Origin: Eunapius fragilis
Lineage: Eukaryota > Porifera > Demospongiae > Spongillida > Spongillidae
Assembly (NCBI GenBank): GCA_963681505.1
Contig: OY811972.1
Span: 11,753,279-11,817,278, forward strand
Direction: 5' to 3'
Length of the DNA: 64,000 nt
Shown: positions 1 to 64,000 of the stretch, piece by piece
How positions within the stretch are numbered: the first letter of the stretch is position 1
How the letters are laid out: each line of letters opens with the position of its first letter
Position numbers and translations under genes: made by a program
Notes under the pieces: model-generated
Database searches by the model: none
Seen by the model: only the letters and a program-made list of their open reading frames with translations
What the model was told of the DNA's origin: nothing

Positions 1-230
1 TATGGTTACATCATGGCTACATTTCATGTACATGAACACACATGTTGTTAGCATGACCTTTGAACACCTAGCACAGAGTAAAAGTTACAATCTCATATAA
101 CATGATTTTGACAATGACTACGGATTACAAAGGATTACAAATACAACACATCGTGTGACAAAACATATATATGCAGAAACATGCATCAACATGTACACGT
201 CCAAATTAATAAAATGTAATATCTATGGTG

Positions 231-480
231 GAAAGCAAGGATAGAGGTGGTGGTCTGTAGGGATAGAGGTGGTGGTCTGTAGGGATAGAGGTGGTGGTCT
301 ATAGGGATAGAGGTGGTGGTCTGTAGGGATAGAGGTGGTGGTCTGTAGGGATAGAGGTGGTGGTCTGTGGGGATACAGGTGGTGGTCAGGGGGGACAGAG
401 GTGGTGGCCTGTAGGGATAGAGATGGTGGTCTGTAAGGATAGAGGTGGAGGTATTAAGGGATTGAAATGGTGGTCTGTAC
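231..480. repeat. 21-bp minisatellite array, about 12 units
   Basis: Tandem units of core GGTGGTGGTCTGTAGGGATA plus one base. Most variants are single substitutions. The array lies in an intron of the ankyrin gene between a conserved spacer block (1-230) and the exon at 630-728. Confidence 0.95.
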
Positions 481-629
481 TTCACAATGAACACAAATGG
501 CCTGTGAATATGATGATATAGATATAGGTGTGATCCATTTCCCGAAATCTTTTATTCCAAATCATGTACTGGTACATGTGCCAGTACATGAAGACCACTG
601 AATGGAGTGGATCATTTCATTATACCAAC

Positions 630-728
630 CTCATGAGCCTGATTGATATTAGCTCCTGCTTCAATGAGTTTCTTTACTACTTCAAGGTGTCCACTGCAGC
701 TTGATGTCCACAATGGACTCCGACCATC
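630..728 (-). CDS. Ankyrin exon, expanded W-type family (last one in the window)
   Basis: This 99-bp exon reads DGRSPLWTSSCSGHLEVV... ending INQAHE, with acceptor TATTAG and donor GTTGGT. A donor at its 3' end shows that the gene continues beyond the left edge. Confidence 0.67.
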
Positions 729-3700
729 CTAATAGAAGAGTGATCAATGTATCTGTATCAAATTACTGTAAGATGTCCAGTGTGTGCATGATGTACACAT
801 GTGCATAACCAAGACAACCACATGTGACTATGCACACAAAGGACCAGTGAAGATGATGATAGTAACTTTGAACAGTGACATACACATAAGCCAAGATCAT
901 CAATGTTACTGGTTACTGTCCCACATGAAAGATGGATTTGATGTTTGATTTAGTGGTTGGATATGTAAGAAAACATTGAAGCCCAATTAATGATTGGCTT
1001 AATGCAAAAAACAAAATCAGAAACAAGCATAGGAATAGAGATGGTGGTACATTGGGATGGAGGTGGGATATAGAGGTGGTGGTCTATAGGGATAGAGGTG
1101 GTGGTCTATAGGGAAAGATGTGGTGGTCTGCAGGGATAGAGGTGGTGGTCTGCAGGGACAGAGGTGGTGGTCTGTGGGAATAGAGGTGGAGATCTGTGGG
1201 GATAGAGGTAAGTGGTCTGTTGGGATTGAGGTGGTGGTCTGTTTGGATAGAGCTTGTGGTCTATGGGGATAGAGGTGGTGGTCAGTACCGATAGAGATGG
1301 TGGTCTGTGAGGATAGAGGTGGTGGTCTGTAGGGATAGAGGTGGTGGTCAGTAAGGATAAAGATGGTGGTCAGTGGGGATAGAGGTGGTGGTCTGTATGG
1401 ATAGAGGTGGTGGTCTGTAGGGATTAAGATGGTAGTCAGTACTTCACTATGGCCAGTGAATATGATGTTAGTAATACATGCTAAATATAGGTGTGTTCCT
1501 TTTCCCAAAACCATTTATTCCAAATCATGTACTGGTACATGTGCCAGTACATGAAGACCACTGAATGGAGCAGATCATTTCATCATACCAACCTTATCAG
1601 CCTGCTTGATATCAGCGCCTGCTTCAATGAGTTTCATTACTACTTCAAGGTGTCCATTGAAACTTGCTGTCCACAATGGACTCCCACCATCCTAATAGAA
1701 GAGTGATCAATGTATCTGTATCAAATTACTGTAAGATGTCCAATGTGTGCGCATGATGTACTCATGTAGATAACCATGACAACCACATGTGACTATGCAC
1801 ACAAAGGACAAGTGAATATGATGATAGTAATTTTGAACAGTGACATACACATAAGTCAAGAACAACAATGTTGCTGGTCACTGTCCCACATGAAAGATGG
1901 ATTTGATATTTGATTTAGTGGATGGATATGTAATTAAACAAGTAAAGAAAAACATTCTCTAATGAGAAAGTTGGTGGTATATAAGAATTGGAGGCAACGG
2001 TGGTGTAAAAAGGAGGGCAACAAGGTTTTGAGAAAATGGTAAATGAGACATAAATCCTATATTTATAAAGTGTAAATGTAACTGAAAAGAAGTGCTAAAT
2101 ATAGGATGTTTGTCTCATTTACCCTTTTCTCAAAACCTTGTTCCCCTCCTTTTTACACCACCTTTGCCTCCAATTCTATCCCACCAACTTTCTCGTCAGA
2201 GAATGTTTTTCTTTACTTGTTTCCTCTATTTTTTCATTATCATTTTTTATCGATTATTAATACTGGCAAGAGCCCCACCACCCCCGCCCCGCCCCCCGCC
2301 TGCTTCAATTACCATCATGAGCAGATGCCCGCTTTTGTTTGGGATCACTGTAAGGATTTCGTAAAGATAGAGGTGGTGGTTTTTAGGGATAGATATGGTG
2401 GTCTGTAGGGATAGAGATGGTGGTCTGTAGGGATAGAGGTGGTGGTCTGTAGGGATAGAGGTGGTGGTCTGTAGGAATAGAGGTTGTGGTCTGTTTGGAT
2501 AGAGGTTGTGGTCTGTAGGGATAGAGGTTGTGGTCTGTAGGGTTAGAGGTGGCAGTCTGTGGGGATAGAGTTTGTGGTATGTAGGGACATAGGTGGTTGG
2601 ACTCTGCTCTGCGTGTTCATGGTCATATTTGATTGTTATTATCAGTATGTGTATATGCGTATGTGGTGGTTGTATGATGCTGTTTATATGACTAGTTGGC
2701 AGTCATGCACAGGCGACGTTGCACCAATATTTGTCATTATGCATGGGGTAAGGGTGGTGTGCATGTACGAGGAGGCAGTAGAGGTGGTGGTCCGTAAGGA
2801 TAGAGGTGGTGGTCTGTAGGGACTGAGATGAGGGATAGAGGTGGTGGTCTGTGGGGATAGAGGCGGTGGTCTGAGTTTTTAAAATAAAATCTATTGTGAT
2901 TCAGTCTCTCTCTATATACATGCATACTTAAATTGCATCACTTGGTGATATCATAGGTATAAGAATACATCTAACTCGGTATTCTTCTATCTATGGTTAC
3001 ATCATAGCTAGGTCTCATGTACATGTACACGCATGTTGTGAGCATGACCTTTGAAAACCTAGCACAGAGTAAAAGTTACAATCTCATATAACATGATATT
3101 GACAATGACTATGGATTACAAAGGATTACAAATACAACACATCGTGTGACGAAATATATATATGAAGAAACATGCATCAACATGTACACGTCCAAATTAA
3201 TAAAATGTAATATCTATGGTGGTAGGCAAGGATAGAGGTGGTGGTCTGTAGGGATAGAGGTGGTGGTCTGTAGGGATAGAGGTGGTGATCTATAGGGATA
3301 GAGGTGGTGGTCTGTAGGGATAGAGGTGGAGGTCTGTGGGGACAGATGTGATGGTCTGCAGGGATAGAGGTGGTGATTTGTTGGGATAGAGGTGGTGGTC
3401 TGTAGAGATAGACAGGGTGGTCTGTAGGGATACATGTGCTGGACCATAGGGAATAGAGATGGTGGTCTGTAGGGATAGAGGTGGTCTGTAGGGATAGAGG
3501 TGGTGGTCTCTGGAGGAGTAGAGGTGGTGGTCTGTAGGGATAGAGGTGGTGGTCTGTGGGGATACAGGTGGTGGTCAGGGGGGACAGAGGTGGTGGCCTG
3601 TAGGGATAGAGATGGTGGTCTGTAAGGATAGAGGTGGTGGTATTTAGGGATTGAAATGGTGGTCTGTACTTCACAATGAACACAAATGGCCTGTGAATAT

Positions 3701-6700
3701 GATGATGTAGATATAGGTGTGATCCTTTTCCTGAAAACTTTTATTCCAAATCATGTACTGGTACATGTGCCAGTACATGAAGACCACTGAATGGAGTGGA
3801 TCATTTCATTATACCAACCTCATGAGCCTGATTGATATTAGCCCCTGCTTCAATGAGTTTCTTTACTACTTCAAGGTGTCCTTTGAAACTTGCTGTCCAC
3901 AATGGACTCCGACCATCCTAACAGAAGAGTGATCAATGTATCTGTATCAAATTACTGTAAGATGTCTAATGTGTGTGCATGATGTACACATGTACATAAC
4001 CATGACAACCACATGTGACTATGCACACAAAGGACCAATGAATATGATGATAGTAATTTTGAACAGTGACATACACATAAGTCAAGACCATCAATGATGC
4101 TGGTCACTGTCCCACATGAAAGATGGATTTGATATTTGATTTAGTGGATGGATATGTAATTAAACAAGTAAAGAAAAACATTCTCTAACGAGAAAGTTGG
4201 TGGTATATAGGAATTGGAGGCAACGGTGGTGTAAAAAGGAGGGGAACAAGGTTTTGAGAAAAGGGTAAATGAGACAAAAATCCTATATTTAGAAAGTGTA
4301 AATGTAACAGAAAAGAAGTGCTAAATATAGGATTTTTGTCTGATTTACCCTATTCTCAAAACCTTGGACCCCCTCCATTGTACACCACCTTTGCCTCCAA
4401 TTCCTATATCCCACCAACTTTCTCGTCAGAGAATTTTCTTTACTTGTTTCCTCTATTTTTTCATTATCATTTTTTATCGATTATTAATACTGGCAAGAGC
4501 CCCACCCCCCCCCCCCCCCCCCCCCCCCGCCCGCTTCAATTACCATCATGAGCATATGCCCGCTTATGTTTGGGATCACTGTAAGGAACGCGTAAAGATA
4601 GAGGTGGTGGTTTGTAGGCATAGATATAGTGGTCTGTAGGGATAGAGGTGGTAGTCTGTAGGGGTAGAGGTGGTGGTCTGTAGGGGTAGAGGTGGTGGTC
4701 TGTAGGAATAGAGGTTGTGGTCTGTGGGGTTAGAGGTGGCAGTCTGTGGGGATAGAGGTTGTGGTATGTAGGGATAGAGGCGGTGGTCTTTAGGGATAGG
4801 TGGTGACTACACCAAAACGTACATGTAGGTGTGACATGCTGCATCTTCATGATAGGGATCAGTGGTCAGCTGAAAGCTGTAGTGCATGCATCTATACAGC
4901 TTCCATGCTGAATGCTGCAAAGGTACCTTAACATAGACATACAAGTGAGTCATTAGATGTACAATACACTACTCAGTCCTACATAGCTATATAAGATGTA
5001 TCTCAAACATGGCTGGTAATAACCAGCAAGCAGTAAAATGTACAAGTATGATGGAACATATGCATTTGATGTATGCCACTGCAGGAATGGTTATATGTTC
5101 ACAGTACATGTACCTATCACATCTCTCTGTACACACTTCACAATAGATGAATTAGAACATCACTTACATTAGTTGCTATATTCACATCAGCACCAGCTCC
5201 CAACAAGGTCTGGACTACATCATGATGACCCTCCTGACTTGCCACATAGAGTGGAGTTGCATTGTCCTGAAAAAATAAAACATAAAGGGAACAAGGGCAT
5301 CACAAATGCACATGAGTGAATGTGTAGAAGAGTATAGAATGAGCAGTACAGAGGGAGAAGTTGAATTTTGGGAGGGTGCAGCAAGTGACCAGAAGTCAAT
5401 GGAATGTGATGGCCAAATTTATTGACTAGACCAAACAAGGCCCAAGTATCATAATCATATACCATTGATTACTTATCCTTATATAGTAGTGGTGGTCTTA
5501 GGGATAGAAGTGGTGGTCTGTAGCAATAGAGGTGGTGGTCTGTAGGGATAGAGGTGGTGGTCTGTAGGGATTGTGGTGGTGGTCTGTAGGTGGTCTGTGT
5601 GGATAGAGGTGGCGGCCTGTGGGGATAGAGGTGGTGGTCTGTGTATTCTTCTATCTATGCTACAGACCACCATTTCTATCCCTGCAGACCACCACCTCTA
5701 TCCCTTTAAATAGATATCTTCTATCTATGTCTGTAGGGATAGAGGCGGTGGTCTGTAGGGATAGAGGTAGTGGTTTTTAACAATAAGAGGTGGTGGTCTG
5801 CAGGGATAGAGGTGGTGGTTTGTAGGGATAGAGGTGGTGGTCTGTAGGGATAGAGGTGGTGATCTGTATGGATAGAGGTGATGGTCTGTAGGGATAGAGG
5901 TTGTGGTCTGTAGGAATAGAGATGGTGGTCAGTGGGGATAGACATAGTGGTCTGTAGGGATAGAGGTGGTGGCTGTAGAGATAGAGGTTGTGGTCTGTGG
6001 GGATAGAGGTGGTGGTCTGTGGGGATAGAGGTGGTGGTCTGTGGGGATAGAGGTTGTGTTCTGTAGGGATAGAGGTGGTGGTCTGTAGGGATAGATATGG
6101 TGGTCTGTTGTGATAATGGTGATGGCCTGTAGTGACAGAGGTTTTGGTTTGTAGGGATAGAGATGGTGGTCTGTAGGGATAGAGGTGGTGGTCTGTAGGG
6201 ATAGAAATGGTGGTCTGTAGGGATAGAAATGGTGGTCTGAATGGATAGAGATGGTGGTCTGTGTAGTCTCGTACTCAGACCCACATTGCAGCTGCGGATG
6301 GATTACATCACCGCTATGTGTGTCCTCTCGTACATATTTCTGTCCAGCTCCCCAGGAATGTTGGGGCGACCAATCAGATGAGGTATGCACTAATTACATG
6401 CTCTAGTTATCAATCAAAGTTATCGGTTATGGCGGTAAGGCTAGAGATGGATGATATACAGGTAAAATGTGCGAATCAGTCAGCGGGTGAACGTATGAGG
6501 TATGACAAAGTCAAGGACGAACAGTTCCGCGTCATCAAAGATGTGGTCCGTGGTCGGGACACGTTCATAAGCTTACCAACAGGATATGGGAAGTCTCTTT
6601 GTTACGGCGTTCTGCTAGGGTATATATTTGACAAGCGATCGGTTCGAGAGGTACGAAGCAAGACCCTCACAATCGCACCAAAAAGGCAAAGAGCAAGAAA

Positions 6701-9700
6701 TGATGCCACAGCCGATCCTCATCTTCGGAGAGCAGCTCAAGCAGCTCGTCGTCTGGGTCCAGCGACTCCAAAAGAAGAAGTTCAAGTGACGCAAGAGGAC
6801 CCACCACATCAGGTCGCGGGTGAGCAGCTTCCTCAACGCCCCCTTTTGCCTTCACTGCCATGTCCCTACCCCCTCGAGGCACGAAGTCAAGAGGGATAAG
6901 CATGCCCACTTTGATAAACTTCCCTCTCTCATAGACAATCCTTCCTCAATCCCCGTTTGACTGAGATATGCAGAAAAAGGTTGATGGAGTTGGCAGAGTG
7001 GTCAGAATAAATTTGTGGCAGACGGCGTAATACTTCCTGATCCTAGGTGGTGGACGTTGAGGAGGCCACAGCTCTGTGGAGGAGGTGTCTCAGGCGACCT
7101 TCTAGAGCTCTGCCAGCTCTTGAGGCACTGGTGTCGGTAGTTGCCTCTGAACCAGGCCCCATTCCATACAGGCCCCAAAACCACAGGTGCCGGAGGCATC
7201 CGTGTACAACTGGATTGGACTTTGCCTTGTTCCAAACTGGGGAGATGAATATAGAAATGCCATTCCAAGATGGTAGGAAGCTGTTCCACAATCGTATGTC
7301 ATTTTTGGCTTCAGAATTAAGATGGATATGGAGGTGGAGCCTCCTTAAAATCTGCATTCAGAATGGTTCTAATCCAGGCCTCTCAATGGGAACTGCATTC
7401 GGAATCCTGAAATTCCGTTCAGAGGACTGGATTGGAACCATTCTGAATGCAGATTTTCGACCATCATGGCTCCTTTTTCAAATGTGCTAAGGAGCCCCAC
7501 CACATCGTCAGTTGTGGAGCAATGGATAGTGTAATTAGGTTGGGTGCAGTGAAAGGAAAGTGAGGTCCGTTGTAGCTGGTGGACACCGCCAGGAGACGCA
7601 GGCCTTGTCAGGGTGATCATTCAGTTGCTGGAGCTCACGTAGTCCCAGGCAAATGGGCAGGCCTTGGCGGGGTGCTTCCCACCGCAGCCTGTGACCCAGC
7701 ACTTGTGTATAAATGAATGCAGTATAGCTTACATTTACCTTGATCAGAGTAGCTTCGCTTGTGAGAGATGATTCAAAACGCTGGCATTTAGGATCGGGTG
7801 TATCCAAGGCTAAGCGCACTGATATATGCTTCCTTAATAGGGGAAGACATTGTACGAAGAAGGGAGAATGTATATACAGTGCCACACAGCTTGCAATTGT
7901 CTATGACACGCGTTTCTAATCAAAGCATTAACGCATTCTTGCGGAAGATAATATTATTCATACATGTACATGACGTAACTGCATTCCTCCCAACGGTGGA
8001 ATGTAAGCATAATGTAATCGCTGGACAGAAATTATGTACAGGAGGACACCAGACCCACTACTTGCATAGCGGTGATGTAATCCATCTGCAGCTGCGATAT
8101 GGGTCTGGGTATGAGATTAGGTCTGTGGTGATGGAGGTGGTGGTCTGTGGAGATAGAGATGGCGATCGTTAGGGATAGAGATGGTGGTCTGTGGGGATAG
8201 AGGTGGTGGTCTGTAGGGATAGAGGTGGTGGTCTACAGGGATTGAGATGGTGGTCTGCAGGGATAGAGGTGGTGGTCTGTAGGGATAGAGGTGGTGGTCT
8301 TTAGGAATTGAGTTGGTGGTCTGTACTTCACTTCGCACACAAATGGCCTGTGAATATGATGATAGTATTACATGCTAAACATAGGTGTGTTCAGTTTCCT
8401 TTTATTTAAATCATGTACGGGTACCAATACATGAACTTGACACCACTCAATGCAGCGGATCATTTCATCATTCCTACCCTAGTAGCCTGATTGATATCAG
8501 CTCCTGCTTCAATGAGTTTCTTTACTACTTCAAGGTGTCCATTGAAACTTGCTGTTCTCAATGGACTCCGACCATCCTAATAGAAGAGTGATCAATGTAT
8601 CTGTATCAAATTACCGTAAGATGTATGTTGTACATATGTACATAAGGACCAGCAAATATGATGATACTGTAGCGGTCGTAATAATTATTTATGCCGTGGC
8701 CGTTGTATGGTATAACCATATACGTAACGTAGATCGTAATAGGTGTAGCGTATAACTCCCGTACGTGATGCTGCTGGTCACTGTTTCACATGTAAAATGG
8801 CTTTGATTTTTGATTCAGTGGTTGGATATGTACATTTGTAATAAACCATGTCTGAGGTAAGTTAACCTTTAACTCTAGATATGGGTTATAATAAGGGGCC
8901 CCTGTTAAAATGTGTTAACATGAGTGAACCTGTACATCGGATCATACAGTTGGTCATGAGGGATAGAGGTGGTAAGCTGTAGGGATAGAGGTGGTAGTCT
9001 GTAGGGGTAGAGGTGGTGGTCTATGGGGGTTGAGGTGGTGGTATGTAGGGATAGAGGTGGTAGTCTGTAGAGATAGTGGTGGTGGTCTGTAGAGATAGAG
9101 GTGGTGGTCTGTAGGAATAGCGGTGGTGGTCTGTAGGGATAGAGGTGCCGGTCTGTAGAGATAAAGGTGGTGGTCTGTCGGGATAGAGGTGGTGGTGTGT
9201 GGATATAGAGGTGGTGGTCTGTAGGGATAGAGGTGGTGGTGTGTGGGGATAGAGGTGGTGGTCTGTAGGGATAGAGATGGTGGTCTGTAGGGATAGAGGT
9301 GGTGGTCTGTGGGGATAGAGGTGGTGTTCAGTAGGGTGGTCTGTAGGGATGGAGGAGGTTGTCTGTAAGGATAAAGGTTGGGGATAGGGGTGGTGGTCTG
9401 TTGGGATAGCGATGGCGGTCTGTAGGGAGTCTGTACTTCACTATGGCCAGTGAATATGATGTTAGTAATACATGCTAAATATAGGTGTGTTCCTTTTCCC
9501 AAAACCTTCAATTCCACATCATGTACTGGTACATGTGCCAGTACATGAAGACCACTGAATGGAGCAGATCATTTTATCATACCAACCTTATCAGCCTGAT
9601 TGATATTAGCTCCTGCTTCAATGAGCTTCTTTACCACTTCAAGGTGTCCACTGTAGCTTGCTGTCCACAATGGACTCTGACCATCCTAATAGAAGAGTGA

Positions 9701-12275
9701 TCAATGTATCTACTGAAAGATGTATAATATGATATACCCAGGTACATAACCATGACAACCACATGCGACTATGCACACAAAGGACCAGTGAATATGATGA
9801 TAGTAATTTTGAACAGTGACATACACATAAGCCAAGAACATCAATGTTGCTGGTCACTGTCCCACATGTACGATGGAATTGATTTTTGATTTAGATCTTT
9901 TCTTCCTTTATAAAGTAGAGGGGCTAAAAATGCAATGTGTTTAAACAGTCTCACCTCATCAGTAGCATCAATGTTCACCCCAGCATCAAGCAGTGCAATG
10001 ATTTCATCAACCCTGCCACCTTCTGTAGCCTTAAGAAGCATCTTTTCTGGGGTCTACGGTGGGTGCATGGTAGTAATGGTATGTAACACAATAACATTCA
10101 TAGTGTACATGTCAGACTAATTGTATAATACACTACTGTGATTGGTTCATGTACCCCTCTCCTCTGTGGTCCCTAGCTCTTATCTCCCTTCCCCTTCAAT
10201 TTTTGTGTGAAAACAGACCCCCTCATGAAATATCCTTTTCTAATTCACATGTGCATCCATACACTGTATTGGGTACAATAGCTCACTGAATAACTCACCA
10301 TACAACCACTGCCTACACAGAAGTACTCACCATACAAGAGCACTCTATTTAGAAGAACTCTCCATACATACCAGTCCCTTCCTACATATATAAGTACTCT
10401 CCATACACCTTCTATATTTTATATCTACACTTGGCTTGAAAAACATGCCAGTTAAAGAATATTTCATTTTCTTATGTCCTGCTATTGCATTTTCAATTAG
10501 TGATGATGTGAAAACAACGTATATGTCTGATCATTAAATTGTCAACTCAATGTTAGCTAATGTTTTTATATTAAACTTTTTGATAACGCTGGTGGAATAT
10601 TTGAAGACAAAGTATAACAATATTAATTGTACCCTTGTAAGAATTGGACAATGTTGTGAACAAGACCACCTCTCTGATGACAAATCCTCACCTCACCACT
10701 TGTATTAAGCTGATTAAGTCCCACCATCACTTCATCTGTTCTGCCATTTTTAACAGCATCCAGTAACATCTACAATTAAGAAACAATATGTTTATTAAAT
10801 GTACGTACAAAAGCGTATTGACTAGCTCCATCATTAGGGATGGCCATGATGGTTGCTATGGGACCAGCTCCACCATTGGGGGAAGCCATGATGGAGGTTA
10901 TGGGACTAGCTCCACCATTGTGGAGGCCATGATGGAGGCTATGGGACCAGCTCCACCATTGGGGTAGGCCATGATGGAGGCTATGGAACCAGCTTAACCA
11001 TTGGGGGAGGCCATAATGGAGGCTATGGGACCAGCCCAAACATTGGGGGCCATGATTGAGTGGGGGAGGTGATGATGGAGAAGTTCCACCATTGGGATTC
11101 TCCTCCATACCACCAGGAGGATTCTCCCCCATACTATCACCACACATGTCCAAATGCCCTGTATCCATCCCTGAACTGTACCCACCTCATCATGGTGATT
11201 GGCCTGGGTACCCCCATCCAACAGCAGTTTCACACAATCAATATGGCCAGCAGCTGATGCAGCTCTCAGTGGGGTCCTTCCATCCTGTAAGGAGAAAGCC
11301 ATATCACAGGGCATACCAGGAGTAAGATGTGTACCAAAGGTAAGCAAAAGGGCAAACAATGGAGGTCTGGGGAAGAGGGGCGGGTCCTCATAAATGACAA
11401 CCATAACAGCAGGTGTGAACACTGACTAATAAACAAGCTGGTTAAGTACCAAAATGTTTCTTTCCATTAACAGCACATGCACACACATGCTGCACACTTC
11501 ACCCATGATACATGTACATAGGCCATGAAACACAACCATTCCCAAGACACATTTTAAATGGACCGTCCCCTCACCCCTAATCTTGATCCAATCCCTTGGC
11601 AAACTTTGTAAATGAAAATGTGGACCTTTATATAATTAGGTCAGATCACGTCTACACAACTTTGGTCAGTGTTATTAGACCAAATTTGCAATCACATCTC
11701 CTGTCCATTGATAACAGTGGAATAAATATCCAGCACATCACACTCCAGTACTGGTCACATGCATGTACTGGCTTTACCTCACCTACATCCTCCACTCACT
11801 AAAGGTTTGCCTCAGACCCCAATTGTTAGATTACAGTGCTGCCTGATAACACATTGCTAGTCCCCCATACTACCACCACATCAATCCAAAAGTCCTGTAT
11901 CCATCCCTGAACTGTACCCACCTTAGACTTGTGATTAGCCTGTGCGCCCCCAGCCAAAAGGACTTTCACACACTCAGCCTGGCCACGTGCTGATACAACC
12001 ATCAGTGGGGTCCTTCCATCCTGTAAAGAGAAGACAATATCACAGGGTGTACTAGGTGTGTCTCTAACAGAGATGTGTGTGTGGGCAGTATAACCAAAAG
12101 CAGTCAAATGAGCAAACATTGGGGTCTGGGGAGGAGGGGTGGGTCCTCATAAATGACGGACCAATGTAAGACTAACAGGTGTAAACACTAATGGATTGGG
12201 TGACTTTGCACAAGAATGGTTTAATACCATTACATGTACACCGTACAAGCATGCACCCAACACATACACACACAC

Positions 12276-12311
<36 letters not shown>

Positions 12312-15300
12312 CACACACATACATGTAGATGTCCACACTGGTGTCAGTCCTAGTGAATATTATCTATGCTGATGGAAATATATTGCAAGGTTTTGTGTTT
12401 GTTACAATCGTGGGATACGCTGGGGTGAGCTGATGTACCGATTAGCAGCATCCAGCACACAAGGGGGAAGAGGACCAGTGGTAGAAAGGTATGGTTGATG
12501 AAAAAACCTATACATGAAGCGTGGCTGAGCAAGGGATTTAAGTTGAGGAGGGTATGACCCCAATCCAGAAATAACCTGCCAAGATGATCAGGCGGTGGGA
12601 GGTTGTAGACATAAGTGAGCTATGTCGGATGACTGGACCCAAAAGGGTGAGGATGGGGCAGAGAACCCAATGCGCTTGACACCATGGAGATGCCAGGTGA
12701 TGGATGTGAACACCTGGGTCCCGTGTTTTGCATTTTATGCTAACATCCTATCGTGAAGACGCCTTTCAAGAGGTAAAGCTCTTCACCTACGTGTCTATTA
12801 TGAAGGAAGGCTTGGAGTAAACTGGCCTAGCATGGGCACAATATGATTCCACATCTCAGACATCAAGCAGCCAGTGCAGGGAAAAAATGTGGTCGTGTGT
12901 GCAAACCCATATATTGTTTGTTGGTGTGGCATGCTATTGTTTTGTTCTCGTGTGGTTCAATTCTGTCGTGATTTTGTCGTTCTAATCGGTTAACATCCAT
13001 GTTGCTCTGTGAAAACACAACATGGTGCATGATTTTGATTTTCAGTGCAAACCCTGAAGTCCATATTATATTGTTTTCTGGTGATTTGTGATAGGATGGG
13101 CAAGTTATGTACATGACCACTTAAACATAGTAATAGCAGTGGACCAATATCAGAGCAGTCAGCCTATCATCACACCTTATATATAGCTGTACTGTCTACT
13201 GATCATATCACCCATCATGGGAGCAGGTCCATCCCTGTCCCACCCACCCCAGCCAGGTTAAACATACTGAACCAGGCCACCTCTATCACACACCCTCCAT
13301 ATTAATATACATGTTCATCTACATGTACATGCACGTACAACTGAATAAAATCTTTCTCTTATGAGAAAGTTGGTGGGACATACATGTACATGTAGGGGAA
13401 CAATGATATTTATTGATTCTGTATAACATTTCTACAATATAAACATAGGTGTGTTAAAACCTTTTATTCCAAATCATGTACGGGTACCAGTACATAAAGA
13501 CCACTGAATGGAGAAGATCATATCATTATACATGTACAAACCTTAGTAGCCTGATTGATATCAGCTCCTGCTTTAATAAGTTTCTTTACTACTTCAAGGT
13601 GTCCATTGAAACATGCCATCCACAATGGACTCTGACCACCCTAATAGAAGAGAATGGGTATCATCATCATCTCACCATTTTTATCTTATCATTCACTTAT
13701 AACGAATTATCATTTCAGTACAACACAAAGATTGTACTGAATTTAAAATGTTCTTGATATAACAGTTGCATGTACATGTACCATAAACTACCTGTTAGAA
13801 CCCCCCCCCCCCTCCGCCCCCAATGCGCAAGATTGAAAAAAAATTGGAACATTTTAAAATCACCGTACCTCAGTAACCATTTACGCTAGTGCTTACCTTT
13901 TTTCAAACTTCCTGGAAAGGAATGGTAGTCCTACAAAAGTTTGAAAAAGGTAAGCACTAGCGTAAATGGTTACTGAGTTACGATGATTTTAAAAAGTACC
14001 CTTTTTTTCTATCTCGCGCATTGGGGGCGAATTTTGATTTTCAGTGCGAACACTGAATTCCATATATTGTTTGCTGGTGATTTGTGATTAGATGGGCAAG
14101 TTATATACATGACCACTGATTTGAACATAGTAATATCAGTGGACCAATGCCAGAGCAGTCAGCCTATCATCACACCTTATAAATAGCTGTACTGTGTACT
14201 GATCATATCACCCATCATGGGAGCAGGTCCATCCCTGTCCCACCCACCCCAGCCAGGTTAAAACATGCTTAACCCCATCCTTCACACACCCTCCTTTTAG
14301 TATATTAATATACATGTACATATACATCTACATGTACATGCATGATTAAAATCTTTCTGTCATGAGAAAGTTGGTGGGACATACATGTACATGTATATTA
14401 AACAATGACAATTGTTGATTCTGTAACATTTCTACATTATACACATAGGTGTGTTCCTTTCACCAAAACCTTTTATTCCAAATCATGTACGGGTACCAGT
14501 ACACGAAGACAACTGAATGGAGTAGAGCATTTCAATATACCAACCTTAGTAGTCTGATTGATATCAGCTCCTGCTTCAATGAGTTTCTTTACTACTTCAA
14601 GGTGTCCATTGAAACATGCTATCCACAATGGACTCTGACCACTCTAATACAAGAGAATGGGTATCATCATCATCTCACCATTTTTATCTTATCGTTCACA
14701 TATAATGATGGGGAGAATTAAATTACCGTTTCAGTACAAAACAATAATTGTTGATACAACAGTTGCATGTCCATGTACATGAATCTAAAGACTGCAAGAT
14801 TTCTACAGTACTAAGGAGCAAATGCCGCCCACTTAGGTGATAGTTTCTCAACTAATATTAAGACATAATTCTGTTTACTGTGAAATACACACCCTGCAAC
14901 CTTCTACAATAAATGTTTCTATTATTTAGAACCCAGGCATTGGCATTGAACAGTGTTCCACCTTTTCGTTTCTGTGGCATGTCATGATAGTGGAATACAT
15001 GTCCACAGCAGACAAATGTACCATTGATATGTCAACTTCATGGGCATTCATATGCTCTGGACATTATAGTTACAATAGGTACATTTATGTGTGCATGATT
15101 GCATAGTGGATGGCCCACAGAAATATGTGAGATGTTTCCATTCTGAATTTAGATTTGTGCATGTACTGTACACAAACTGTTATTTCAGATTCCCTGTTCC
15201 TGTGGAACTACTTCATCTAAATAGAATGTTCATGAATGGGTCATACATTTACATGCAATTGGCTCAGGTGCACTAATGTCATTCCACATTGTAATAAAAG

Positions 15301-18300
15301 CTTAGGCAATAACAGACAGACATGTGTAGTGCACAATCACTTGTTGTAATATGGCAAAATGCTATGTGGTAAACAGCACCCCAGAATTACCCATCCCTCA
15401 ATGGATGCACAGTAGAACAATACATGTATGTGCTCCTCCCTGCATTTGTACCAGGTAGTCCAACTTTAAGTCAGCCTACACAACTATACAAAACATTGCT
15501 GGTAATAACCAGCAAACAGTAAAATGTACAAGTGTTTCTTTGTCCTGAAAATAAGAGAAGGAACAAAGGCATCACAGATGCACATCAGAATTCTACATCA
15601 AGCAGGCATGCACAGTGGGGCTGTGTTGAATAATTACACATAACTTAAATATGTGCTGCATTCAGAATTTTGCATGAGTTATTAAAATAAAGTCTATTCA
15701 GATTCAGTCTCTCTCTATATACATGCATACTTAAATGCATCACTTGGTTAGATCATAGGTACATGTATCTAGGTACTCTTCTATCTATGGTTTCATCATG
15801 GCTAGGTCTCATGTACATGTACATGCACGTTGTTAACATGACCATTGAAAATCTAGCACAGAATAATAGTTACGATCTCATTAAACATGATCTTGATGAT
15901 GACTGTGGATTACAAAGGATTAAAAATACAACACATTGTGTGACAACAAAAATATATGCAGAAACATGCATCAACATGTACACGTCCAAATTAATAAAAT
16001 CTAACATCTATGGTGGTAAGCAGGGATAGAGGTGGTGGTCTGTAGGGATAGAGGTGGTGATCTGTAGGAACAGAGGTGGTGGACAGTGAAAATAGAGGTG
16101 TTGGTCTGCAAGGATAGAGGTGGTGGTCTGTAGGGATAGATGTGGTGGTCTGTAGGGATAGAGGTGGTGGTCTGTGGGGATAGAAGTGATAGTCTGAAGG
16201 GATAGAGGTGGTGGTCTGTGGAGATAGAGGTGGTGGTCTATAGCGATATAATGGTCTGTGGGGATAGAGGTGGTGGTCAGTAAAGATAGAGGTGGTGGTC
16301 AGTGTGGACAGAGGTGATGGTCCGTAGGGATAGAGGTGGTGGTCTGTGTGGATAGAGGTGGTGGTCTGTAGGGATAGAGGTGGTGGTCTGTGGGGATAGA
16401 GGTGGTGGTCTGTAGGGATAGAGGTGGTGGTCTGTGTGGATAGAGGTGGTGGTCTGTAGGGATAGAGGTGGTGGTCTGTAGGGATAGAGGTGGTGGTGTG
16501 TAGGGATAGAGGTGGTGGTCGTAGGGATAGAGGTGGTGGTCTCTGGGGATAGAGGTGGTGGTCTGTAGGGATAAAGGTGGTGGTCTGTAGGGATAGAGGT
16601 GGTGGTCTGTGTGGATACAGGTGGTGGTCTGTGTGGACAGAGGGTGGTGGTCTGTGTGGATAGAGGTGGTAGTGTGTAGGGATAGAGGTTGTGGTCAGTG
16701 CGAATAGAGGTGATGGTCTGTAGGGATAGAGGTGGTGGTCTGTAGGGATAGAGATGGTGGTCTGTGGGGATAGAGGTGGTGGTCTGTAGAGATAGAGGTG
16801 GTGGTCTGTGGGGATAGAGGTGGTGGTCTGTAGGGATAGAGGTGGTGGTGTGTGGGGATAAAGGTGGTGGTCTGTAGGGACAGAGTTGTGGTCTGTAGGA
16901 ATAGAAGGTGGTCTGATGTGGTGGTCAGTAGGGATGATCTGTACTACACTATGGACACCAATGGCCTGTGAATGTAATGATAGTATTACATGCTAAATAT
17001 AGGTGTGTTCCTTTTCCAAAAACCAAATCATGTATAGGTACATGTAACAGGTCATTTCATTATACCAACCTTATCAGCCTGATTGATATTAGCTTCTGCT
17101 TCAATGAGTTTCTTTACCACTTCAAAGTGTCCATTGTAGCTTGCTGTCCACAATGGACTCCGACCATCCTAATACAAGAGTGATCAATGTATCAGTATGA
17201 AATTACAATAAGATGTCCAATGTGTGTGCATGATGTACATATGTACATAACCATGACAACCACATGTGACTATGCACACAAAGGACCAATGAATATGATG
17301 ATAGTAATTTTGAACAGTAAAATACACATAATCCAAGAACATCAATGTTGATGGTCCCTGTCCCACATGTACGATGGATTTGACGTTTGGAATAGTATAA
17401 CATGTCAGCGGTAAGTTGACCATTAACTCTTAATATGAGCTATAATTAGATGCCGCTGTTAAAATGTCTTAAAATGAAGGACCCCCTGTACATTATATTA
17501 TACAGTTGGTCATGACAGTGGTAAACATGTCTGTAGTATCCAGCCTATTGCTAGCACAGCATGCTTACATACTGGAGATGAATCAGATGAATGGGTCATA
17601 CAATTGGCTCAGGTGCACTAATGACATCCCACATTGTAATAAAAAGCTTAGGCAATAACAGACAGACATGTTTAGTGCACAATCATTTGTTGTAATATAG
17701 CAAAATGCTATGTGGTAAACAGCACCCCAGAATTACCCATCCCTCATGGATGCACAGTGGAACAATACATGTATGTGCTCCTCTATGAATTTGTACCAGT
17801 TAGTCCAATTTTAAGTCAGCCTACATAGCTATACAAAATGTATCTCAAACATGGCTGGTAATAACCAGCAAACAGTAAAATGTACAAGTGTGAAGGAACA
17901 TTCAATTAATGCATTTGCTGTATGCCACTGGTGGAATGTTTATTTGTTCTTCATATCACATATACCTATCACATCTCTCTATTTATCCACTTTACACCAG
18001 ATGAATTAGAACATCACTTACATTAGATGCTATATTCACTCCAGCACCAGCTCCCAACAAGGTCTGTACTAAATCAAGATGATCTTTCTGACATGCCACA
18101 TACAGTGGAGTTTTATTGTCCTGAAAATAAGAGAAGGAACAAAGGCATCACAGATGCACATCAGAATTCTACATCCTGCAGGCATGCACAGTGGGGCTGT
18201 GTTGAATAATTACACGTAATTTAAATATGTGCTGCATTCAGAATTTTGCATGAGTTATTAAAATAAAGTCTATTCAGATTCAGTCTCTCTCTATATACAT

Positions 18301-21300
18301 GCATACTTAAATGCATCACTTGGTTAGATCATAGGTACATGTATCTAGGTATTCTTCTATCTATGGTTACATCACGGCTAGGTCTCATGTACATGTACAT
18401 GCACGTTGTTAGCATGACCATTGAAAATTTAGCACAGAATAATGGTTACGATCTCATTAAACATGATCTTGATGATGACTGTGGATTACAAAGGATTACA
18501 AATACAACACATCGTGTGACAACAAATACATATGCAGAAACATGCATCAACATGTACACGTCCAAATTAATAAAATCTAACATCAATGGTGGTATTCAGG
18601 GATAGAGGTGGTGGTCTGTAGGGATAAAGGTGGTGGTCTGTAGGAATAGAGGTGGTGGTCTGTAGGGATAGAGGAGGTGGTCTGTGGGGATAGAGGTGGT
18701 GGTCTGTGGGGATAGAGGTGATAGTCTGTAGGGATAGAGGTGATGGTCTGTGTGGATAGAGGTGGTAGTCTTAGGGATAGAGGTGGCGCTCTATAGGGAT
18801 AGAGGTGGTGGTTTGTAGAGATAGAGGTGGTGGTCTGTAGGGATAGAGGTGGTGGTCTGTTGGGATAGAGGTGGTGGTCTGTAGGGGTAGAGGTGGTGGT
18901 CAATAGGGATAGAGGTAATGGTCGTAGGGATAGAGGTGGTGGTCTGTGTGGATAGAGGTGGTGGTCTGTGTGGATAGAGGTTGTGGTCTGTGGGGATAGA
19001 GGTGGTGGTCTGTAGAGACAGAGATTGTGGTCTGTGTGGATAGAGGTGGTAGTCTGTAGGGATAGAGGTGATGGTCTACATGTATGCGGATAGAGGTGGT
19101 GGTCTGTAGGGATAGAGGTGGCGGTCTGTAGGGAGTGAGGTGGTGGTCTGTAGGGATAGAGGTGTTGATCTGTTGGGATAGAGGTGGTGGTCTGTAGGGA
19201 TAGAGGTGGTGGTCTGTAGAGATAGAGGTTGTGGTCTGTAGGGATAGAGGTGGTGGTCTTAGGGATAGAGGTGGTAGTCTGTAGGGATAGAGGAGATGGT
19301 TGTAGGGATAGAGGTGGTGGTCTGTAGGGATAGAGGTGGTGGTCTGTAGGGATAGAGGTGGTAGTCTGTGGGGATAGAGGTGGTGGTCTGTAGGGATAGA
19401 GGTGGTGGTCAGTAGGGATAGAAATGGTGGTCAGTGCGGATAGAGGTGGTGGTCTGTAGGGATAGTGATGGTGGTGTGTGGGGATATAGGTGGTGATAGA
19501 GGTGATGGTCAGTAGGGACAGAGTTGTGGTCTGTAGGTATAGAAGGTGGTCTGATGTGATGGTCCGTAGGGATTGAGATGGTGATCTGCACTACACCATG
19601 GACACCAATGGCCTGTGAATATTACATACTATATATAGGTGTGTTCCTTTTCCCAAAACCAAATCATGTACGGGTACATGTAACAAGTCATTTCATTATA
19701 CCAACCTTATCAGCCTGATTGATATTAATTTCTGCTTCAATGAGTTTCTTTACCACTTCAAGGTGTTCATTGTAGCTTGCTGTCCACAATGGACTCCGAC
19801 CATCCTAATATAAGAGTGATCAATGTATCTGTATCAAATTACTATAAGATGTCCAATGTGTGTGCATGATGAACACATGTACATAACCATGACAACCACA
19901 TGTGGCTATGCACACAAAGGACCAATGAATATGATGATAGTAATTTTGAACAGTGATATACACATAAGCCAAGAACATCAATATTGATGTGGTCCCTGTC
20001 CCACATGTACGATGGATTTGACGTTTGATATAGTATAACATGTCTGTGGTAAGTTGACCATTAACTCTTAATATGAGCAATAATTAGAAGCCACTGTTTA
20101 AATGTCTTAACATGAAGGACCCCCTGTACATTGTATTATACAGTTGGTCATGACAGTGGTAAACATGTCTGTAGTATCCAGCCTATTGCTAGCACAGCAT
20201 GCTTACATACTGGAGATGAATCAGATTGCAACACAATATATGATTGGCTTAAAGCAAAAAACAAAATCAGAAACAAGCATAGGATAAGAGATGGTGGTAT
20301 AATGGGATGGAGGTGGGATATAGAGGTGGTGGTCTGTAGGGATAGAGGTGTAGGTCTGTAGGGATAGAGGTGGTAGACTGTAGGGATAAAGGTGATGGTC
20401 TATGTGGATAGAGGTGGTGGTCTGTAGGGATAGAGGTGGTGGTCTGTAGGGATAGAGGTGGTGGTCTGTAGGGATAGAGGTGGTGGTCTGTAGGGATAGA
20501 GGTGGTGGTCTGTAGGGATAGAGGTGATGGTCTGTGGGGATAGAGGTGGTGGTCTGTAAGGATAGAGGTAGTAGACTGTAGGGATAGAGGTGATGGTCTA
20601 TGTGGATAGAGGTGGTAGACTGTAGGGATAGAGGTGGTGGTCAGTGCGGATAGAGGTAATGGTCTGTAGAGATAGAGGTGGTGGTCTGTAGGGACAGAGT
20701 TGTGGTCTGTAGGAATAGAAGGTGGTCTGATGTGGTGGTCCGTAGGGATTGAGATGGTGATCTGTACTACACTATGGACACCAATGGCGTGTGAATATGA
20801 TAGTATTGCATGCTAAATATAGGTGTGTTCATCTTCCCAAAACCAAATCATGTATGGGTACATGTAACAGGTCATTTCATTATACCAACCTTATCAGCCT
20901 GATTGATATTAGCTTCTGTTTCAATGAGTTTCTTTACCACTTTAAGGTGTCCATTGTAGCTTGCTGTCCACAATGGACTCCGATCATCCTAATATAAGAG
21001 TGATGAATGTATCTGTATCAAATTACTATAAGATGTCCAATGTGTGTGCATGATGAACACATGTACATAACCATGACAACCACATGTGACTATGCACACA
21101 AAGGACCAATGAATATGATGATAGTAATTTGAACAGTGACATACACATAAGCCAAGAACATCAATGCTGATGGTCCCTGTCCCACATGTACGATGGATTT
21201 GACGTTTGGTATAGTATAACATGTCTGTGGTAAGTTGACCATTAACTCTTAATATGAGCGATAATTAGATACCACTGTTAAAATGTCTTAACATGAAGAA

Positions 21301-24300
21301 CCCCCTGTACATTGTTTTATACAGTTGGTCACAACAGTGGTAAACATGTCTGTAGTATCCAGCCTATTGCTAGCACAGCATGTTTACATACTGGAGATGA
21401 ATCAGATTGCAAAACAATATATGACTGGCTTAATGCAAAAAACAAAATCAGAAGAAAGCATAGGAATAGAGATGGTGGTATATTGGGATGAAGGTGGGAT
21501 ATAGAGGTGGTGGTCTGTAGGGATAGAGGTGGTGGTCTGTAGGGATAGAGGTGGTAGTCTGTAGGGATAGAGGTGGTGGTCTGTAGGAATAGAGGTGGTG
21601 GTCTGTAGGAATAGAGGTGGTGGTTTGTAGGGATAGGTATGATGGTCTGTAGAGATAGAGGAGGTGGTCTGTAGGGATAGAGGTGGAGGTCTGTAGGGAT
21701 AGAGGTGGTGGTCTGTAGGGATAGAGGTGGTGGTCTGTAGGGATAGAGATGGTGGTCTATGGGGATAGAGGTGGAGGACTGTAGGGATAGAGGTGGTAGT
21801 CTGTGGGGATAGAGGTGGTGGTCTGTGTGGATAGAGGTGGTAGTCTGTTTGGATTAAAGTGGTGGTCTGAAGGGATAGAGGTGGTGGTCCGTAGGGAAAG
21901 AGGTGGTGGTCTGCGTGGATAGAGGTTGTGGTCTGTAGGGATAGAGGTGGTGGTCTGTAGAGACAGAGGTTGTGGTCTGTGTGGATAGAGGTGGTCGTCT
22001 GTAGGGATAGAGGTGGTGGTCGTAGGGATAGAGGTGGTGGTCTGTAGGGATAGAGGTTGTGGTCTGTAGGGATAGAGGTGGTGGTCTGTAGGGATAGAGG
22101 TGGTGGTCTGTAGGGATAGAGGTGGTGGTATGTGGGGATAGTGGTAGTGGTCTGTAGGGATAGAGGTAGTGGTCTGTAGGGATAGAGATGGTGGTCTGTA
22201 GGGATAGAGGTGGTGGTCGTAGGGATAGAGGTGGTGGTCTGTAGGGATAGAAATGGTGGTCTGTAGGGATAGAGGTGGTGGTATGTGGGGATAGAGGTGG
22301 TGTTGTGTGGAGATGTAGGTGGTGATAGAAGTGATGGTCAGTAGGGACAGAGTTGTGGTCTGAAGGAATAGAAGGTGGTTTGATGTGGTGGTCCGTAGGG
22401 ATTGAGATGGTGATCTGTACTACACTATGGACACCAATGGCCTGTGAATATGATAGTATTACATGCTAAATATAGGTGTGTTCCTCTTCCCAAAACCAAA
22501 TCATGAACGGGTACATGTAACAGGTCATTTCATTATACCAACCTTATCAGCCTGATTGATGCTAGCTCCTGCTTCAATGAGTTTCTTTACCACTTCAAGG
22601 TGTCCATTGTAGCTTGCTGTCCACAATGGACTCCGACCATCCTAATATAAGAGTGATCAATGTATCTGTATCAAATTACTGTAAGATGTCCAATGTGTGT
22701 GCATGATGAACACATGTACATAACCATGACAACCAAATGTGACTATGCACACAAAGGACCAATGAATATGATGATAGTCATTTTGAACAGTGACATACAC
22801 ATAAGCCAAGAACATCAATATTGATGTGGTCCCTGTCCCACATGTACGATGGATTTGACGTTTGATATAGAATAACATGTCTGCGGTAAGTTGACCATTA
22901 ACTCTTAATATGAGCTATAATTAGATACCACTGTTAAAATGTCTTAACATGAAGAACCCCCTGTACATTGTATTATACAGTTGGTCACAACAGTGGTAAA
23001 CATGTCTGTAGTATCCAGCCTATTGCTAGCACAGCATGCTTACATACTGGAGATGAATCAGATTGCAACACAATATATGATTGGCTTAATGCAAAAAACA
23101 AAATCAGAAACAAGCATAGGAATAGAGATGATGGTATATTTGGATGAAGGTGAGATAGAGATGGTGGTTGTAGGGATAGAGGGTGGTCTGTAGGGATAGA
23201 GATGGTGGTCTGTGTGGATAGAGGTGGTGGTCTGTAGGGATAGAGATGGTGGTCTGTAGGGATAGAGGTGGTGGTCTGTGTGGATAGAGGTGGTGGTCTG
23301 TAGGGAGAGAGGTGGTGGTCTGTAGGGATAGAGGTGGTGGTCTGAGTGGATAGAGGTGGTGGTCTGTAGGGAGAGAGGTGGTGGTCTGTAGGGATAGAGG
23401 TGGTGGTCTGTAGGGATATAGGTGGTGGTCTGTAGGGATAGAGGTGGTGGTCTGTAGAGATAGAGGTGGTGGTCTGTAGGGATAGAGATGGTGGTCTGTG
23501 TGGATAGAGGTGGTGGTCTGTAGGGATAGAGCTGGTGGTCTGTAGGGATAGAAGTGGTGGTCTGTTGGGATAGAGGTGGTGGTCTGTAAGGACAGAGGTG
23601 ATGGTCTGTAGGGATAGAGGTGGTGGTCTGTAGGGACAGAGGTGATGGTCTGTAGGGATAGAGGTGGTGGTCGGTAGGGATAGAGGTGGTGGTCTGTAGA
23701 GATAGAGGTGGTGGTCTGTAGGGATAGAGGTGGTGGTCTGTTGGGATAGAAGTGGTGGTCTGTAGGGATAGAGGTGGTGGTCTGTAAGGATAGAGGTGGT
23801 GGTCTGTAGGAATAGAGATGGTGGTCTGTAGAGATAGAGGTTGTGGTCTGCAGGGATCGAGGTGGTGGTCTGTAGGGATAGAGGTGGTGGTCAATGGGGA
23901 TAGAGGTGGTGGTCTGTACGGAATGATGGAACATGGGGACATTGACACGAGCATCTCACCTCACCAGTGGCATCAACATTAACCCCTCCATCAAGCAGCC
24001 TGATCACCTCCTCAGTACTGCCATCTCTTGCTGCAGCAGCTATTAGCATCCCTTCTAGTTCCTACAGTGATATCAACATGGGTGAACAGATATGGTAGAA
24101 CCCTATATGGACAACTACTCTCATCAGACTGCTGTTAGAGATGTAGTGGTAAAGGCATTGTTTGTCATGATGGACACTGATGAATTGCAGCTGTATTATT
24201 TTGAACCCCACATGCGTGAGTGCAATTTCACATTGCGGTTCCACCTCACCAACATGCCCCACCCCCAACACTGTACACACTCTACTGCATAATATAATAT

Positions 24301-26000
24301 GCCAGCAAGACACATTGGTCTGACCTTATCCTGTTGGTTGGCCTGTGCTCCCTTATCTGACAGCAATTTAACACACTCATCATGGCCAGCTGCTATAGCA
24401 TACATCAGTGGAGTCCCTCCATTCTGTAAGGAGATGGTCATATCACATGGTGTGTGCACAAACAATGGAGGTCTGGGGAGGAGGGTAAAATAATAATACC
24501 AGTAATTAGAATACAGCATAATGAAATCATGTAACCTGATTGGACAATGCCAATTGAAGGTATATATATCTATTAATAGATGCCATATCCAATGCATATT
24601 TAAATCATCTTTCTATCATAGGTAGCAAAGTATCTCGTTCACAAAGCACTTACATAATAACTCTATTCGTGAACATTTATTACAAATGGGGAGGAGGAAC
24701 TGGTCTGCTAAGGCAACTGTACATAACTTGGCCTTTTGTATATAAGCACCTCACCGTAATGTAAAATTACATAAATGACACATCACAGGGGCAGGGGGAG
24801 GGTGTTGAGAATTGGTTGTATAATGGTGGTGGTATGTTAACCACAACTATTAGCTGTTTTTGTAAGTACTTCCTTGTATGGATGGGTTGAATAAAAATGG
24901 CAGGGCCTGTAAACAGCATGATTTAACTTACCCCTTAGTGATATATAGTCACCTCATCAGGCAATGGAACAAAAAAACATTCTTCTCTCACCTTATCCTG
25001 GTGATGGGCCTGGGCACCCCTACCCATCAGCACTTTCACACACTCAACATGGCCAGCTAGTGATGCCCAAATCAGTGGTGTCATTCCACCCTGCAAGGAG
25101 AAAGGTATAATCACAGGCTGGAAAGCCTGGGAGGGAGGGTACTACTCAGAAAATAAGCACTGACTATGATGAGGGGGAGGGTCCACTAAGAAGAACCCCC
25201 TCATCAAGTAGTTCTGGTACATCATGAGAATGGAGACCCACAACAGAGCAGATCACATAGGTAATCCTCATAGGTACCAGAGCTAAGGTATGAAGGATGG
25301 TGGGTGTGAGGGTGGAGTGTTCCTGGTGTTAGCTGTACAAGTGATTTTATTGCAAGAAAACTAGCTACCTAAGTGCTTCAGGATAGCTAACACACGCCTA
25401 CATGCATTGCTACTAAATCATGTTGCACATAATTTACTTTATTTAAAATTGTATGAAAGCAAGTTGACAGGAGCATCTCACCTCATCAGTGGCATCAACA
25501 TTAACCCCTCCATCAAGCAGCCTGATCACCTCCTCAGTACTGCCATCTGCTGCAGCAGCTATCAGCTTCCTTTCCAGGGCCTGCAGTGATATCCAAACGT
25601 TGGTGACACACCGGAAGCTAAAGGTAAAACCTCCCGGGGTCACTACCATTTCATATATTATATAGAGAGGTTGCTGTGTCATCCCAGAAAGAGCGGAGGC
25701 TATGTTTTTTGGTGTCTCCAGTTCTATTACAGAATGTTTCAGCTTATAACCTGAACAGAACTGGGCACACCATAGATAAACTAATATCTATGGGCTGCTT
25801 AATGGGCACACCAAGAAACATGGCCGCCGCTCTTCCACGGATGACACTGCAAACTCATAACTGATGACCAGTTCGGTACGGGTCAATTGTCTCAACCCCT
25901 TCTACGTACAGTCTTCAACATGACGTACCTCTTGGCCCACAGCAGGCTGTTTGACGGCTGCTGGTGCTTCATCGAGGAGGCTGCGGGACTGTGCCTCCAT
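630..26000 (-). CDS. Ankyrin-repeat protein gene (or cluster), 22 mapped exons, 3' end off the left edge
   Basis: I assembled this gene on the minus strand from splice signals and repeat fit. Exons in transcription order are 25929-26000 (start ATG), 25482-25580, 24992-25090, 24325-24423, 23960-24061, 22543-22641, 20890-20988, 19706-19804, 18022-18120, 17070-17168, 14545-14643, 13542-13640, 11922-12020, 11186-11284, 10692-10769, 9955-10053, 9587-9685, 8478-8576, 5168-5266, 3819-3917, 1593-1691 and 630-728. Together they encode about 711 codons with no stop. Every exon is a multiple of three and phase 0, so any subset joins in frame. Ankyrin repeats are protein-binding helix-turn-helix units, so a scaffold or recognition role is expected; no enzymatic or membrane domain is visible. 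Some exons (25482, 23960, 9955, 10692) look like N-capping repeats, so two or more genes may be present. The partner and function are unknown. Confidence 0.7.
1034..1440. repeat. 21-bp minisatellite array, about 19 units
   Basis: Same 21-bp unit and orientation as the array at 231-480. Units diverge more here (GTAC, TTTGG and GCTTG variants), which suggests an older array. Confidence 0.95.
1593..1691 (-). CDS. Ankyrin exon, expanded W-type family
   Basis: This 99-bp exon reads DGGSPLWTASFNGHLEVV... ending IKQADK, with acceptor TATTAG and donor GTTGGT. A foldback MITE (1939-2220) lies in the intron 5' of it. Confidence 0.67.
1939..2220. mobile_element. Foldback MITE, family A, copy 1
   Basis: About 280 bp and nearly self-complementary. 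It begins CAAGTAAAGAAAAACATTCT and ends with the reverse complement ...CTTTACTTG. Inner arms hold CTAATGAGAAAGTTGGTGG and CTCAAAACCTTG. It has no ORF of note. Copies 2 and 1 share the same insertion site, so this one was duplicated along with its host block. Confidence 0.8.
2364..2880. repeat. 21-bp minisatellite, interrupted (2364-2620 and 2776-2872)
   Basis: Two short arrays of the same unit are split by about 150 bp of unrelated sequence (2,620-2,770). They begin directly after the MITE-containing flank. Confidence 0.9.
3217..3668. repeat. 21-bp minisatellite array, about 21 units
   Basis: Same unit as above. Its last 130 bp, from the 'ggggatacagg' unit to the 'cttcacaatgaacac' junction, match the end of the 231-480 array almost exactly. 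The two arrays therefore share an origin by block duplication. Confidence 0.95.
3819..3917 (-). CDS. Ankyrin exon, expanded W-type family
   Basis: This 99-bp exon reads DGRSPLWTASFKGHLEVV... ending INQAHE, with acceptor TGTTAG and donor GTTGGT. It shares the ending AHE with 630-728, so these two copies are close relatives. Confidence 0.67.
4164..4447. mobile_element. Foldback MITE, family A, copy 2
   Basis: Same hairpin as 1939-2220, and the flanks match on both sides ('gatatgtaattaaa' left, 'cctctattttttcattatc' right). This shows segmental duplication after insertion. A C24 tract follows at 4,505-4,528. Confidence 0.8.
4593..4800. repeat. 21-bp minisatellite array, about 10 units
   Basis: Same unit, following the second MITE-containing flank. 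It ends at unique sequence near 4,800. Confidence 0.92.
5168..5266 (-). CDS. Ankyrin exon, DN-TPLYVA type
   Basis: This 99-bp exon follows a strong acceptor (TTTTTTCAG) and ends at donor GTAAGT. It reads DNATPLYVASQEGHHDVVQ..., a paralogue of 18022-18120. Confidence 0.75.
5485..6263. repeat. 21-bp minisatellite array with an inverted segment
   Basis: About 33 units in total. Near 5,650-5,710 two to three units run in the opposite orientation (CAGACCACCACCTCTATCCC on the plus strand), flanked on both sides by 'cttctatctatg'. The array is cut at 6,263 by the TIR element and resumes at 8,120. Confidence 0.93.
6432..6650 (+). pseudogene. RecQ-like DNA helicase, N-terminal exon fragment
   Basis: ATG at 6432 opens MAVRLEMDDIQVK..., then KVKDEQFRVIKDVVRGRD and the Walker A motif LPTGYGKSLCY (about 6,573-6,605). 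The exon ends at RSVRE before a GTACGA donor-like site. Family knowledge: RecQ helicases carry a Q-motif/Walker A block like this and need a DEAH box plus six or more further motifs, none of which follows here. It is therefore a captured fragment, not a working helicase. It lies wholly inside the TIR element. Confidence 0.6.
6660..7790 (-). mobile_element. DIRS-type retroelement fossil (RT/RNase H part)
   Basis: Minus-strand frames show WNSFLPSWNGIS near 7,270 and LYTDASGTCGFGA near 7,170-7,215, the RNase H core typical of DIRS-like tyrosine-recombinase retroelements. Short pieces of related reading extend on both sides. It is a broken remnant with several interruptions, and a hairpin sits within it. 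It is nested in the TIR element. Confidence 0.5.
7347..7457. repeat. Hairpin, about 111 bp, inside the TIR element
   Basis: The arms start AAAATCTGCATTCAGAATGG on the left and end with its reverse complement on the right. The arms are about 45 bp with few mismatches. No coding content seen. Confidence 0.75.
8120..8325. repeat. 21-bp minisatellite array, about 10 units
   Basis: Continuation of the 5,485-6,263 array on the far side of the inserted TIR element. Confidence 0.92.
8478..8576 (-). CDS. Ankyrin exon, expanded W-type family
   Basis: This 99-bp exon reads DGRSPLRTASFNGHLEVV... ending INQATR. The usual W is R here, and the donor is GTAGGA rather than GTTGGT. The intron beyond its 5' end carries unrelated sequence at about 8,650-8,760. 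Confidence 0.63.
8956..9430. repeat. 21-bp minisatellite array, about 22 units
   Basis: Same unit, diverged, with small indels near the right end. Followed by the conserved 'cactatggccagtgaatatg' junction and the exon at 9587-9685. Confidence 0.94.
9587..9685 (-). CDS. Ankyrin exon, expanded W-type family
   Basis: This 99-bp exon reads DGQSPLWTASYSGHLEVV... ending INQADK, with acceptor TATTAG and donor GTTGGT. Flanking sequence for several hundred bases matches the other W-type blocks. Confidence 0.68.
9955..10053 (-). CDS. Ankyrin exon (N-cap type)
   Basis: This 99-bp exon lies between a CGTAG acceptor and donor GTGAGA. It reads TPEKMLLKATEGGRVDEI... ending DATDE, and resembles the cap exons at 25482 and 23960 in layout. 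Confidence 0.7.
10692..10769 (-). CDS. Short ankyrin-like exon (26 codons)
   Basis: This 78-bp exon follows an ATTGTAG acceptor and ends at donor GTGAGG. It reads MLLDAVKNGRTDEVMVGL... ending TSGE. It aligns with the cap-type exons but lacks their first seven residues. The opening ATG could be a translation start if a promoter lies upstream; that is unproven. Confidence 0.5.
10825..11050. repeat. 42-bp tandem repeat, about 5 units
   Basis: Units carry the core CCATGATGGAGGCTATGGGA with a CCAGCTCCACCATTGGGG part. It lies in the short intron between the ankyrin exons at 10692 and 11186. The minus-strand reading frame is open, but both flanking exons have clear splice sites, so I read it as intronic. 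Confidence 0.85.
11186..11284 (-). CDS. Ankyrin exon, DCVK subtype
   Basis: This 99-bp exon lies between a CTTACAG acceptor and donor GTGGGT. It reads DGRTPLRAASAAGHIDCV... ending NHHDE, a well-formed repeat. Confidence 0.75.
11922..12020 (-). CDS. Ankyrin exon, ECVK subtype
   Basis: This 99-bp exon lies between a TTTACAG acceptor and donor GTGGGT. It reads DGRTPLMVVSARGQAECV... ending NHKSK. Its flanks match those of 11186-11284, so the two are a local duplication. Confidence 0.74.
12252..12325. repeat. (CA)n microsatellite
   Basis: A run of CA dinucleotides with a few interruptions, in the intron between the ankyrin exons at 11922 and 13542. Confidence 0.95.
12680..12910 (+). mobile_element. 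Possible DIRS-associated gag-like fossil
   Basis: Plus-strand reading gives VMDVNTWVPCFAFYANILS and, further on, a LAWAQYDS-like stretch. This resembles a protein found with DIRS-like elements of marine invertebrates (WV.CF..Y followed by a GLAW..YD motif). Short and broken; recognition is from memory of the family only. Confidence 0.35.
13542..13640 (-). CDS. Ankyrin exon, expanded W-type family
   Basis: This 99-bp exon reads GGQSPLWMACFNGHLEVV... ending INQATK. Its donor has drifted to GTTTGT. It is the sister of 14545-14643. Confidence 0.66.
13811..14032. mobile_element. Foldback MITE, about 220 bp
   Basis: Ends are inverted: CGCCCCCAATGCGCAAGAT on the left against ATCTCGCGCATTGGGGGCG on the right. 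A long inner stem runs from AATCACCGTACCTCAGTAAC to the reverse copy ending near 13,990. No coding capacity. It sits at the border of the tandem duplication, next to a C10-12 tract. Confidence 0.7.
14545..14643 (-). CDS. Ankyrin exon, expanded W-type family
   Basis: This 99-bp exon reads SGQSPLWIACFNGHLEVV... ending INQTTK. Donor GTTGGT. It is the second copy of a tandem duplication of about 1 kb; its sister exon is at 13542-13640. Confidence 0.68.
15480..15560 (-). pseudogene. Scar of a lost DN-type ankyrin exon
   Basis: Sequence on both sides matches the surroundings of the exon at 18022-18120: the 'ggtaataaccagcaaacag' stretch, then 'tttgtcctgaaaataagag'. The 99-bp exon body and several hundred bases of flank are missing between them. 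Only the acceptor side remains. Confidence 0.6.
16017..16940. repeat. 21-bp minisatellite array, about 44 units
   Basis: Long and comparatively homogeneous array of the same unit, with GTGTGGATA variants recurring. It lies between a conserved spacer block (15,765-16,015) and the exon at 17070-17168. Confidence 0.95.
17070..17168 (-). CDS. Ankyrin exon, expanded W-type family
   Basis: This 99-bp exon reads DGRSPLWTASYNGHFEVV..., with EAEANINQADK at its end. Acceptor TATTAG, donor GTTGGT. It lies just past a 44-unit minisatellite array. Confidence 0.68.
18022..18120 (-). CDS. Ankyrin exon, DN-TPLYVA type
   Basis: This 99-bp exon follows a good acceptor (TTTTCAG) and ends at a consensus donor, GTAAGT. 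It reads DNKTPLYVACQKDHLDLVQ.... It is paralogous to the exon at 5168-5266. A third copy of its surroundings at about 15.5 kb has lost the exon. Confidence 0.75.
18590..19590. repeat. 21-bp minisatellite array, about 47 units
   Basis: Same unit and position in the duplicated block as the 16-kb array. Several units carry short deletions. Confidence 0.95.
19706..19804 (-). CDS. Ankyrin exon, expanded W-type family
   Basis: This 99-bp exon reads DGRSPLWTASYNEHLEVV..., then EAEININQADK. The usual turn glycine before HL is E here, which may weaken the fold. Its donor is GTTGGT. Confidence 0.66.
20280..20765. repeat. 21-bp minisatellite array, about 23 units
   Basis: Same unit. Preceded by a conserved 240-bp block (cagttggtcatgacagtgg... 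to ...acaagcatagg) that also precedes the arrays at 21,465 and 23,125. Confidence 0.95.
20890..20988 (-). CDS. Ankyrin exon, expanded W-type family
   Basis: This 99-bp exon reads DDRSPLWTASYNGHLKVV..., with LIETEAN in the second helix and loop. Its donor is the weak GTTGGT. Its changes from neighbouring copies are mostly amino-acid replacing and none breaks the frame. Confidence 0.68.
21465..22420. repeat. 21-bp minisatellite array, about 45 units
   Basis: Same unit, same left junction as 20,280 and same right junction ('ctacactatggacaccaatgg'). Confidence 0.95.
22543..22641 (-). CDS. Ankyrin exon, expanded W-type family
   Basis: This 99-bp exon reads DGRSPLWTASYNGHLEVV... ending INQADK. 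Its acceptor ends TATTAG and its donor is GTTGGT. It sits in a repeated block with the exons at 20890 and 19706, with minisatellite arrays on both sides. Confidence 0.7.
23125..23930. repeat. 21-bp minisatellite array, about 38 units
   Basis: The most homogeneous of the arrays. On the minus strand all three frames stay open for hundreds of bases because 21 is a multiple of three and the unit has no stop in that direction. Confidence 0.95.
23960..24061 (-). CDS. Ankyrin exon (N-cap type), 34 codons
   Basis: This 102-bp exon lies between a CTGTAG acceptor and donor GTGAGA. It reads ELEGMLIAAAARDGSTEEV... ending DATGE. One codon longer than its paralogue at 25482-25580, it still keeps phase 0. 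A second cap in mid-gene suggests either a second transcription unit or duplication of a cap-plus-repeats block. Confidence 0.7.
24325..24423 (-). CDS. Ankyrin exon
   Basis: This 99-bp exon lies between a CTTACAG acceptor and donor GTCAGA. It reads NGGTPLMYAIAAGHDECV..., and belongs to the older ECVK subtype shared with exons at 24992, 11922 and 11186. Confidence 0.75.
24992..25090 (-). CDS. Ankyrin exon
   Basis: This 99-bp exon lies between a TTGCAG acceptor and donor GTGAGA. It reads GGMTPLIWASLAGHVECV..., a full 33-residue repeat with TPL and the GH(V)ECVK helix motif. Confidence 0.75.
25482..25580 (-). CDS. Ankyrin exon (N-cap type)
   Basis: This 99-bp exon follows a CTGCAG acceptor, ends at donor GTGAGA and reads ALERKLIAAAADGSTEEV... 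ending in DATDE. It lacks the TPL motif of internal repeats, as expected for a first, capping repeat. It is nearly identical to the exon at 23960-24061, so the two arose by duplication. Confidence 0.7.
25816..25828. promoter_or_regulatory. YY1-like site in the first intron
   Basis: AAACATGGCCGCC fits the YY1 core (AANATGGCNGC), which in animals often lies just downstream of transcription starts. It is in intron 1 of the ankyrin gene, about 100 bp past exon 1. Confidence 0.4.
25929..26000 (-). CDS. First coding exon of the ankyrin gene
   Basis: ATG at 26000-25998 opens 24 codons reading MEAQSRSLLDEAP... and ending GQE at a good donor, GTACGT. It is phase 0 and joins in frame to the exon at 25482-25580. 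An NRF-1-like palindrome lies 47 bp upstream, which supports this as the real 5' end. I saw no alternative upstream exon. Confidence 0.55.
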
Positions 26001-26046
26001 CACTTGGAAAGAACGCCGCCGCAACGAAAGGATGCTATTTTATGGT

Positions 26047-26057
26047 TGCGCATGCGC
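26047..26057. promoter_or_regulatory. NRF-1-like palindrome upstream of the ankyrin gene start
   Basis: TGCGCATGCGC matches the NRF-1 core exactly and lies 47 bp upstream of the ATG at 26,000. NRF-1 sites near transcription starts are common in animal housekeeping promoters. Binding here is inferred. Confidence 0.5.
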
Positions 26058-27774
26058 TGTAAGCATGCATGAAGAGGGCGCTGTGCTAAAAAGCTCCCGC
26101 ATAATCCTTTCATGGTTAATGCAATCTATGCCCTAAGTATTGCAAGAGGCAGGGCACAAACATCAAGAGTAGATTGCATGCTTAATCTTGTATGCACCGT
26201 TATGGTATTTCTATATGTCCGTGATACCTGGCTGCAGGTTGGTACGGCATCTTGCACAGCTGTACCATACGCATCTAACATCCAGACAACAAATGTGGCA
26301 TAAAATGCTGCAGCAGACCTCCTGGACCTCATTACACACAAATTAAAGCGGTTCATTTCAAGTAGAAATTTATAGCCCCATATTGTAAGTACCAAAGAAG
26401 GTAATTACCCTCCCCCACATTCCTAGAAGCATTTATGTGTAACGTACGAGTAAACGTTGTACGCCGGCTAGCGCGCTTATAATTACAGATAAACACAACA
26501 TTTCAACAACAGAACTTTATTCAGTCGTATTCAATGTTATATAAATACTTGCTGATGTGTGAAACGTGCTTGTATAGCTGATGCCTATCAAACCTGCAAT
26601 TACCAAGTAGTGACTTAATACCATACACGAGATGATTAATGATCGAACGAAATAATCACTAGCCATCAGTGTGGCTAGCCTTTGACTTAAACTGGCTGTG
26701 ACTTTGCTTCACTCAGTCAGTCGAGCACTTGTATTTAGGTACCTTTATGATGTTGTGCAGATGTGCAGGTGTACATGTTCTGGTGCATGTGCTATAGGGA
26801 CACACCTACATACCATTCACATACCAAATAACGGATCTCACGTGATGTTAGGGTTTATTTAATGTTCCATGCACCTTCAACTCTTTCAAATACGACATTG
26901 TACTGACTACATTTGTCATGTCATATTACGTCATTCGCTAGCTGTTGTAATTTGTTGCGGGTTTTTTAAAATGTCGCTCTGAACTAGCTAGTGATGAGCT
27001 CTCTAGTTCAGTTTGATATTTGATGTTAAAAAGCGGTAAAGCATAGTAAAAGAACCATTGTATTTTTAATATTTCCCTGTTCCGTCATATAAAATGTATA
27101 AAATTATAATATGTATAATATTATATAATATGTAATATATGTACATGCATGTATAGGCGTGTGACTTCCTTGCCATAGAGTGCTGTTATGGTCCAGCAGG
27201 GCAATGGGATGGAAGGTGAGAGGCAAGACGTGCTAGTTGTGACTATGGCTTAACATGTCTCATATGGAACAGTGTCCAGCAAACACACTCTATCAGACAA
27301 CCAATAGAAAAGTCACATTAGCTCCCTCCACATGCCCCCAGTATGGCACCTTCCCTAAGCAAAATGGAGTATATAGGTTTAGCTACTTTGTGCATACTAC
27401 CACACAACAACATACAGAGACACACAACCAGATAGACAGAGAGGGGGCCATACACAACGTTAATTTAGAGGGGTGGGCCCCCATACCCTCTGGGAAAAAA
27501 CCTACATCGAGTAAAAATCCATTTGAGTGAAAAACCTCAAAGCAGGAAAAATACCTGAGCCTAACACATCACTCTACATTAGACAACAGGCACACAAAAC
27601 AAGCGTCATTGTTGTCGTGTCTAAAGGGCTGGTTTCTGAGCACAATAAATTTACAAGTAAACGCAATTAAACAGATTTATGCGAGAGGAGTAAAGAGATA
27701 TGATTTAGTTATTAAAATAAACGTTTAACCCTTTGGCGGGCAGTCATTGGCGGCACATTTGATTTCATTTTTTA
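26058..27774. other. Intergenic region between divergent ankyrin and POLE genes
   Basis: About 1.7 kb with no supported gene. AT-rich around 27,000-27,150, with TATA-like runs near 27,105-27,140. It must hold the POLE promoter and the ankyrin promoter. One open frame (27,255-27,530) looks like chance. Confidence 0.6.
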
Positions 27775-30211
27775 ATGTCGGCGAAGGTACAGATAGACGA
27801 AGAAACTGGGCTTCCTGTAATCAAGAGGAGGCCAGCCCACGAGAAGTAAGAGTAGCCAATAAAGTACGTTGCCTTGAACACCTTCAAACCTTCCGTCCAC
27901 TTCCTTTGCAATAGAGAGGACAGTACGCCGTCAAGTCGCTACTTGAGGTCCCAGAAGTGTGACGAAATCGATGCCAAGTTCGGGTTTTCACACTACAGAG
28001 ATGCCGCAGAAAGAACGGGATGGATGATCAACATGCACCCGGTGAGGCAGTTCAGTCACGTGACTATCGTCCAGCCCATACATGTAGACGCGTACTCTCC
28101 ATTGCCCACATCAATACTCACCACATTCCTGCATCCCTTTATACCACCAGAAATAATATATAGATTATATCTCTGGTCACACACACATACAACCAGAACG
28201 CCTATTTTTGTTACGTAACCTCGCCCCCCTTTTTTAACACCAGTAATACGTACATGCATCAATGCACTCATATATTTTTGAACACTATGCCCATAAATGG
28301 TTTGTCAGGCTGATGTGCTGGATGAAAACAAGCAGCTTGTAAGTGCAGTGGACTTCTATTTCATAGAGGAAGATGGACAAAGGTTCAAAGTAGCTCTACC
28401 CTACCAACCTTACTTCTACTTAGCTACCAAGAAGGTATGTGTGTGTGTATGTGTGTGTGTGAGGTTGTGTGTACTTCTCTTTTTGTAAGTGTGTGTTGGT
28501 AAGTGTGTGTGCATGTGTGTGTAAATGTGTCCTGTGTGGGTAAATGCATGAGTGCTGTTGTATGTGCTTGATATGTGCTTGCGGTACATGTGTGTACATA
28601 TGTGTACATGTGTGTAGTGTGTTTATGTATATTTGTGTTGGGTGATGTTTTTCAACTGCATGTTCTGTCACATATACCACTGCCATGTGCACACAATGTG
28701 TAGTACAGTTCACATATCTGTACCAGTGCTATTTGTATATATGTGCAAGTACACTGCTACATGTATGTGTACACATACTTGTACCAGTACTGTATTGTGA
28801 TCACACATGCTCCAGGATGCTGAAAGGGAAGTGAGCTCATACCTAAGCAGGAAGCTCTCTGGCCGGCTAGCCAGCATTGACATGGTGGAGAAGGAAGACT
28901 TGGACCTGGTATGGGTGGGGCTTGGTTTAGGGCGTCCCATTGGTTGATCTTTTCTCTCACCTCCAGCCTAACCACCTTGTAGGACTGAAGGGGAAGTACC
29001 TAAAACTGAGGTTCCACACAGTTGAAGATCTCATGAAAGCAAAGAGGTACACATGTACACTAGTGATCAGAGGTACACATGTACACTAGTGATCAGAGGT
29101 ACACATGTACACTAGTGATCAGAGGTACACATGTACACTAGTGATCAGAGGTACACATGTACACTAGTGATCAGAGGTACACATGTACACTAGTGATCAG
29201 AGGTACACATGTACACTAGTGATCAGAGGTACACATGTACACTATTGATCAGAGGTACACATGTACACTAGTGATCAGAGGTACACATGTACACTAGTGA
29301 TCAGAGGTACACATGTACACAAGTGATCAGAGGTACACATGTACACTAGTGATCAGAGGTACACATGTACACTAGTGATCAGGGGTACACATGTACACTA
29401 GTGATCAGAGGTACACATGTATGTGACTGTCATGTGACTATCACATGATCTCTCCTGCAGGGATATAATGCCTGCTGTCAAGAAGAACAAGGAGAGAGAG
29501 AAGTCTCATTCAGCCTACGATCCTTCTTTGTTTACCAGGTACTTGTGTGTCCACTTTGGCATGTGGTGGGATTGTGTTATAATTGGTAGTGTACAATGGT
29601 TAGGTCTAATGAGTATCTGCACGGGTCCTTTACACCCACTCATCCCCTCACACCCACTCATCCCCCTCACACCCACCCATCCCCCTCACATCCACTCATC
29701 CCTGTCACACCCACTCATCCCCCCAGGGTCTCCAGTGAGCCTGTCCTATCTACTCACATCACTGACCAGATGGAGAATATTGTGGACATCAGAGAACATG
29801 ATGTTCCCTACCACATCAGGGTTGCCATTGACAACAAGCTAAACGTGGGCCACTGGTATCGCGTGAGAGGCCATGGAAACGATCCTCCTGAAATCCTTCC
29901 AATCGCTGACGAACCAGATAGACCAGTGAGTCGTTGTAAAATACCAGCTTTGTTATCGTTATCCAATAAAAGTCACTGAGCACTTTGTAATATCTCATGC
30001 ATCCTGGGAAATGGGTACATGTAGCAGTGTGGGACACAAGTCATCCATCTAAGTGCATTACCTGTTTGTGTCATGGATTACTTACTGTACTGACTATTCT
30101 ATTAGGAGCCCATTGTCCTCGCTTATGACATAGAGACAACCAAACTGCCTCTCAAGTTTCCTGACCCAAGTTCAGACTCCATAATGATGATATCCTACAT
30201 GATCGATGGAC

Positions 30212-30247
<36 letters not shown>

Positions 30248-31726
30248 GCGTGTGTGTGTTTGTGTGTGTGTGCATGTGTGTGTGTACTGCACAAGGGATT
30301 CACAACCGTTTATAATGTCACATTCAGCACCTAAGTACTGCAAGTTGCTGTGTTATCATGTGTTTCCAGGGTTACCTGCTGACCAATCGGGAGGTGATAG
30401 GGGCCGACGTGGAGGACTTTGAGTACACACCAAAGCCGGAGTATGAGGGACCCTTCACTGTGTGGAACATGTGCAATGAGGCTGCTGTGTTGAGGAAGTT
30501 CTTTGAACACATCCTTGAGGTCAAGCCACACATCTTTGTCACCTACAATGGAGACTCTTTTGACTGGTATGGAAGGGTGAAGGGTGTAAGTGGAGTGTGG
30601 AGGGATGGTGGGGTGTGGAGGGGAGGATGGTGTTTGGTGGAGAGTGGTGTGGTGGGGAGGGTGTGTGTGGATGAGAGGGTGGGTGTGGGAGAAGGTGTAG
30701 AGTGGAGATGAGGGTGGGGAGTGGTGCTGTCTGTTGAGGGAGGGTTGGGGAGGGTATAGTATGTGAATGCTACTTAGGGTGTTAAGAGATGGGTGAAAGT
30801 GTGAATAGAGGGTGGTACATATTATGAACTTTGTAAACATGTTTTGGACTATTGTCTTGAGGGTGTTTCAATATTGTTACCTCATAGGTCTGTATTTCTC
30901 TGTCCTCCTCCCCATTCCCTCTCCTTTGGTGCAGGCCTTTTGTACAGGCTCGTGCTGAGTTCCACGGTATGAACATGGAGGATGAGATAGGGTTTGCCCT
31001 TGACAGCCAGGAGGAGTATAAGTGTCGTCCTTGCATCCACATGGATGCATTCAGGTACGTGTGTGTGTGCATGTGTGCATGTGTGTGTACTTGTGTATGT
31101 ATGTGTGTGTGTGTGTGGTTTTATGTGTGCATGCACATGTGTGATTGACCAGTCTTGTATAATTGTTTGGAAGGGGAGGTGGTGGGGATGTGCTCTTATG
31201 TATGCACACACATGTAACTTCTAATCCTTCAGTTTGTCTTGAATACATGCATGTACTTACTTACGTGTAGGTGGGTCAAGAGAGACAGCTACTTACCTGT
31301 GGGGAGCCAGAACCTCAAGGCCACTGCCAAGGTACTGTATACATGTACACTATATTTATATGCACGTGTTGCTTATGTATGTTGGGGGTGTGGCCATCTT
31401 TCTCCACATGTAGGCCAAGCTGCAGTATGACCCTGTTGAGCTAGACCCTGAAGATATGTGCAGGATGGCGTGTGAAGAGGCATGGGGACTGAGGTGGGTC
31501 AAGAGAGACAGCTACTTACCTGTGGGGAGCCAGAACCTAAGGCCACTGCCAAGGTACTGTATACATGTACACTATATTTATATGCACGTGTTGCTTATGT
31601 ATGTTTGGGGGTGTGGCCATCTTTCTCCACATGTAGGCCAAGCTGCAGTATGACCCTGTTGAGCTAGACCCTGAAGATATGTGCAGGATGGCGTGTGAAG
31701 AGGCATGGGGACTGAGGAACCCTCAG
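27775..31726 (+). CDS. POLE: DNA polymerase epsilon catalytic subunit, N-terminal part
   Basis: This encodes the leading-strand replicative polymerase's N-terminal and 3'-5' proofreading region. Exons: 27775-27845, 27915-28041, 28309-28434, 28816-28908, 28967-29046, 29461-29538, 29727-29925, 30106-30213, 30370-30566, 30935-31054 and 31271-31331 give 420 codons in one frame. A twelfth exon at 31637-31726 adds 30. All introns are GT-AG; the shortest are 58 and 69 bp. Residues read FGFSHY... and GWMINMHP early. Exo I is [13 protein letters not shown] (D266, E268). Exo II is YNGDSFDW (D359, split across exons 9 and 10). [18 protein letters not shown] and [15 protein letters not shown] follow. The start ATG is chosen because [12 protein letters not shown] splices in frame to exon 2. 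Exo III (YSVSD) and the whole polymerase domain of a roughly 2,200-residue protein are absent downstream. This is a 5' fragment, a pseudogene or a misassembly. Confidence 0.9.
28435..28530. repeat. (GT)n-rich stretch at the start of POLE intron 3
   Basis: GT repeats with interruptions begin at the splice donor. Similar GT runs follow the donors at 30,214-30,290 and 31,055-31,125. Confidence 0.85.
29045..29420. repeat. 26-bp minisatellite in POLE intron 5, about 14 units
   Basis: Units are the GTACACATGTACACTAGTGA core plus TCAGAG. They are almost perfect copies. Three palindromic hexamers (ACATGT, ACTAGT, TGATCA) recur in each. The first unit begins at the exon 5 donor itself. Confidence 0.95.
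30214..30290. repeat. (GT)n microsatellite starting at a POLE donor
   Basis: The exon 8 donor GTGTGT is the first repeat unit of the run. Confidence 0.9.
31271..31716 (+). repeat. 223-bp tandem duplication within POLE
   Basis: 31,271-31,493 and 31,494-31,716 are nearly identical. Each holds exon 11, intron 11 and most of exon 12. Copy 2 lacks one C in the exon 11 part (AACCTAAGG against AACCTCAAGG) and has one extra T in the intron. Only copy 1 keeps the acceptor before exon 11; only copy 2 keeps the full end of exon 12. Joining exon 11 of copy 1 to exon 12 of copy 2 preserves the frame. Confidence 0.9.
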
Positions 31727-32240
31727 GTAGGCATGGGCACTAGGGGATCATCAGGTAGGCCTGGGGACCACCTATCCGCCCACAACAGCTTCATCTACAT
31801 GTAACAGTCCACCCACAACAGCCACTGGCAACGCTGGCACAGCAGGTAAGTACATGTAGTGCTACAGTTTTGGGGCAATTTTAATTAATGCATCTCTTGT
31901 GCCCAACCATAACCGCCTTTCTCCCCCTCTATCCCCTTTTGTTGCACCCCCCCCCCCCCCCCCTTACAGTTGGATGTCTTACTGTTGGATGTCCTATAAA
32001 TTGCACGTATGATCCAGTCAGCACACAAGGTCCTGTTGTTATGACCCTGAAGATATGTGCAGAATTGCATGTGAGGACCCTCATGTAGGCATGGGGACTG
32101 GGGGACCCTCAGGTAGAGGCATGGGCACTAGGGGACAATCAGCTAGGCCTGGGGACTACCTATCCACCCACAACAGCCTCTGGCAATGCTCAGGGTGCAG
32201 GTGGTATCACCTCTTCTGGTGGCATAGCAGGTAAGGAACG
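31727..32240 (+). pseudogene. Degenerate repeats of the POLE exon 12/13 area
   Basis: A 24-bp piece after CCCACAACAG (31,822-31,845, PLATLAQQ) resembles the PQTLATYS part of POLE but then diverges. A second decayed copy at about 32,043-32,230 again carries DPEDMCRIACED and PLAML. Neither leads to an Exo III motif, so the gene appears to end here. Confidence 0.6.
31949..31970. repeat. Poly-C tract, about 20 bases
   Basis: Uninterrupted C run after 'gttgca', in the degenerate end of POLE. Confidence 0.9.
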
Positions 32241-32389
32241 TTAAAGTTTGAAATGGGGGGAATTTTAATTAATGCATCTCTTGTGCCCTACTAGTTATTC
32301 CATAACCGCCTTTCTCCCCCCTCTATCCCCTTCTGTTGCCCCCACCCCCACCCCACACACACACACACAAATCCTTCAGCGTCTCTTAC

Positions 32390-32473
32390 CTTGAACACCT
32401 GGAGTGTCTCTGCCATAGCGATCGGGGCAGTGATAGTGTCCATGATTGCACTTGTGTTTGTGTCAGTCAACAT
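32390..32473 (-). CDS. Candidate first coding exon, minus strand
   Basis: ATG at 32,473 opens 28 codons (MLTDTNTSAIMDTITAPIAM...) ending QVFK at donor GTAAGA, phase 0. I do not recognise the protein and see no downstream exon to the left, where POLE remnants lie. Low support. Confidence 0.3.
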
Positions 32474-32479
32474 TGTGTC

Positions 32480-33060
32480 TTTAGCTTTTTACCTGCATAG
32501 CTGGTGGGATAACACATAATATTCCACACCTCCATCAACTTTATGCATGAAGTGAGGGATAACCTTGATGTCCTTGATATGTACTACTGAACAGCATGCA
32601 TAAAATTGTTGATAAACCGTATACATGTTTACCATACGTATAATGTTGGCGCGCCAATCAGATAGCAGGAGTGCGTTAATTGGCATTCCAGTGTTGATTA
32701 TCATCGCGTGCATGTCCACGGTTTGGTTACCCAGAGCTTTTCGTTCACAACGTAATATCCGGACAGCGCTCTTTATTATTCAGCTAGCTCGGTGCTGTTA
32801 CGTTGGTACAGGTTGATTAGCGTCGCGTTGGCGCATTAAATTCTCATGTAGACATGCAGTGTGAACCGTAGAGCTTGGCCTTGTGGTTTAACCGCGAACC
32901 CCGCTTGTACAAGCGGCATGCATGGCGACATGTATACCTCCGAATAGTCGCATTATTACTCTTATAATACCATGGATGTCCATTCCGACCCGTGTATTGA
33001 ACATGCAACATATATGGTGCATGTGTCACCATATTTATTCTATTATCTATGGTGTCACAC
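32480..33060. other. No gene recognised
   Basis: About 580 bp of unique sequence between the end of the POLE remnants and the piggyBac remnant. I see no coding or repeat signal beyond short open frames. Confidence 0.5.
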
Positions 33061-34439
33061 GCAAATCGGAAGGCAAGTAACGATTCTGACATGGAGGCGG
33101 AAGCGCTTGCGGCTAGACGAAGTAGTTGAAATGGCGCAAACAGACGATGCGCTTGAAGAGCCGATGGATGAAGATAGTGACGATGAGTTCCACGATATGT
33201 CGGAATTAAGAACCAGACGCTGAAGAGGTACGTACCAGCAGGAAATGACGTCGAAGTGCCTGCGTGTGCATGTATCATTATGTACAGCTAACCACAATCA
33301 TGTACACGCACAACAATAACAAAGCAGCTATTACCACTGGTGACAACATTGACCTGTGAGAGGAAATTGAGATTCAGAGTCTTAAGGGATATGGCTGTAT
33401 CGCTAAGATTGATTTCACCCCAGATGTAGAATCAAGATGGCCTGAAAGGATGGCACCTGTTTCAATAAGAGAATTCACAAATGTTAGTGGGCCTATATTG
33501 ATCCCAACACACAACGCCTGGTAGTATACTCAGACATCTGTTTCCAGACCATCTATTGGAGGCAGTTGTGCAGCAGATGAATCTGTATGCATCACAAGAG
33601 ATGACAGAACAAAAGTTTGCTAAATGGGACAAGTTGACAGTTACAGAATTGAGGGCTTACTTTGACTTCAAAATGATCCATATTGTCATTACCAGCCAAT
33701 AGCAAGCCGCATTTCACATGACAGGTTCCGCGACATTTCACGATACCTTCACTTCACCAACAACACTCGACTGGCATGCAGAGGAGAAAGTGGGTAGGAC
33801 AGGCTCGGTAAAGTACAGCCAGTCATTGAATGTGTGCAAAATGCAATATGAGAGGCAAACATACATTCCAGAGACATTGTGGTGGATGAGGCAATGATTC
33901 ATTTTCAGGGCCATCAAACAATTTATGCCAATGAAGCCTGTGAAGAGAGGGATAAAAGTGTGGTGTCTTGCTGACAACACCAACGGATTTGTAGCAAATT
34001 TTGATGAGGTCACACTGGGAGCACGGGTTATCATCTCCCGTACTAAACATCTGGAGGGAAAGAATCACCATGTATACTGTGACAACTTTTTCACATCACC
34101 ATATCTATTTTTGAAGTTACTACAGCAAGGTTTCTATGCTAATGGTACACTACATGTGTTGAAATTCAAATCTATTTTTAGAGGGGGTTCTTTTGTGAGG
34201 CAAACGACAAACTGGTTGGACAATCAAGTTGTAAAAAACCTCGTCAACAAACGTCCAACTGGATGCTATGGGAACGATACAAAGGACTATGAAGGATGGG
34301 ACAAAAGGAGAATCCAAATGTCCTCAACATACGAAAGGGGCGTGGCAGATAAAGAGGCGTTTTTAAAAATGATTTATTCACAACTATCAATGCAGATTGC
34401 TTAATTTCCTGCTATGAATAATATTATCAAAGGGCTGGG

Positions 34440-34500
34440 AGGGGGGGGGGGGGGGGGGGGGTTAAACCCCCAACCCCCCCCCCCCCCCTCCTAGATCCCC
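34440..34500. repeat. Facing poly-G and poly-C tracts
   Basis: About 21 G, then GTTAAACCCCCAA, then about 16 C. The two tracts can pair as a hairpin. They lie within the piggyBac remnant, between core and tail. Confidence 0.85.
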
Positions 34501-34662
34501 CACTGCTCAAGCTGTAATCTCATATTAACATGACATGAACGACCAGCTGCGACTGTATTACACCATCAGAAATGAATAGCCGTAAATAATACAAGTACAT
34601 ATTTTGGTTTGTGCTAGAACTATCATGCACCAATGCCTTCATTTTCTAACAGGAGCAAGGTG

Positions 34663-34695
34663 GGCACGACATATCACTCCAGGATATGTCGTGCC
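34663..34695. repeat. 13-bp perfect stem-loop
   Basis: GGCACGACATATC and GATATGTCGTGCC are separated by 7 bases. Confidence 0.8.
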
Positions 34696-35279
34696 AGGAC
34701 AGTCGCAAACTGTAAATTGGACCTTTAGTATGTGATGTTGAACAGGTGCAACACGCTATGAAGAAGTTACTGACAGCAAGAAAGGAGTCAGCAGGTGCAA
34801 GCTCTGCTCATCAAAGCACATAAAAAGAGGACATATATGTTTCTGATGCTTGAACACGGTGAACGAGGCAGAAACTAAGCTCCCTCCCAAATGTGATTGG
34901 GTGTATAGCACGTGATGTGCCATGTGGTTGGGAGGTTACAAAGATGGTACCTTAGTACGAGTGTCATTCTTTTGAGCATGTGCTGCAAACTATTTTCTTT
35001 GACACAATGTCGACTGAGGAAGCACTTACCATCCTCGCCAAAGGCATGAAGCAGAAGGCAAAGAACACTGTTCTGCAAGGGTGTGGCAGACTGACTATTT
35101 AGCACCTTTTTGTGTATGTTTACATACGTATAGGGATCCCCTGTATGGTCCCTATTGTGTGCAGGCCTATGGCGCCCCACGAGGTAAGAGTCGTCAGTCA
35201 GAAGCTGAGAAGACTCATAGCGTCGAAACGGATGACCACATGTTCTGGTCGAGCATATACTGCGTCTAGTGGAACAATT

Positions 35280-38260
35280 GAGAGACAGACACGGACATGG
35301 GTGAGAACGAAGCATCATCACTAGCGGGGGTTGTGGAACTCCTGAAAGTGATGCTGGAGGAGAGAAAGCAGAGGAACAAAGAGGGAAGAAGGCACGGGCA
35401 AGAGCGACGTGATCGTGAAGAAGGAAGGAAACGAGAAGAGGCAGAAAAGGAACAAGGGAGATACAAGCGGATGGAAGAGACCCGGCAGAAAGATGAGACC
35501 AATCGTCTAAAACAGGAGGAAGGATGGAAGCAGCGAGATAAGGAGCTACGGTTGCAGATGGAGTTGCTAGCCAAGATCACTGACGTGAAAAGGGCAGAGT
35601 CTACCGAGCCAAGCAAGACAGGTGATAATGACTTGCGGTTTGTTAAGTGTAATGATTGGGACGACGTTGAAGCCTACCTTACCACCTTCGAATGGCTGAT
35701 GGCAGCATACAACATCCCAGACTACACTGAGGCAAGGCAGCAGACTACCAAAGATGACCAGCCTACTGGTTTTAAGCCGTCAACAAAGGATGAACAAGTG
35801 ACTAGTTTTCCAGGCACTAGGATAAACAGTCAATCTGGCAAGGAGGATGGGGAACCTCCACACACCAGGGACAAGCAACCTTTCAGACCACGACTGAGGC
35901 ATTGGGACTTATCTACAGTAACCTGTTACAACTGTGGAAAACAGGGGCATGTGGCTTCAAAGTGCCCTGAGAAGGTAATGTATTGTATTAAAGGACATCG
36001 TGGCAACTCTACACTTCAGAGAAAGGGGCAGGTGGAAGGAAGAGAGGTGAATGACATTGTGCTGGATGCTGGGTGCTCTAAGACCATTGTCCACCACAAC
36101 CTGGTTCCTCAAACAAAACTGTTGCCATGGGAAGCGGTCACTATATGTTGTGCACATGGAGACAATGTGCTGTACCCTCTTGCAAATGTTGACCTGGTGG
36201 TAGACGGAGTTCCACTGACTGTGGAGGCTGCAGTGTTTGTGCTCCTGGGAACTGATGTACCTGAGTTGGCAGAGTTCATTGGAGGCAATACCCATGGTGT
36301 CAGGCATCAGGTCAATGAAGCCTGGATGGTTGTGACATGAGCTGGGGCAAGGAAGCAAAAGGTAGAGGAAATTATCATTCAAAAGGAGGAAGGCTCTCAA
36401 GTGAGGCCATCAAATGTGGAGACTGAGCTGGCAGAGGCACAGGCTGTATATGCTGGAGGTGCAGAGATGGAACATACAGAGACACTGCAAGGTTGCACCT
36501 TGGATGACGATTTGTTCAGCGGTGGTCGATCTAAGGTGAAGTTGACCAGAAGCCAGAAGAGAGCTCAAAAGCAGTTACATCAACATAAGATGGGAACTGG
36601 TGCATTGGACATCTCAGCTGTGGAGCTACAGCTGCTGCAGCTATGGCAGACCCACAGGCTATACAAGCTGGAGATGCAGAGATGGAGTGTGCAGAGGTAA
36701 CACCAGAAGGTTACAATATGGATGACAACCTGTTCAGTGGGGGCTGATCTAGAGTGAAGTTGACCAGAAGCCAAAAGAGGGCTCAGAAGAAGCAACACCA
36801 ACAGGAGGTGAGGGCTGGTGTACTGGACATCTCAGCTGAGGAGCTACAGATGTTGCAAAAAGAGGACCCATCCTTGGCCAACTTGAAGGTTGGAGCTGGA
36901 GAGCTGCAGGAAACCCACTACTACCTCTCAGATGGACATCCAAAGACAAACTGCCGTGGATATCCGAATGCCAGGGTAAAAAGAGCCTTTACCGCTCAAG
37001 CCTAGTGGATACCCAGGGGGCGTAATGAGGAGTTGGCTGAGGATCAGCTGGTTCTTCCTACTCAGTGTCAGAAGGCAGTGCTCCAACTGGCACGCGAGGT
37101 ACCAATTGCAGGACATATAGGCAAGTATAAGTCATCAAAGAGGATCCTACGCAGGTTCTACTGGCCTACCCTCTGCAAGGACGTAGAAGATTTCTGCAGA
37201 AGTTGCCAGGTGTGTCAGAGATTCTCGAAACAGAAAGTTGTCAAGGCTCCACTCATTCCACTACCTGTGGTGACAGAACCCTTCAGGCGCATGGCAATGG
37301 ACATAGTGGGCCCACTTCCCAGGACCATATTGGGTAACCAATACATTCTCGTGATGTGCGATTACGCCACTCGGTACCCTGAAGTCACAGTGGTTGATGC
37401 GGAGCATATTGCAGAAGAGCTGGTCCGAATATTTGCTCAAGTTGGCATACCTGAGGAGATGCTGACTGTTCAGGGGAGTAATTTTACCTCACAGCTGGTG
37501 TCAGAATCTACCAGTTGCTACATGTACACCCAATACGGACATCTCCACACCATTCCCAGACAGACGGTCTAGTTGAGCGATTTAACAAAACTCTGATTGT
37601 AATGCAGCAGAAGGTTGTGGCTGAGGACCAACAAAACTGGGACAAGTGGTTGCCATAAGTGCTGCTTGCGTACATGTACCTGGAAGTCCCCCAAGACTCT
37701 ACTGGGTTCTCACCTTTTGAACTTCTATACGGCCGGGCAGTCCAAGGACCTTTGGACATTCTCAATGAGACGTGGAAGGAACCCATGAAGTGTAGTGACA
37801 ACGTGGTGTATTATGTGTTGGCTGTACAGCAGAAATTGGCGAGGATGTCTGACTTGGTGAGAGAGAACCTCAGTGAAGCCCAAAGGAGGCAGGTCTGGTA
37901 CGACCGGAATGCACGCCAGAGGGAATTCAAGCCTGGGGACTTGGTACTAGTGTTACTCCCTACTTCAGCGGGATCTCTGACCGCACAATGGAAGGGGCCA
38001 TACCCGGCACTTCACAAGATTGGCAGTGTAAACTACTTGAGACATGCATGACACCAGGAAGCGTGAGCGGACCTTTCATGTTAACATGCTAAAGAAGTGG
38101 AACATGCAGACATATGGGAACTACTGGACAGAGGCTGGAGAGGATTGGATGCTAAATGGAGAGGAGGTGGTGGAGGTGACTCCAAGGTTGGAACTCAGCG
38201 GCGACAACTGTGCGGTGTTGGAATGCATTTTTGTAAGGTGATGAGTACAAGGACTTGGTG
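35280..38260 (+). mobile_element. Ty3/gypsy-like retrotransposon fossil
   Basis: Parts seen in order: a charged, coiled-coil-like gag region with a CCHC knuckle (CYNCGKQGHVASKCP, about 35,925-35,970); a protease-like LDAGCS (about 36,060); a short internal duplication around LTRSQKRAQK (36,540 and 36,755); an H2C2 zinc segment with CRSCQVCQ (37,100-37,230); an integrase core with DIVGPLP and MCDYATRYPEV (37,290-37,500); and an integrase C-terminal GPY-like part (to about 38,040). The reverse transcriptase between protease and integrase is missing. It is broken, with several interruptions. I could not identify LTRs. The breaks and the lost RT argue for an old copy. Confidence 0.75.
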
Positions 38261-38269
38261 GCTATGACC

Positions 38270-38995
38270 TAGTTTGGACCTGGTGAATGGATGTTTTCAA
38301 TTGATTTCAAGTCAGGATACCATCACATTGATGTGGCACCTCATCAGCTTATGTACCTGGGATTTGTCTGGGAGGGGAAATTTTTCACATTCGCTGTGTT
38401 GCCATTCGGATAGTTATCAGCACCGTATGTATTTACAACAACGATGCGACCATTGGTGCGTTTATGGCGTAGCCAAGGGCTCAAATCTGTTGTGTACCTT
38501 GATGATGGCATTTGTGCAGCACCATGCGAGACTGAAGCACTCGGTGCTAGCCGCTGGGTAAGGGAGACTGTAGCATGAGCAAATGTCAGTATGGGCACCC
38601 ACGTATAGGCTTCAGTGGAGAGGATTTGAGTTGGACTTGAAAGAAGGGTGTCATCAATCTGATTAATGCTCCTATGGCTAGACCCATGGATAGTATTTTA
38701 CCCACCAGGCTTGCTATGTGCTTTGCTCAAGGCTGATTGGGTAGCTATAATTTGAAGGCTGGCCCTCAGCGCCCTAACCTTTTCTGGAGATACTGAGACA
38801 CTCAGGCCTTGTATACCGTTCTACAGTACAGGACCATGTGGTGTGATACATGTATGTTAGTCGTAACCTCAGAGGCTTCAGAAGAGTTGCATTTCTGGGC
38901 AGAATGCCTGGAGGAGCATAGTTGGCAGCCTATATGGTACAGCCCATCCGCAGTGAGATGTGTGTACTTGGATGCAAGTGACACAGGTTAACCCC
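38270..38995 (+). mobile_element. DIRS-like RT/RNase H fossil
   Basis: Readings include a GYHHIDVAPHQLMYLGF-like palm segment (about 38,310-38,350), a YLDDG box near 38,495 and, further on, EELHFWAECLEE and VYLDASDTG (38,880-38,990), an RNase H start. The set matches DIRS-like tyrosine-recombinase elements rather than the gypsy fossil before it, so this is a separate insertion. It is broken and stops where the 26-bp minisatellite begins. Confidence 0.55.
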
Positions 38996-41900
38996 AGTGT
39001 CACAACCATGCTACCACCCTCTGTGTCATAACCATGCTACCATCTCCTGTGTCACAACCATGCTACCACCCCCTGTGTCACAACCATGCTACCACCCCCT
39101 GTGTCACAACCATGCTACCACCCCCTGTGTCACAACCATGCTACCACCCCCTGTGTCACAACCATGCTACCACCCCCTGTGTCACAACCATGCTACCACC
39201 CCCTGTGTCACAACCATGCTACCACCCCCTGTGTCACAACCATGCTACCACCCCTGTGTCACAACTATGCTACCACCCCCTGTGTCACAACCATGCTACC
39301 ATCCCCTGTGTCATAACCATGCTACCACCCCCTGTGTCATAACCATGATACCATCCCCTGTGTCACAACTATGCTACCACCCCCTGTGTCACAACCATGC
39401 TACCATCCCCTGTGTCATAACCATGCTACCACCCCCTGTGTCACAACCATGCTACCACCCCCTGTGTCACAACTATGCTACCACCCCCTGTGTCATAACC
39501 ATGCTACCACCCCCTGTGTCACAACCATGCTACCACCTCCTGTGTCACAACCATGCTACCACCCCCTGTGTTACAACCATGCTACCACCCCCTGTGTCAC
39601 AACCATGCTACCACCCCGTGTCACAACCATGCTACCACCCCCTGTGTCACAACCATGCTACCACCCCCTGTGTCACAACCATGCTACCACCCCCTGTGTC
39701 ACAACCATGCTACCACCCCCTGTGTCACAACCATGCTACCACCCCTGTGTCACAACTATGCTACCACCCCCTGTGTCACAACCATGCTACCACCCCCTGT
39801 GTCACAACCATGCTACCATCCCCTGTGTCATAACCATGCTACCACCCCCTGTGTCATAACCATAATACCATCCCCTGTGTCACAACTATGCTACCACCCC
39901 CTGTGTCACAACCATGCTACCACCCCCTGTGTCACAACCATGCTACCACCCCCTGTGTCACAACCATGCTACCACCCCCTGTGTCACAACCATGCTACCA
40001 CCCCCTGTGTCACAACCATGCTACCACCCCCTGTGTCACAACCATGCTACCACCTCCTGTGTCACAACCATGCTACCACCCCCTGTGTTACAACCATGCT
40101 ACCACCCCCTGTCACACAACCATGCTACCACCCCCTGTGTCACAACCATGCTACCACCCTCTGTGTCACAACCATGCTACCACCACCTGTGTCACAACCA
40201 TGCTACCACCTCCTGTGTCACAACCATGCTACCACCCCCTGTGTCATAACCATGCTACCACCCCCTGTGTCACAACCATGCTACCACCCCCTGTGTCATA
40301 ACCATGCTACCAACCCCTGTGTCACAACCATGCTACCACCCCCCTGTGTCACAACCATGCTACCACCCCCTGTGTCACAACCATAATACCATCCCCTGTG
40401 TCACAACTACATGTATGCTACCACCCCCTGTGTCACAACCATGCTACCACCCCCTGTGTCACAACCATGCTACCACCCCCTGTGTCACAACCATGCTACC
40501 ATCCCCTGTGTCACAACCATGCTACCACCTCCTGTGTCACAACCATGCTACCACCCCCTGTGTCATAACCATGCTACCACCCCCTGTGTCACAACCATGC
40601 TACCACCCCCTGTGTCACAACCATGCTACCACCCCCCTGTGTCACAACCATGCTACCACCCCCTGTGTCACAACCATGCTACCACCCCCCTGTGTCATAA
40701 CCATGCTACCACCCCCTGTGTCACAACCATGCTACCACCTCCTGTGTCACAACCATGCTACCACCCCCTGTGTCACAACCATGCTACCACCCCCTGTGTC
40801 ACAACCATGCTACCACCCCCTGTGTCACAACCATGCTACCACCTCCTGTGTCACAACCATGCTACCACCCCCTGTGTCACAACCATGCTACCACCCCCCT
40901 GTGTCATAACCATGCTACCACCCCCTGTGTCATAACCATGCTACCACCCCCAGTGTCACAACCAAGCTACCACCCCCTGTGTCACAACCATGCTACCACC
41001 CCCTGTGTCACAACCATGCTACCACCCCCTGTGTCACAACCATGCTACCACCCCCTGTGTCATAACCATGCTACCACCCCCGTGTGTCACAACCATGCTA
41101 CCACCCCCTGTGTCACAACCATGCTACCACCCCCTGTGTCACAACCATGCTACCACCTCCTGTATCACAACCATGCTACCACCCCCTGTGTCACAACCAT
41201 GCTACCACCCCCTGTGTCACAACCATGCTACCACCCCCTGTGTCACAACCATGCTACCACCACCTGTGTCACAACCATGCTACCACCCCCTGTGTCATAA
41301 CCATGCTACCACCCCCTGTGTCACAACCATGCTACCACCTCCTGTGTCACAACCATGCTACCACCCCCGGTGTCACAACCATGCTACCACCCCCTGTGTC
41401 ACAACCATGCTACCACCCCCTGTGTCACAACCATGCTACCATCCCCTGTGTCACAACCATGCTACCACCCCCTGTGTCACAACCATGCTACCACCCCTTG
41501 TGTCACAACCATGCTACCACCCCCTGTGTCATAACCATGCTACCACCCCCTGTGTCACAACCATGCTACCACCCCCTGTGTCACAACCATGCTACCACCC
41601 CTTGTGTCACAACCATGCTACCACCTCCTGTGTCATAACCATGCTACCACCCCCTGTGTCACAACCATGCTACCACCCCCTGTGTCACAACCATGCTACC
41701 ACCCCCTGTCACAACCATGCTACCACCCCCTGTGTCACAACCATGCTACCACCCCCTGTGTCACAACCATGCTACCACCCCCTGTGTCTCAACCATGCTA
41801 CCATCCCCTGTGTCACAACCATGCTACCACCCCCTGTGTCACAACCATGCTACCACCCCCTGTGTCATAACCATGGTACCACCCCCTGTGTCACAACCAT

Positions 41901-44900
41901 GCTACCACCCCCTGTGTCACAACCATGCTACCACCCCCTGTGTCATAACCATGCTACCACCCCCAGTGTCACAACCATGCTACCACCCCCTGTGTCACAA
42001 CCATGCTACCATCCCCTGTGTCACAACCATGCTACCACCCCCTGTGTCACAACCATGCTATCACCCCCTGTGTCACAACCATGCTACCACCCCCTGTGTC
42101 ACAACCATGCTACCACCCCCTGTGTCATAACCATGCTACCACCCCCTGTGTCATAACCATGCTACCACCCCCTGTGTCACAACCATGCTACCACCCCCTG
42201 TGTCACAACCATGCTACCACCCCCTGTGTAATAACCATGGTACCACCCCCTGTATCACAACCATGCTACCACCCCCTGTGTCACAACCATGCTACCACCC
42301 CCTGTGTCACAACCATGCTACCACCCCCTGTGTCACAACCATGCTACCACCTCCTGTGTCACAACCATGCTACCACCCCCTGTGTCACAACCATGCTACC
42401 ACCCCCTGTGTCACAACCATGCTACCACCTCCTGTGTCATAACCATGCTACCACCCCCTGTGTCACAACCATGCTACCACCCCCTGTGTCACAACCATGC
42501 TACCACCCCCTGTGTCACAACCATGCTACCACCCCCTGTGTCACAACCATGCTACCACCTCCTGTGTCATAACCATGCTACCACCCCCTGTGTCACAACC
42601 ATGCTACCACCCCCTGTGTCACAACCATGCTACCACCCCCTGTCACAACCATGCTACCACCCCCTGTGTCACAACCATGCTACCACCCCCTGTGTCACAA
42701 CCATGCTACCACCCCCTGTGTCATAACCATGCTACCACCCCCTGTGTCACAACCATGCTACCACCCCCTGTGTCACAACCATGCTACCACCCCCTGTGTC
42801 ACAACCATGCTACCACCCCCTGTCACAACCATGCTACCACCCCCTGTGTCACAACCATGCTACCACCCCCTGTGTCACAACCATGCTACCACCCCCTGTG
42901 TCACAACCATGCTACCACCCCCTGTGTCATAACCATGCTACCACCCCCTGTGTCACAACCATGCTACCACCCCCTGTGTCACAACCATGCTACCACCCCC
43001 TGTCACAACCATGCTACCACCCCCTGTGTCACAACCATGCTACCACCCCCTGTGTCACAACCATGCTACCACCCCCTGTGTCATAACCATGCTACCACCC
43101 CCTGTGTCACAACCATGCTACCACCCCCTGTGTCATAACCATGGTACCACCCCCTGTGTCACAACCATGCTACCACCCCCTGTGTCACAACCATGCTACC
43201 ACCCCCTGTGTCACAACCATGCTACCACCTCCTGTGTCACAACCATGCTACCACCCCCTGTGTCACAACCATGCTACCACCCCCTGTGTCACAACCATGC
43301 TACCACCCCCTGTGTCACAACCATGCTACCACCTCCTGTGTCACAACCATGCTACCACCCCCTGTGTCACAACCATGCTACCACCTCCTGTGTCACAACC
43401 ATGCTACCACCCCCTGTGTCACAACCATGCTACCACCTCCTGTGTCATAACCATGCTACCACCCCGTGTCACAACCATGCTACCACCCCCTGTGTCACAA
43501 CCATGCTACCACCCCCTGTCACAACCATGCTACCACCTCCTGTGTCACAACCATGCTACCACCCCCTGTGTCACAACCATGCTACCACCCCCTGTGTCAC
43601 AACCATGCTACCATTCCCTGTGTAATAACCATGGTACCACCCCCTGTATCACAACCATGCTACCACCTCCTGTGTCACAACCATGCTACCACCCCCTGTG
43701 TCACAACCATGCTACCACCCCCTGTGTCACAACCATGCTACCACCCCCTGTGTCACAACCATGCTACCACCCCCTGTGTAATAACCATGGTACCACCCCC
43801 TGTATCACAACCATGCTACCACCCCCTGTGTCACAACCATGCTACCACCCCCTGTGTCACAACCATGCTACCACCCCCTGTGTCACAACCATGCTACCAC
43901 CTCCTGTGTCATAACCATGCTACCACCCCCTGTGTCACAACCATGCTACCACCCCCTGTGTCACAACCATGCTACCACCCCCTGTCACAACCATGCTACC
44001 ACCCCCTGTGTCACAACCATGCTACCACCCCCTGTGTCACAACCATGCTACCACCCCCTGTGTCATAACCATGCTACCACCCCCTGTGTCACAACCATGC
44101 TACCACCCCCTGTGTCATAACCATGGTACCACCCCCTGTGTCACAACCATGCTACCACCCCCTGTGTCACAACCATGCTACCACCCCCTGTGTCACAACC
44201 ATGCTACCACCTCCTGTGTCATAACCATGCTACCACCCCCTGTGTCACAACCATGCTACCACCCCCTGTGTCACAACCATGCTACCACCCCCTGTGTCAT
44301 AACCATGCTACCACCCCCTGTGTCACAACCATGCCACCACCCCCTGTGTCACAACCATGCTACCACCCCCTGTGTCACAACCATGCTACCACCTCCTGTG
44401 TCATAACCATGCTACCACCCCCTGTGTCACAACCATGCTACCACCCCCTGTGTCACAACCATGCTACCACCCCCTGTGTCATAACCATGCTACCACCCCC
44501 TGTGTCATAACCATGCTACCACCCCCTGTGTCACAACCATGCCACCACCCCCTGTGTCACAACCATGCCACCACCCCCTGTGTCACAACCATGCTACCAC
44601 CCTCTGTGTCACAACCATGCTACCACCCCCTGTGTCACAACCATGCTACCACCCCCTGTGTCAAAACCATGCTACCACCCCCTGTGTCACAACCATGCTA
44701 CCACCCCCTGTGTCACAACCATGCTACCACCCCCTGTGTCATAACCATGGTACCACCCCCTGTGTCACAACCATGCTACCACCTCCTGTGTCACAACCAT
44801 GCTACCACCCCCTGTGTCACAACCACATGCTACCACCACCTGTGTCACAACCATGCTACCACCCCCTGTGTCACAACCATGCTACCACCCCCTGTGTCAC

Positions 44901-46240
44901 AACCATGCTACCACCCCCTGTCACAACCATGCTACCACCCCCTGTGTAACAACCATGCTAACACCCCCTGTGTCACAACCATGCTACCACCCCCTGTGTC
45001 ACAACCATGCTACCACCCCCTGTGTCACAACCATGCTACCACCTCCTGTGTCACAACCATGCTACCACCCCCTGTGTCACAACCACATGCTACCACCACC
45101 TGTGTCACAACCATGCTACCACCCCCTGTGTCACAACCATGCTACCACCCCCTGTGTAACAACCATGCTAACACCCCCTGTGTCACAACCATGCCACCAC
45201 CCCCTGTGTCACAACCATGCTACCATTCCCTGTGTCACAACCATGCTACCACCCCCTGTGTCACAACCATGCTACCACCCCCTGTGTCACAACCATGCTA
45301 CCACCCCCTGTGTCACAACCATGCTACCACCCCCTGTGTCACAACCATGCTACCACCCCTTGTGTCATAACCATGGTACCACCCCCTGTGTCACAACCAT
45401 GCTACCACCTCCTGTGTCACAACCATGCTACCACCCCCTGTGTCACAACCACATGCTACCACCACCTGTGTCACAACCATGCTACCACCCCCTGTGTCAC
45501 AACCATGCTACCACCCCCTGTGTCACAACCATGCTACCACCCCCTGTGTCATAACCATGGTACCACCCCCTGTGTCACAACCATGCTACCACCCCCTGTG
45601 TCATAACCATGGTACCACCCCCTGTGTCACAACCATGCTACCACCCCCTGTGTCACAACCATGCTACCACCCCCTGTGTCACAACCATGCTACCACTCAC
45701 TGTGTCACAACCATGCTACCATCCCCTGTGTCACAACCATGCTACCACCCCTTGTGTCGCAACCATGCTACCACCCCCTGTGTCACAACCATGCTACCAC
45801 CCCACCATGCTACCACCTCCTGTGTCACAACCATGCTACCACCCCCTGTCTCACAACCATGCTACCATCCCCTGTGTCACAACCATGCTACCACCCCCAG
45901 TGTCACAACCATGCTACCACCCCGTGTCACAACCATGCTACCACCCCCTGTGTCACAACCATGCTACCACCCCCTGTGTCACAACCATGCTACCACCCCC
46001 TGTGTCACAACCATGCTACCACCTCCTGTGTCACAACTATGCTACCACCCCCTGTGTCACAACCATGCTACCACCCCCTGTGTCACAACCATGCTACCAC
46101 CCCCTGTGTCACAACCATGCTACCACCCCCTGTGTCACAACCATGCTACCACCCCCTGTGTCACAACCATGCTACCACCCCCTGTGTCACAACCATGCTA
46201 CCACCCCCTGTGTCACAACCATGCTACCGCTATGTGTCAC
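38996..46240. repeat. Giant 26-bp minisatellite, about 278 units
   Basis: The unit carries ACCCCCTGTGTCACAACC plus ATGCTACC. Common variants are TCATAACC for TCACAACC, CTCC for CCCC, and a 24-bp unit lacking one GT. Because 26 leaves remainder 2 on division by three, every plus-strand frame cycles through the same 26-residue low-complexity peptide. The long open frames here are therefore not evidence of a gene. A short-unit variant recurs at about 180-bp spacing (42,641, 42,821, 43,001), that is seven-unit higher-order repeats. Confidence 0.97.
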
Positions 46241-46261
46241 AACCATTGGTCCTTCATACTA

Positions 46262-46312
46262 CCACTACACATACAAACACACACTCACACACACACACAT
46301 ACATGTACACGC
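46262..46312. repeat. (CA)n microsatellite
   Basis: Imperfect CA run just past the end of the giant minisatellite. Confidence 0.9.
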
Positions 46313-46434
46313 ACACATCAGGCCAATCTTCCTTTGGTGGCTCTAAAAAGAATTAATACAACGCAACCTTCCACACAACCCACGTGTCAATAAGGTTCTC
46401 TTATGCTTAGTATCACTCTCAGTTACTTACTTAC

Positions 46435-46491
46435 CAATAGGATGACGACAGCCTGCTTTACTACGTCCAGTATTGCCTCCATGTCCACCAT
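46435..46491 (-). CDS. Candidate first coding exon (proximal copy)
   Basis: ATG at 46,491 opens 19 codons (MVDMEAILDVVKQAVVILL) ending at a consensus donor GTAAGT, phase 0. If real, the first intron would begin about 190 bp before the giant minisatellite and contain it. No later exon was found in the window, and the product is unknown. Confidence 0.4.
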
Positions 46492-46527
46492 TGCGCTGAT
46501 GGGGATATCATGATCCAAGCGCTAGTC

Positions 46528-46880
46528 ACCTTCCCTAGAGCGTACCACCAATCGGCTGGCATTAGTGTGTACCTGAACAACTGAATCAATGCAATATCAA
46601 AAACGTTGAACATAGAAAAGTCGTTTCGTTCACTTACATAAGCGGTGGCTTATCAACAGTGCTTTCACACAATCCGCGCATAAGGTCTTCACCGCATGTA
46701 CAAAAATGTTGTCTTATGCTTGGTACCACTCTCATATACTTACCTTTCGATAGGACGACAACAGTTTCCATCTGCGGCGAGTGCCTGCTTCACAGTACCG
46801 GCCCGTGGTCAACTAGTGCGTCTAATTAAGCATCTCGATCCGTGCGCTAGTAACCTTCCCTAGAGCGTACAGCCAATGGC
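46528..46880 (-). promoter_or_regulatory. Tandemly duplicated candidate promoter with CCAAT boxes
   Basis: ACCTTCCCTAGAGCGTAC occurs at 46,528-46,545 and again at 46,853-46,870, 325 bp apart. Each is followed by CCAAT (46,548 and 46,873), which reads ATTGG for the minus-strand gene. Each lies 55-100 bp upstream of a candidate ATG. Confidence 0.45.
46744..46771 (-). CDS. Candidate first coding exon (distal copy)
   Basis: ATG at 46,771 opens METVVVLSK and one further base before donor GTAAGT, phase 1. The sequence around the donor and the upstream promoter block matches the proximal copy. The different phase means both copies cannot feed the same downstream frame. Confidence 0.3.
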
Positions 46881-47821
46881 ATTTGCGTGTGCCAGCTGAA
46901 AAGTTGTTCAGTTCAAAAGTTGTCAAGCACTATCTAAATCCACCGAATTAATTCCGCGGTTACGTATCACGGCTGTTTGCGGCTGGACATTTAGTTTGAT
47001 AATTAGAGCGTTACGGTATATGGTGTAGAAATCATGGCGGTTAGCCTCATTATCGACACCATATGTTCAACGATGTGCCTTGCAAGTTGATTCCATCTGG
47101 TGTTGTTATAAACATATGCAGTAGTACCAGCAATCATCTGGCTTCAAGACACACACCTGAAACGATAAATTACGCTTTCCAATTAATACACGCGCCACGT
47201 TTTCATAGGCATATGAGGTACGGCACGATCGAATAGGTATGAAAGATGCGCGAATTGCACGTAGCTGCCAATTTTCCCACAAATAAGTTTGACATACAGG
47301 CAATGTGAAAGCTTCAAGTAGTTAGTTTATGTCGTCCACTAAGCGCGGCCGGCTGTTTTCGGCCTGAAAGGGCTGCCTGTTTTCTATGAATAATCATGAC
47401 TCGTACAATGGAGTACCATTGCCAACACGTTCAGCTGCATTGCAGAGTGTGAAAAACGCATGTCTTATAACAGAGCAAGCAAAAAGGACACCATATGCAA
47501 GTATTCAGGCCTTGCCTTTTCACTCTGAAGATGCAGCCATGTATCCCCAAAGCCCAGCTAATAGTGTAGCTCCTGCAAGCAATGACTTCAAATGCTAGTA
47601 TCAAATGGCATAACATAAGAGTAAGATGTTAATGCATATTGACCAGTAAATATGATGCTATGCTTATACACTGGTTTTGTAACACTTCATGCCCACAATT
47701 GAAGCAAGCTAGTGGAAAGGAGTGGTTCACCAGGCCAGCTAATGAATTAAAGGTGTGCTATTAAGCCTTAAAAGTACAACAGCAATATTTCACACCCCCA
47801 CCATTTAATGCTCTTGTCAAT

Positions 47822-47851
47822 CTGCACGATGCACTCACATACATCGTGCAG
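47822..47851. repeat. Perfect 10-bp stem-loop
   Basis: CTGCACGATG and CATCGTGCAG flank a 10-base loop, in otherwise unique sequence. Confidence 0.7.
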
Positions 47852-50800
47852 GTGACAAACTTTCATGTCTGAGTCAATTCTAAAGTATTTGTTGTGCCCT
47901 CTCTTTGCTTATGTTTATAGAGAGACAGGCAGCCTCTGGAGCTGCATCAAGCAAATGTATTTGCAGTTGTATTATATATCCCTATTGTTATGACACAGCA
48001 CTATTATCCCCTAGATACCTAGCTTGGTATTAAACATTGCCAGTAGCAGAGTGAATGTTCCTGGGACATCAGGGCTTGAAGTCAAAGACAGCTATAGCTG
48101 GATGTTCTGATATGTATATGGCATCTGAGACCCTAGATTTTTTGCAATATTGACAATGGCACAAACCTAGTCAAAGAATAGCTTGACTCTTCATTACATG
48201 CATGTCTGTTAGGGAATATCCATGTACCAGCCTTAGCAACCACATCAGTCAGCATGACAACACTGTAATGATGGTCTCAATCTATTAAGTGATCAGTGAT
48301 CAAAATAGAAAGCATTCATTGGTGGAGTCAGAGATTATACAGTGAGTGCAGAACAAGAATCCCAGCTGCCTAGCAATCATTTAAATGGCATTAGTTGCAC
48401 AACACCCATAAAAATCTACTACAAAAAATCTAAAACAACTGCTTATACATACATGCATGTAAATGGCACATAAGGCTTCTACTACGAACTATAGAGGTCA
48501 GAGGCAAGAAACCTCAAAGGGGGTTGAGATAGCTCTCCATTTCCATTCTTCTGGCAGAAAGAAGATACAAGAAGGCACCTATATATGTTCCACATTGATG
48601 GAAAAGCTACTGGGTGCATGGATATAGCTTAAAAATAAGATGATATTTATAAATCAACTCGCTATACAGAGTTAGGCTCACCCTGCATGACAACTAAATC
48701 CCCAGTGATGAAGTATGGTATGGATCAAGCTTGGACCTCTGCAAGGGTGGAGAGGCACAATAATACATTGCAGGTGTAAAGGTTCAACTTGATCTTTATC
48801 AGGTGAATCAGGCACTATGTACCCCACAGCATTGGAATATCAAAACACCATGCAATTTCCATCACTATAGTTGTCAACGACGTACCAGGTTTCACACCTG
48901 ACACCTTGAAACGTTTATGCACTGACTGTAAACATTAGTTATCGATTAATACATCTGATTCAATCTTGCTGCCTTAACAACATCAGCTGAACATTGAATG
49001 CCAGTATAAATGCTGCATGACTTTATAACCTATAGCTCTTAATGCCATTCACCAAGTTAACACCATCTTCATCACATGCACTAGGCTTGTATAAACGTGG
49101 CAGGATTCAGTCAGTCTCCTTCCGGCTTGCAGAATAAGGAGTCAAATCCACGTATGCATCCATGCATAATTGCATGCACAGAATAACATATACCTACGTA
49201 TAAGAGATGCTACAATGCATGTGTGATGGAGCACATTATCAACATCGTGTCACAAGATGTGTCAGCAATACCACAATCAACGAAGATTGAACTTTCAGGA
49301 CTATACCTATCGTTGTGCTTGACACGGCATTAAAACCTTGTAAAATCAGCGATATTTGACGGTCTGTAGCGCCATCATTTCAGCCGGCCGCACTTAGTCT
49401 ATACACTATCGAGGTAGTCTTAACCTTCCGCTACCTAATCACGCTTAGCTTTTTCCTAGGAAAATTGGCAGTGGTCCACTGTTCACTTCTTTGTGGAGGA
49501 TATCCAACTGAGGTACTCGGCTTGCGAGCGCTATAGCTAGCGGGCACTACAGAGTTGTGGCACAAAATTTATACGATGGATAGATAAATGGTATGTCTAT
49601 ACTAAAATGGCTGTTACATGTCGGTGCAACAAGTACAGACCTTATATAGCTCGAAAATACAAAGTGCTTTGTTAGGTCATGATGCATGATGTCATCGTTT
49701 CAATATTTCGGGGCGTAGGTCTTATTGTCCAACATTGAATGGGCCGCAAACAGCCGTGGTATACGTACAAATATCCGCGGGTAAATCGGGTAAATATAAG
49801 CACGAGCAACCACATTATTCTGGCTTCGTTGTAAACTCTCCTAAGATCTGCTGTCATGTGCCTTCGTGGTTCCCGCTCTTCAACATCATCGATTGAATTT
49901 GCAATTGCTGCATGCAAAGTTTCAGCAGTATAAAACTTTAATTTATGTATTTTAGTTATTTATTTTTACAGCTTGCCAACAAGGACCAACACCCCCAAGT
50001 CCAAGGTGGACTCATGCCTGTATGGCCGCCTGAATATGAACCCTTGTGCAGCCAATGTCCTCTTACTGGGTGGATACTCACCCGTACAAGGTCCGGTGAC
50101 AATTCATCACTATTACTCTCCGGGCTGGATAATGCGTTTAGGTTTGTATGTATTCTAATTGTATGTATGACATTTATTCACTTAGTTGTAGTTTTGTTTT
50201 TGGAATTCAATATTACACTATTAACGTCCATAAAAAGCTAATTTCCAACTTGCCAACATCAAATTGACTGCCGGTACTGCTTTTTGCAAGGGCCCATTTT
50301 CTTGCACAAATGGGTTAGGTCAGTCTTGGTGTTACATGTGTGAATGTGAAATCTAGCTTGTTGACTGCTGGCCAATGCATGGATGCTTTGGTACACACCA
50401 TGCCATATATAATTCTCCTTCCTTTCACTCACGAAGCAATTTAAAATTATGCCGTTTATATGCCGAAAGATGTGTAATGATATCCATGGGTCATAATTTA
50501 ATCTGTTGAATTGGAGGGCGGTGGGGGGGATAGCTTTTGCCGTGAAGACAGTGCTACGATGGCTTATCTTTTAGCTAAATGAAATTCATTGGATGACGTG
50601 CTAACCAGAGAGGCTAATATTTTCTTGCCCTCATATAGCAACCATTTTGGTTGGCCATAATTGCTTTAGTATCAAGCATCCATGTCAGATCTGTGCATGA
50701 TAATTTACAATTATTCTATCGTATGCAACCAACAGGCCTGGAAATGATTTGACCAACCTACAGAGTCTGTTGTATACATATGTTTAGTTTTTGCTTATAG

Positions 50801-52412
50801 TGTTCAATGTATACCTGCATGATACAGATAGATTAAGACACAACGGTTTCCATGGCTTTAAGAGCTATATAGAATTAGGCATTGTAAAAAGCCTCTATTC
50901 GTTGCCATCATACTTTCATCCATCTTCATGCCTTTGAGAAAGTGGCAATGCATGCATTAACAGTTGCAGTGAATTAAGTGGGAAATCCATCAGGGGATAT
51001 AGAGCATCAGTGTTTAAAATGAAAATTGGCATAAAACTTTGAGGACAACAAAAATGTAAAAGGTGGCATCAAACCATCGCCATGCACTTCTGTAAACACT
51101 ATGCAAAATAAGTAGCAGTATGAAAAATATGTACATATTGCTACAACTATGACTATTAAATTATGTGACGTGTTCCATGCAGTTGCATGTCCTCAAAGGT
51201 GAACTTCGAAATTGAGTAATCATACTTACATATCTATAAGTGGCTGCATGCATGCAAACCAATTGGCCATGTATGCACATTCCAAGCAGATCAACATTTC
51301 CATGAATGAAATGCTTGATGCTTTTAATATAATCAAAGATACCCTTTGCATGTGCACTGACACTACCCTACCAAACAGCTCGCCTTCATTACACATGTGC
51401 TCTAGTGTTTTGCTGCTAGATGTCTGTCTAAATCCTTCTCAAAACTCACAACATTTCAATGAAATAAATAAGGTGTGCACGGAACAAAGAATACATAAAA
51501 TGTCAAATGACATTGGAAAAAAACTCAGATATTGCACTGAATACACATATCCCAATCTAAACAGGATCACAGCCAAAAAAATGATAAACAAAAATCACGC
51601 TAAGATCTTGCATTGCATGCTAAGTACATAACAGAGAAACAAAAATGCAGTCAGCCAATGCAAAGCCATTATTGCTCTTCACTGCCAATTCCATGCACTC
51701 CTTGAACTTAGAATAAAGAGGCACTGTTGATTTTCCCGCCAAAAAACGTCACTACATTTCCACTTGCATGCACCTTCCATCTCAATACCCTCTGCAAACA
51801 AAACGACATTAACAAAATGTATATGACTTAACTTTCAATGTCACCTAAAAATCTGGCACAGTACGCCTGTTCCTCCAGCAATGAGTTTTGAATGTCCCCT
51901 TCCCAAAACTCAATCTTTCCTATCTCATCATTAAAAATAACATTGATTATTTATTTTTACTTACCAGCGTTCAATACACAACAATCAGCACACACAGAAA
52001 AATTGATCATTGATCATTGTCTATACCCCTAAAGTTGTTATCAACCAATGATATCAGTTAAGCAAGTGCTGATTTGCTCTTTAGGATCCCTAGCTTGCAT
52101 GGGAAGACTAGATGGCAGCGAGTGAATCAACAAATGTTGAACCTTCCCGGGCCACGGGATGACACCGCACCCCCTCTATCAGGAACTACGATAGTAGTTC
52201 CTATATAGGAATTGACCCGGGTCGTGAATATCATTAAAAAAACGCGACCCGCGTATAACTCGCGTACTAAGAAACGGATAGTTTAGCTCTTTGTTCCTAT
52301 CGAACCAGAAGGCAAAGACGGTCATTTTAATGTTTTGTTCCAGTCTTCAAACTGTTTCCTTTAAGAGAACAAAAGCGTTCGTGTTTTACCTCGTCCCCAG
52401 GCCAAATCTTCT

Positions 52413-52444
<32 letters not shown>

Positions 52445-52446
52445 TT
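52413..52446. repeat. (CGT)n trinucleotide repeat, about 11 units
   Basis: Pure CGT/GTC run followed by CTTCTAATTC. In the minus direction it reads GAC, and an Asp/Thr/Arg run would result if coding; no gene is supported around it. Confidence 0.95.
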
Positions 52447-52698
52447 CTAATTCTCGGGTGAGTATAACTCCTGATAGGAATGGTTTTAAAGAGCGCCAAT
52501 TATACCAATCGCTTTAGAATCTCCTGGAAGGCCATCTTCAAGTATCAGATGTATGAAAAAAGCATACAACTGACATACGTAATCATTACGTAATGCGTAG
52601 TGTAAAATAGAAGCGTTCCCATGGCAATATTACGTATATTTAGAATTGTGCAAACAAAAGACGACGCGAGAGACGACGTGTTAGAATTCTCCCGCGTT

Positions 52699-53107
52699 CC
52701 TTACAGTGATTCCAAACAAAAGCGGGCGTCTGCTCGTGAAGGTAAAATTGAAGCGGAGGAGGGGGTGGGGGGGGGCGCACTTGCCAGTATTAATATTTGA
52801 TAATTAAAAAATAGAGGAAACAAGTAAAGAAAAACATTCTCTAACGAGAAAGTTGGTGGGATATAGGAATTGGAGGCATTGGTGGTGTAAAAAGGAAGAT
52901 AACAAGGTTTTGAGAAAAGGGTAAATGAGACAAAAATCCTATATTTAGCACATGTACATGTAACAACCAAAAGAAGTGCTAAATATAGAATTTTTGTCTC
53001 ATTTACCCTTTTCTCAAAACCTTGTTCCCTTCCTTTTTACACCACCATTGCCTCCAATTCCTATATCCCACCAACTTTCTCGTTAGAGAATGTTTTTCTT
53101 TACTTGT
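52699..53107. mobile_element. Foldback MITE, family A, copy 3, with attached flank
   Basis: The hairpin at 52,823-53,107 matches copies 1 and 2. In addition 52,699-52,822 is the reverse complement of the flank next to copies 1 and 2 (CTTACAGTGATTCCAAAC, then GGCGTCTGCTCGTGAAGG). So the mobile unit may be longer than the hairpin alone. Confidence 0.7.
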
Positions 53108-53109
53108 AT

Positions 53110-54505
53110 AATCATAAAATTGTTTGTAAACGCTTTATCATTTTTACAGCATCTATAGGCATGCATCAATTTTATAGGAAGCGCATCTTCCGTGCTGGCA
53201 TCATAGTGTCAGTAGCCAGCTTTGTAGCTGTGCTTTCATTGTGTGTATGTGTGTGTGAGTGCATGTATGTATGTGTGTGGGGGTGTGGGGGTGTGAATTC
53301 TTGATTGCAGCTATATAATTGGCTGTGGATCTTTACCAGGGGAGTACACACCTGTGCATTCAGCAATGCACAGGCGTGTATATATGTTCGCACGTATTGT
53401 ACAAGACTAACAAGTGCATCAATCAAACGCGCTACGTACTCTTTTGCACGGTACACTGGCTTGTTTCCAGACGTTCGGCCTTGACGTTCTATATATCGTA
53501 CATGTCTCGATTGGCGGCTTTGTCATATGCGTGGAGCGGTGTTCCACCATGAGGTGTCTAGCTGGCACTGCTCAGTACTTATTGAATTGCATGTATAATG
53601 AGGCTTATAACTGCCAATTGTGGCGGGTATGATACATGTACGTGTTTATGGCATTTTGTTCAAGAAAAGAGCGCAAGCTGTGGGATGGACAAACTATTCA
53701 TTTTCATTTTTATCTCAGTAAACTAAAATCTTACTTCTCCCATTCTTAGTAGTGAGTACCGGTACTATGGTAGCGGGGAAACAAATAGCCACGTGTTTTT
53801 CGGTGAAAAAAATGCTTGCGGGTCACAATCCGCCGCCATTGAATCATGGGTTTGGCGTAATATTGGCATGCACATCGTTCCCAGTGTTTTAATGATTTAA
53901 AGTTGGCATACGTAACTGATGAGCAATAAAACTGGCTATACTAACTAGTATTAGACTTGAGAACTGTAATTTATCGTTCCATTATTAAAAAAGGACAAAC
54001 CTGGAAAAACCTAGGTAATCGTTGGCAAATTAATAGTGCATTAATCGCCAAAATCGATTATAGTTTCTATTAACCGATTTGCAAGTTGCAATAAACCTAT
54101 TGGAGTTTTTTTCATAGTCGAAATAATCGATTTTGATTTATAAAAAAGGTTACACACCCTATTTGAATATGGCACCATGTAGAAAGAATAACACACCAGT
54201 ATCTTAAAATTGTTCACGGAACCTTACTTTTTGGTAGAAAATAACACTAGCAAATTAAACATGAACATGTGCATTTCCAAGCACAGCAAAATTAAACATG
54301 AACATGAGTAATTTCTACCAGAAAGGCCATGTCATGCAAAATTGCAACTCAGTATAATTATAAATGGCAAGGTTGCACGAACAATTTAAACAAAATACAC
54401 ACATTTTTTCCAAGTGGGCTAGTAATTTTAATGATGGATGATGATGATTGACATATGAACCAATTGATATGCGCACCAGATTAAGGCTAGACCACATGGA
54501 GGCTT
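53110..54505. other. No gene recognised
   Basis: A GT-rich microsatellite lies at about 53,240-53,290. The remainder is unique AT-rich sequence with a repeated 'attaaacatgaacatg' pair near 54,255-54,305. No coding signal. Confidence 0.5.
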
Positions 54506-54509
54506 ACCA

Positions 54510-54662
54510 GACTGCTTAACTAGCATAGCAGCTGACCAGACTGGTTAGCATAGCAGCTGACCAGACTGGTTAGCATAGCAGCTGACCAGACTGGTTAGCA
54601 TAGCAGCTGACCAGACTGGTTAGCATAGCAGCTGATCAGACTGGTTAGCATAGCAGCTTACC
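54510..54662. repeat. 25-bp tandem repeat, about 6 units
   Basis: Units contain GCATAGCAGCTGACCAGACT plus GGTTA. Nearly perfect in the middle, diverged at both ends. Confidence 0.92.
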
Positions 54663-54831
54663 GTAAATGCTGCTGTGCTCAAACCTTTGGCCAAGATGGT
54701 GTTGATTCAACAAACACTGAAAGTAGTTCATGGTTTGAGGGATCATGACTCACAAAGAAACGCCTAGGACCGAGCACATATTTCCCAGCTTGCATTGGCT
54801 CCCGAGAGATTGTTTGTACAGCACATTTGAC

Positions 54832-54925
54832 ATCTTATAAGAAGGGGAAATGTAATAGTCCTAATTTTCGCACACAAACATAATGTCCCACAAATGGGCG
54901 AAATATTACATTTCCCCTTCTTATT
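54832..54925. mobile_element. Small inverted-repeat element, about 94 bp
   Basis: Inverted ends read TAAGAAGGGGAAATGTAATA on the left and TATTACATTTCCCCTTCTTA on the right, about 25 bp each. Directly followed (54,935-55,000) by the right half of a family A MITE cut short at GAATGTTTTT. Confidence 0.65.
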
Positions 54926-55035
54926 AGACCCTTACAGTTTCCTTCCTTTTTACACCAGTATTGACCTATATGCCACCAACTTTCTCATAGAGAATGTTTT
55001 TGTTAGGCGCAATCTATCAGTTTGGGCAATCTATA

Positions 55036-55066
55036 AATTGCGCTGCGCATTATGTGAATCCACATA
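55036..55066. repeat. Stem-loop near the left end of the Ginger-like element
   Basis: GCGCATTATGTG and CACATAGTGCGC pair with one mismatch around AATC. ATTGCGC motifs lie on both sides and recur near 59,620, so this may belong to the element's ends. Confidence 0.55.
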
Positions 55067-55445
55067 GTGCGCAACAGTTTATAAATTGCGCAAATTCCTG
55101 GTGTATATCCACGTGGCGTTAACACTTCGATAATGTCTAAAGAGGAGTATCGACTGATATTCGAGAAGTTTTGCCGTGAAAGGTATGTAGATAAATGTAG
55201 AAGAACGAGCAAAACCGTTAGCGAAGAGAAAGCCAAGAGGATTCGTCAAGCTGTTAAGGGAGAGTGTAGTGGCGGTCACGGCTTCTTTCAGACATTGGGT
55301 GAATAGAACAAAGAAGTTTGAGCTGCTAAACTGCGCAGAGTTGGAATTGACTGAAGTGTTAATTTGTCTCCGGGTTAAAGCCAAGGTGAGTAAATCAAGA
55401 AAGCTACACCTACATGCATGCCATACAGGTAGTGTATACGGATAG

Positions 55446-55460
55446 GGGGGGGGGGGGGGG
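55446..55460. repeat. Poly-G tract
   Basis: About 15 G in a row at the left border of the fragment at 55,490. Confidence 0.9.
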
Positions 55461-55489
55461 AACTGTGCTCCTTTGTTCTCTCCTCCTCA

Positions 55490-55600
55490 AGATAAAATCT
55501 AACCTTGTTCACGGCTTTGACAGAGGAAAACCAGCTGCCTTCAATGTAACAGTTGCAGCTGTTCTATCCTCTATCCTCTGTAAAGAGGCACAGTGTGCAT
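55490..55600 (+). other. Fragment resembling a 'PAAFDVTVTSPL' repeat-encoded protein
   Basis: Reading gives HGFDRGKPAAFNVTVAAVLS, a motif I recall from unclassified multicopy proteins in sponge and other invertebrate genomes. It lies between two segments of the Ginger-like element and may be an unrelated insertion. Function unknown. Confidence 0.3.
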
Positions 55601-57741
55601 TTTCCATTTTAGGAAGGCATTGCATGCATGGCAGGTTCTTTGTAGAACTGTAGATTGTATATATTGTGTATGGATGTATATTGTTAGTGTTTCTTATGCA
55701 TCTATGTATTATATATAATAACTGCACATGCATGTATGACTCATAATTGCTTGAATGTGGATGTATTCAATTAATTATTCTATATAACAGAATGAAAATG
55801 ACAAGACTATTTTTGGTCATTATTGTGTGGTTGCTATGGTTGAAAAGTTCTATGACATCCTTGAACGTATCCATTCATTGGAAAGTTGTCATGTTGGTTA
55901 CAAAAAAACGCTGGCAGAAGTATGTTTTATGTGTCTTTGTTGTAATTAGCATGTATCACCCAACTCGTACAGCACTGTGCAGATAAATAGACTGACATTA
56001 ATTTTTTAGTGTGCATCAAAACAGTTATAATATTATTTATGTCAGTATATCACTATTGCACTTTCAAATTTCAGGTACAGAAAACGTATGACTGCCTACG
56101 TAGAGAAGCTGTGCAGTATTTCTGTAACACATGTTCAATTTGTCAACTTAAACAACCCCAGAATATACTGCTCCACTTAGACCAATAGTGTCATTAGGTT
56201 TTCTAACTCGATGCCAGGTAATATTATTATGTTATGTTAAGCATTTTACTATTATTCACATCATATGCCTCATTCCTACATATTTAGATTGACCTCATTG
56301 GTATGAGACATATGCCTGATTGTTCATATCATTACATCGCTCATTACATGGATGATTGGTCTAAGTTCCATATTCTGTGGCCTTTAATGAAAAAATCAGC
56401 AGTTGATGTTGCTGTTGGTCTAGTGAAAAGAGTATTTCCCTATTTGGGCCTTCCCAAGATCCTGCAATCTGACAATGGGAGGGAGTTTGTCATCGAGATT
56501 GCGAAAGAAGTTGTCCGATCATGGCCGGGAGAGGTTGTTATAATCAATGGGCATCCTCGTCACTCGCAGTCACGAGGGTTGGTTGAAAAAGGTAATAAAT
56601 CATCTTGTAGAAATGCAGATTCAGGCAATGAAAAATGAGAGGAAGGAGTCTGGAGATGTGCAATGGTCTGATTGGTTGGCTCGCATCCAATGTAAGTTGA
56701 ACTGATTAATTAATTTATTCAATGTTCATGTCACATTCTACTGCAGACAATCTTAATACTCAAGCATACCACACTTTGAAAAAAAGCCCCTATGAAGTGG
56801 TTTTTGGGCAACCTCCAAGAACAACTCCATTTGCTGAACTTCCAAAGGGAAAGAACCCTTTTATCTTGGAGGAAGATGTTTCAGATCTCATTGACACAGG
56901 TTAGGATGCCATATAATATGTATGCCATTTCTATTGAGTGATTCATATCAACAAGCGCATAGAAGCAATGTAAACAGTCAGTGCATGATATGCATAAACA
57001 CAATTGAGCTAGGTGATCAATTGTATACTGGTACATGAACATGGCTTTCCTGAATAACTATATGTTCATCCACTACAGGTGATGATGAAAACATTGCTTC
57101 TCCTCACTCATCTCCTCAAATGTTACCACCATCAAGAAGTCCCTTATCATGCCCAGAAAGTTCAATTACCAGTTTCAAGTCTGCAACTTGCATCTGCACC
57201 TTTAGCTCTGCCGTCATCACCTCTGTGTCATCAGTTACCTGCTCAGTCACCAATATCTGATAAACAAGTATCTGCAACCATGTAAGGTTTGACTTATGTC
57301 GCTGTTGCCATTTTAGGGATGCCAAATGTTTTACAGTTCCTGTATTCAATTCTTTGCTTCATTCAACTCCCCCTTCAAAGATTCCATTTATCTTCTGCAT
57401 ATCCTCACTTCCAAGTCAATCTTCAGCCTCACATTCAGATTATTCTCCAGTTATAAGGTTTGTCGTGCATGACAACATAATACGTTGCATAGTATAATGA
57501 TATAACCTTTCAGTGAACCGAAAGTGACATCACCATCGGCTACACTAACAACCAGCACCCGTCATTTAAAGATTAGAGAAGAAGCCGACAATGAGTATCA
57601 AAAAAATGCAGAACGAATGAAGATCCAGTATGCCAAGCGCAAACGTCATCACTGAAATCAAAACGCATTCTGCAGGAGATAGTGTCACAGTAAGGATACC
57701 CAGAAATGAACGATCGTCAACTGATATGCCTCACTTGCTGC

Positions 57742-58096
57742 AGTGGCGTAGGAAAAGGGGGGGGGGGGGGGGGGGGCAGGGGGGGCAACTGCGCCCCCCC
57801 CCCCACAACTTTTAAAAGTGGGGGGGGGGGGGCCATGCCCCCCTACTTTTACACCAGCGATACTACAGATAAAATGCGTAATTTGTAATGAATTGCACTG
57901 ATTCTAGTGTATTTTTGTAACGTCGTTAGATGCAAATAGCGTTGGCTTCTGGGGCATGGCCCCAGACCCCAATGCGGAAGCTTACAGCACTCCCCTAGCT
58001 GGCTGGGGGAGGGGCACCGCTCTCCCGCCATGATGACCATCGAACTTTGCCCCCCCCCCCCCCCCCCCCCCCACTTTAAACTCCTTCCTACGCCGC
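57742..58096. mobile_element. hAT-like MITE, about 355 bp
   Basis: Begins CAGTGGCGTAGGAAAAGGGG and ends CTTCCTACGCCGCTG, a terminal inverted repeat typical of hAT MITEs. The interior is dominated by runs of G and C. I could not find a clean 8-bp target duplication. It lies within the span of the Ginger-like element. Confidence 0.6.
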
Positions 58097-59299
58097 TGTG
58101 CTGTGCTATATTTTGGAGGCTAAGAATGATCATTACCGTCTTCAGTGAGTTTTATTTGTCTGTGTTTGTTAATTCTGAAACTTTCTATCTACATCTACAT
58201 GTACGTCTGACTTCTGTATGATGAGGTGTGAAAATGGAATTATATCAACTTGTTATCCAAGTGGTGAGCTAATGCCTTACACCGGGTCTGTCCCTATCAA
58301 GTATAGTGCAGACAGTTCTAAGCTACCTACTTTAAGCCTTTAGGAAGCTGCTAGAACCAAGAAGGACCAGTTGAAATGCAATTGTACAAAAGGATGCAAG
58401 AATAGGCATTGTCCTTGTAAAGGATCTGGAGGTTATTGTACAAGTCACTGCCATCCAAAGCGTGCTTGTACAAATATAAGGAGTGCCATGAAACAGCTGA
58501 TGGGGATGAGGAGTGTAGAGTAACTGGGGCTGATGATTGTGATGATATGAATGAGTTGAAGGTAAAGAAGAACAGAAAGTGTGTCAAACAAGACTGAAGC
58601 CACAATAATCAAATCAGTTCAAAGTGGGGATTGTTGATGATACGCACATGGATGCAGCATCATCACTTTTATCCTCCCAATTTCCTTCCTTGTGTGGGTT
58701 GTATAGCACTTTGCTAGGGCAGAACTTATCATTTCCTGTTACAAGAGTCCTTCATTCAAATACTTAATGCAGGAGGGAACCATTGGATTACAGTTCAGCA
58801 CACTAAATCCTTCTCTGTTTATGTGTTTGACAGCAAATTCTCTACAATACCTATGGATGTAAAGATGCAAATCGCTGCTTTGTTGTGCTGTGCAGCTCAC
58901 GGATTACAACAAGAGTTCCGAAAACTCAAAGTCAGATTGGATCATCAGACTGTGGAGTATTTGCAATAGCATTTGCTACTGATTTGGCATTTGGATTGAA
59001 CCCAGCAAGCCATTACTATGAGCAGGATATGTTAAGACCACATTTCATAGAGTGTTTGAAGTCAACAAATGACACCTTTCCGTTCAAAAAACATCCAACC
59101 AGGAAAGCCTAAAACAGAGTATTTGTATGTATACTGTCACTGTCGCATGCCAGATGATGTTAAAGAACGGATGGCTCAGTGCACTGGCTGCAAGGAATGG
59201 TACCACAAGTCATGTGAAAACATTCCCCAAACAGTATTTTTAAAAAGATGATAGTAATGACTGGAAATGTAAAGTGTGCATTGCTAGGGAGAAACAGTC

Positions 59300-60120
59300 T
59301 GCTTAGTTGATAAGCACCCTTAATACACTATAGGTTGTCCTCTTACAATTGTAATGGTAGTGATTCAGATTTTAAATGGACCATAAATGATACAAGTGAA
59401 TGTGTCACTGTAAAGTATACTAACATACCAATATCTGGGCAGAATGGGCACACTACCTTTCTTAGGACTTCATACGTATTGGAATTATGCACCTATTAGA
59501 AAGAAAATCGAGGGTAACAGAGACCATTCAATAATAAGAGCATGCCCCCCCCCCCCCCCCCCCCCCCCCACCTGATGGTTTATATTGCTTCTAGGTTGCA
59601 GAACTTCACAAATCAATTGCGCACGTTGCGCAACATATCCAGAAATGCCCCATACATTGGAGGACATTCATAAAAAAATTCCAAATTGAATTCTATAACA
59701 TTTTAACATATAGCGGAATTTTTTTTCTTTCCACTATAAAAATTTGAGTGTCAGATTTTTATGGATTATGAAGTTAAAATCAAGATATGTTTTTTAATTA
59801 CTACATAGTTGACGTAATTTTTTGGGGGGGGAGGGGGGGTCGATTAACTAACTATTAAACGAATTAACAAAGTTTATGAGCAATTATAATCCTCTCATCA
59901 ATAATATAAATAACCTTGATCAGACTGACGGCCGGCTGACTTTCGATGTTTAGTGGAATATTGAAATACTAACCCTGGTAGGCAAGCGCGACATAAGACG
60001 TCACTTTATTATCTCAAATGGACCACGACACTAATACCTGCACACTACGGCAGTAGCCGGCGTCAGCGAGGGGGGGGGGGGGGGGGGGGGGGGGGGTGAT
60101 TCAGGTCAGGCCAAGCACGA
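59300..60120. other. No gene; poly-C and poly-G tracts
   Basis: C23 at about 59,547-59,570, mixed G tract at 59,823-59,839, G27 at about 60,070-60,096. Between them AT-rich unique sequence without coding signal. Confidence 0.7.
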
Positions 60121-60121
60121 T

Positions 60122-60428
60122 GATTGGGGGGTGGGGGGGAGTTGCTGTCCGCTTCAGACCCAATACGAAAAGTGGGGGCCCTTTAATTGTTTGGCATAGG
60201 GCCTACTCTATTTAAATACGTTATCATTATTACCGGTTACAATTTTGGCCGAGGAGGGTGAAGCACCCGGAGCACCCTCTCTGGGATACGTTAGCTTCGG
60301 CCAGAGATATATTATCTCTGCTTCGGCTATATATACCTAACCGTTAATTATTAATGATAACGTATTTGCTGTGTGCCAAACAAAGGGCCCCCACTTTTTG
60401 TATCGGACCTGAAGCGGACAGCACTCCC
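60122..60428. mobile_element. Foldback MITE with poly-G borders
   Basis: Left arm TGCTGTCCGCTTCAGACC and right arm GACCTGAAGCGGACAGCA are inverted copies. Further matches include GTGGGGGCCC / GGGCCCCCAC and ACGTTATCATTA / TAATGATAACGT. G27 (60,070-60,096) and a C18-19 tract flank it. Confidence 0.65.
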
Positions 60429-60439
60429 CCCCCCCCCCC

Positions 60440-60660
60440 CCCCTAAGGGCGTAGACAAGTTTTAAGGGGGGGGGGGGGGGAAGGGGGCTAATTTATGGTT
60501 GCGGATTTAGACCCGCGATACGACAAGCGGGGGGTGGGGGGCTAATTATGGTTGGGGGTTTAGTCCCGCGATACGACAGTGGGGGTGGGGGGAGGTGTAC
60601 ACTTCAGGCACAATACGAAAGGCGGGGGGGAGGGGGAGTTGCTTAGCAGAAGAGGGGGAG
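60440..60660. repeat. G-rich tandem block
   Basis: Two related copies of a 'ggggctaatt-atggttg-gg-tttag-cccgcgatacgaca' segment (about 60,484 and 60,538) separated by G runs. Continues the G/C-tract region beside the foldback element at 60,122-60,428. Confidence 0.65.
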
Positions 60661-60727
60661 GTACCTTACATGAAAGAGCAACTCTATGATCTATTGAATA
60701 GCGAGCGCTTTACAATTGATTACAAGT

Positions 60728-61013
60728 AAATAAAAAACATTCTCTAACGAGAGAGTTGTTGGTATATAGGATTGACCAATGGTGGTGTAAAAAGCACGGA
60801 AACAAGAGTGACAGAAATTTTACTGGAAAATTGAAATAGGCCTATATTTAGCCCATTACTCAGGCATGTGTGTTATATTGTGTGCTAAATATAGGCCTAT
60901 TTCAATTTTCCAGTAAAATTTCTGTCACTCTTGTTTCCGTGCTTTTTACACCACCATTGGTCAATCCTATATACCAACAACTCTCTCGTTAGAGAATGTT
61001 TTTATTTACTTGT
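60728..61013. mobile_element. Foldback MITE, family A, near-perfect hairpin
   Basis: The arms match over about 125 bp each, including CATTCTCTAACGAGAGAGTT and GGAAACAAGAGTGACAGAAA, around a loop of about 35 bp near 60,860. The fidelity of the arms suggests recent origin or gene conversion. It lacks the extra flank seen in the other copies. Confidence 0.8.
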
Positions 61014-61085
61014 TTCATAGGTTTTTTTTCACCGTCGATGAAATGTAGGAAGAGCATATATAATTTGGACGATCCCTTTTATCTC

Positions 61086-61810
61086 TTAATGCAATAACAA
61101 ATAACTTAAATAATAATAATTATAATTATATGAAGTAGTAGTGTTTATTGTTAATTGTCCTCGCCCGCGCCCTCGTCTCCTGCGGGGACGTCCTCCTCCC
61201 CAGCCTCCCCGCCATGCTGCATTCTGCCAGGGTGGCAGTGGCCATGCAGGCCAGGGAGGGAGCACAGTCGGCGGTGGTACCTGCGGGAGCGCAGCTGGTG
61301 GTGGTGGTGGCGGGATTATCCCTGCTTGTTGTTCCGCCAGGAACACCGGCGGGGGCAGCGCTGGTGGTGCCGGCGGGGGTAGCGCTGGTGGTGCCGGCGG
61401 GGTCAGCGCTGGTGGTGCCGCGGGGGCAGCGCTGGTGGTGCCGGCGGGGGCAGCGCTGGTGGTGCTGGCGGGGGTAGCGCTGGTGGTGCCGGCGGGGTCA
61501 GCGCTGGTGGTGCCGGCGGGGGCAGCGCTGGTGGTGCCGGCAGGGGCAGCGCTGGTGGTGCCGGCGGGGGCAGCGCTGGTGGTGCCGGCGGGGGCAGCGC
61601 TGGTGGTGCTGGCGGGGGTAGCGCTGGTGGTGCCGGCGTTGGTAGCGCTGCTGGTAGTGGTGGTGGGGGCAGTGTTGCTGGTGGTGGTAGGAGTGGCGGG
61701 GCTTCTGGAGGTGGCGGGGTGAAGGGGAGAGGAGTCGGACGATGTATGTCATCCTCTTCCTTCTCCGACCCCTCTTGATTAAAAAAACCCGTAAGGTCTT
61801 CAGCTGACAT
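61086..61810 (-). CDS. Proline/alanine-rich repeat protein
   Basis: ATG at 61,810 opens MSAEDLTGFFNQEGSEKEED, an acidic head, followed by a proline-rich segment and about 10-11 copies of an 8-residue PPAPPALP unit (24 bp, 61,350-61,640). The tail in the other frame reads WRGGWGGGRPRRRRGRGRGQ, an arginine/glycine-rich stretch, and ends at 61,086. One 24-bp unit near 61,418 is a single base short. The upstream and downstream frames differ by exactly that base, so the locus is either a 242-residue gene with a one-base slip, a sequencing error, or two fragments. A nuclear or RNA-binding role is a guess from the RG tail. No homologue is recognised. Confidence 0.5.
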
Positions 61811-62440
61811 CTACATGTACGTGACAGAGACTGAGAGTATGATTTTAAAAATTTTTACCTTATTCTTTTTTCAAGCAAGTTTACACGTGAATCCACATAG
61901 AGTATATTATTAAATTCTTACCTCTTTTTGCAAAGTGCACTATAATTCAGCGGGTGCATGACTGACTTTTATACCTGCAAAGCCTTAACACGTGTACAGA
62001 CTGTGCTATATTTCTATTGGTCCAATTCCATCATATTAACGGCATGTGCTAAAATGTTATTGGTCAAATTTGAAAAGGCTCCAATCTAAACATGGAGGTG
62101 TAGCCTACATGAAGTAAAGCTGGATAGTGTCCGAACTCAGGAAGTGAACTACACGACTGCATGTAGATCTGGGATAACATGGCACCATGTAGATTGATAA
62201 GGATATGTTTTCAGATGAGTAATATCTGTGGACAGGGTCTGCATGTTATGAGTGTGGGCAGAATGTCTGAATTTTTCAAAATGTGAGAGTAGAAGTACCT
62301 TATGGTAGCTATAACAAGTTGATTTGCCAAAGTACAAGACTATTAGTGGCATGTGGTGGCAAGAAATTCTGCTGCTAGTGCTGGTGGTGTGTACAATGGA
62401 CAAAGCACTTGAAATGTACATGAGATTGGCTTAAGTTAGG
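61811..62440. other. No gene recognised
   Basis: Unique sequence. It includes the presumed 5' region of the proline-rich gene (61,811-62,100), with CCAAT-like sequence at about 62,022. No further coding signal supported. Confidence 0.5.
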
Positions 62441-62459
62441 TGAATACCACACTTTTGCA

Positions 62460-63943
62460 TGTATCATGAATTGATACATGTGCTTTAGAAACCAATGCCT
62501 CTGCCCCAATCTTACTTACTGCTGCATGGGCAGATCTAGTAACAACCTTTTGAGCTAGCAATGGATGAGACTTACAAAAAGCATCATTTACTTCACTTAG
62601 AAGCTCCATAAGTGCATGAGATTTGGGTTCATACAAGGAGTAGCTATATGGGAGAAGGATAAGGTTGCAGTTATTTTCATTTCACCTATAGTTCTCAGCC
62701 CTTGCAACTGCAATTATATTCATAGTTGCAACACATGTACATGGCTAGACAGATAAGGAAGCCTTCAAATAAGCCTTTTTATACATCAGATTAAAACAAT
62801 AGACACTATACTACTGTACACACAGTTGCATGCTTTACATGTGAAGTGAATGGTTTTGTGCAGATCCGTGCTGTACATAGTTGTGCGGGCCCTACTACCG
62901 CGTTTGGTCAGGTAGTAGGGTGACAAGCCCGACCAAACACCGCCCGACTATGCTCTACAAATGTTGCATGCACAGCTTTTTAATGTTAATACAACATGCC
63001 ATAACATACCTTTGGGTGGTAGTGGTAGTGCTGTGACCCCTGCGGTACCGCGTCCTCTCGGAAGCACATTTAGCCAATCGGACAGCGGGGTCATTCCAAT
63101 ACCGACTCCTTTTAGATGCTTTAATGGCAGCTGAATTGTCCTCGTATTTCTGCCTGTTAGCAGCGCGGTTTCCCTCGAGGTCCTCTTCATATCGCCGCTT
63201 TTTAGCAGCATGGTTCTCCTCGAGGTCCTCTTCATATCGCCGCCTTTTAGCAGCACGGTTCTCCTCGAGGTCCTCTTCATATCGCCGCCTTTTAGCAGCA
63301 CGGTTCTCCTCGAGGTCCTCTTCGTATCGCCGCTTTTTAGCAGCACGGTTCTCCTCGAGGTTCTCTTCATATCGCCGCCTTTTAGCAGCACGGTTCTCCT
63401 CGAGGTCCTCTTCATATAGCCGCCTTTTAGCAGCACGGTTCTCCTCGAGGTCCTCTTCATATCGCCGCCTTTTAGCAGCACGGTTCTCCTCGAGGTCCTC
63501 TTCATATCGCCGCCTTTTAGCAGCACAGCTCTCCTCGAGGTCCTCTTCATATCGCAGCCTTTTAGCAGCACGGTTCTCCTCGAGGTTCTCTTCATATCGC
63601 CGCCTTTTAGCAGCACGGCTCTCCTCGAGGTCCTCTTCATATCGCCACCTTTTAGCAGATCGCTTAGATTCAATATCTGCGTTGTAGCTGTCGCGTACAG
63701 AGGCCTTCTTCTTTTCGGGATCGGCCTTGTAGCTGTCGCGTACAGAGGCCTTCTTCTTTTGTAGCTGTCGCGTACAGAGGCCTTCTTCTTTTCGGGATCG
63801 GCCTTGTAGCTGTCGCGTACAGAGGCCTTCTTCTTTTCGGGATCGGCCTTGTAGAGCGCTCGGGCTTTAGCTTTGTTCTCGTCTTGCTTTTGGAGGTATT
63901 CCGCTCGTTGCTTAGATCTCTTCTTTTGATTACGCGAAGGCAT
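62460..63943 (-). CDS. N-terminal part of a Helitron-like (Rep/helicase) protein with charged repeats
   Basis: The start ATG is at 63,943 (MPSRNQKKRSKQRAEYLQKQ); an upstream in-frame ATG at 63,970 is possible. Exon 1 (63,010-63,943) encodes 15-residue KADPEKKKASVRDSY units and then about 11 units of a 15-residue RRYEEDLEENRAAKR type, both 45 bp long, ending at donor GTATGT. Exon 2 begins at 62,643 and reads YSLYEPKSHALMELLSEVND. That junction restores the frame of the second repeat type. From memory, sponge Helitron-like helicase proteins begin with this charged repeat and then YSL-EP; that link is inference. One 45-bp unit (about 63,730-63,762) lacks 13 bp and shifts the frame, so the copy is probably dead unless the gap is an assembly error. 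Rep and helicase domains are not present to the left. Confidence 0.5.
62880..62950. repeat. Nested short inverted repeats
   Basis: CTACTACC pairs with GGTAGTAG (11-base gap), and TTTGGTC pairs with GACCAAA a little further on, in the intron of the Helitron-like gene. GC-rich against its surroundings. Confidence 0.5.
63170..63660. repeat. 45-bp coding minisatellite, about 11 units
   Basis: Units carry CGCCGCCTTTTAGCAGCACG plus GTTCTCCTCGAGGTCCTCTTCATAT (plus strand). In the minus direction each gives a 15-residue Arg/Glu helix-forming repeat. Differences between units are mostly single bases. Confidence 0.95.
63685..63850. repeat. 45-bp coding repeat of a second type, four units, one shortened
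   Basis: Units hold GTAGCTGTCGCGTACAGAGG plus CCTTCTTCTTTTCGGGATCGGCCTT. One is 32 bp long. The minus strand reads KADPEKKKASVRDSY. Confidence 0.92.
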
Positions 63944-64000
63944 TTTTAGAAAAACAACTTCACTAGCCAAAGCAACAACTAAACTGCGATATGGAACACC

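Follow-up and report, generated by a model that had tools for sequence, protein, structure and literature searches.

Between positions 630 and 26000 of the window (the whole stretch of 64,000 nucleotides analysed, from contig OY811972.1 of the sponge Eunapius fragilis), the minus strand carries 22 coding exons in phase 0. These are a start exon, 19 exons of exactly 99 nt, one of 102 nt and one of 78 nt. The 21 internal exons, 19 of which thus have the 99-nt length, are all bordered by AG and GT, are in phase 0 on both sides and contain no stop. In gene order the exons are: start, cap A, M, M, cap B, W, W, W, Y, W, W, W, M, M, short cap, cap C, W, W, Y, W, W, W, where the letters denote families of ankyrin-type repeat. 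The introns measure 0.3–3 kb, and many of them contain a 22-bp minisatellite. The gene runs out of the window at base 1, so that its C-terminus and any C-terminal domains lie outside. The features, in gene order, are listed below.

25929–26000 (coding part), minus strand: first coding exon MEAQSRSLLDEAPAAVKQPAVGQE; donor GTACGT, phase 0 out
25482–25580, minus strand: cap-type repeat exon A, 99 nt, phase 0
24992–25090, minus strand: M-type ankyrin exon, 99 nt
24325–24423, minus strand: M-type ankyrin exon, 99 nt
23960–24061, minus strand: cap-type repeat exon B, 102 nt
23175–23928, plus strand: 22-bp minisatellite array, intron
22543–22641, minus strand: W-type ankyrin exon 1 (gene order), 99 nt
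21460–22420, plus strand: 22-bp minisatellite array, intron
20890–20988, minus strand: W-type ankyrin exon 2, 99 nt
20315–20767, plus strand: 22-bp minisatellite array, intron
19706–19804, minus strand: W-type ankyrin exon 3, 99 nt
18586–19590, plus strand: 22-bp minisatellite array, intron
18022–18120, minus strand: Y-type ankyrin exon, 99 nt
17070–17168, minus strand: W-type ankyrin exon 4, 99 nt
16010–16937, plus strand: 22-bp minisatellite array, intron
15252–16008, minus strand: copy of the Y block at 17597–18584, Y exon deleted except for its first few bases
14545–14643, minus strand: W-type ankyrin exon 5, 99 nt, without a minisatellite just downstream
13542–13640, minus strand: W-type ankyrin exon 6, 99 nt, without a minisatellite just downstream
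11922–12020, minus strand: M-type ankyrin exon, 99 nt
11186–11284, minus strand: M-type ankyrin exon, 99 nt
10692–10769, minus strand: short cap-like exon MLLDAVKNGRTDEVMVGLNQLNTSGE, 78 nt, phase 0; weak profile match, 12.4 bits
9955–10053, minus strand: cap-type repeat exon C, 99 nt
9587–9685, minus strand: W-type ankyrin exon 7, 99 nt
8949–9429, plus strand: 22-bp minisatellite array, intron
8478–8576, minus strand: W-type ankyrin exon 8, 99 nt
8119–8326, plus strand: 22-bp minisatellite array, intron
5496–6266, plus strand: 22-bp minisatellite arrays (5496–5646 and 5724–6266); 5658–5711 holds the unit on the other strand
5168–5266, minus strand: Y-type ankyrin exon, 99 nt
4590–4803, plus strand: 22-bp minisatellite array, intron
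3819–3917, minus strand: W-type ankyrin exon 9, 99 nt
3217–3669, plus strand: 22-bp minisatellite array, intron
2358–2876, plus strand: 22-bp minisatellite arrays (2358–2599 and 2775–2876)
1593–1691, minus strand: W-type ankyrin exon 10, 99 nt
1066–1437, plus strand: 22-bp minisatellite array, intron
630–728, minus strand: W-type ankyrin exon 11, 99 nt; the gene presumably runs on past the window start
233–480, plus strand: 22-bp minisatellite array, lying downstream of the final exon in the window

We searched the whole window, taking splice sites into account, for open 99-nt stretches between AG and GT and obtained 119 minus-strand and 80 plus-strand candidates. An ankyrin consensus score of at least 13 of 24 was reached by 19 of the former and by none of the latter. 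Adding the 102-nt exon, the 78-nt exon and the start exon brings the total to the 22 phase-0 exons (19 of them 99 bp long) that an initial annotation of this DNA had described. The statements of that annotation that no copy is interrupted by a stop and that any subset of exons stays in frame also held, as none of the 11 W exons has a stop and all internal junctions are in phase 0. DNA profiles identified 11 W, 4 M, 2 Y and 3 cap exons, all scoring at least 90 bits; no other match of any profile exceeded 17.6 bits, the score of the Y profile on a W exon. The eleven close copies of one repeat noted previously were confirmed as the W family. When the 11 W translations were compared, 22 of 33 positions varied. 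The copies had been said to differ at residues 7–13 and 25–33; these regions are indeed variable, but so are positions 1–3, 15, 16, 19, 23 and 24, and positions 28 and 30 are invariant.

The spliced protein, assembled from 21 of the 22 exons (without the 78-nt exon), matched Pfam Ank_2 at 2.7e-146 (477 bits, cutoff 27.3) and Pfam Ank at 462.7 bits in 17 stretches. It consists of tandem 33-residue repeats above the Pfam Ank cutoff, as expected of an ankyrin-repeat protein. By sequence, its closest solved structure is Ankyrin-1 (1e-139). Ankyrin-1, -2 and -3 and other long solenoids provide the best matches among solved structures, in each case over the repeats only. Canonical ankyrins carry spectrin-binding (ZU5-UPA) and death domains after their repeats, a region that here would fall beyond the window. 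Human ANK1 has repeat exons of 99 and 198 bp.

Whether all these exons belong to one gene depends in part on the three cap-type repeats (25580, 24061 and 10053), which we take to resemble the first repeats of ankyrin domains and which could therefore mark the starts of separate tandem genes. We set aside a separate gene beginning at each cap exon, since no other convincing copy of the start exon was found in the window and the intron between the second M exon and cap B (24324–24062) is only 263 bp long. This short gap disfavours cap B as the start of a gene of its own. The gap preceding cap C measures 1132 bp and contains the 78-nt exon, and gives no such argument; a gene start at 10053 is kept as a minor possibility. 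A tblastn search of the window for a convincing second start exon returned one self match, with all others at E values of 4.9 or worse. The intron preceding the short cap exon contains a 42-bp tandem repeat (5.5 copies, 10820–11049), within an open frame of 136 codons on the gene strand (10779–11186).

The intronic minisatellite, which had gone unmentioned in the initial annotation, has the 22-bp unit GGATAGAGGTGGTGGTCTGTAG. Counted at up to 4 mismatches in 22, this unit occupies 7085 bp of the plus strand between positions 1 and 24000, and 54 bases of the minus strand; between 24001 and 64000 its plus-strand coverage is 0 bp. An array lies 115–157 bp to the 3' side of nine of the 11 W exons; among random non-array positions, 4.0% have one at 110–160 bp. 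The exons at 13542 and 14545 have no adjoining array; as both are W copies, arrays are not required for duplication. The W-proximal ends of two arrays are co-linear between copies (19390–19622 and 22219–22451 are 92% identical), and the other registers listed, with 30 of 40 copies shown, lie at 60–72%. The unit is free of stops in all three frames of the gene strand, which can explain open frames of about 300 residues inside the arrays. We considered the arrays as coding sequence and rejected this, given the stop-free unit and a local ankyrin profile that reports nothing inside them. Exact 21- and 24-base patterns of the unit had no match in IMG/VR or in the GTDB species genomes. One 22-bp array seems to be interrupted by an insert at 6267–8118, which is bounded by what look like imperfect inverted repeats and contains a DEAD helicase-like frame (6267–6896, plus strand, 26.8 bits with a cutoff of 26).

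Self-comparison of the window with tandem repeats masked revealed block duplication. Four W copies (17070, 19706, 20890 and 22543) lie in blocks of 0.65–0.74 kb that are 93–96% identical. The copies at 630, 1593 and 3819 are 89–94% identical among themselves, and the copy at 9587 is 86–90% identical to these three. Those at 8478, 13542 and 14545 are more distant, with 84% identity between the latter two. In one case the segments adjoining two W copies are 97% alike, while the W blocks themselves are at 93%, a pattern that might in principle reflect a switch of history across an array. The reported spread as blocks of about 1–2 kb is thus right as to block copying, but the homologous part comprises only about 0.5–0.9 kb outside the masked arrays, beside an array of 0.2–1.0 kb. 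Given the fixed place of the arrays and the co-linear ends of two of them, the duplicating unit of most W copies is exon plus intron plus minisatellite. Counts of homology ends near arrays were set aside, since masking itself creates such ends. Together, the exon scan, the self-comparison and the array positions support the layout originally proposed, that of interchangeable phase-0 cassettes spread as genomic blocks. A short MITE-like repeat, whose copies match one another in either orientation (1933–2356, 4159–4592, 52693–53112 and, more weakly at 69–72%, 60721–61027), lies beside two W cassettes and occurs at two other places.

One exon has also been lost. In the Y-block copy at 15252–16008, aligned with 17597–18584, the Y exon is gone except for its first few bases. 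The downstream flank missing there is common to both intact Y exons (4973–5316 and 17816–18164), and the absence is therefore a deletion. This deletion keeps the reading frame.

Taken together, these findings suggest, with a probability of roughly 0.7, that the window contains the 5' part of one long ankyrin-repeat gene with a repeat per exon, which has grown and shrunk by duplication and deletion of cassettes. The exons would most likely be spliced constitutively and in order, to give a solenoid of at least about 21 repeats, of which 20 are full-length in the window. Each cassette, comprising an exon, its flanking intron and for most W copies the 22-bp minisatellite, adds exactly 33 codons in frame, so that unequal exchange could alter the length of the solenoid without harm to the frame, growing the gene by tandem duplication and occasionally shrinking it by deletion. 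Similar introns and arrays would supply the homology for such exchange; the arrays may promote it and help the gene both to gain and to lose repeats. New copies hold an open frame, and their exposed residues change faster than those of the fold, either freely or under mild diversifying selection.

The alternative that survives best is that the recent W copies are largely unconstrained, and are heading to decay or are skipped in the mature mRNA. We consider this possible, although on balance doubtful. Eight recent copies were compared with their flanks, leaving out the W copies at 8576, 13640 and 14643, whose upstream flanks align poorly. Exon tree length was almost the same as that of the flanks (0.304 and 0.323), as relaxation would predict, and the pooled pN/pS of W exons was 0.98 over 55 non-independent pairs. 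Consensus glycines have been replaced in recent copies (G2D, G13E and G25E), which looks like relaxed constraint and also counts against the diversified recognition surface discussed below. The donor is GTTGGT in 9 of the 11 W exons, in our judgement a poor match to GTRAGT, and these sites look weak. Against relaxation, the reading frame is kept in the W copies: none of the 11 has a stop, an indel or a lost AG or GT. From the flanks we expected 2.7 indels (each gap interval being counted as one event), 1.3 stops and 1.3 hits to AG or GT in the exons of the recent eight. None was seen, and the joint neutral probability of this outcome is about 0.005. Among older copies, those at 13640 and 14643 differ from the others by 0.09–0.17 in the exon and by 0.20–0.31 in the 80 bp upstream; in the 80 bp downstream, aligned bases differ by 0.07–0.20 with 10–52 gap columns. 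Hence the exon is conserved above the upstream intron but not above the 80 bp downstream. For this reason, and because the structural positions described below mostly do not evolve significantly below the neutral rate, we gave more weight to relaxation and less both to our main reading and to diversification.

In order to see where replacements fall, we used position sets based on ankyrin and DARPin design, in which six or seven positions of the W repeat are taken as DARPin-type contacts and sixteen as structural. By parsimony, synonymous nucleotide changes number 7 and non-synonymous ones 36 in all eleven copies, the latter amounting to 32 codon replacements (p = 0.22), and 6 and 23 in the recent eight, with 21 replacements (p = 0.83); neither proportion differs from the neutral one. 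Of the 32 replacements in all eleven, 14 fall on the seven contact positions, where 21% were expected (p = 0.004), and only 7 on the sixteen structural positions, where 48% were expected (p = 0.004). In the recent eight the bias is in the same direction (contact 9/21, p = 0.028; structural 6/21, p = 0.085). A difference in rate between fold and surface is therefore well supported for all eleven copies, and the shortage of structural replacements counts against relaxation, though less in the recent eight.

Codon models with six contact positions were then fitted in five ways. A single omega was 1.10 (intron-scaled) and 1.15 (free scale) in the recent eight, and 1.48 (exon tree) and 1.49 (flank plus exon tree) in all eleven, and none of these values differed from 1 (p ≥ 0.285). 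It was 0.43 (p < 0.001) when all eleven were scaled by their flanks, but on that tree three copies may have non-homologous sequence far upstream, which would inflate the yardstick. With three classes, omega at contact, structural and other positions in the recent eight was 2.35, 0.73 and 1.01 on the intron scale (p = 0.062 for three classes over one, 0.027 for contact omega against 1 and 0.35 for structural omega against 1) and 2.45, 0.76 and 1.06 on the free scale (p = 0.062, 0.073 and 0.60, in the same order). For all eleven copies, the values were 3.31, 0.69 and 1.83 on the exon tree (p = 0.0015, 0.0067 and 0.44) and 3.45, 0.67 and 1.92 on the flank plus exon tree (p = 0.0011, 0.0062 and 0.42). 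The flank-scaled tree, with the caveat above, gave 1.00, 0.20 and 0.56 (p = 0.0007, 0.998 and <0.0001). Since structural omega was not significantly below 1 in four of the five fits and the three-class model was marginal in the recent eight, the case for constraint on the fold rests on the count test and the intact frames.

These results bear on a second alternative, namely that the W copies form a diversified recognition surface, selected at ligand-contact residues, in which copy number and perhaps exon choice yield many specificities, as reported for the ankyrin repeats of fungal NLRs. We regard this as unlikely, and as slightly weaker than relaxation. It would account for the contact omega above 1 in four fits and for the excess of contact replacements, and random sets of six positions reached the contact omega in only 83 of 5000 draws. 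However, random sets of six from the seventeen non-structural positions did so in 1070 of 5000, from which it follows that exposed positions in general are fast, and not the contacts in particular. Moreover, dS is anchored by just 7 synonymous changes, gene conversion between copies could mislead the omega test, and the contact omega falls to 1.0 on the flank-scaled tree. Whether contact positions exceed the neutral rate, or the fold is constrained below it, depends on the yardstick chosen; the result is ambiguous and positive selection is not proven. The initial annotation had named dN/dS across the eleven copies as a check, with values near 1 taken as a sign of neutrality. The outcome was mixed: four of the five fits gave whole-exon values that could not be told from 1, the remaining one gave 0.43, and contact positions ranged from 1.0 to 3.45 by model. 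By that criterion, values near 1 point to neutrality unless the surface bias is confirmed. The replacements favour exposed positions, as a binding surface would predict, and a role in recognition remains speculation. Improbable in our estimate is the stronger proposition that the cassettes with intronic minisatellites act as a recombination-driven repeat editor, with a surface under diversifying selection, and that individuals accordingly carry solenoids of different binding properties.

Combinatorial alternative splicing of the cassettes, giving many in-frame isoforms, we hold to be very improbable. It would fit the phase-0 junctions, by which any subset stays in frame, and the weak appearance of the W donors. 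Such phase symmetry is, however, expected in any gene with one repeat per exon, and is by itself no sign of regulated choice. In Dscam-like exon arrays, mutually exclusive choice has been shown in RNA and selector sequences are present. Least credible of all is that the tandem copies are partly an assembly artefact with alleles placed end to end: near-identical tandems do occur in this assembly, as in a 223-bp direct duplication at 31269–31717 (99%), but the W blocks differ by 4–24%, the array lengths differ, and Y, M and cap exons are interleaved.

Genes with one repeat per exon are a known class of repeat-protein genes, and the new detail at this locus is the 22-bp array downstream of most W exons. 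As described in PMC4585158, Street, Rose and Barrick (2006) recognised one class of repeat-protein genes in which exons correspond to multiples of the repeat, probably through local duplication of intron/exon modules. PMC3995336, which cites the same work, states that whole repeat units are often spanned by exons. The present locus has both whole-repeat exons and duplication of exon plus intron blocks (93–96% identity in four W copies, 89–94% in three). It resembles the class in that an ankyrin exon is nearly always one repeat in phase 0 and that exon and intron form the unit. It differs in that most W cassettes include a minisatellite and that duplication is recent enough to have left the blocks legible.

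Björklund et al. (2006; PMC1553488) suggested that domain repeats may expand like minisatellites, with hotspots possibly located in introns in some families, and that finding such hotspots requires exact duplicated segments. The same source describes duplication of single domains as rare in ankyrins and, in the portion available, names no motif. The locus is similar in having a repeated motif in introns beside duplicated domain exons, but here single W exons have been duplicated. The expansion of domain repeats is an old question; here the duplicated segments are still young enough to be made out, and one 22-bp motif lies at a fixed place in nine of 11 cases, which makes the proposal of Björklund et al. 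(2006) testable at one locus. An open-access literature search returned no paper on 99-bp phase-0 ankyrin exons, nor on intronic minisatellites associated with exon duplication by unequal crossing.

In fungal NLRs, ankyrin, TPR and WD repeats are described as having high internal identity, length polymorphism and positive selection, the latter on the concave surface with one exception (PMC4986451); introns are not mentioned in the main text of that paper. The sponge gene is alike in its near-identical repeats, its bias towards exposed positions, and its gain and loss of repeats. It is unlike them in having one repeat per exon and introns of 0.3–3 kb, and no NOD or effector domain was seen in the part within the window. 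As modelled, the 24 residues ahead of the first repeat leave no room for an N-terminal NOD or NACHT domain. The fungal case is supported by data from wild isolates, whereas this gene is known from one sequence. Should the surface bias prove to reflect positive selection, this gene would become a candidate for an animal equivalent of the ankyrin receptors of fungi.

Elsewhere in the window, no Rfam family was found at gathering score and no tRNA was found by ARAGORN. A Pfam scan of 88 chosen open frames (from 26000–64000, plus twelve below 24400) gave three matches to DNA_pol_B_exo1 (best 1.5e-18) and one PHD finger (5e-07), placed no closer than this. Transposon remains lie nearby, with DDE_Tnp_1_7 at 33898–34401, a zinc knuckle within 35282–36337 and an integrase zinc-binding domain within 37006–37569; an integrase-core match at 56288–56635 is just under the Pfam cutoff. 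A 26-bp minisatellite, CCCCTGTGTCACAACCATGCTACCAC, occupies 38992–46246 in about 279 copies, with open frames of up to 406 codons on the plus strand. At the end of the window, a 350-codon open frame on the minus strand of 62951–64000 has repeats of the KADPEKKKASVRDSY type, after which comes a tandem repeat of 45 bp; the frame encodes a protein of 15-residue repeats that presumably resembles sponge proteins.
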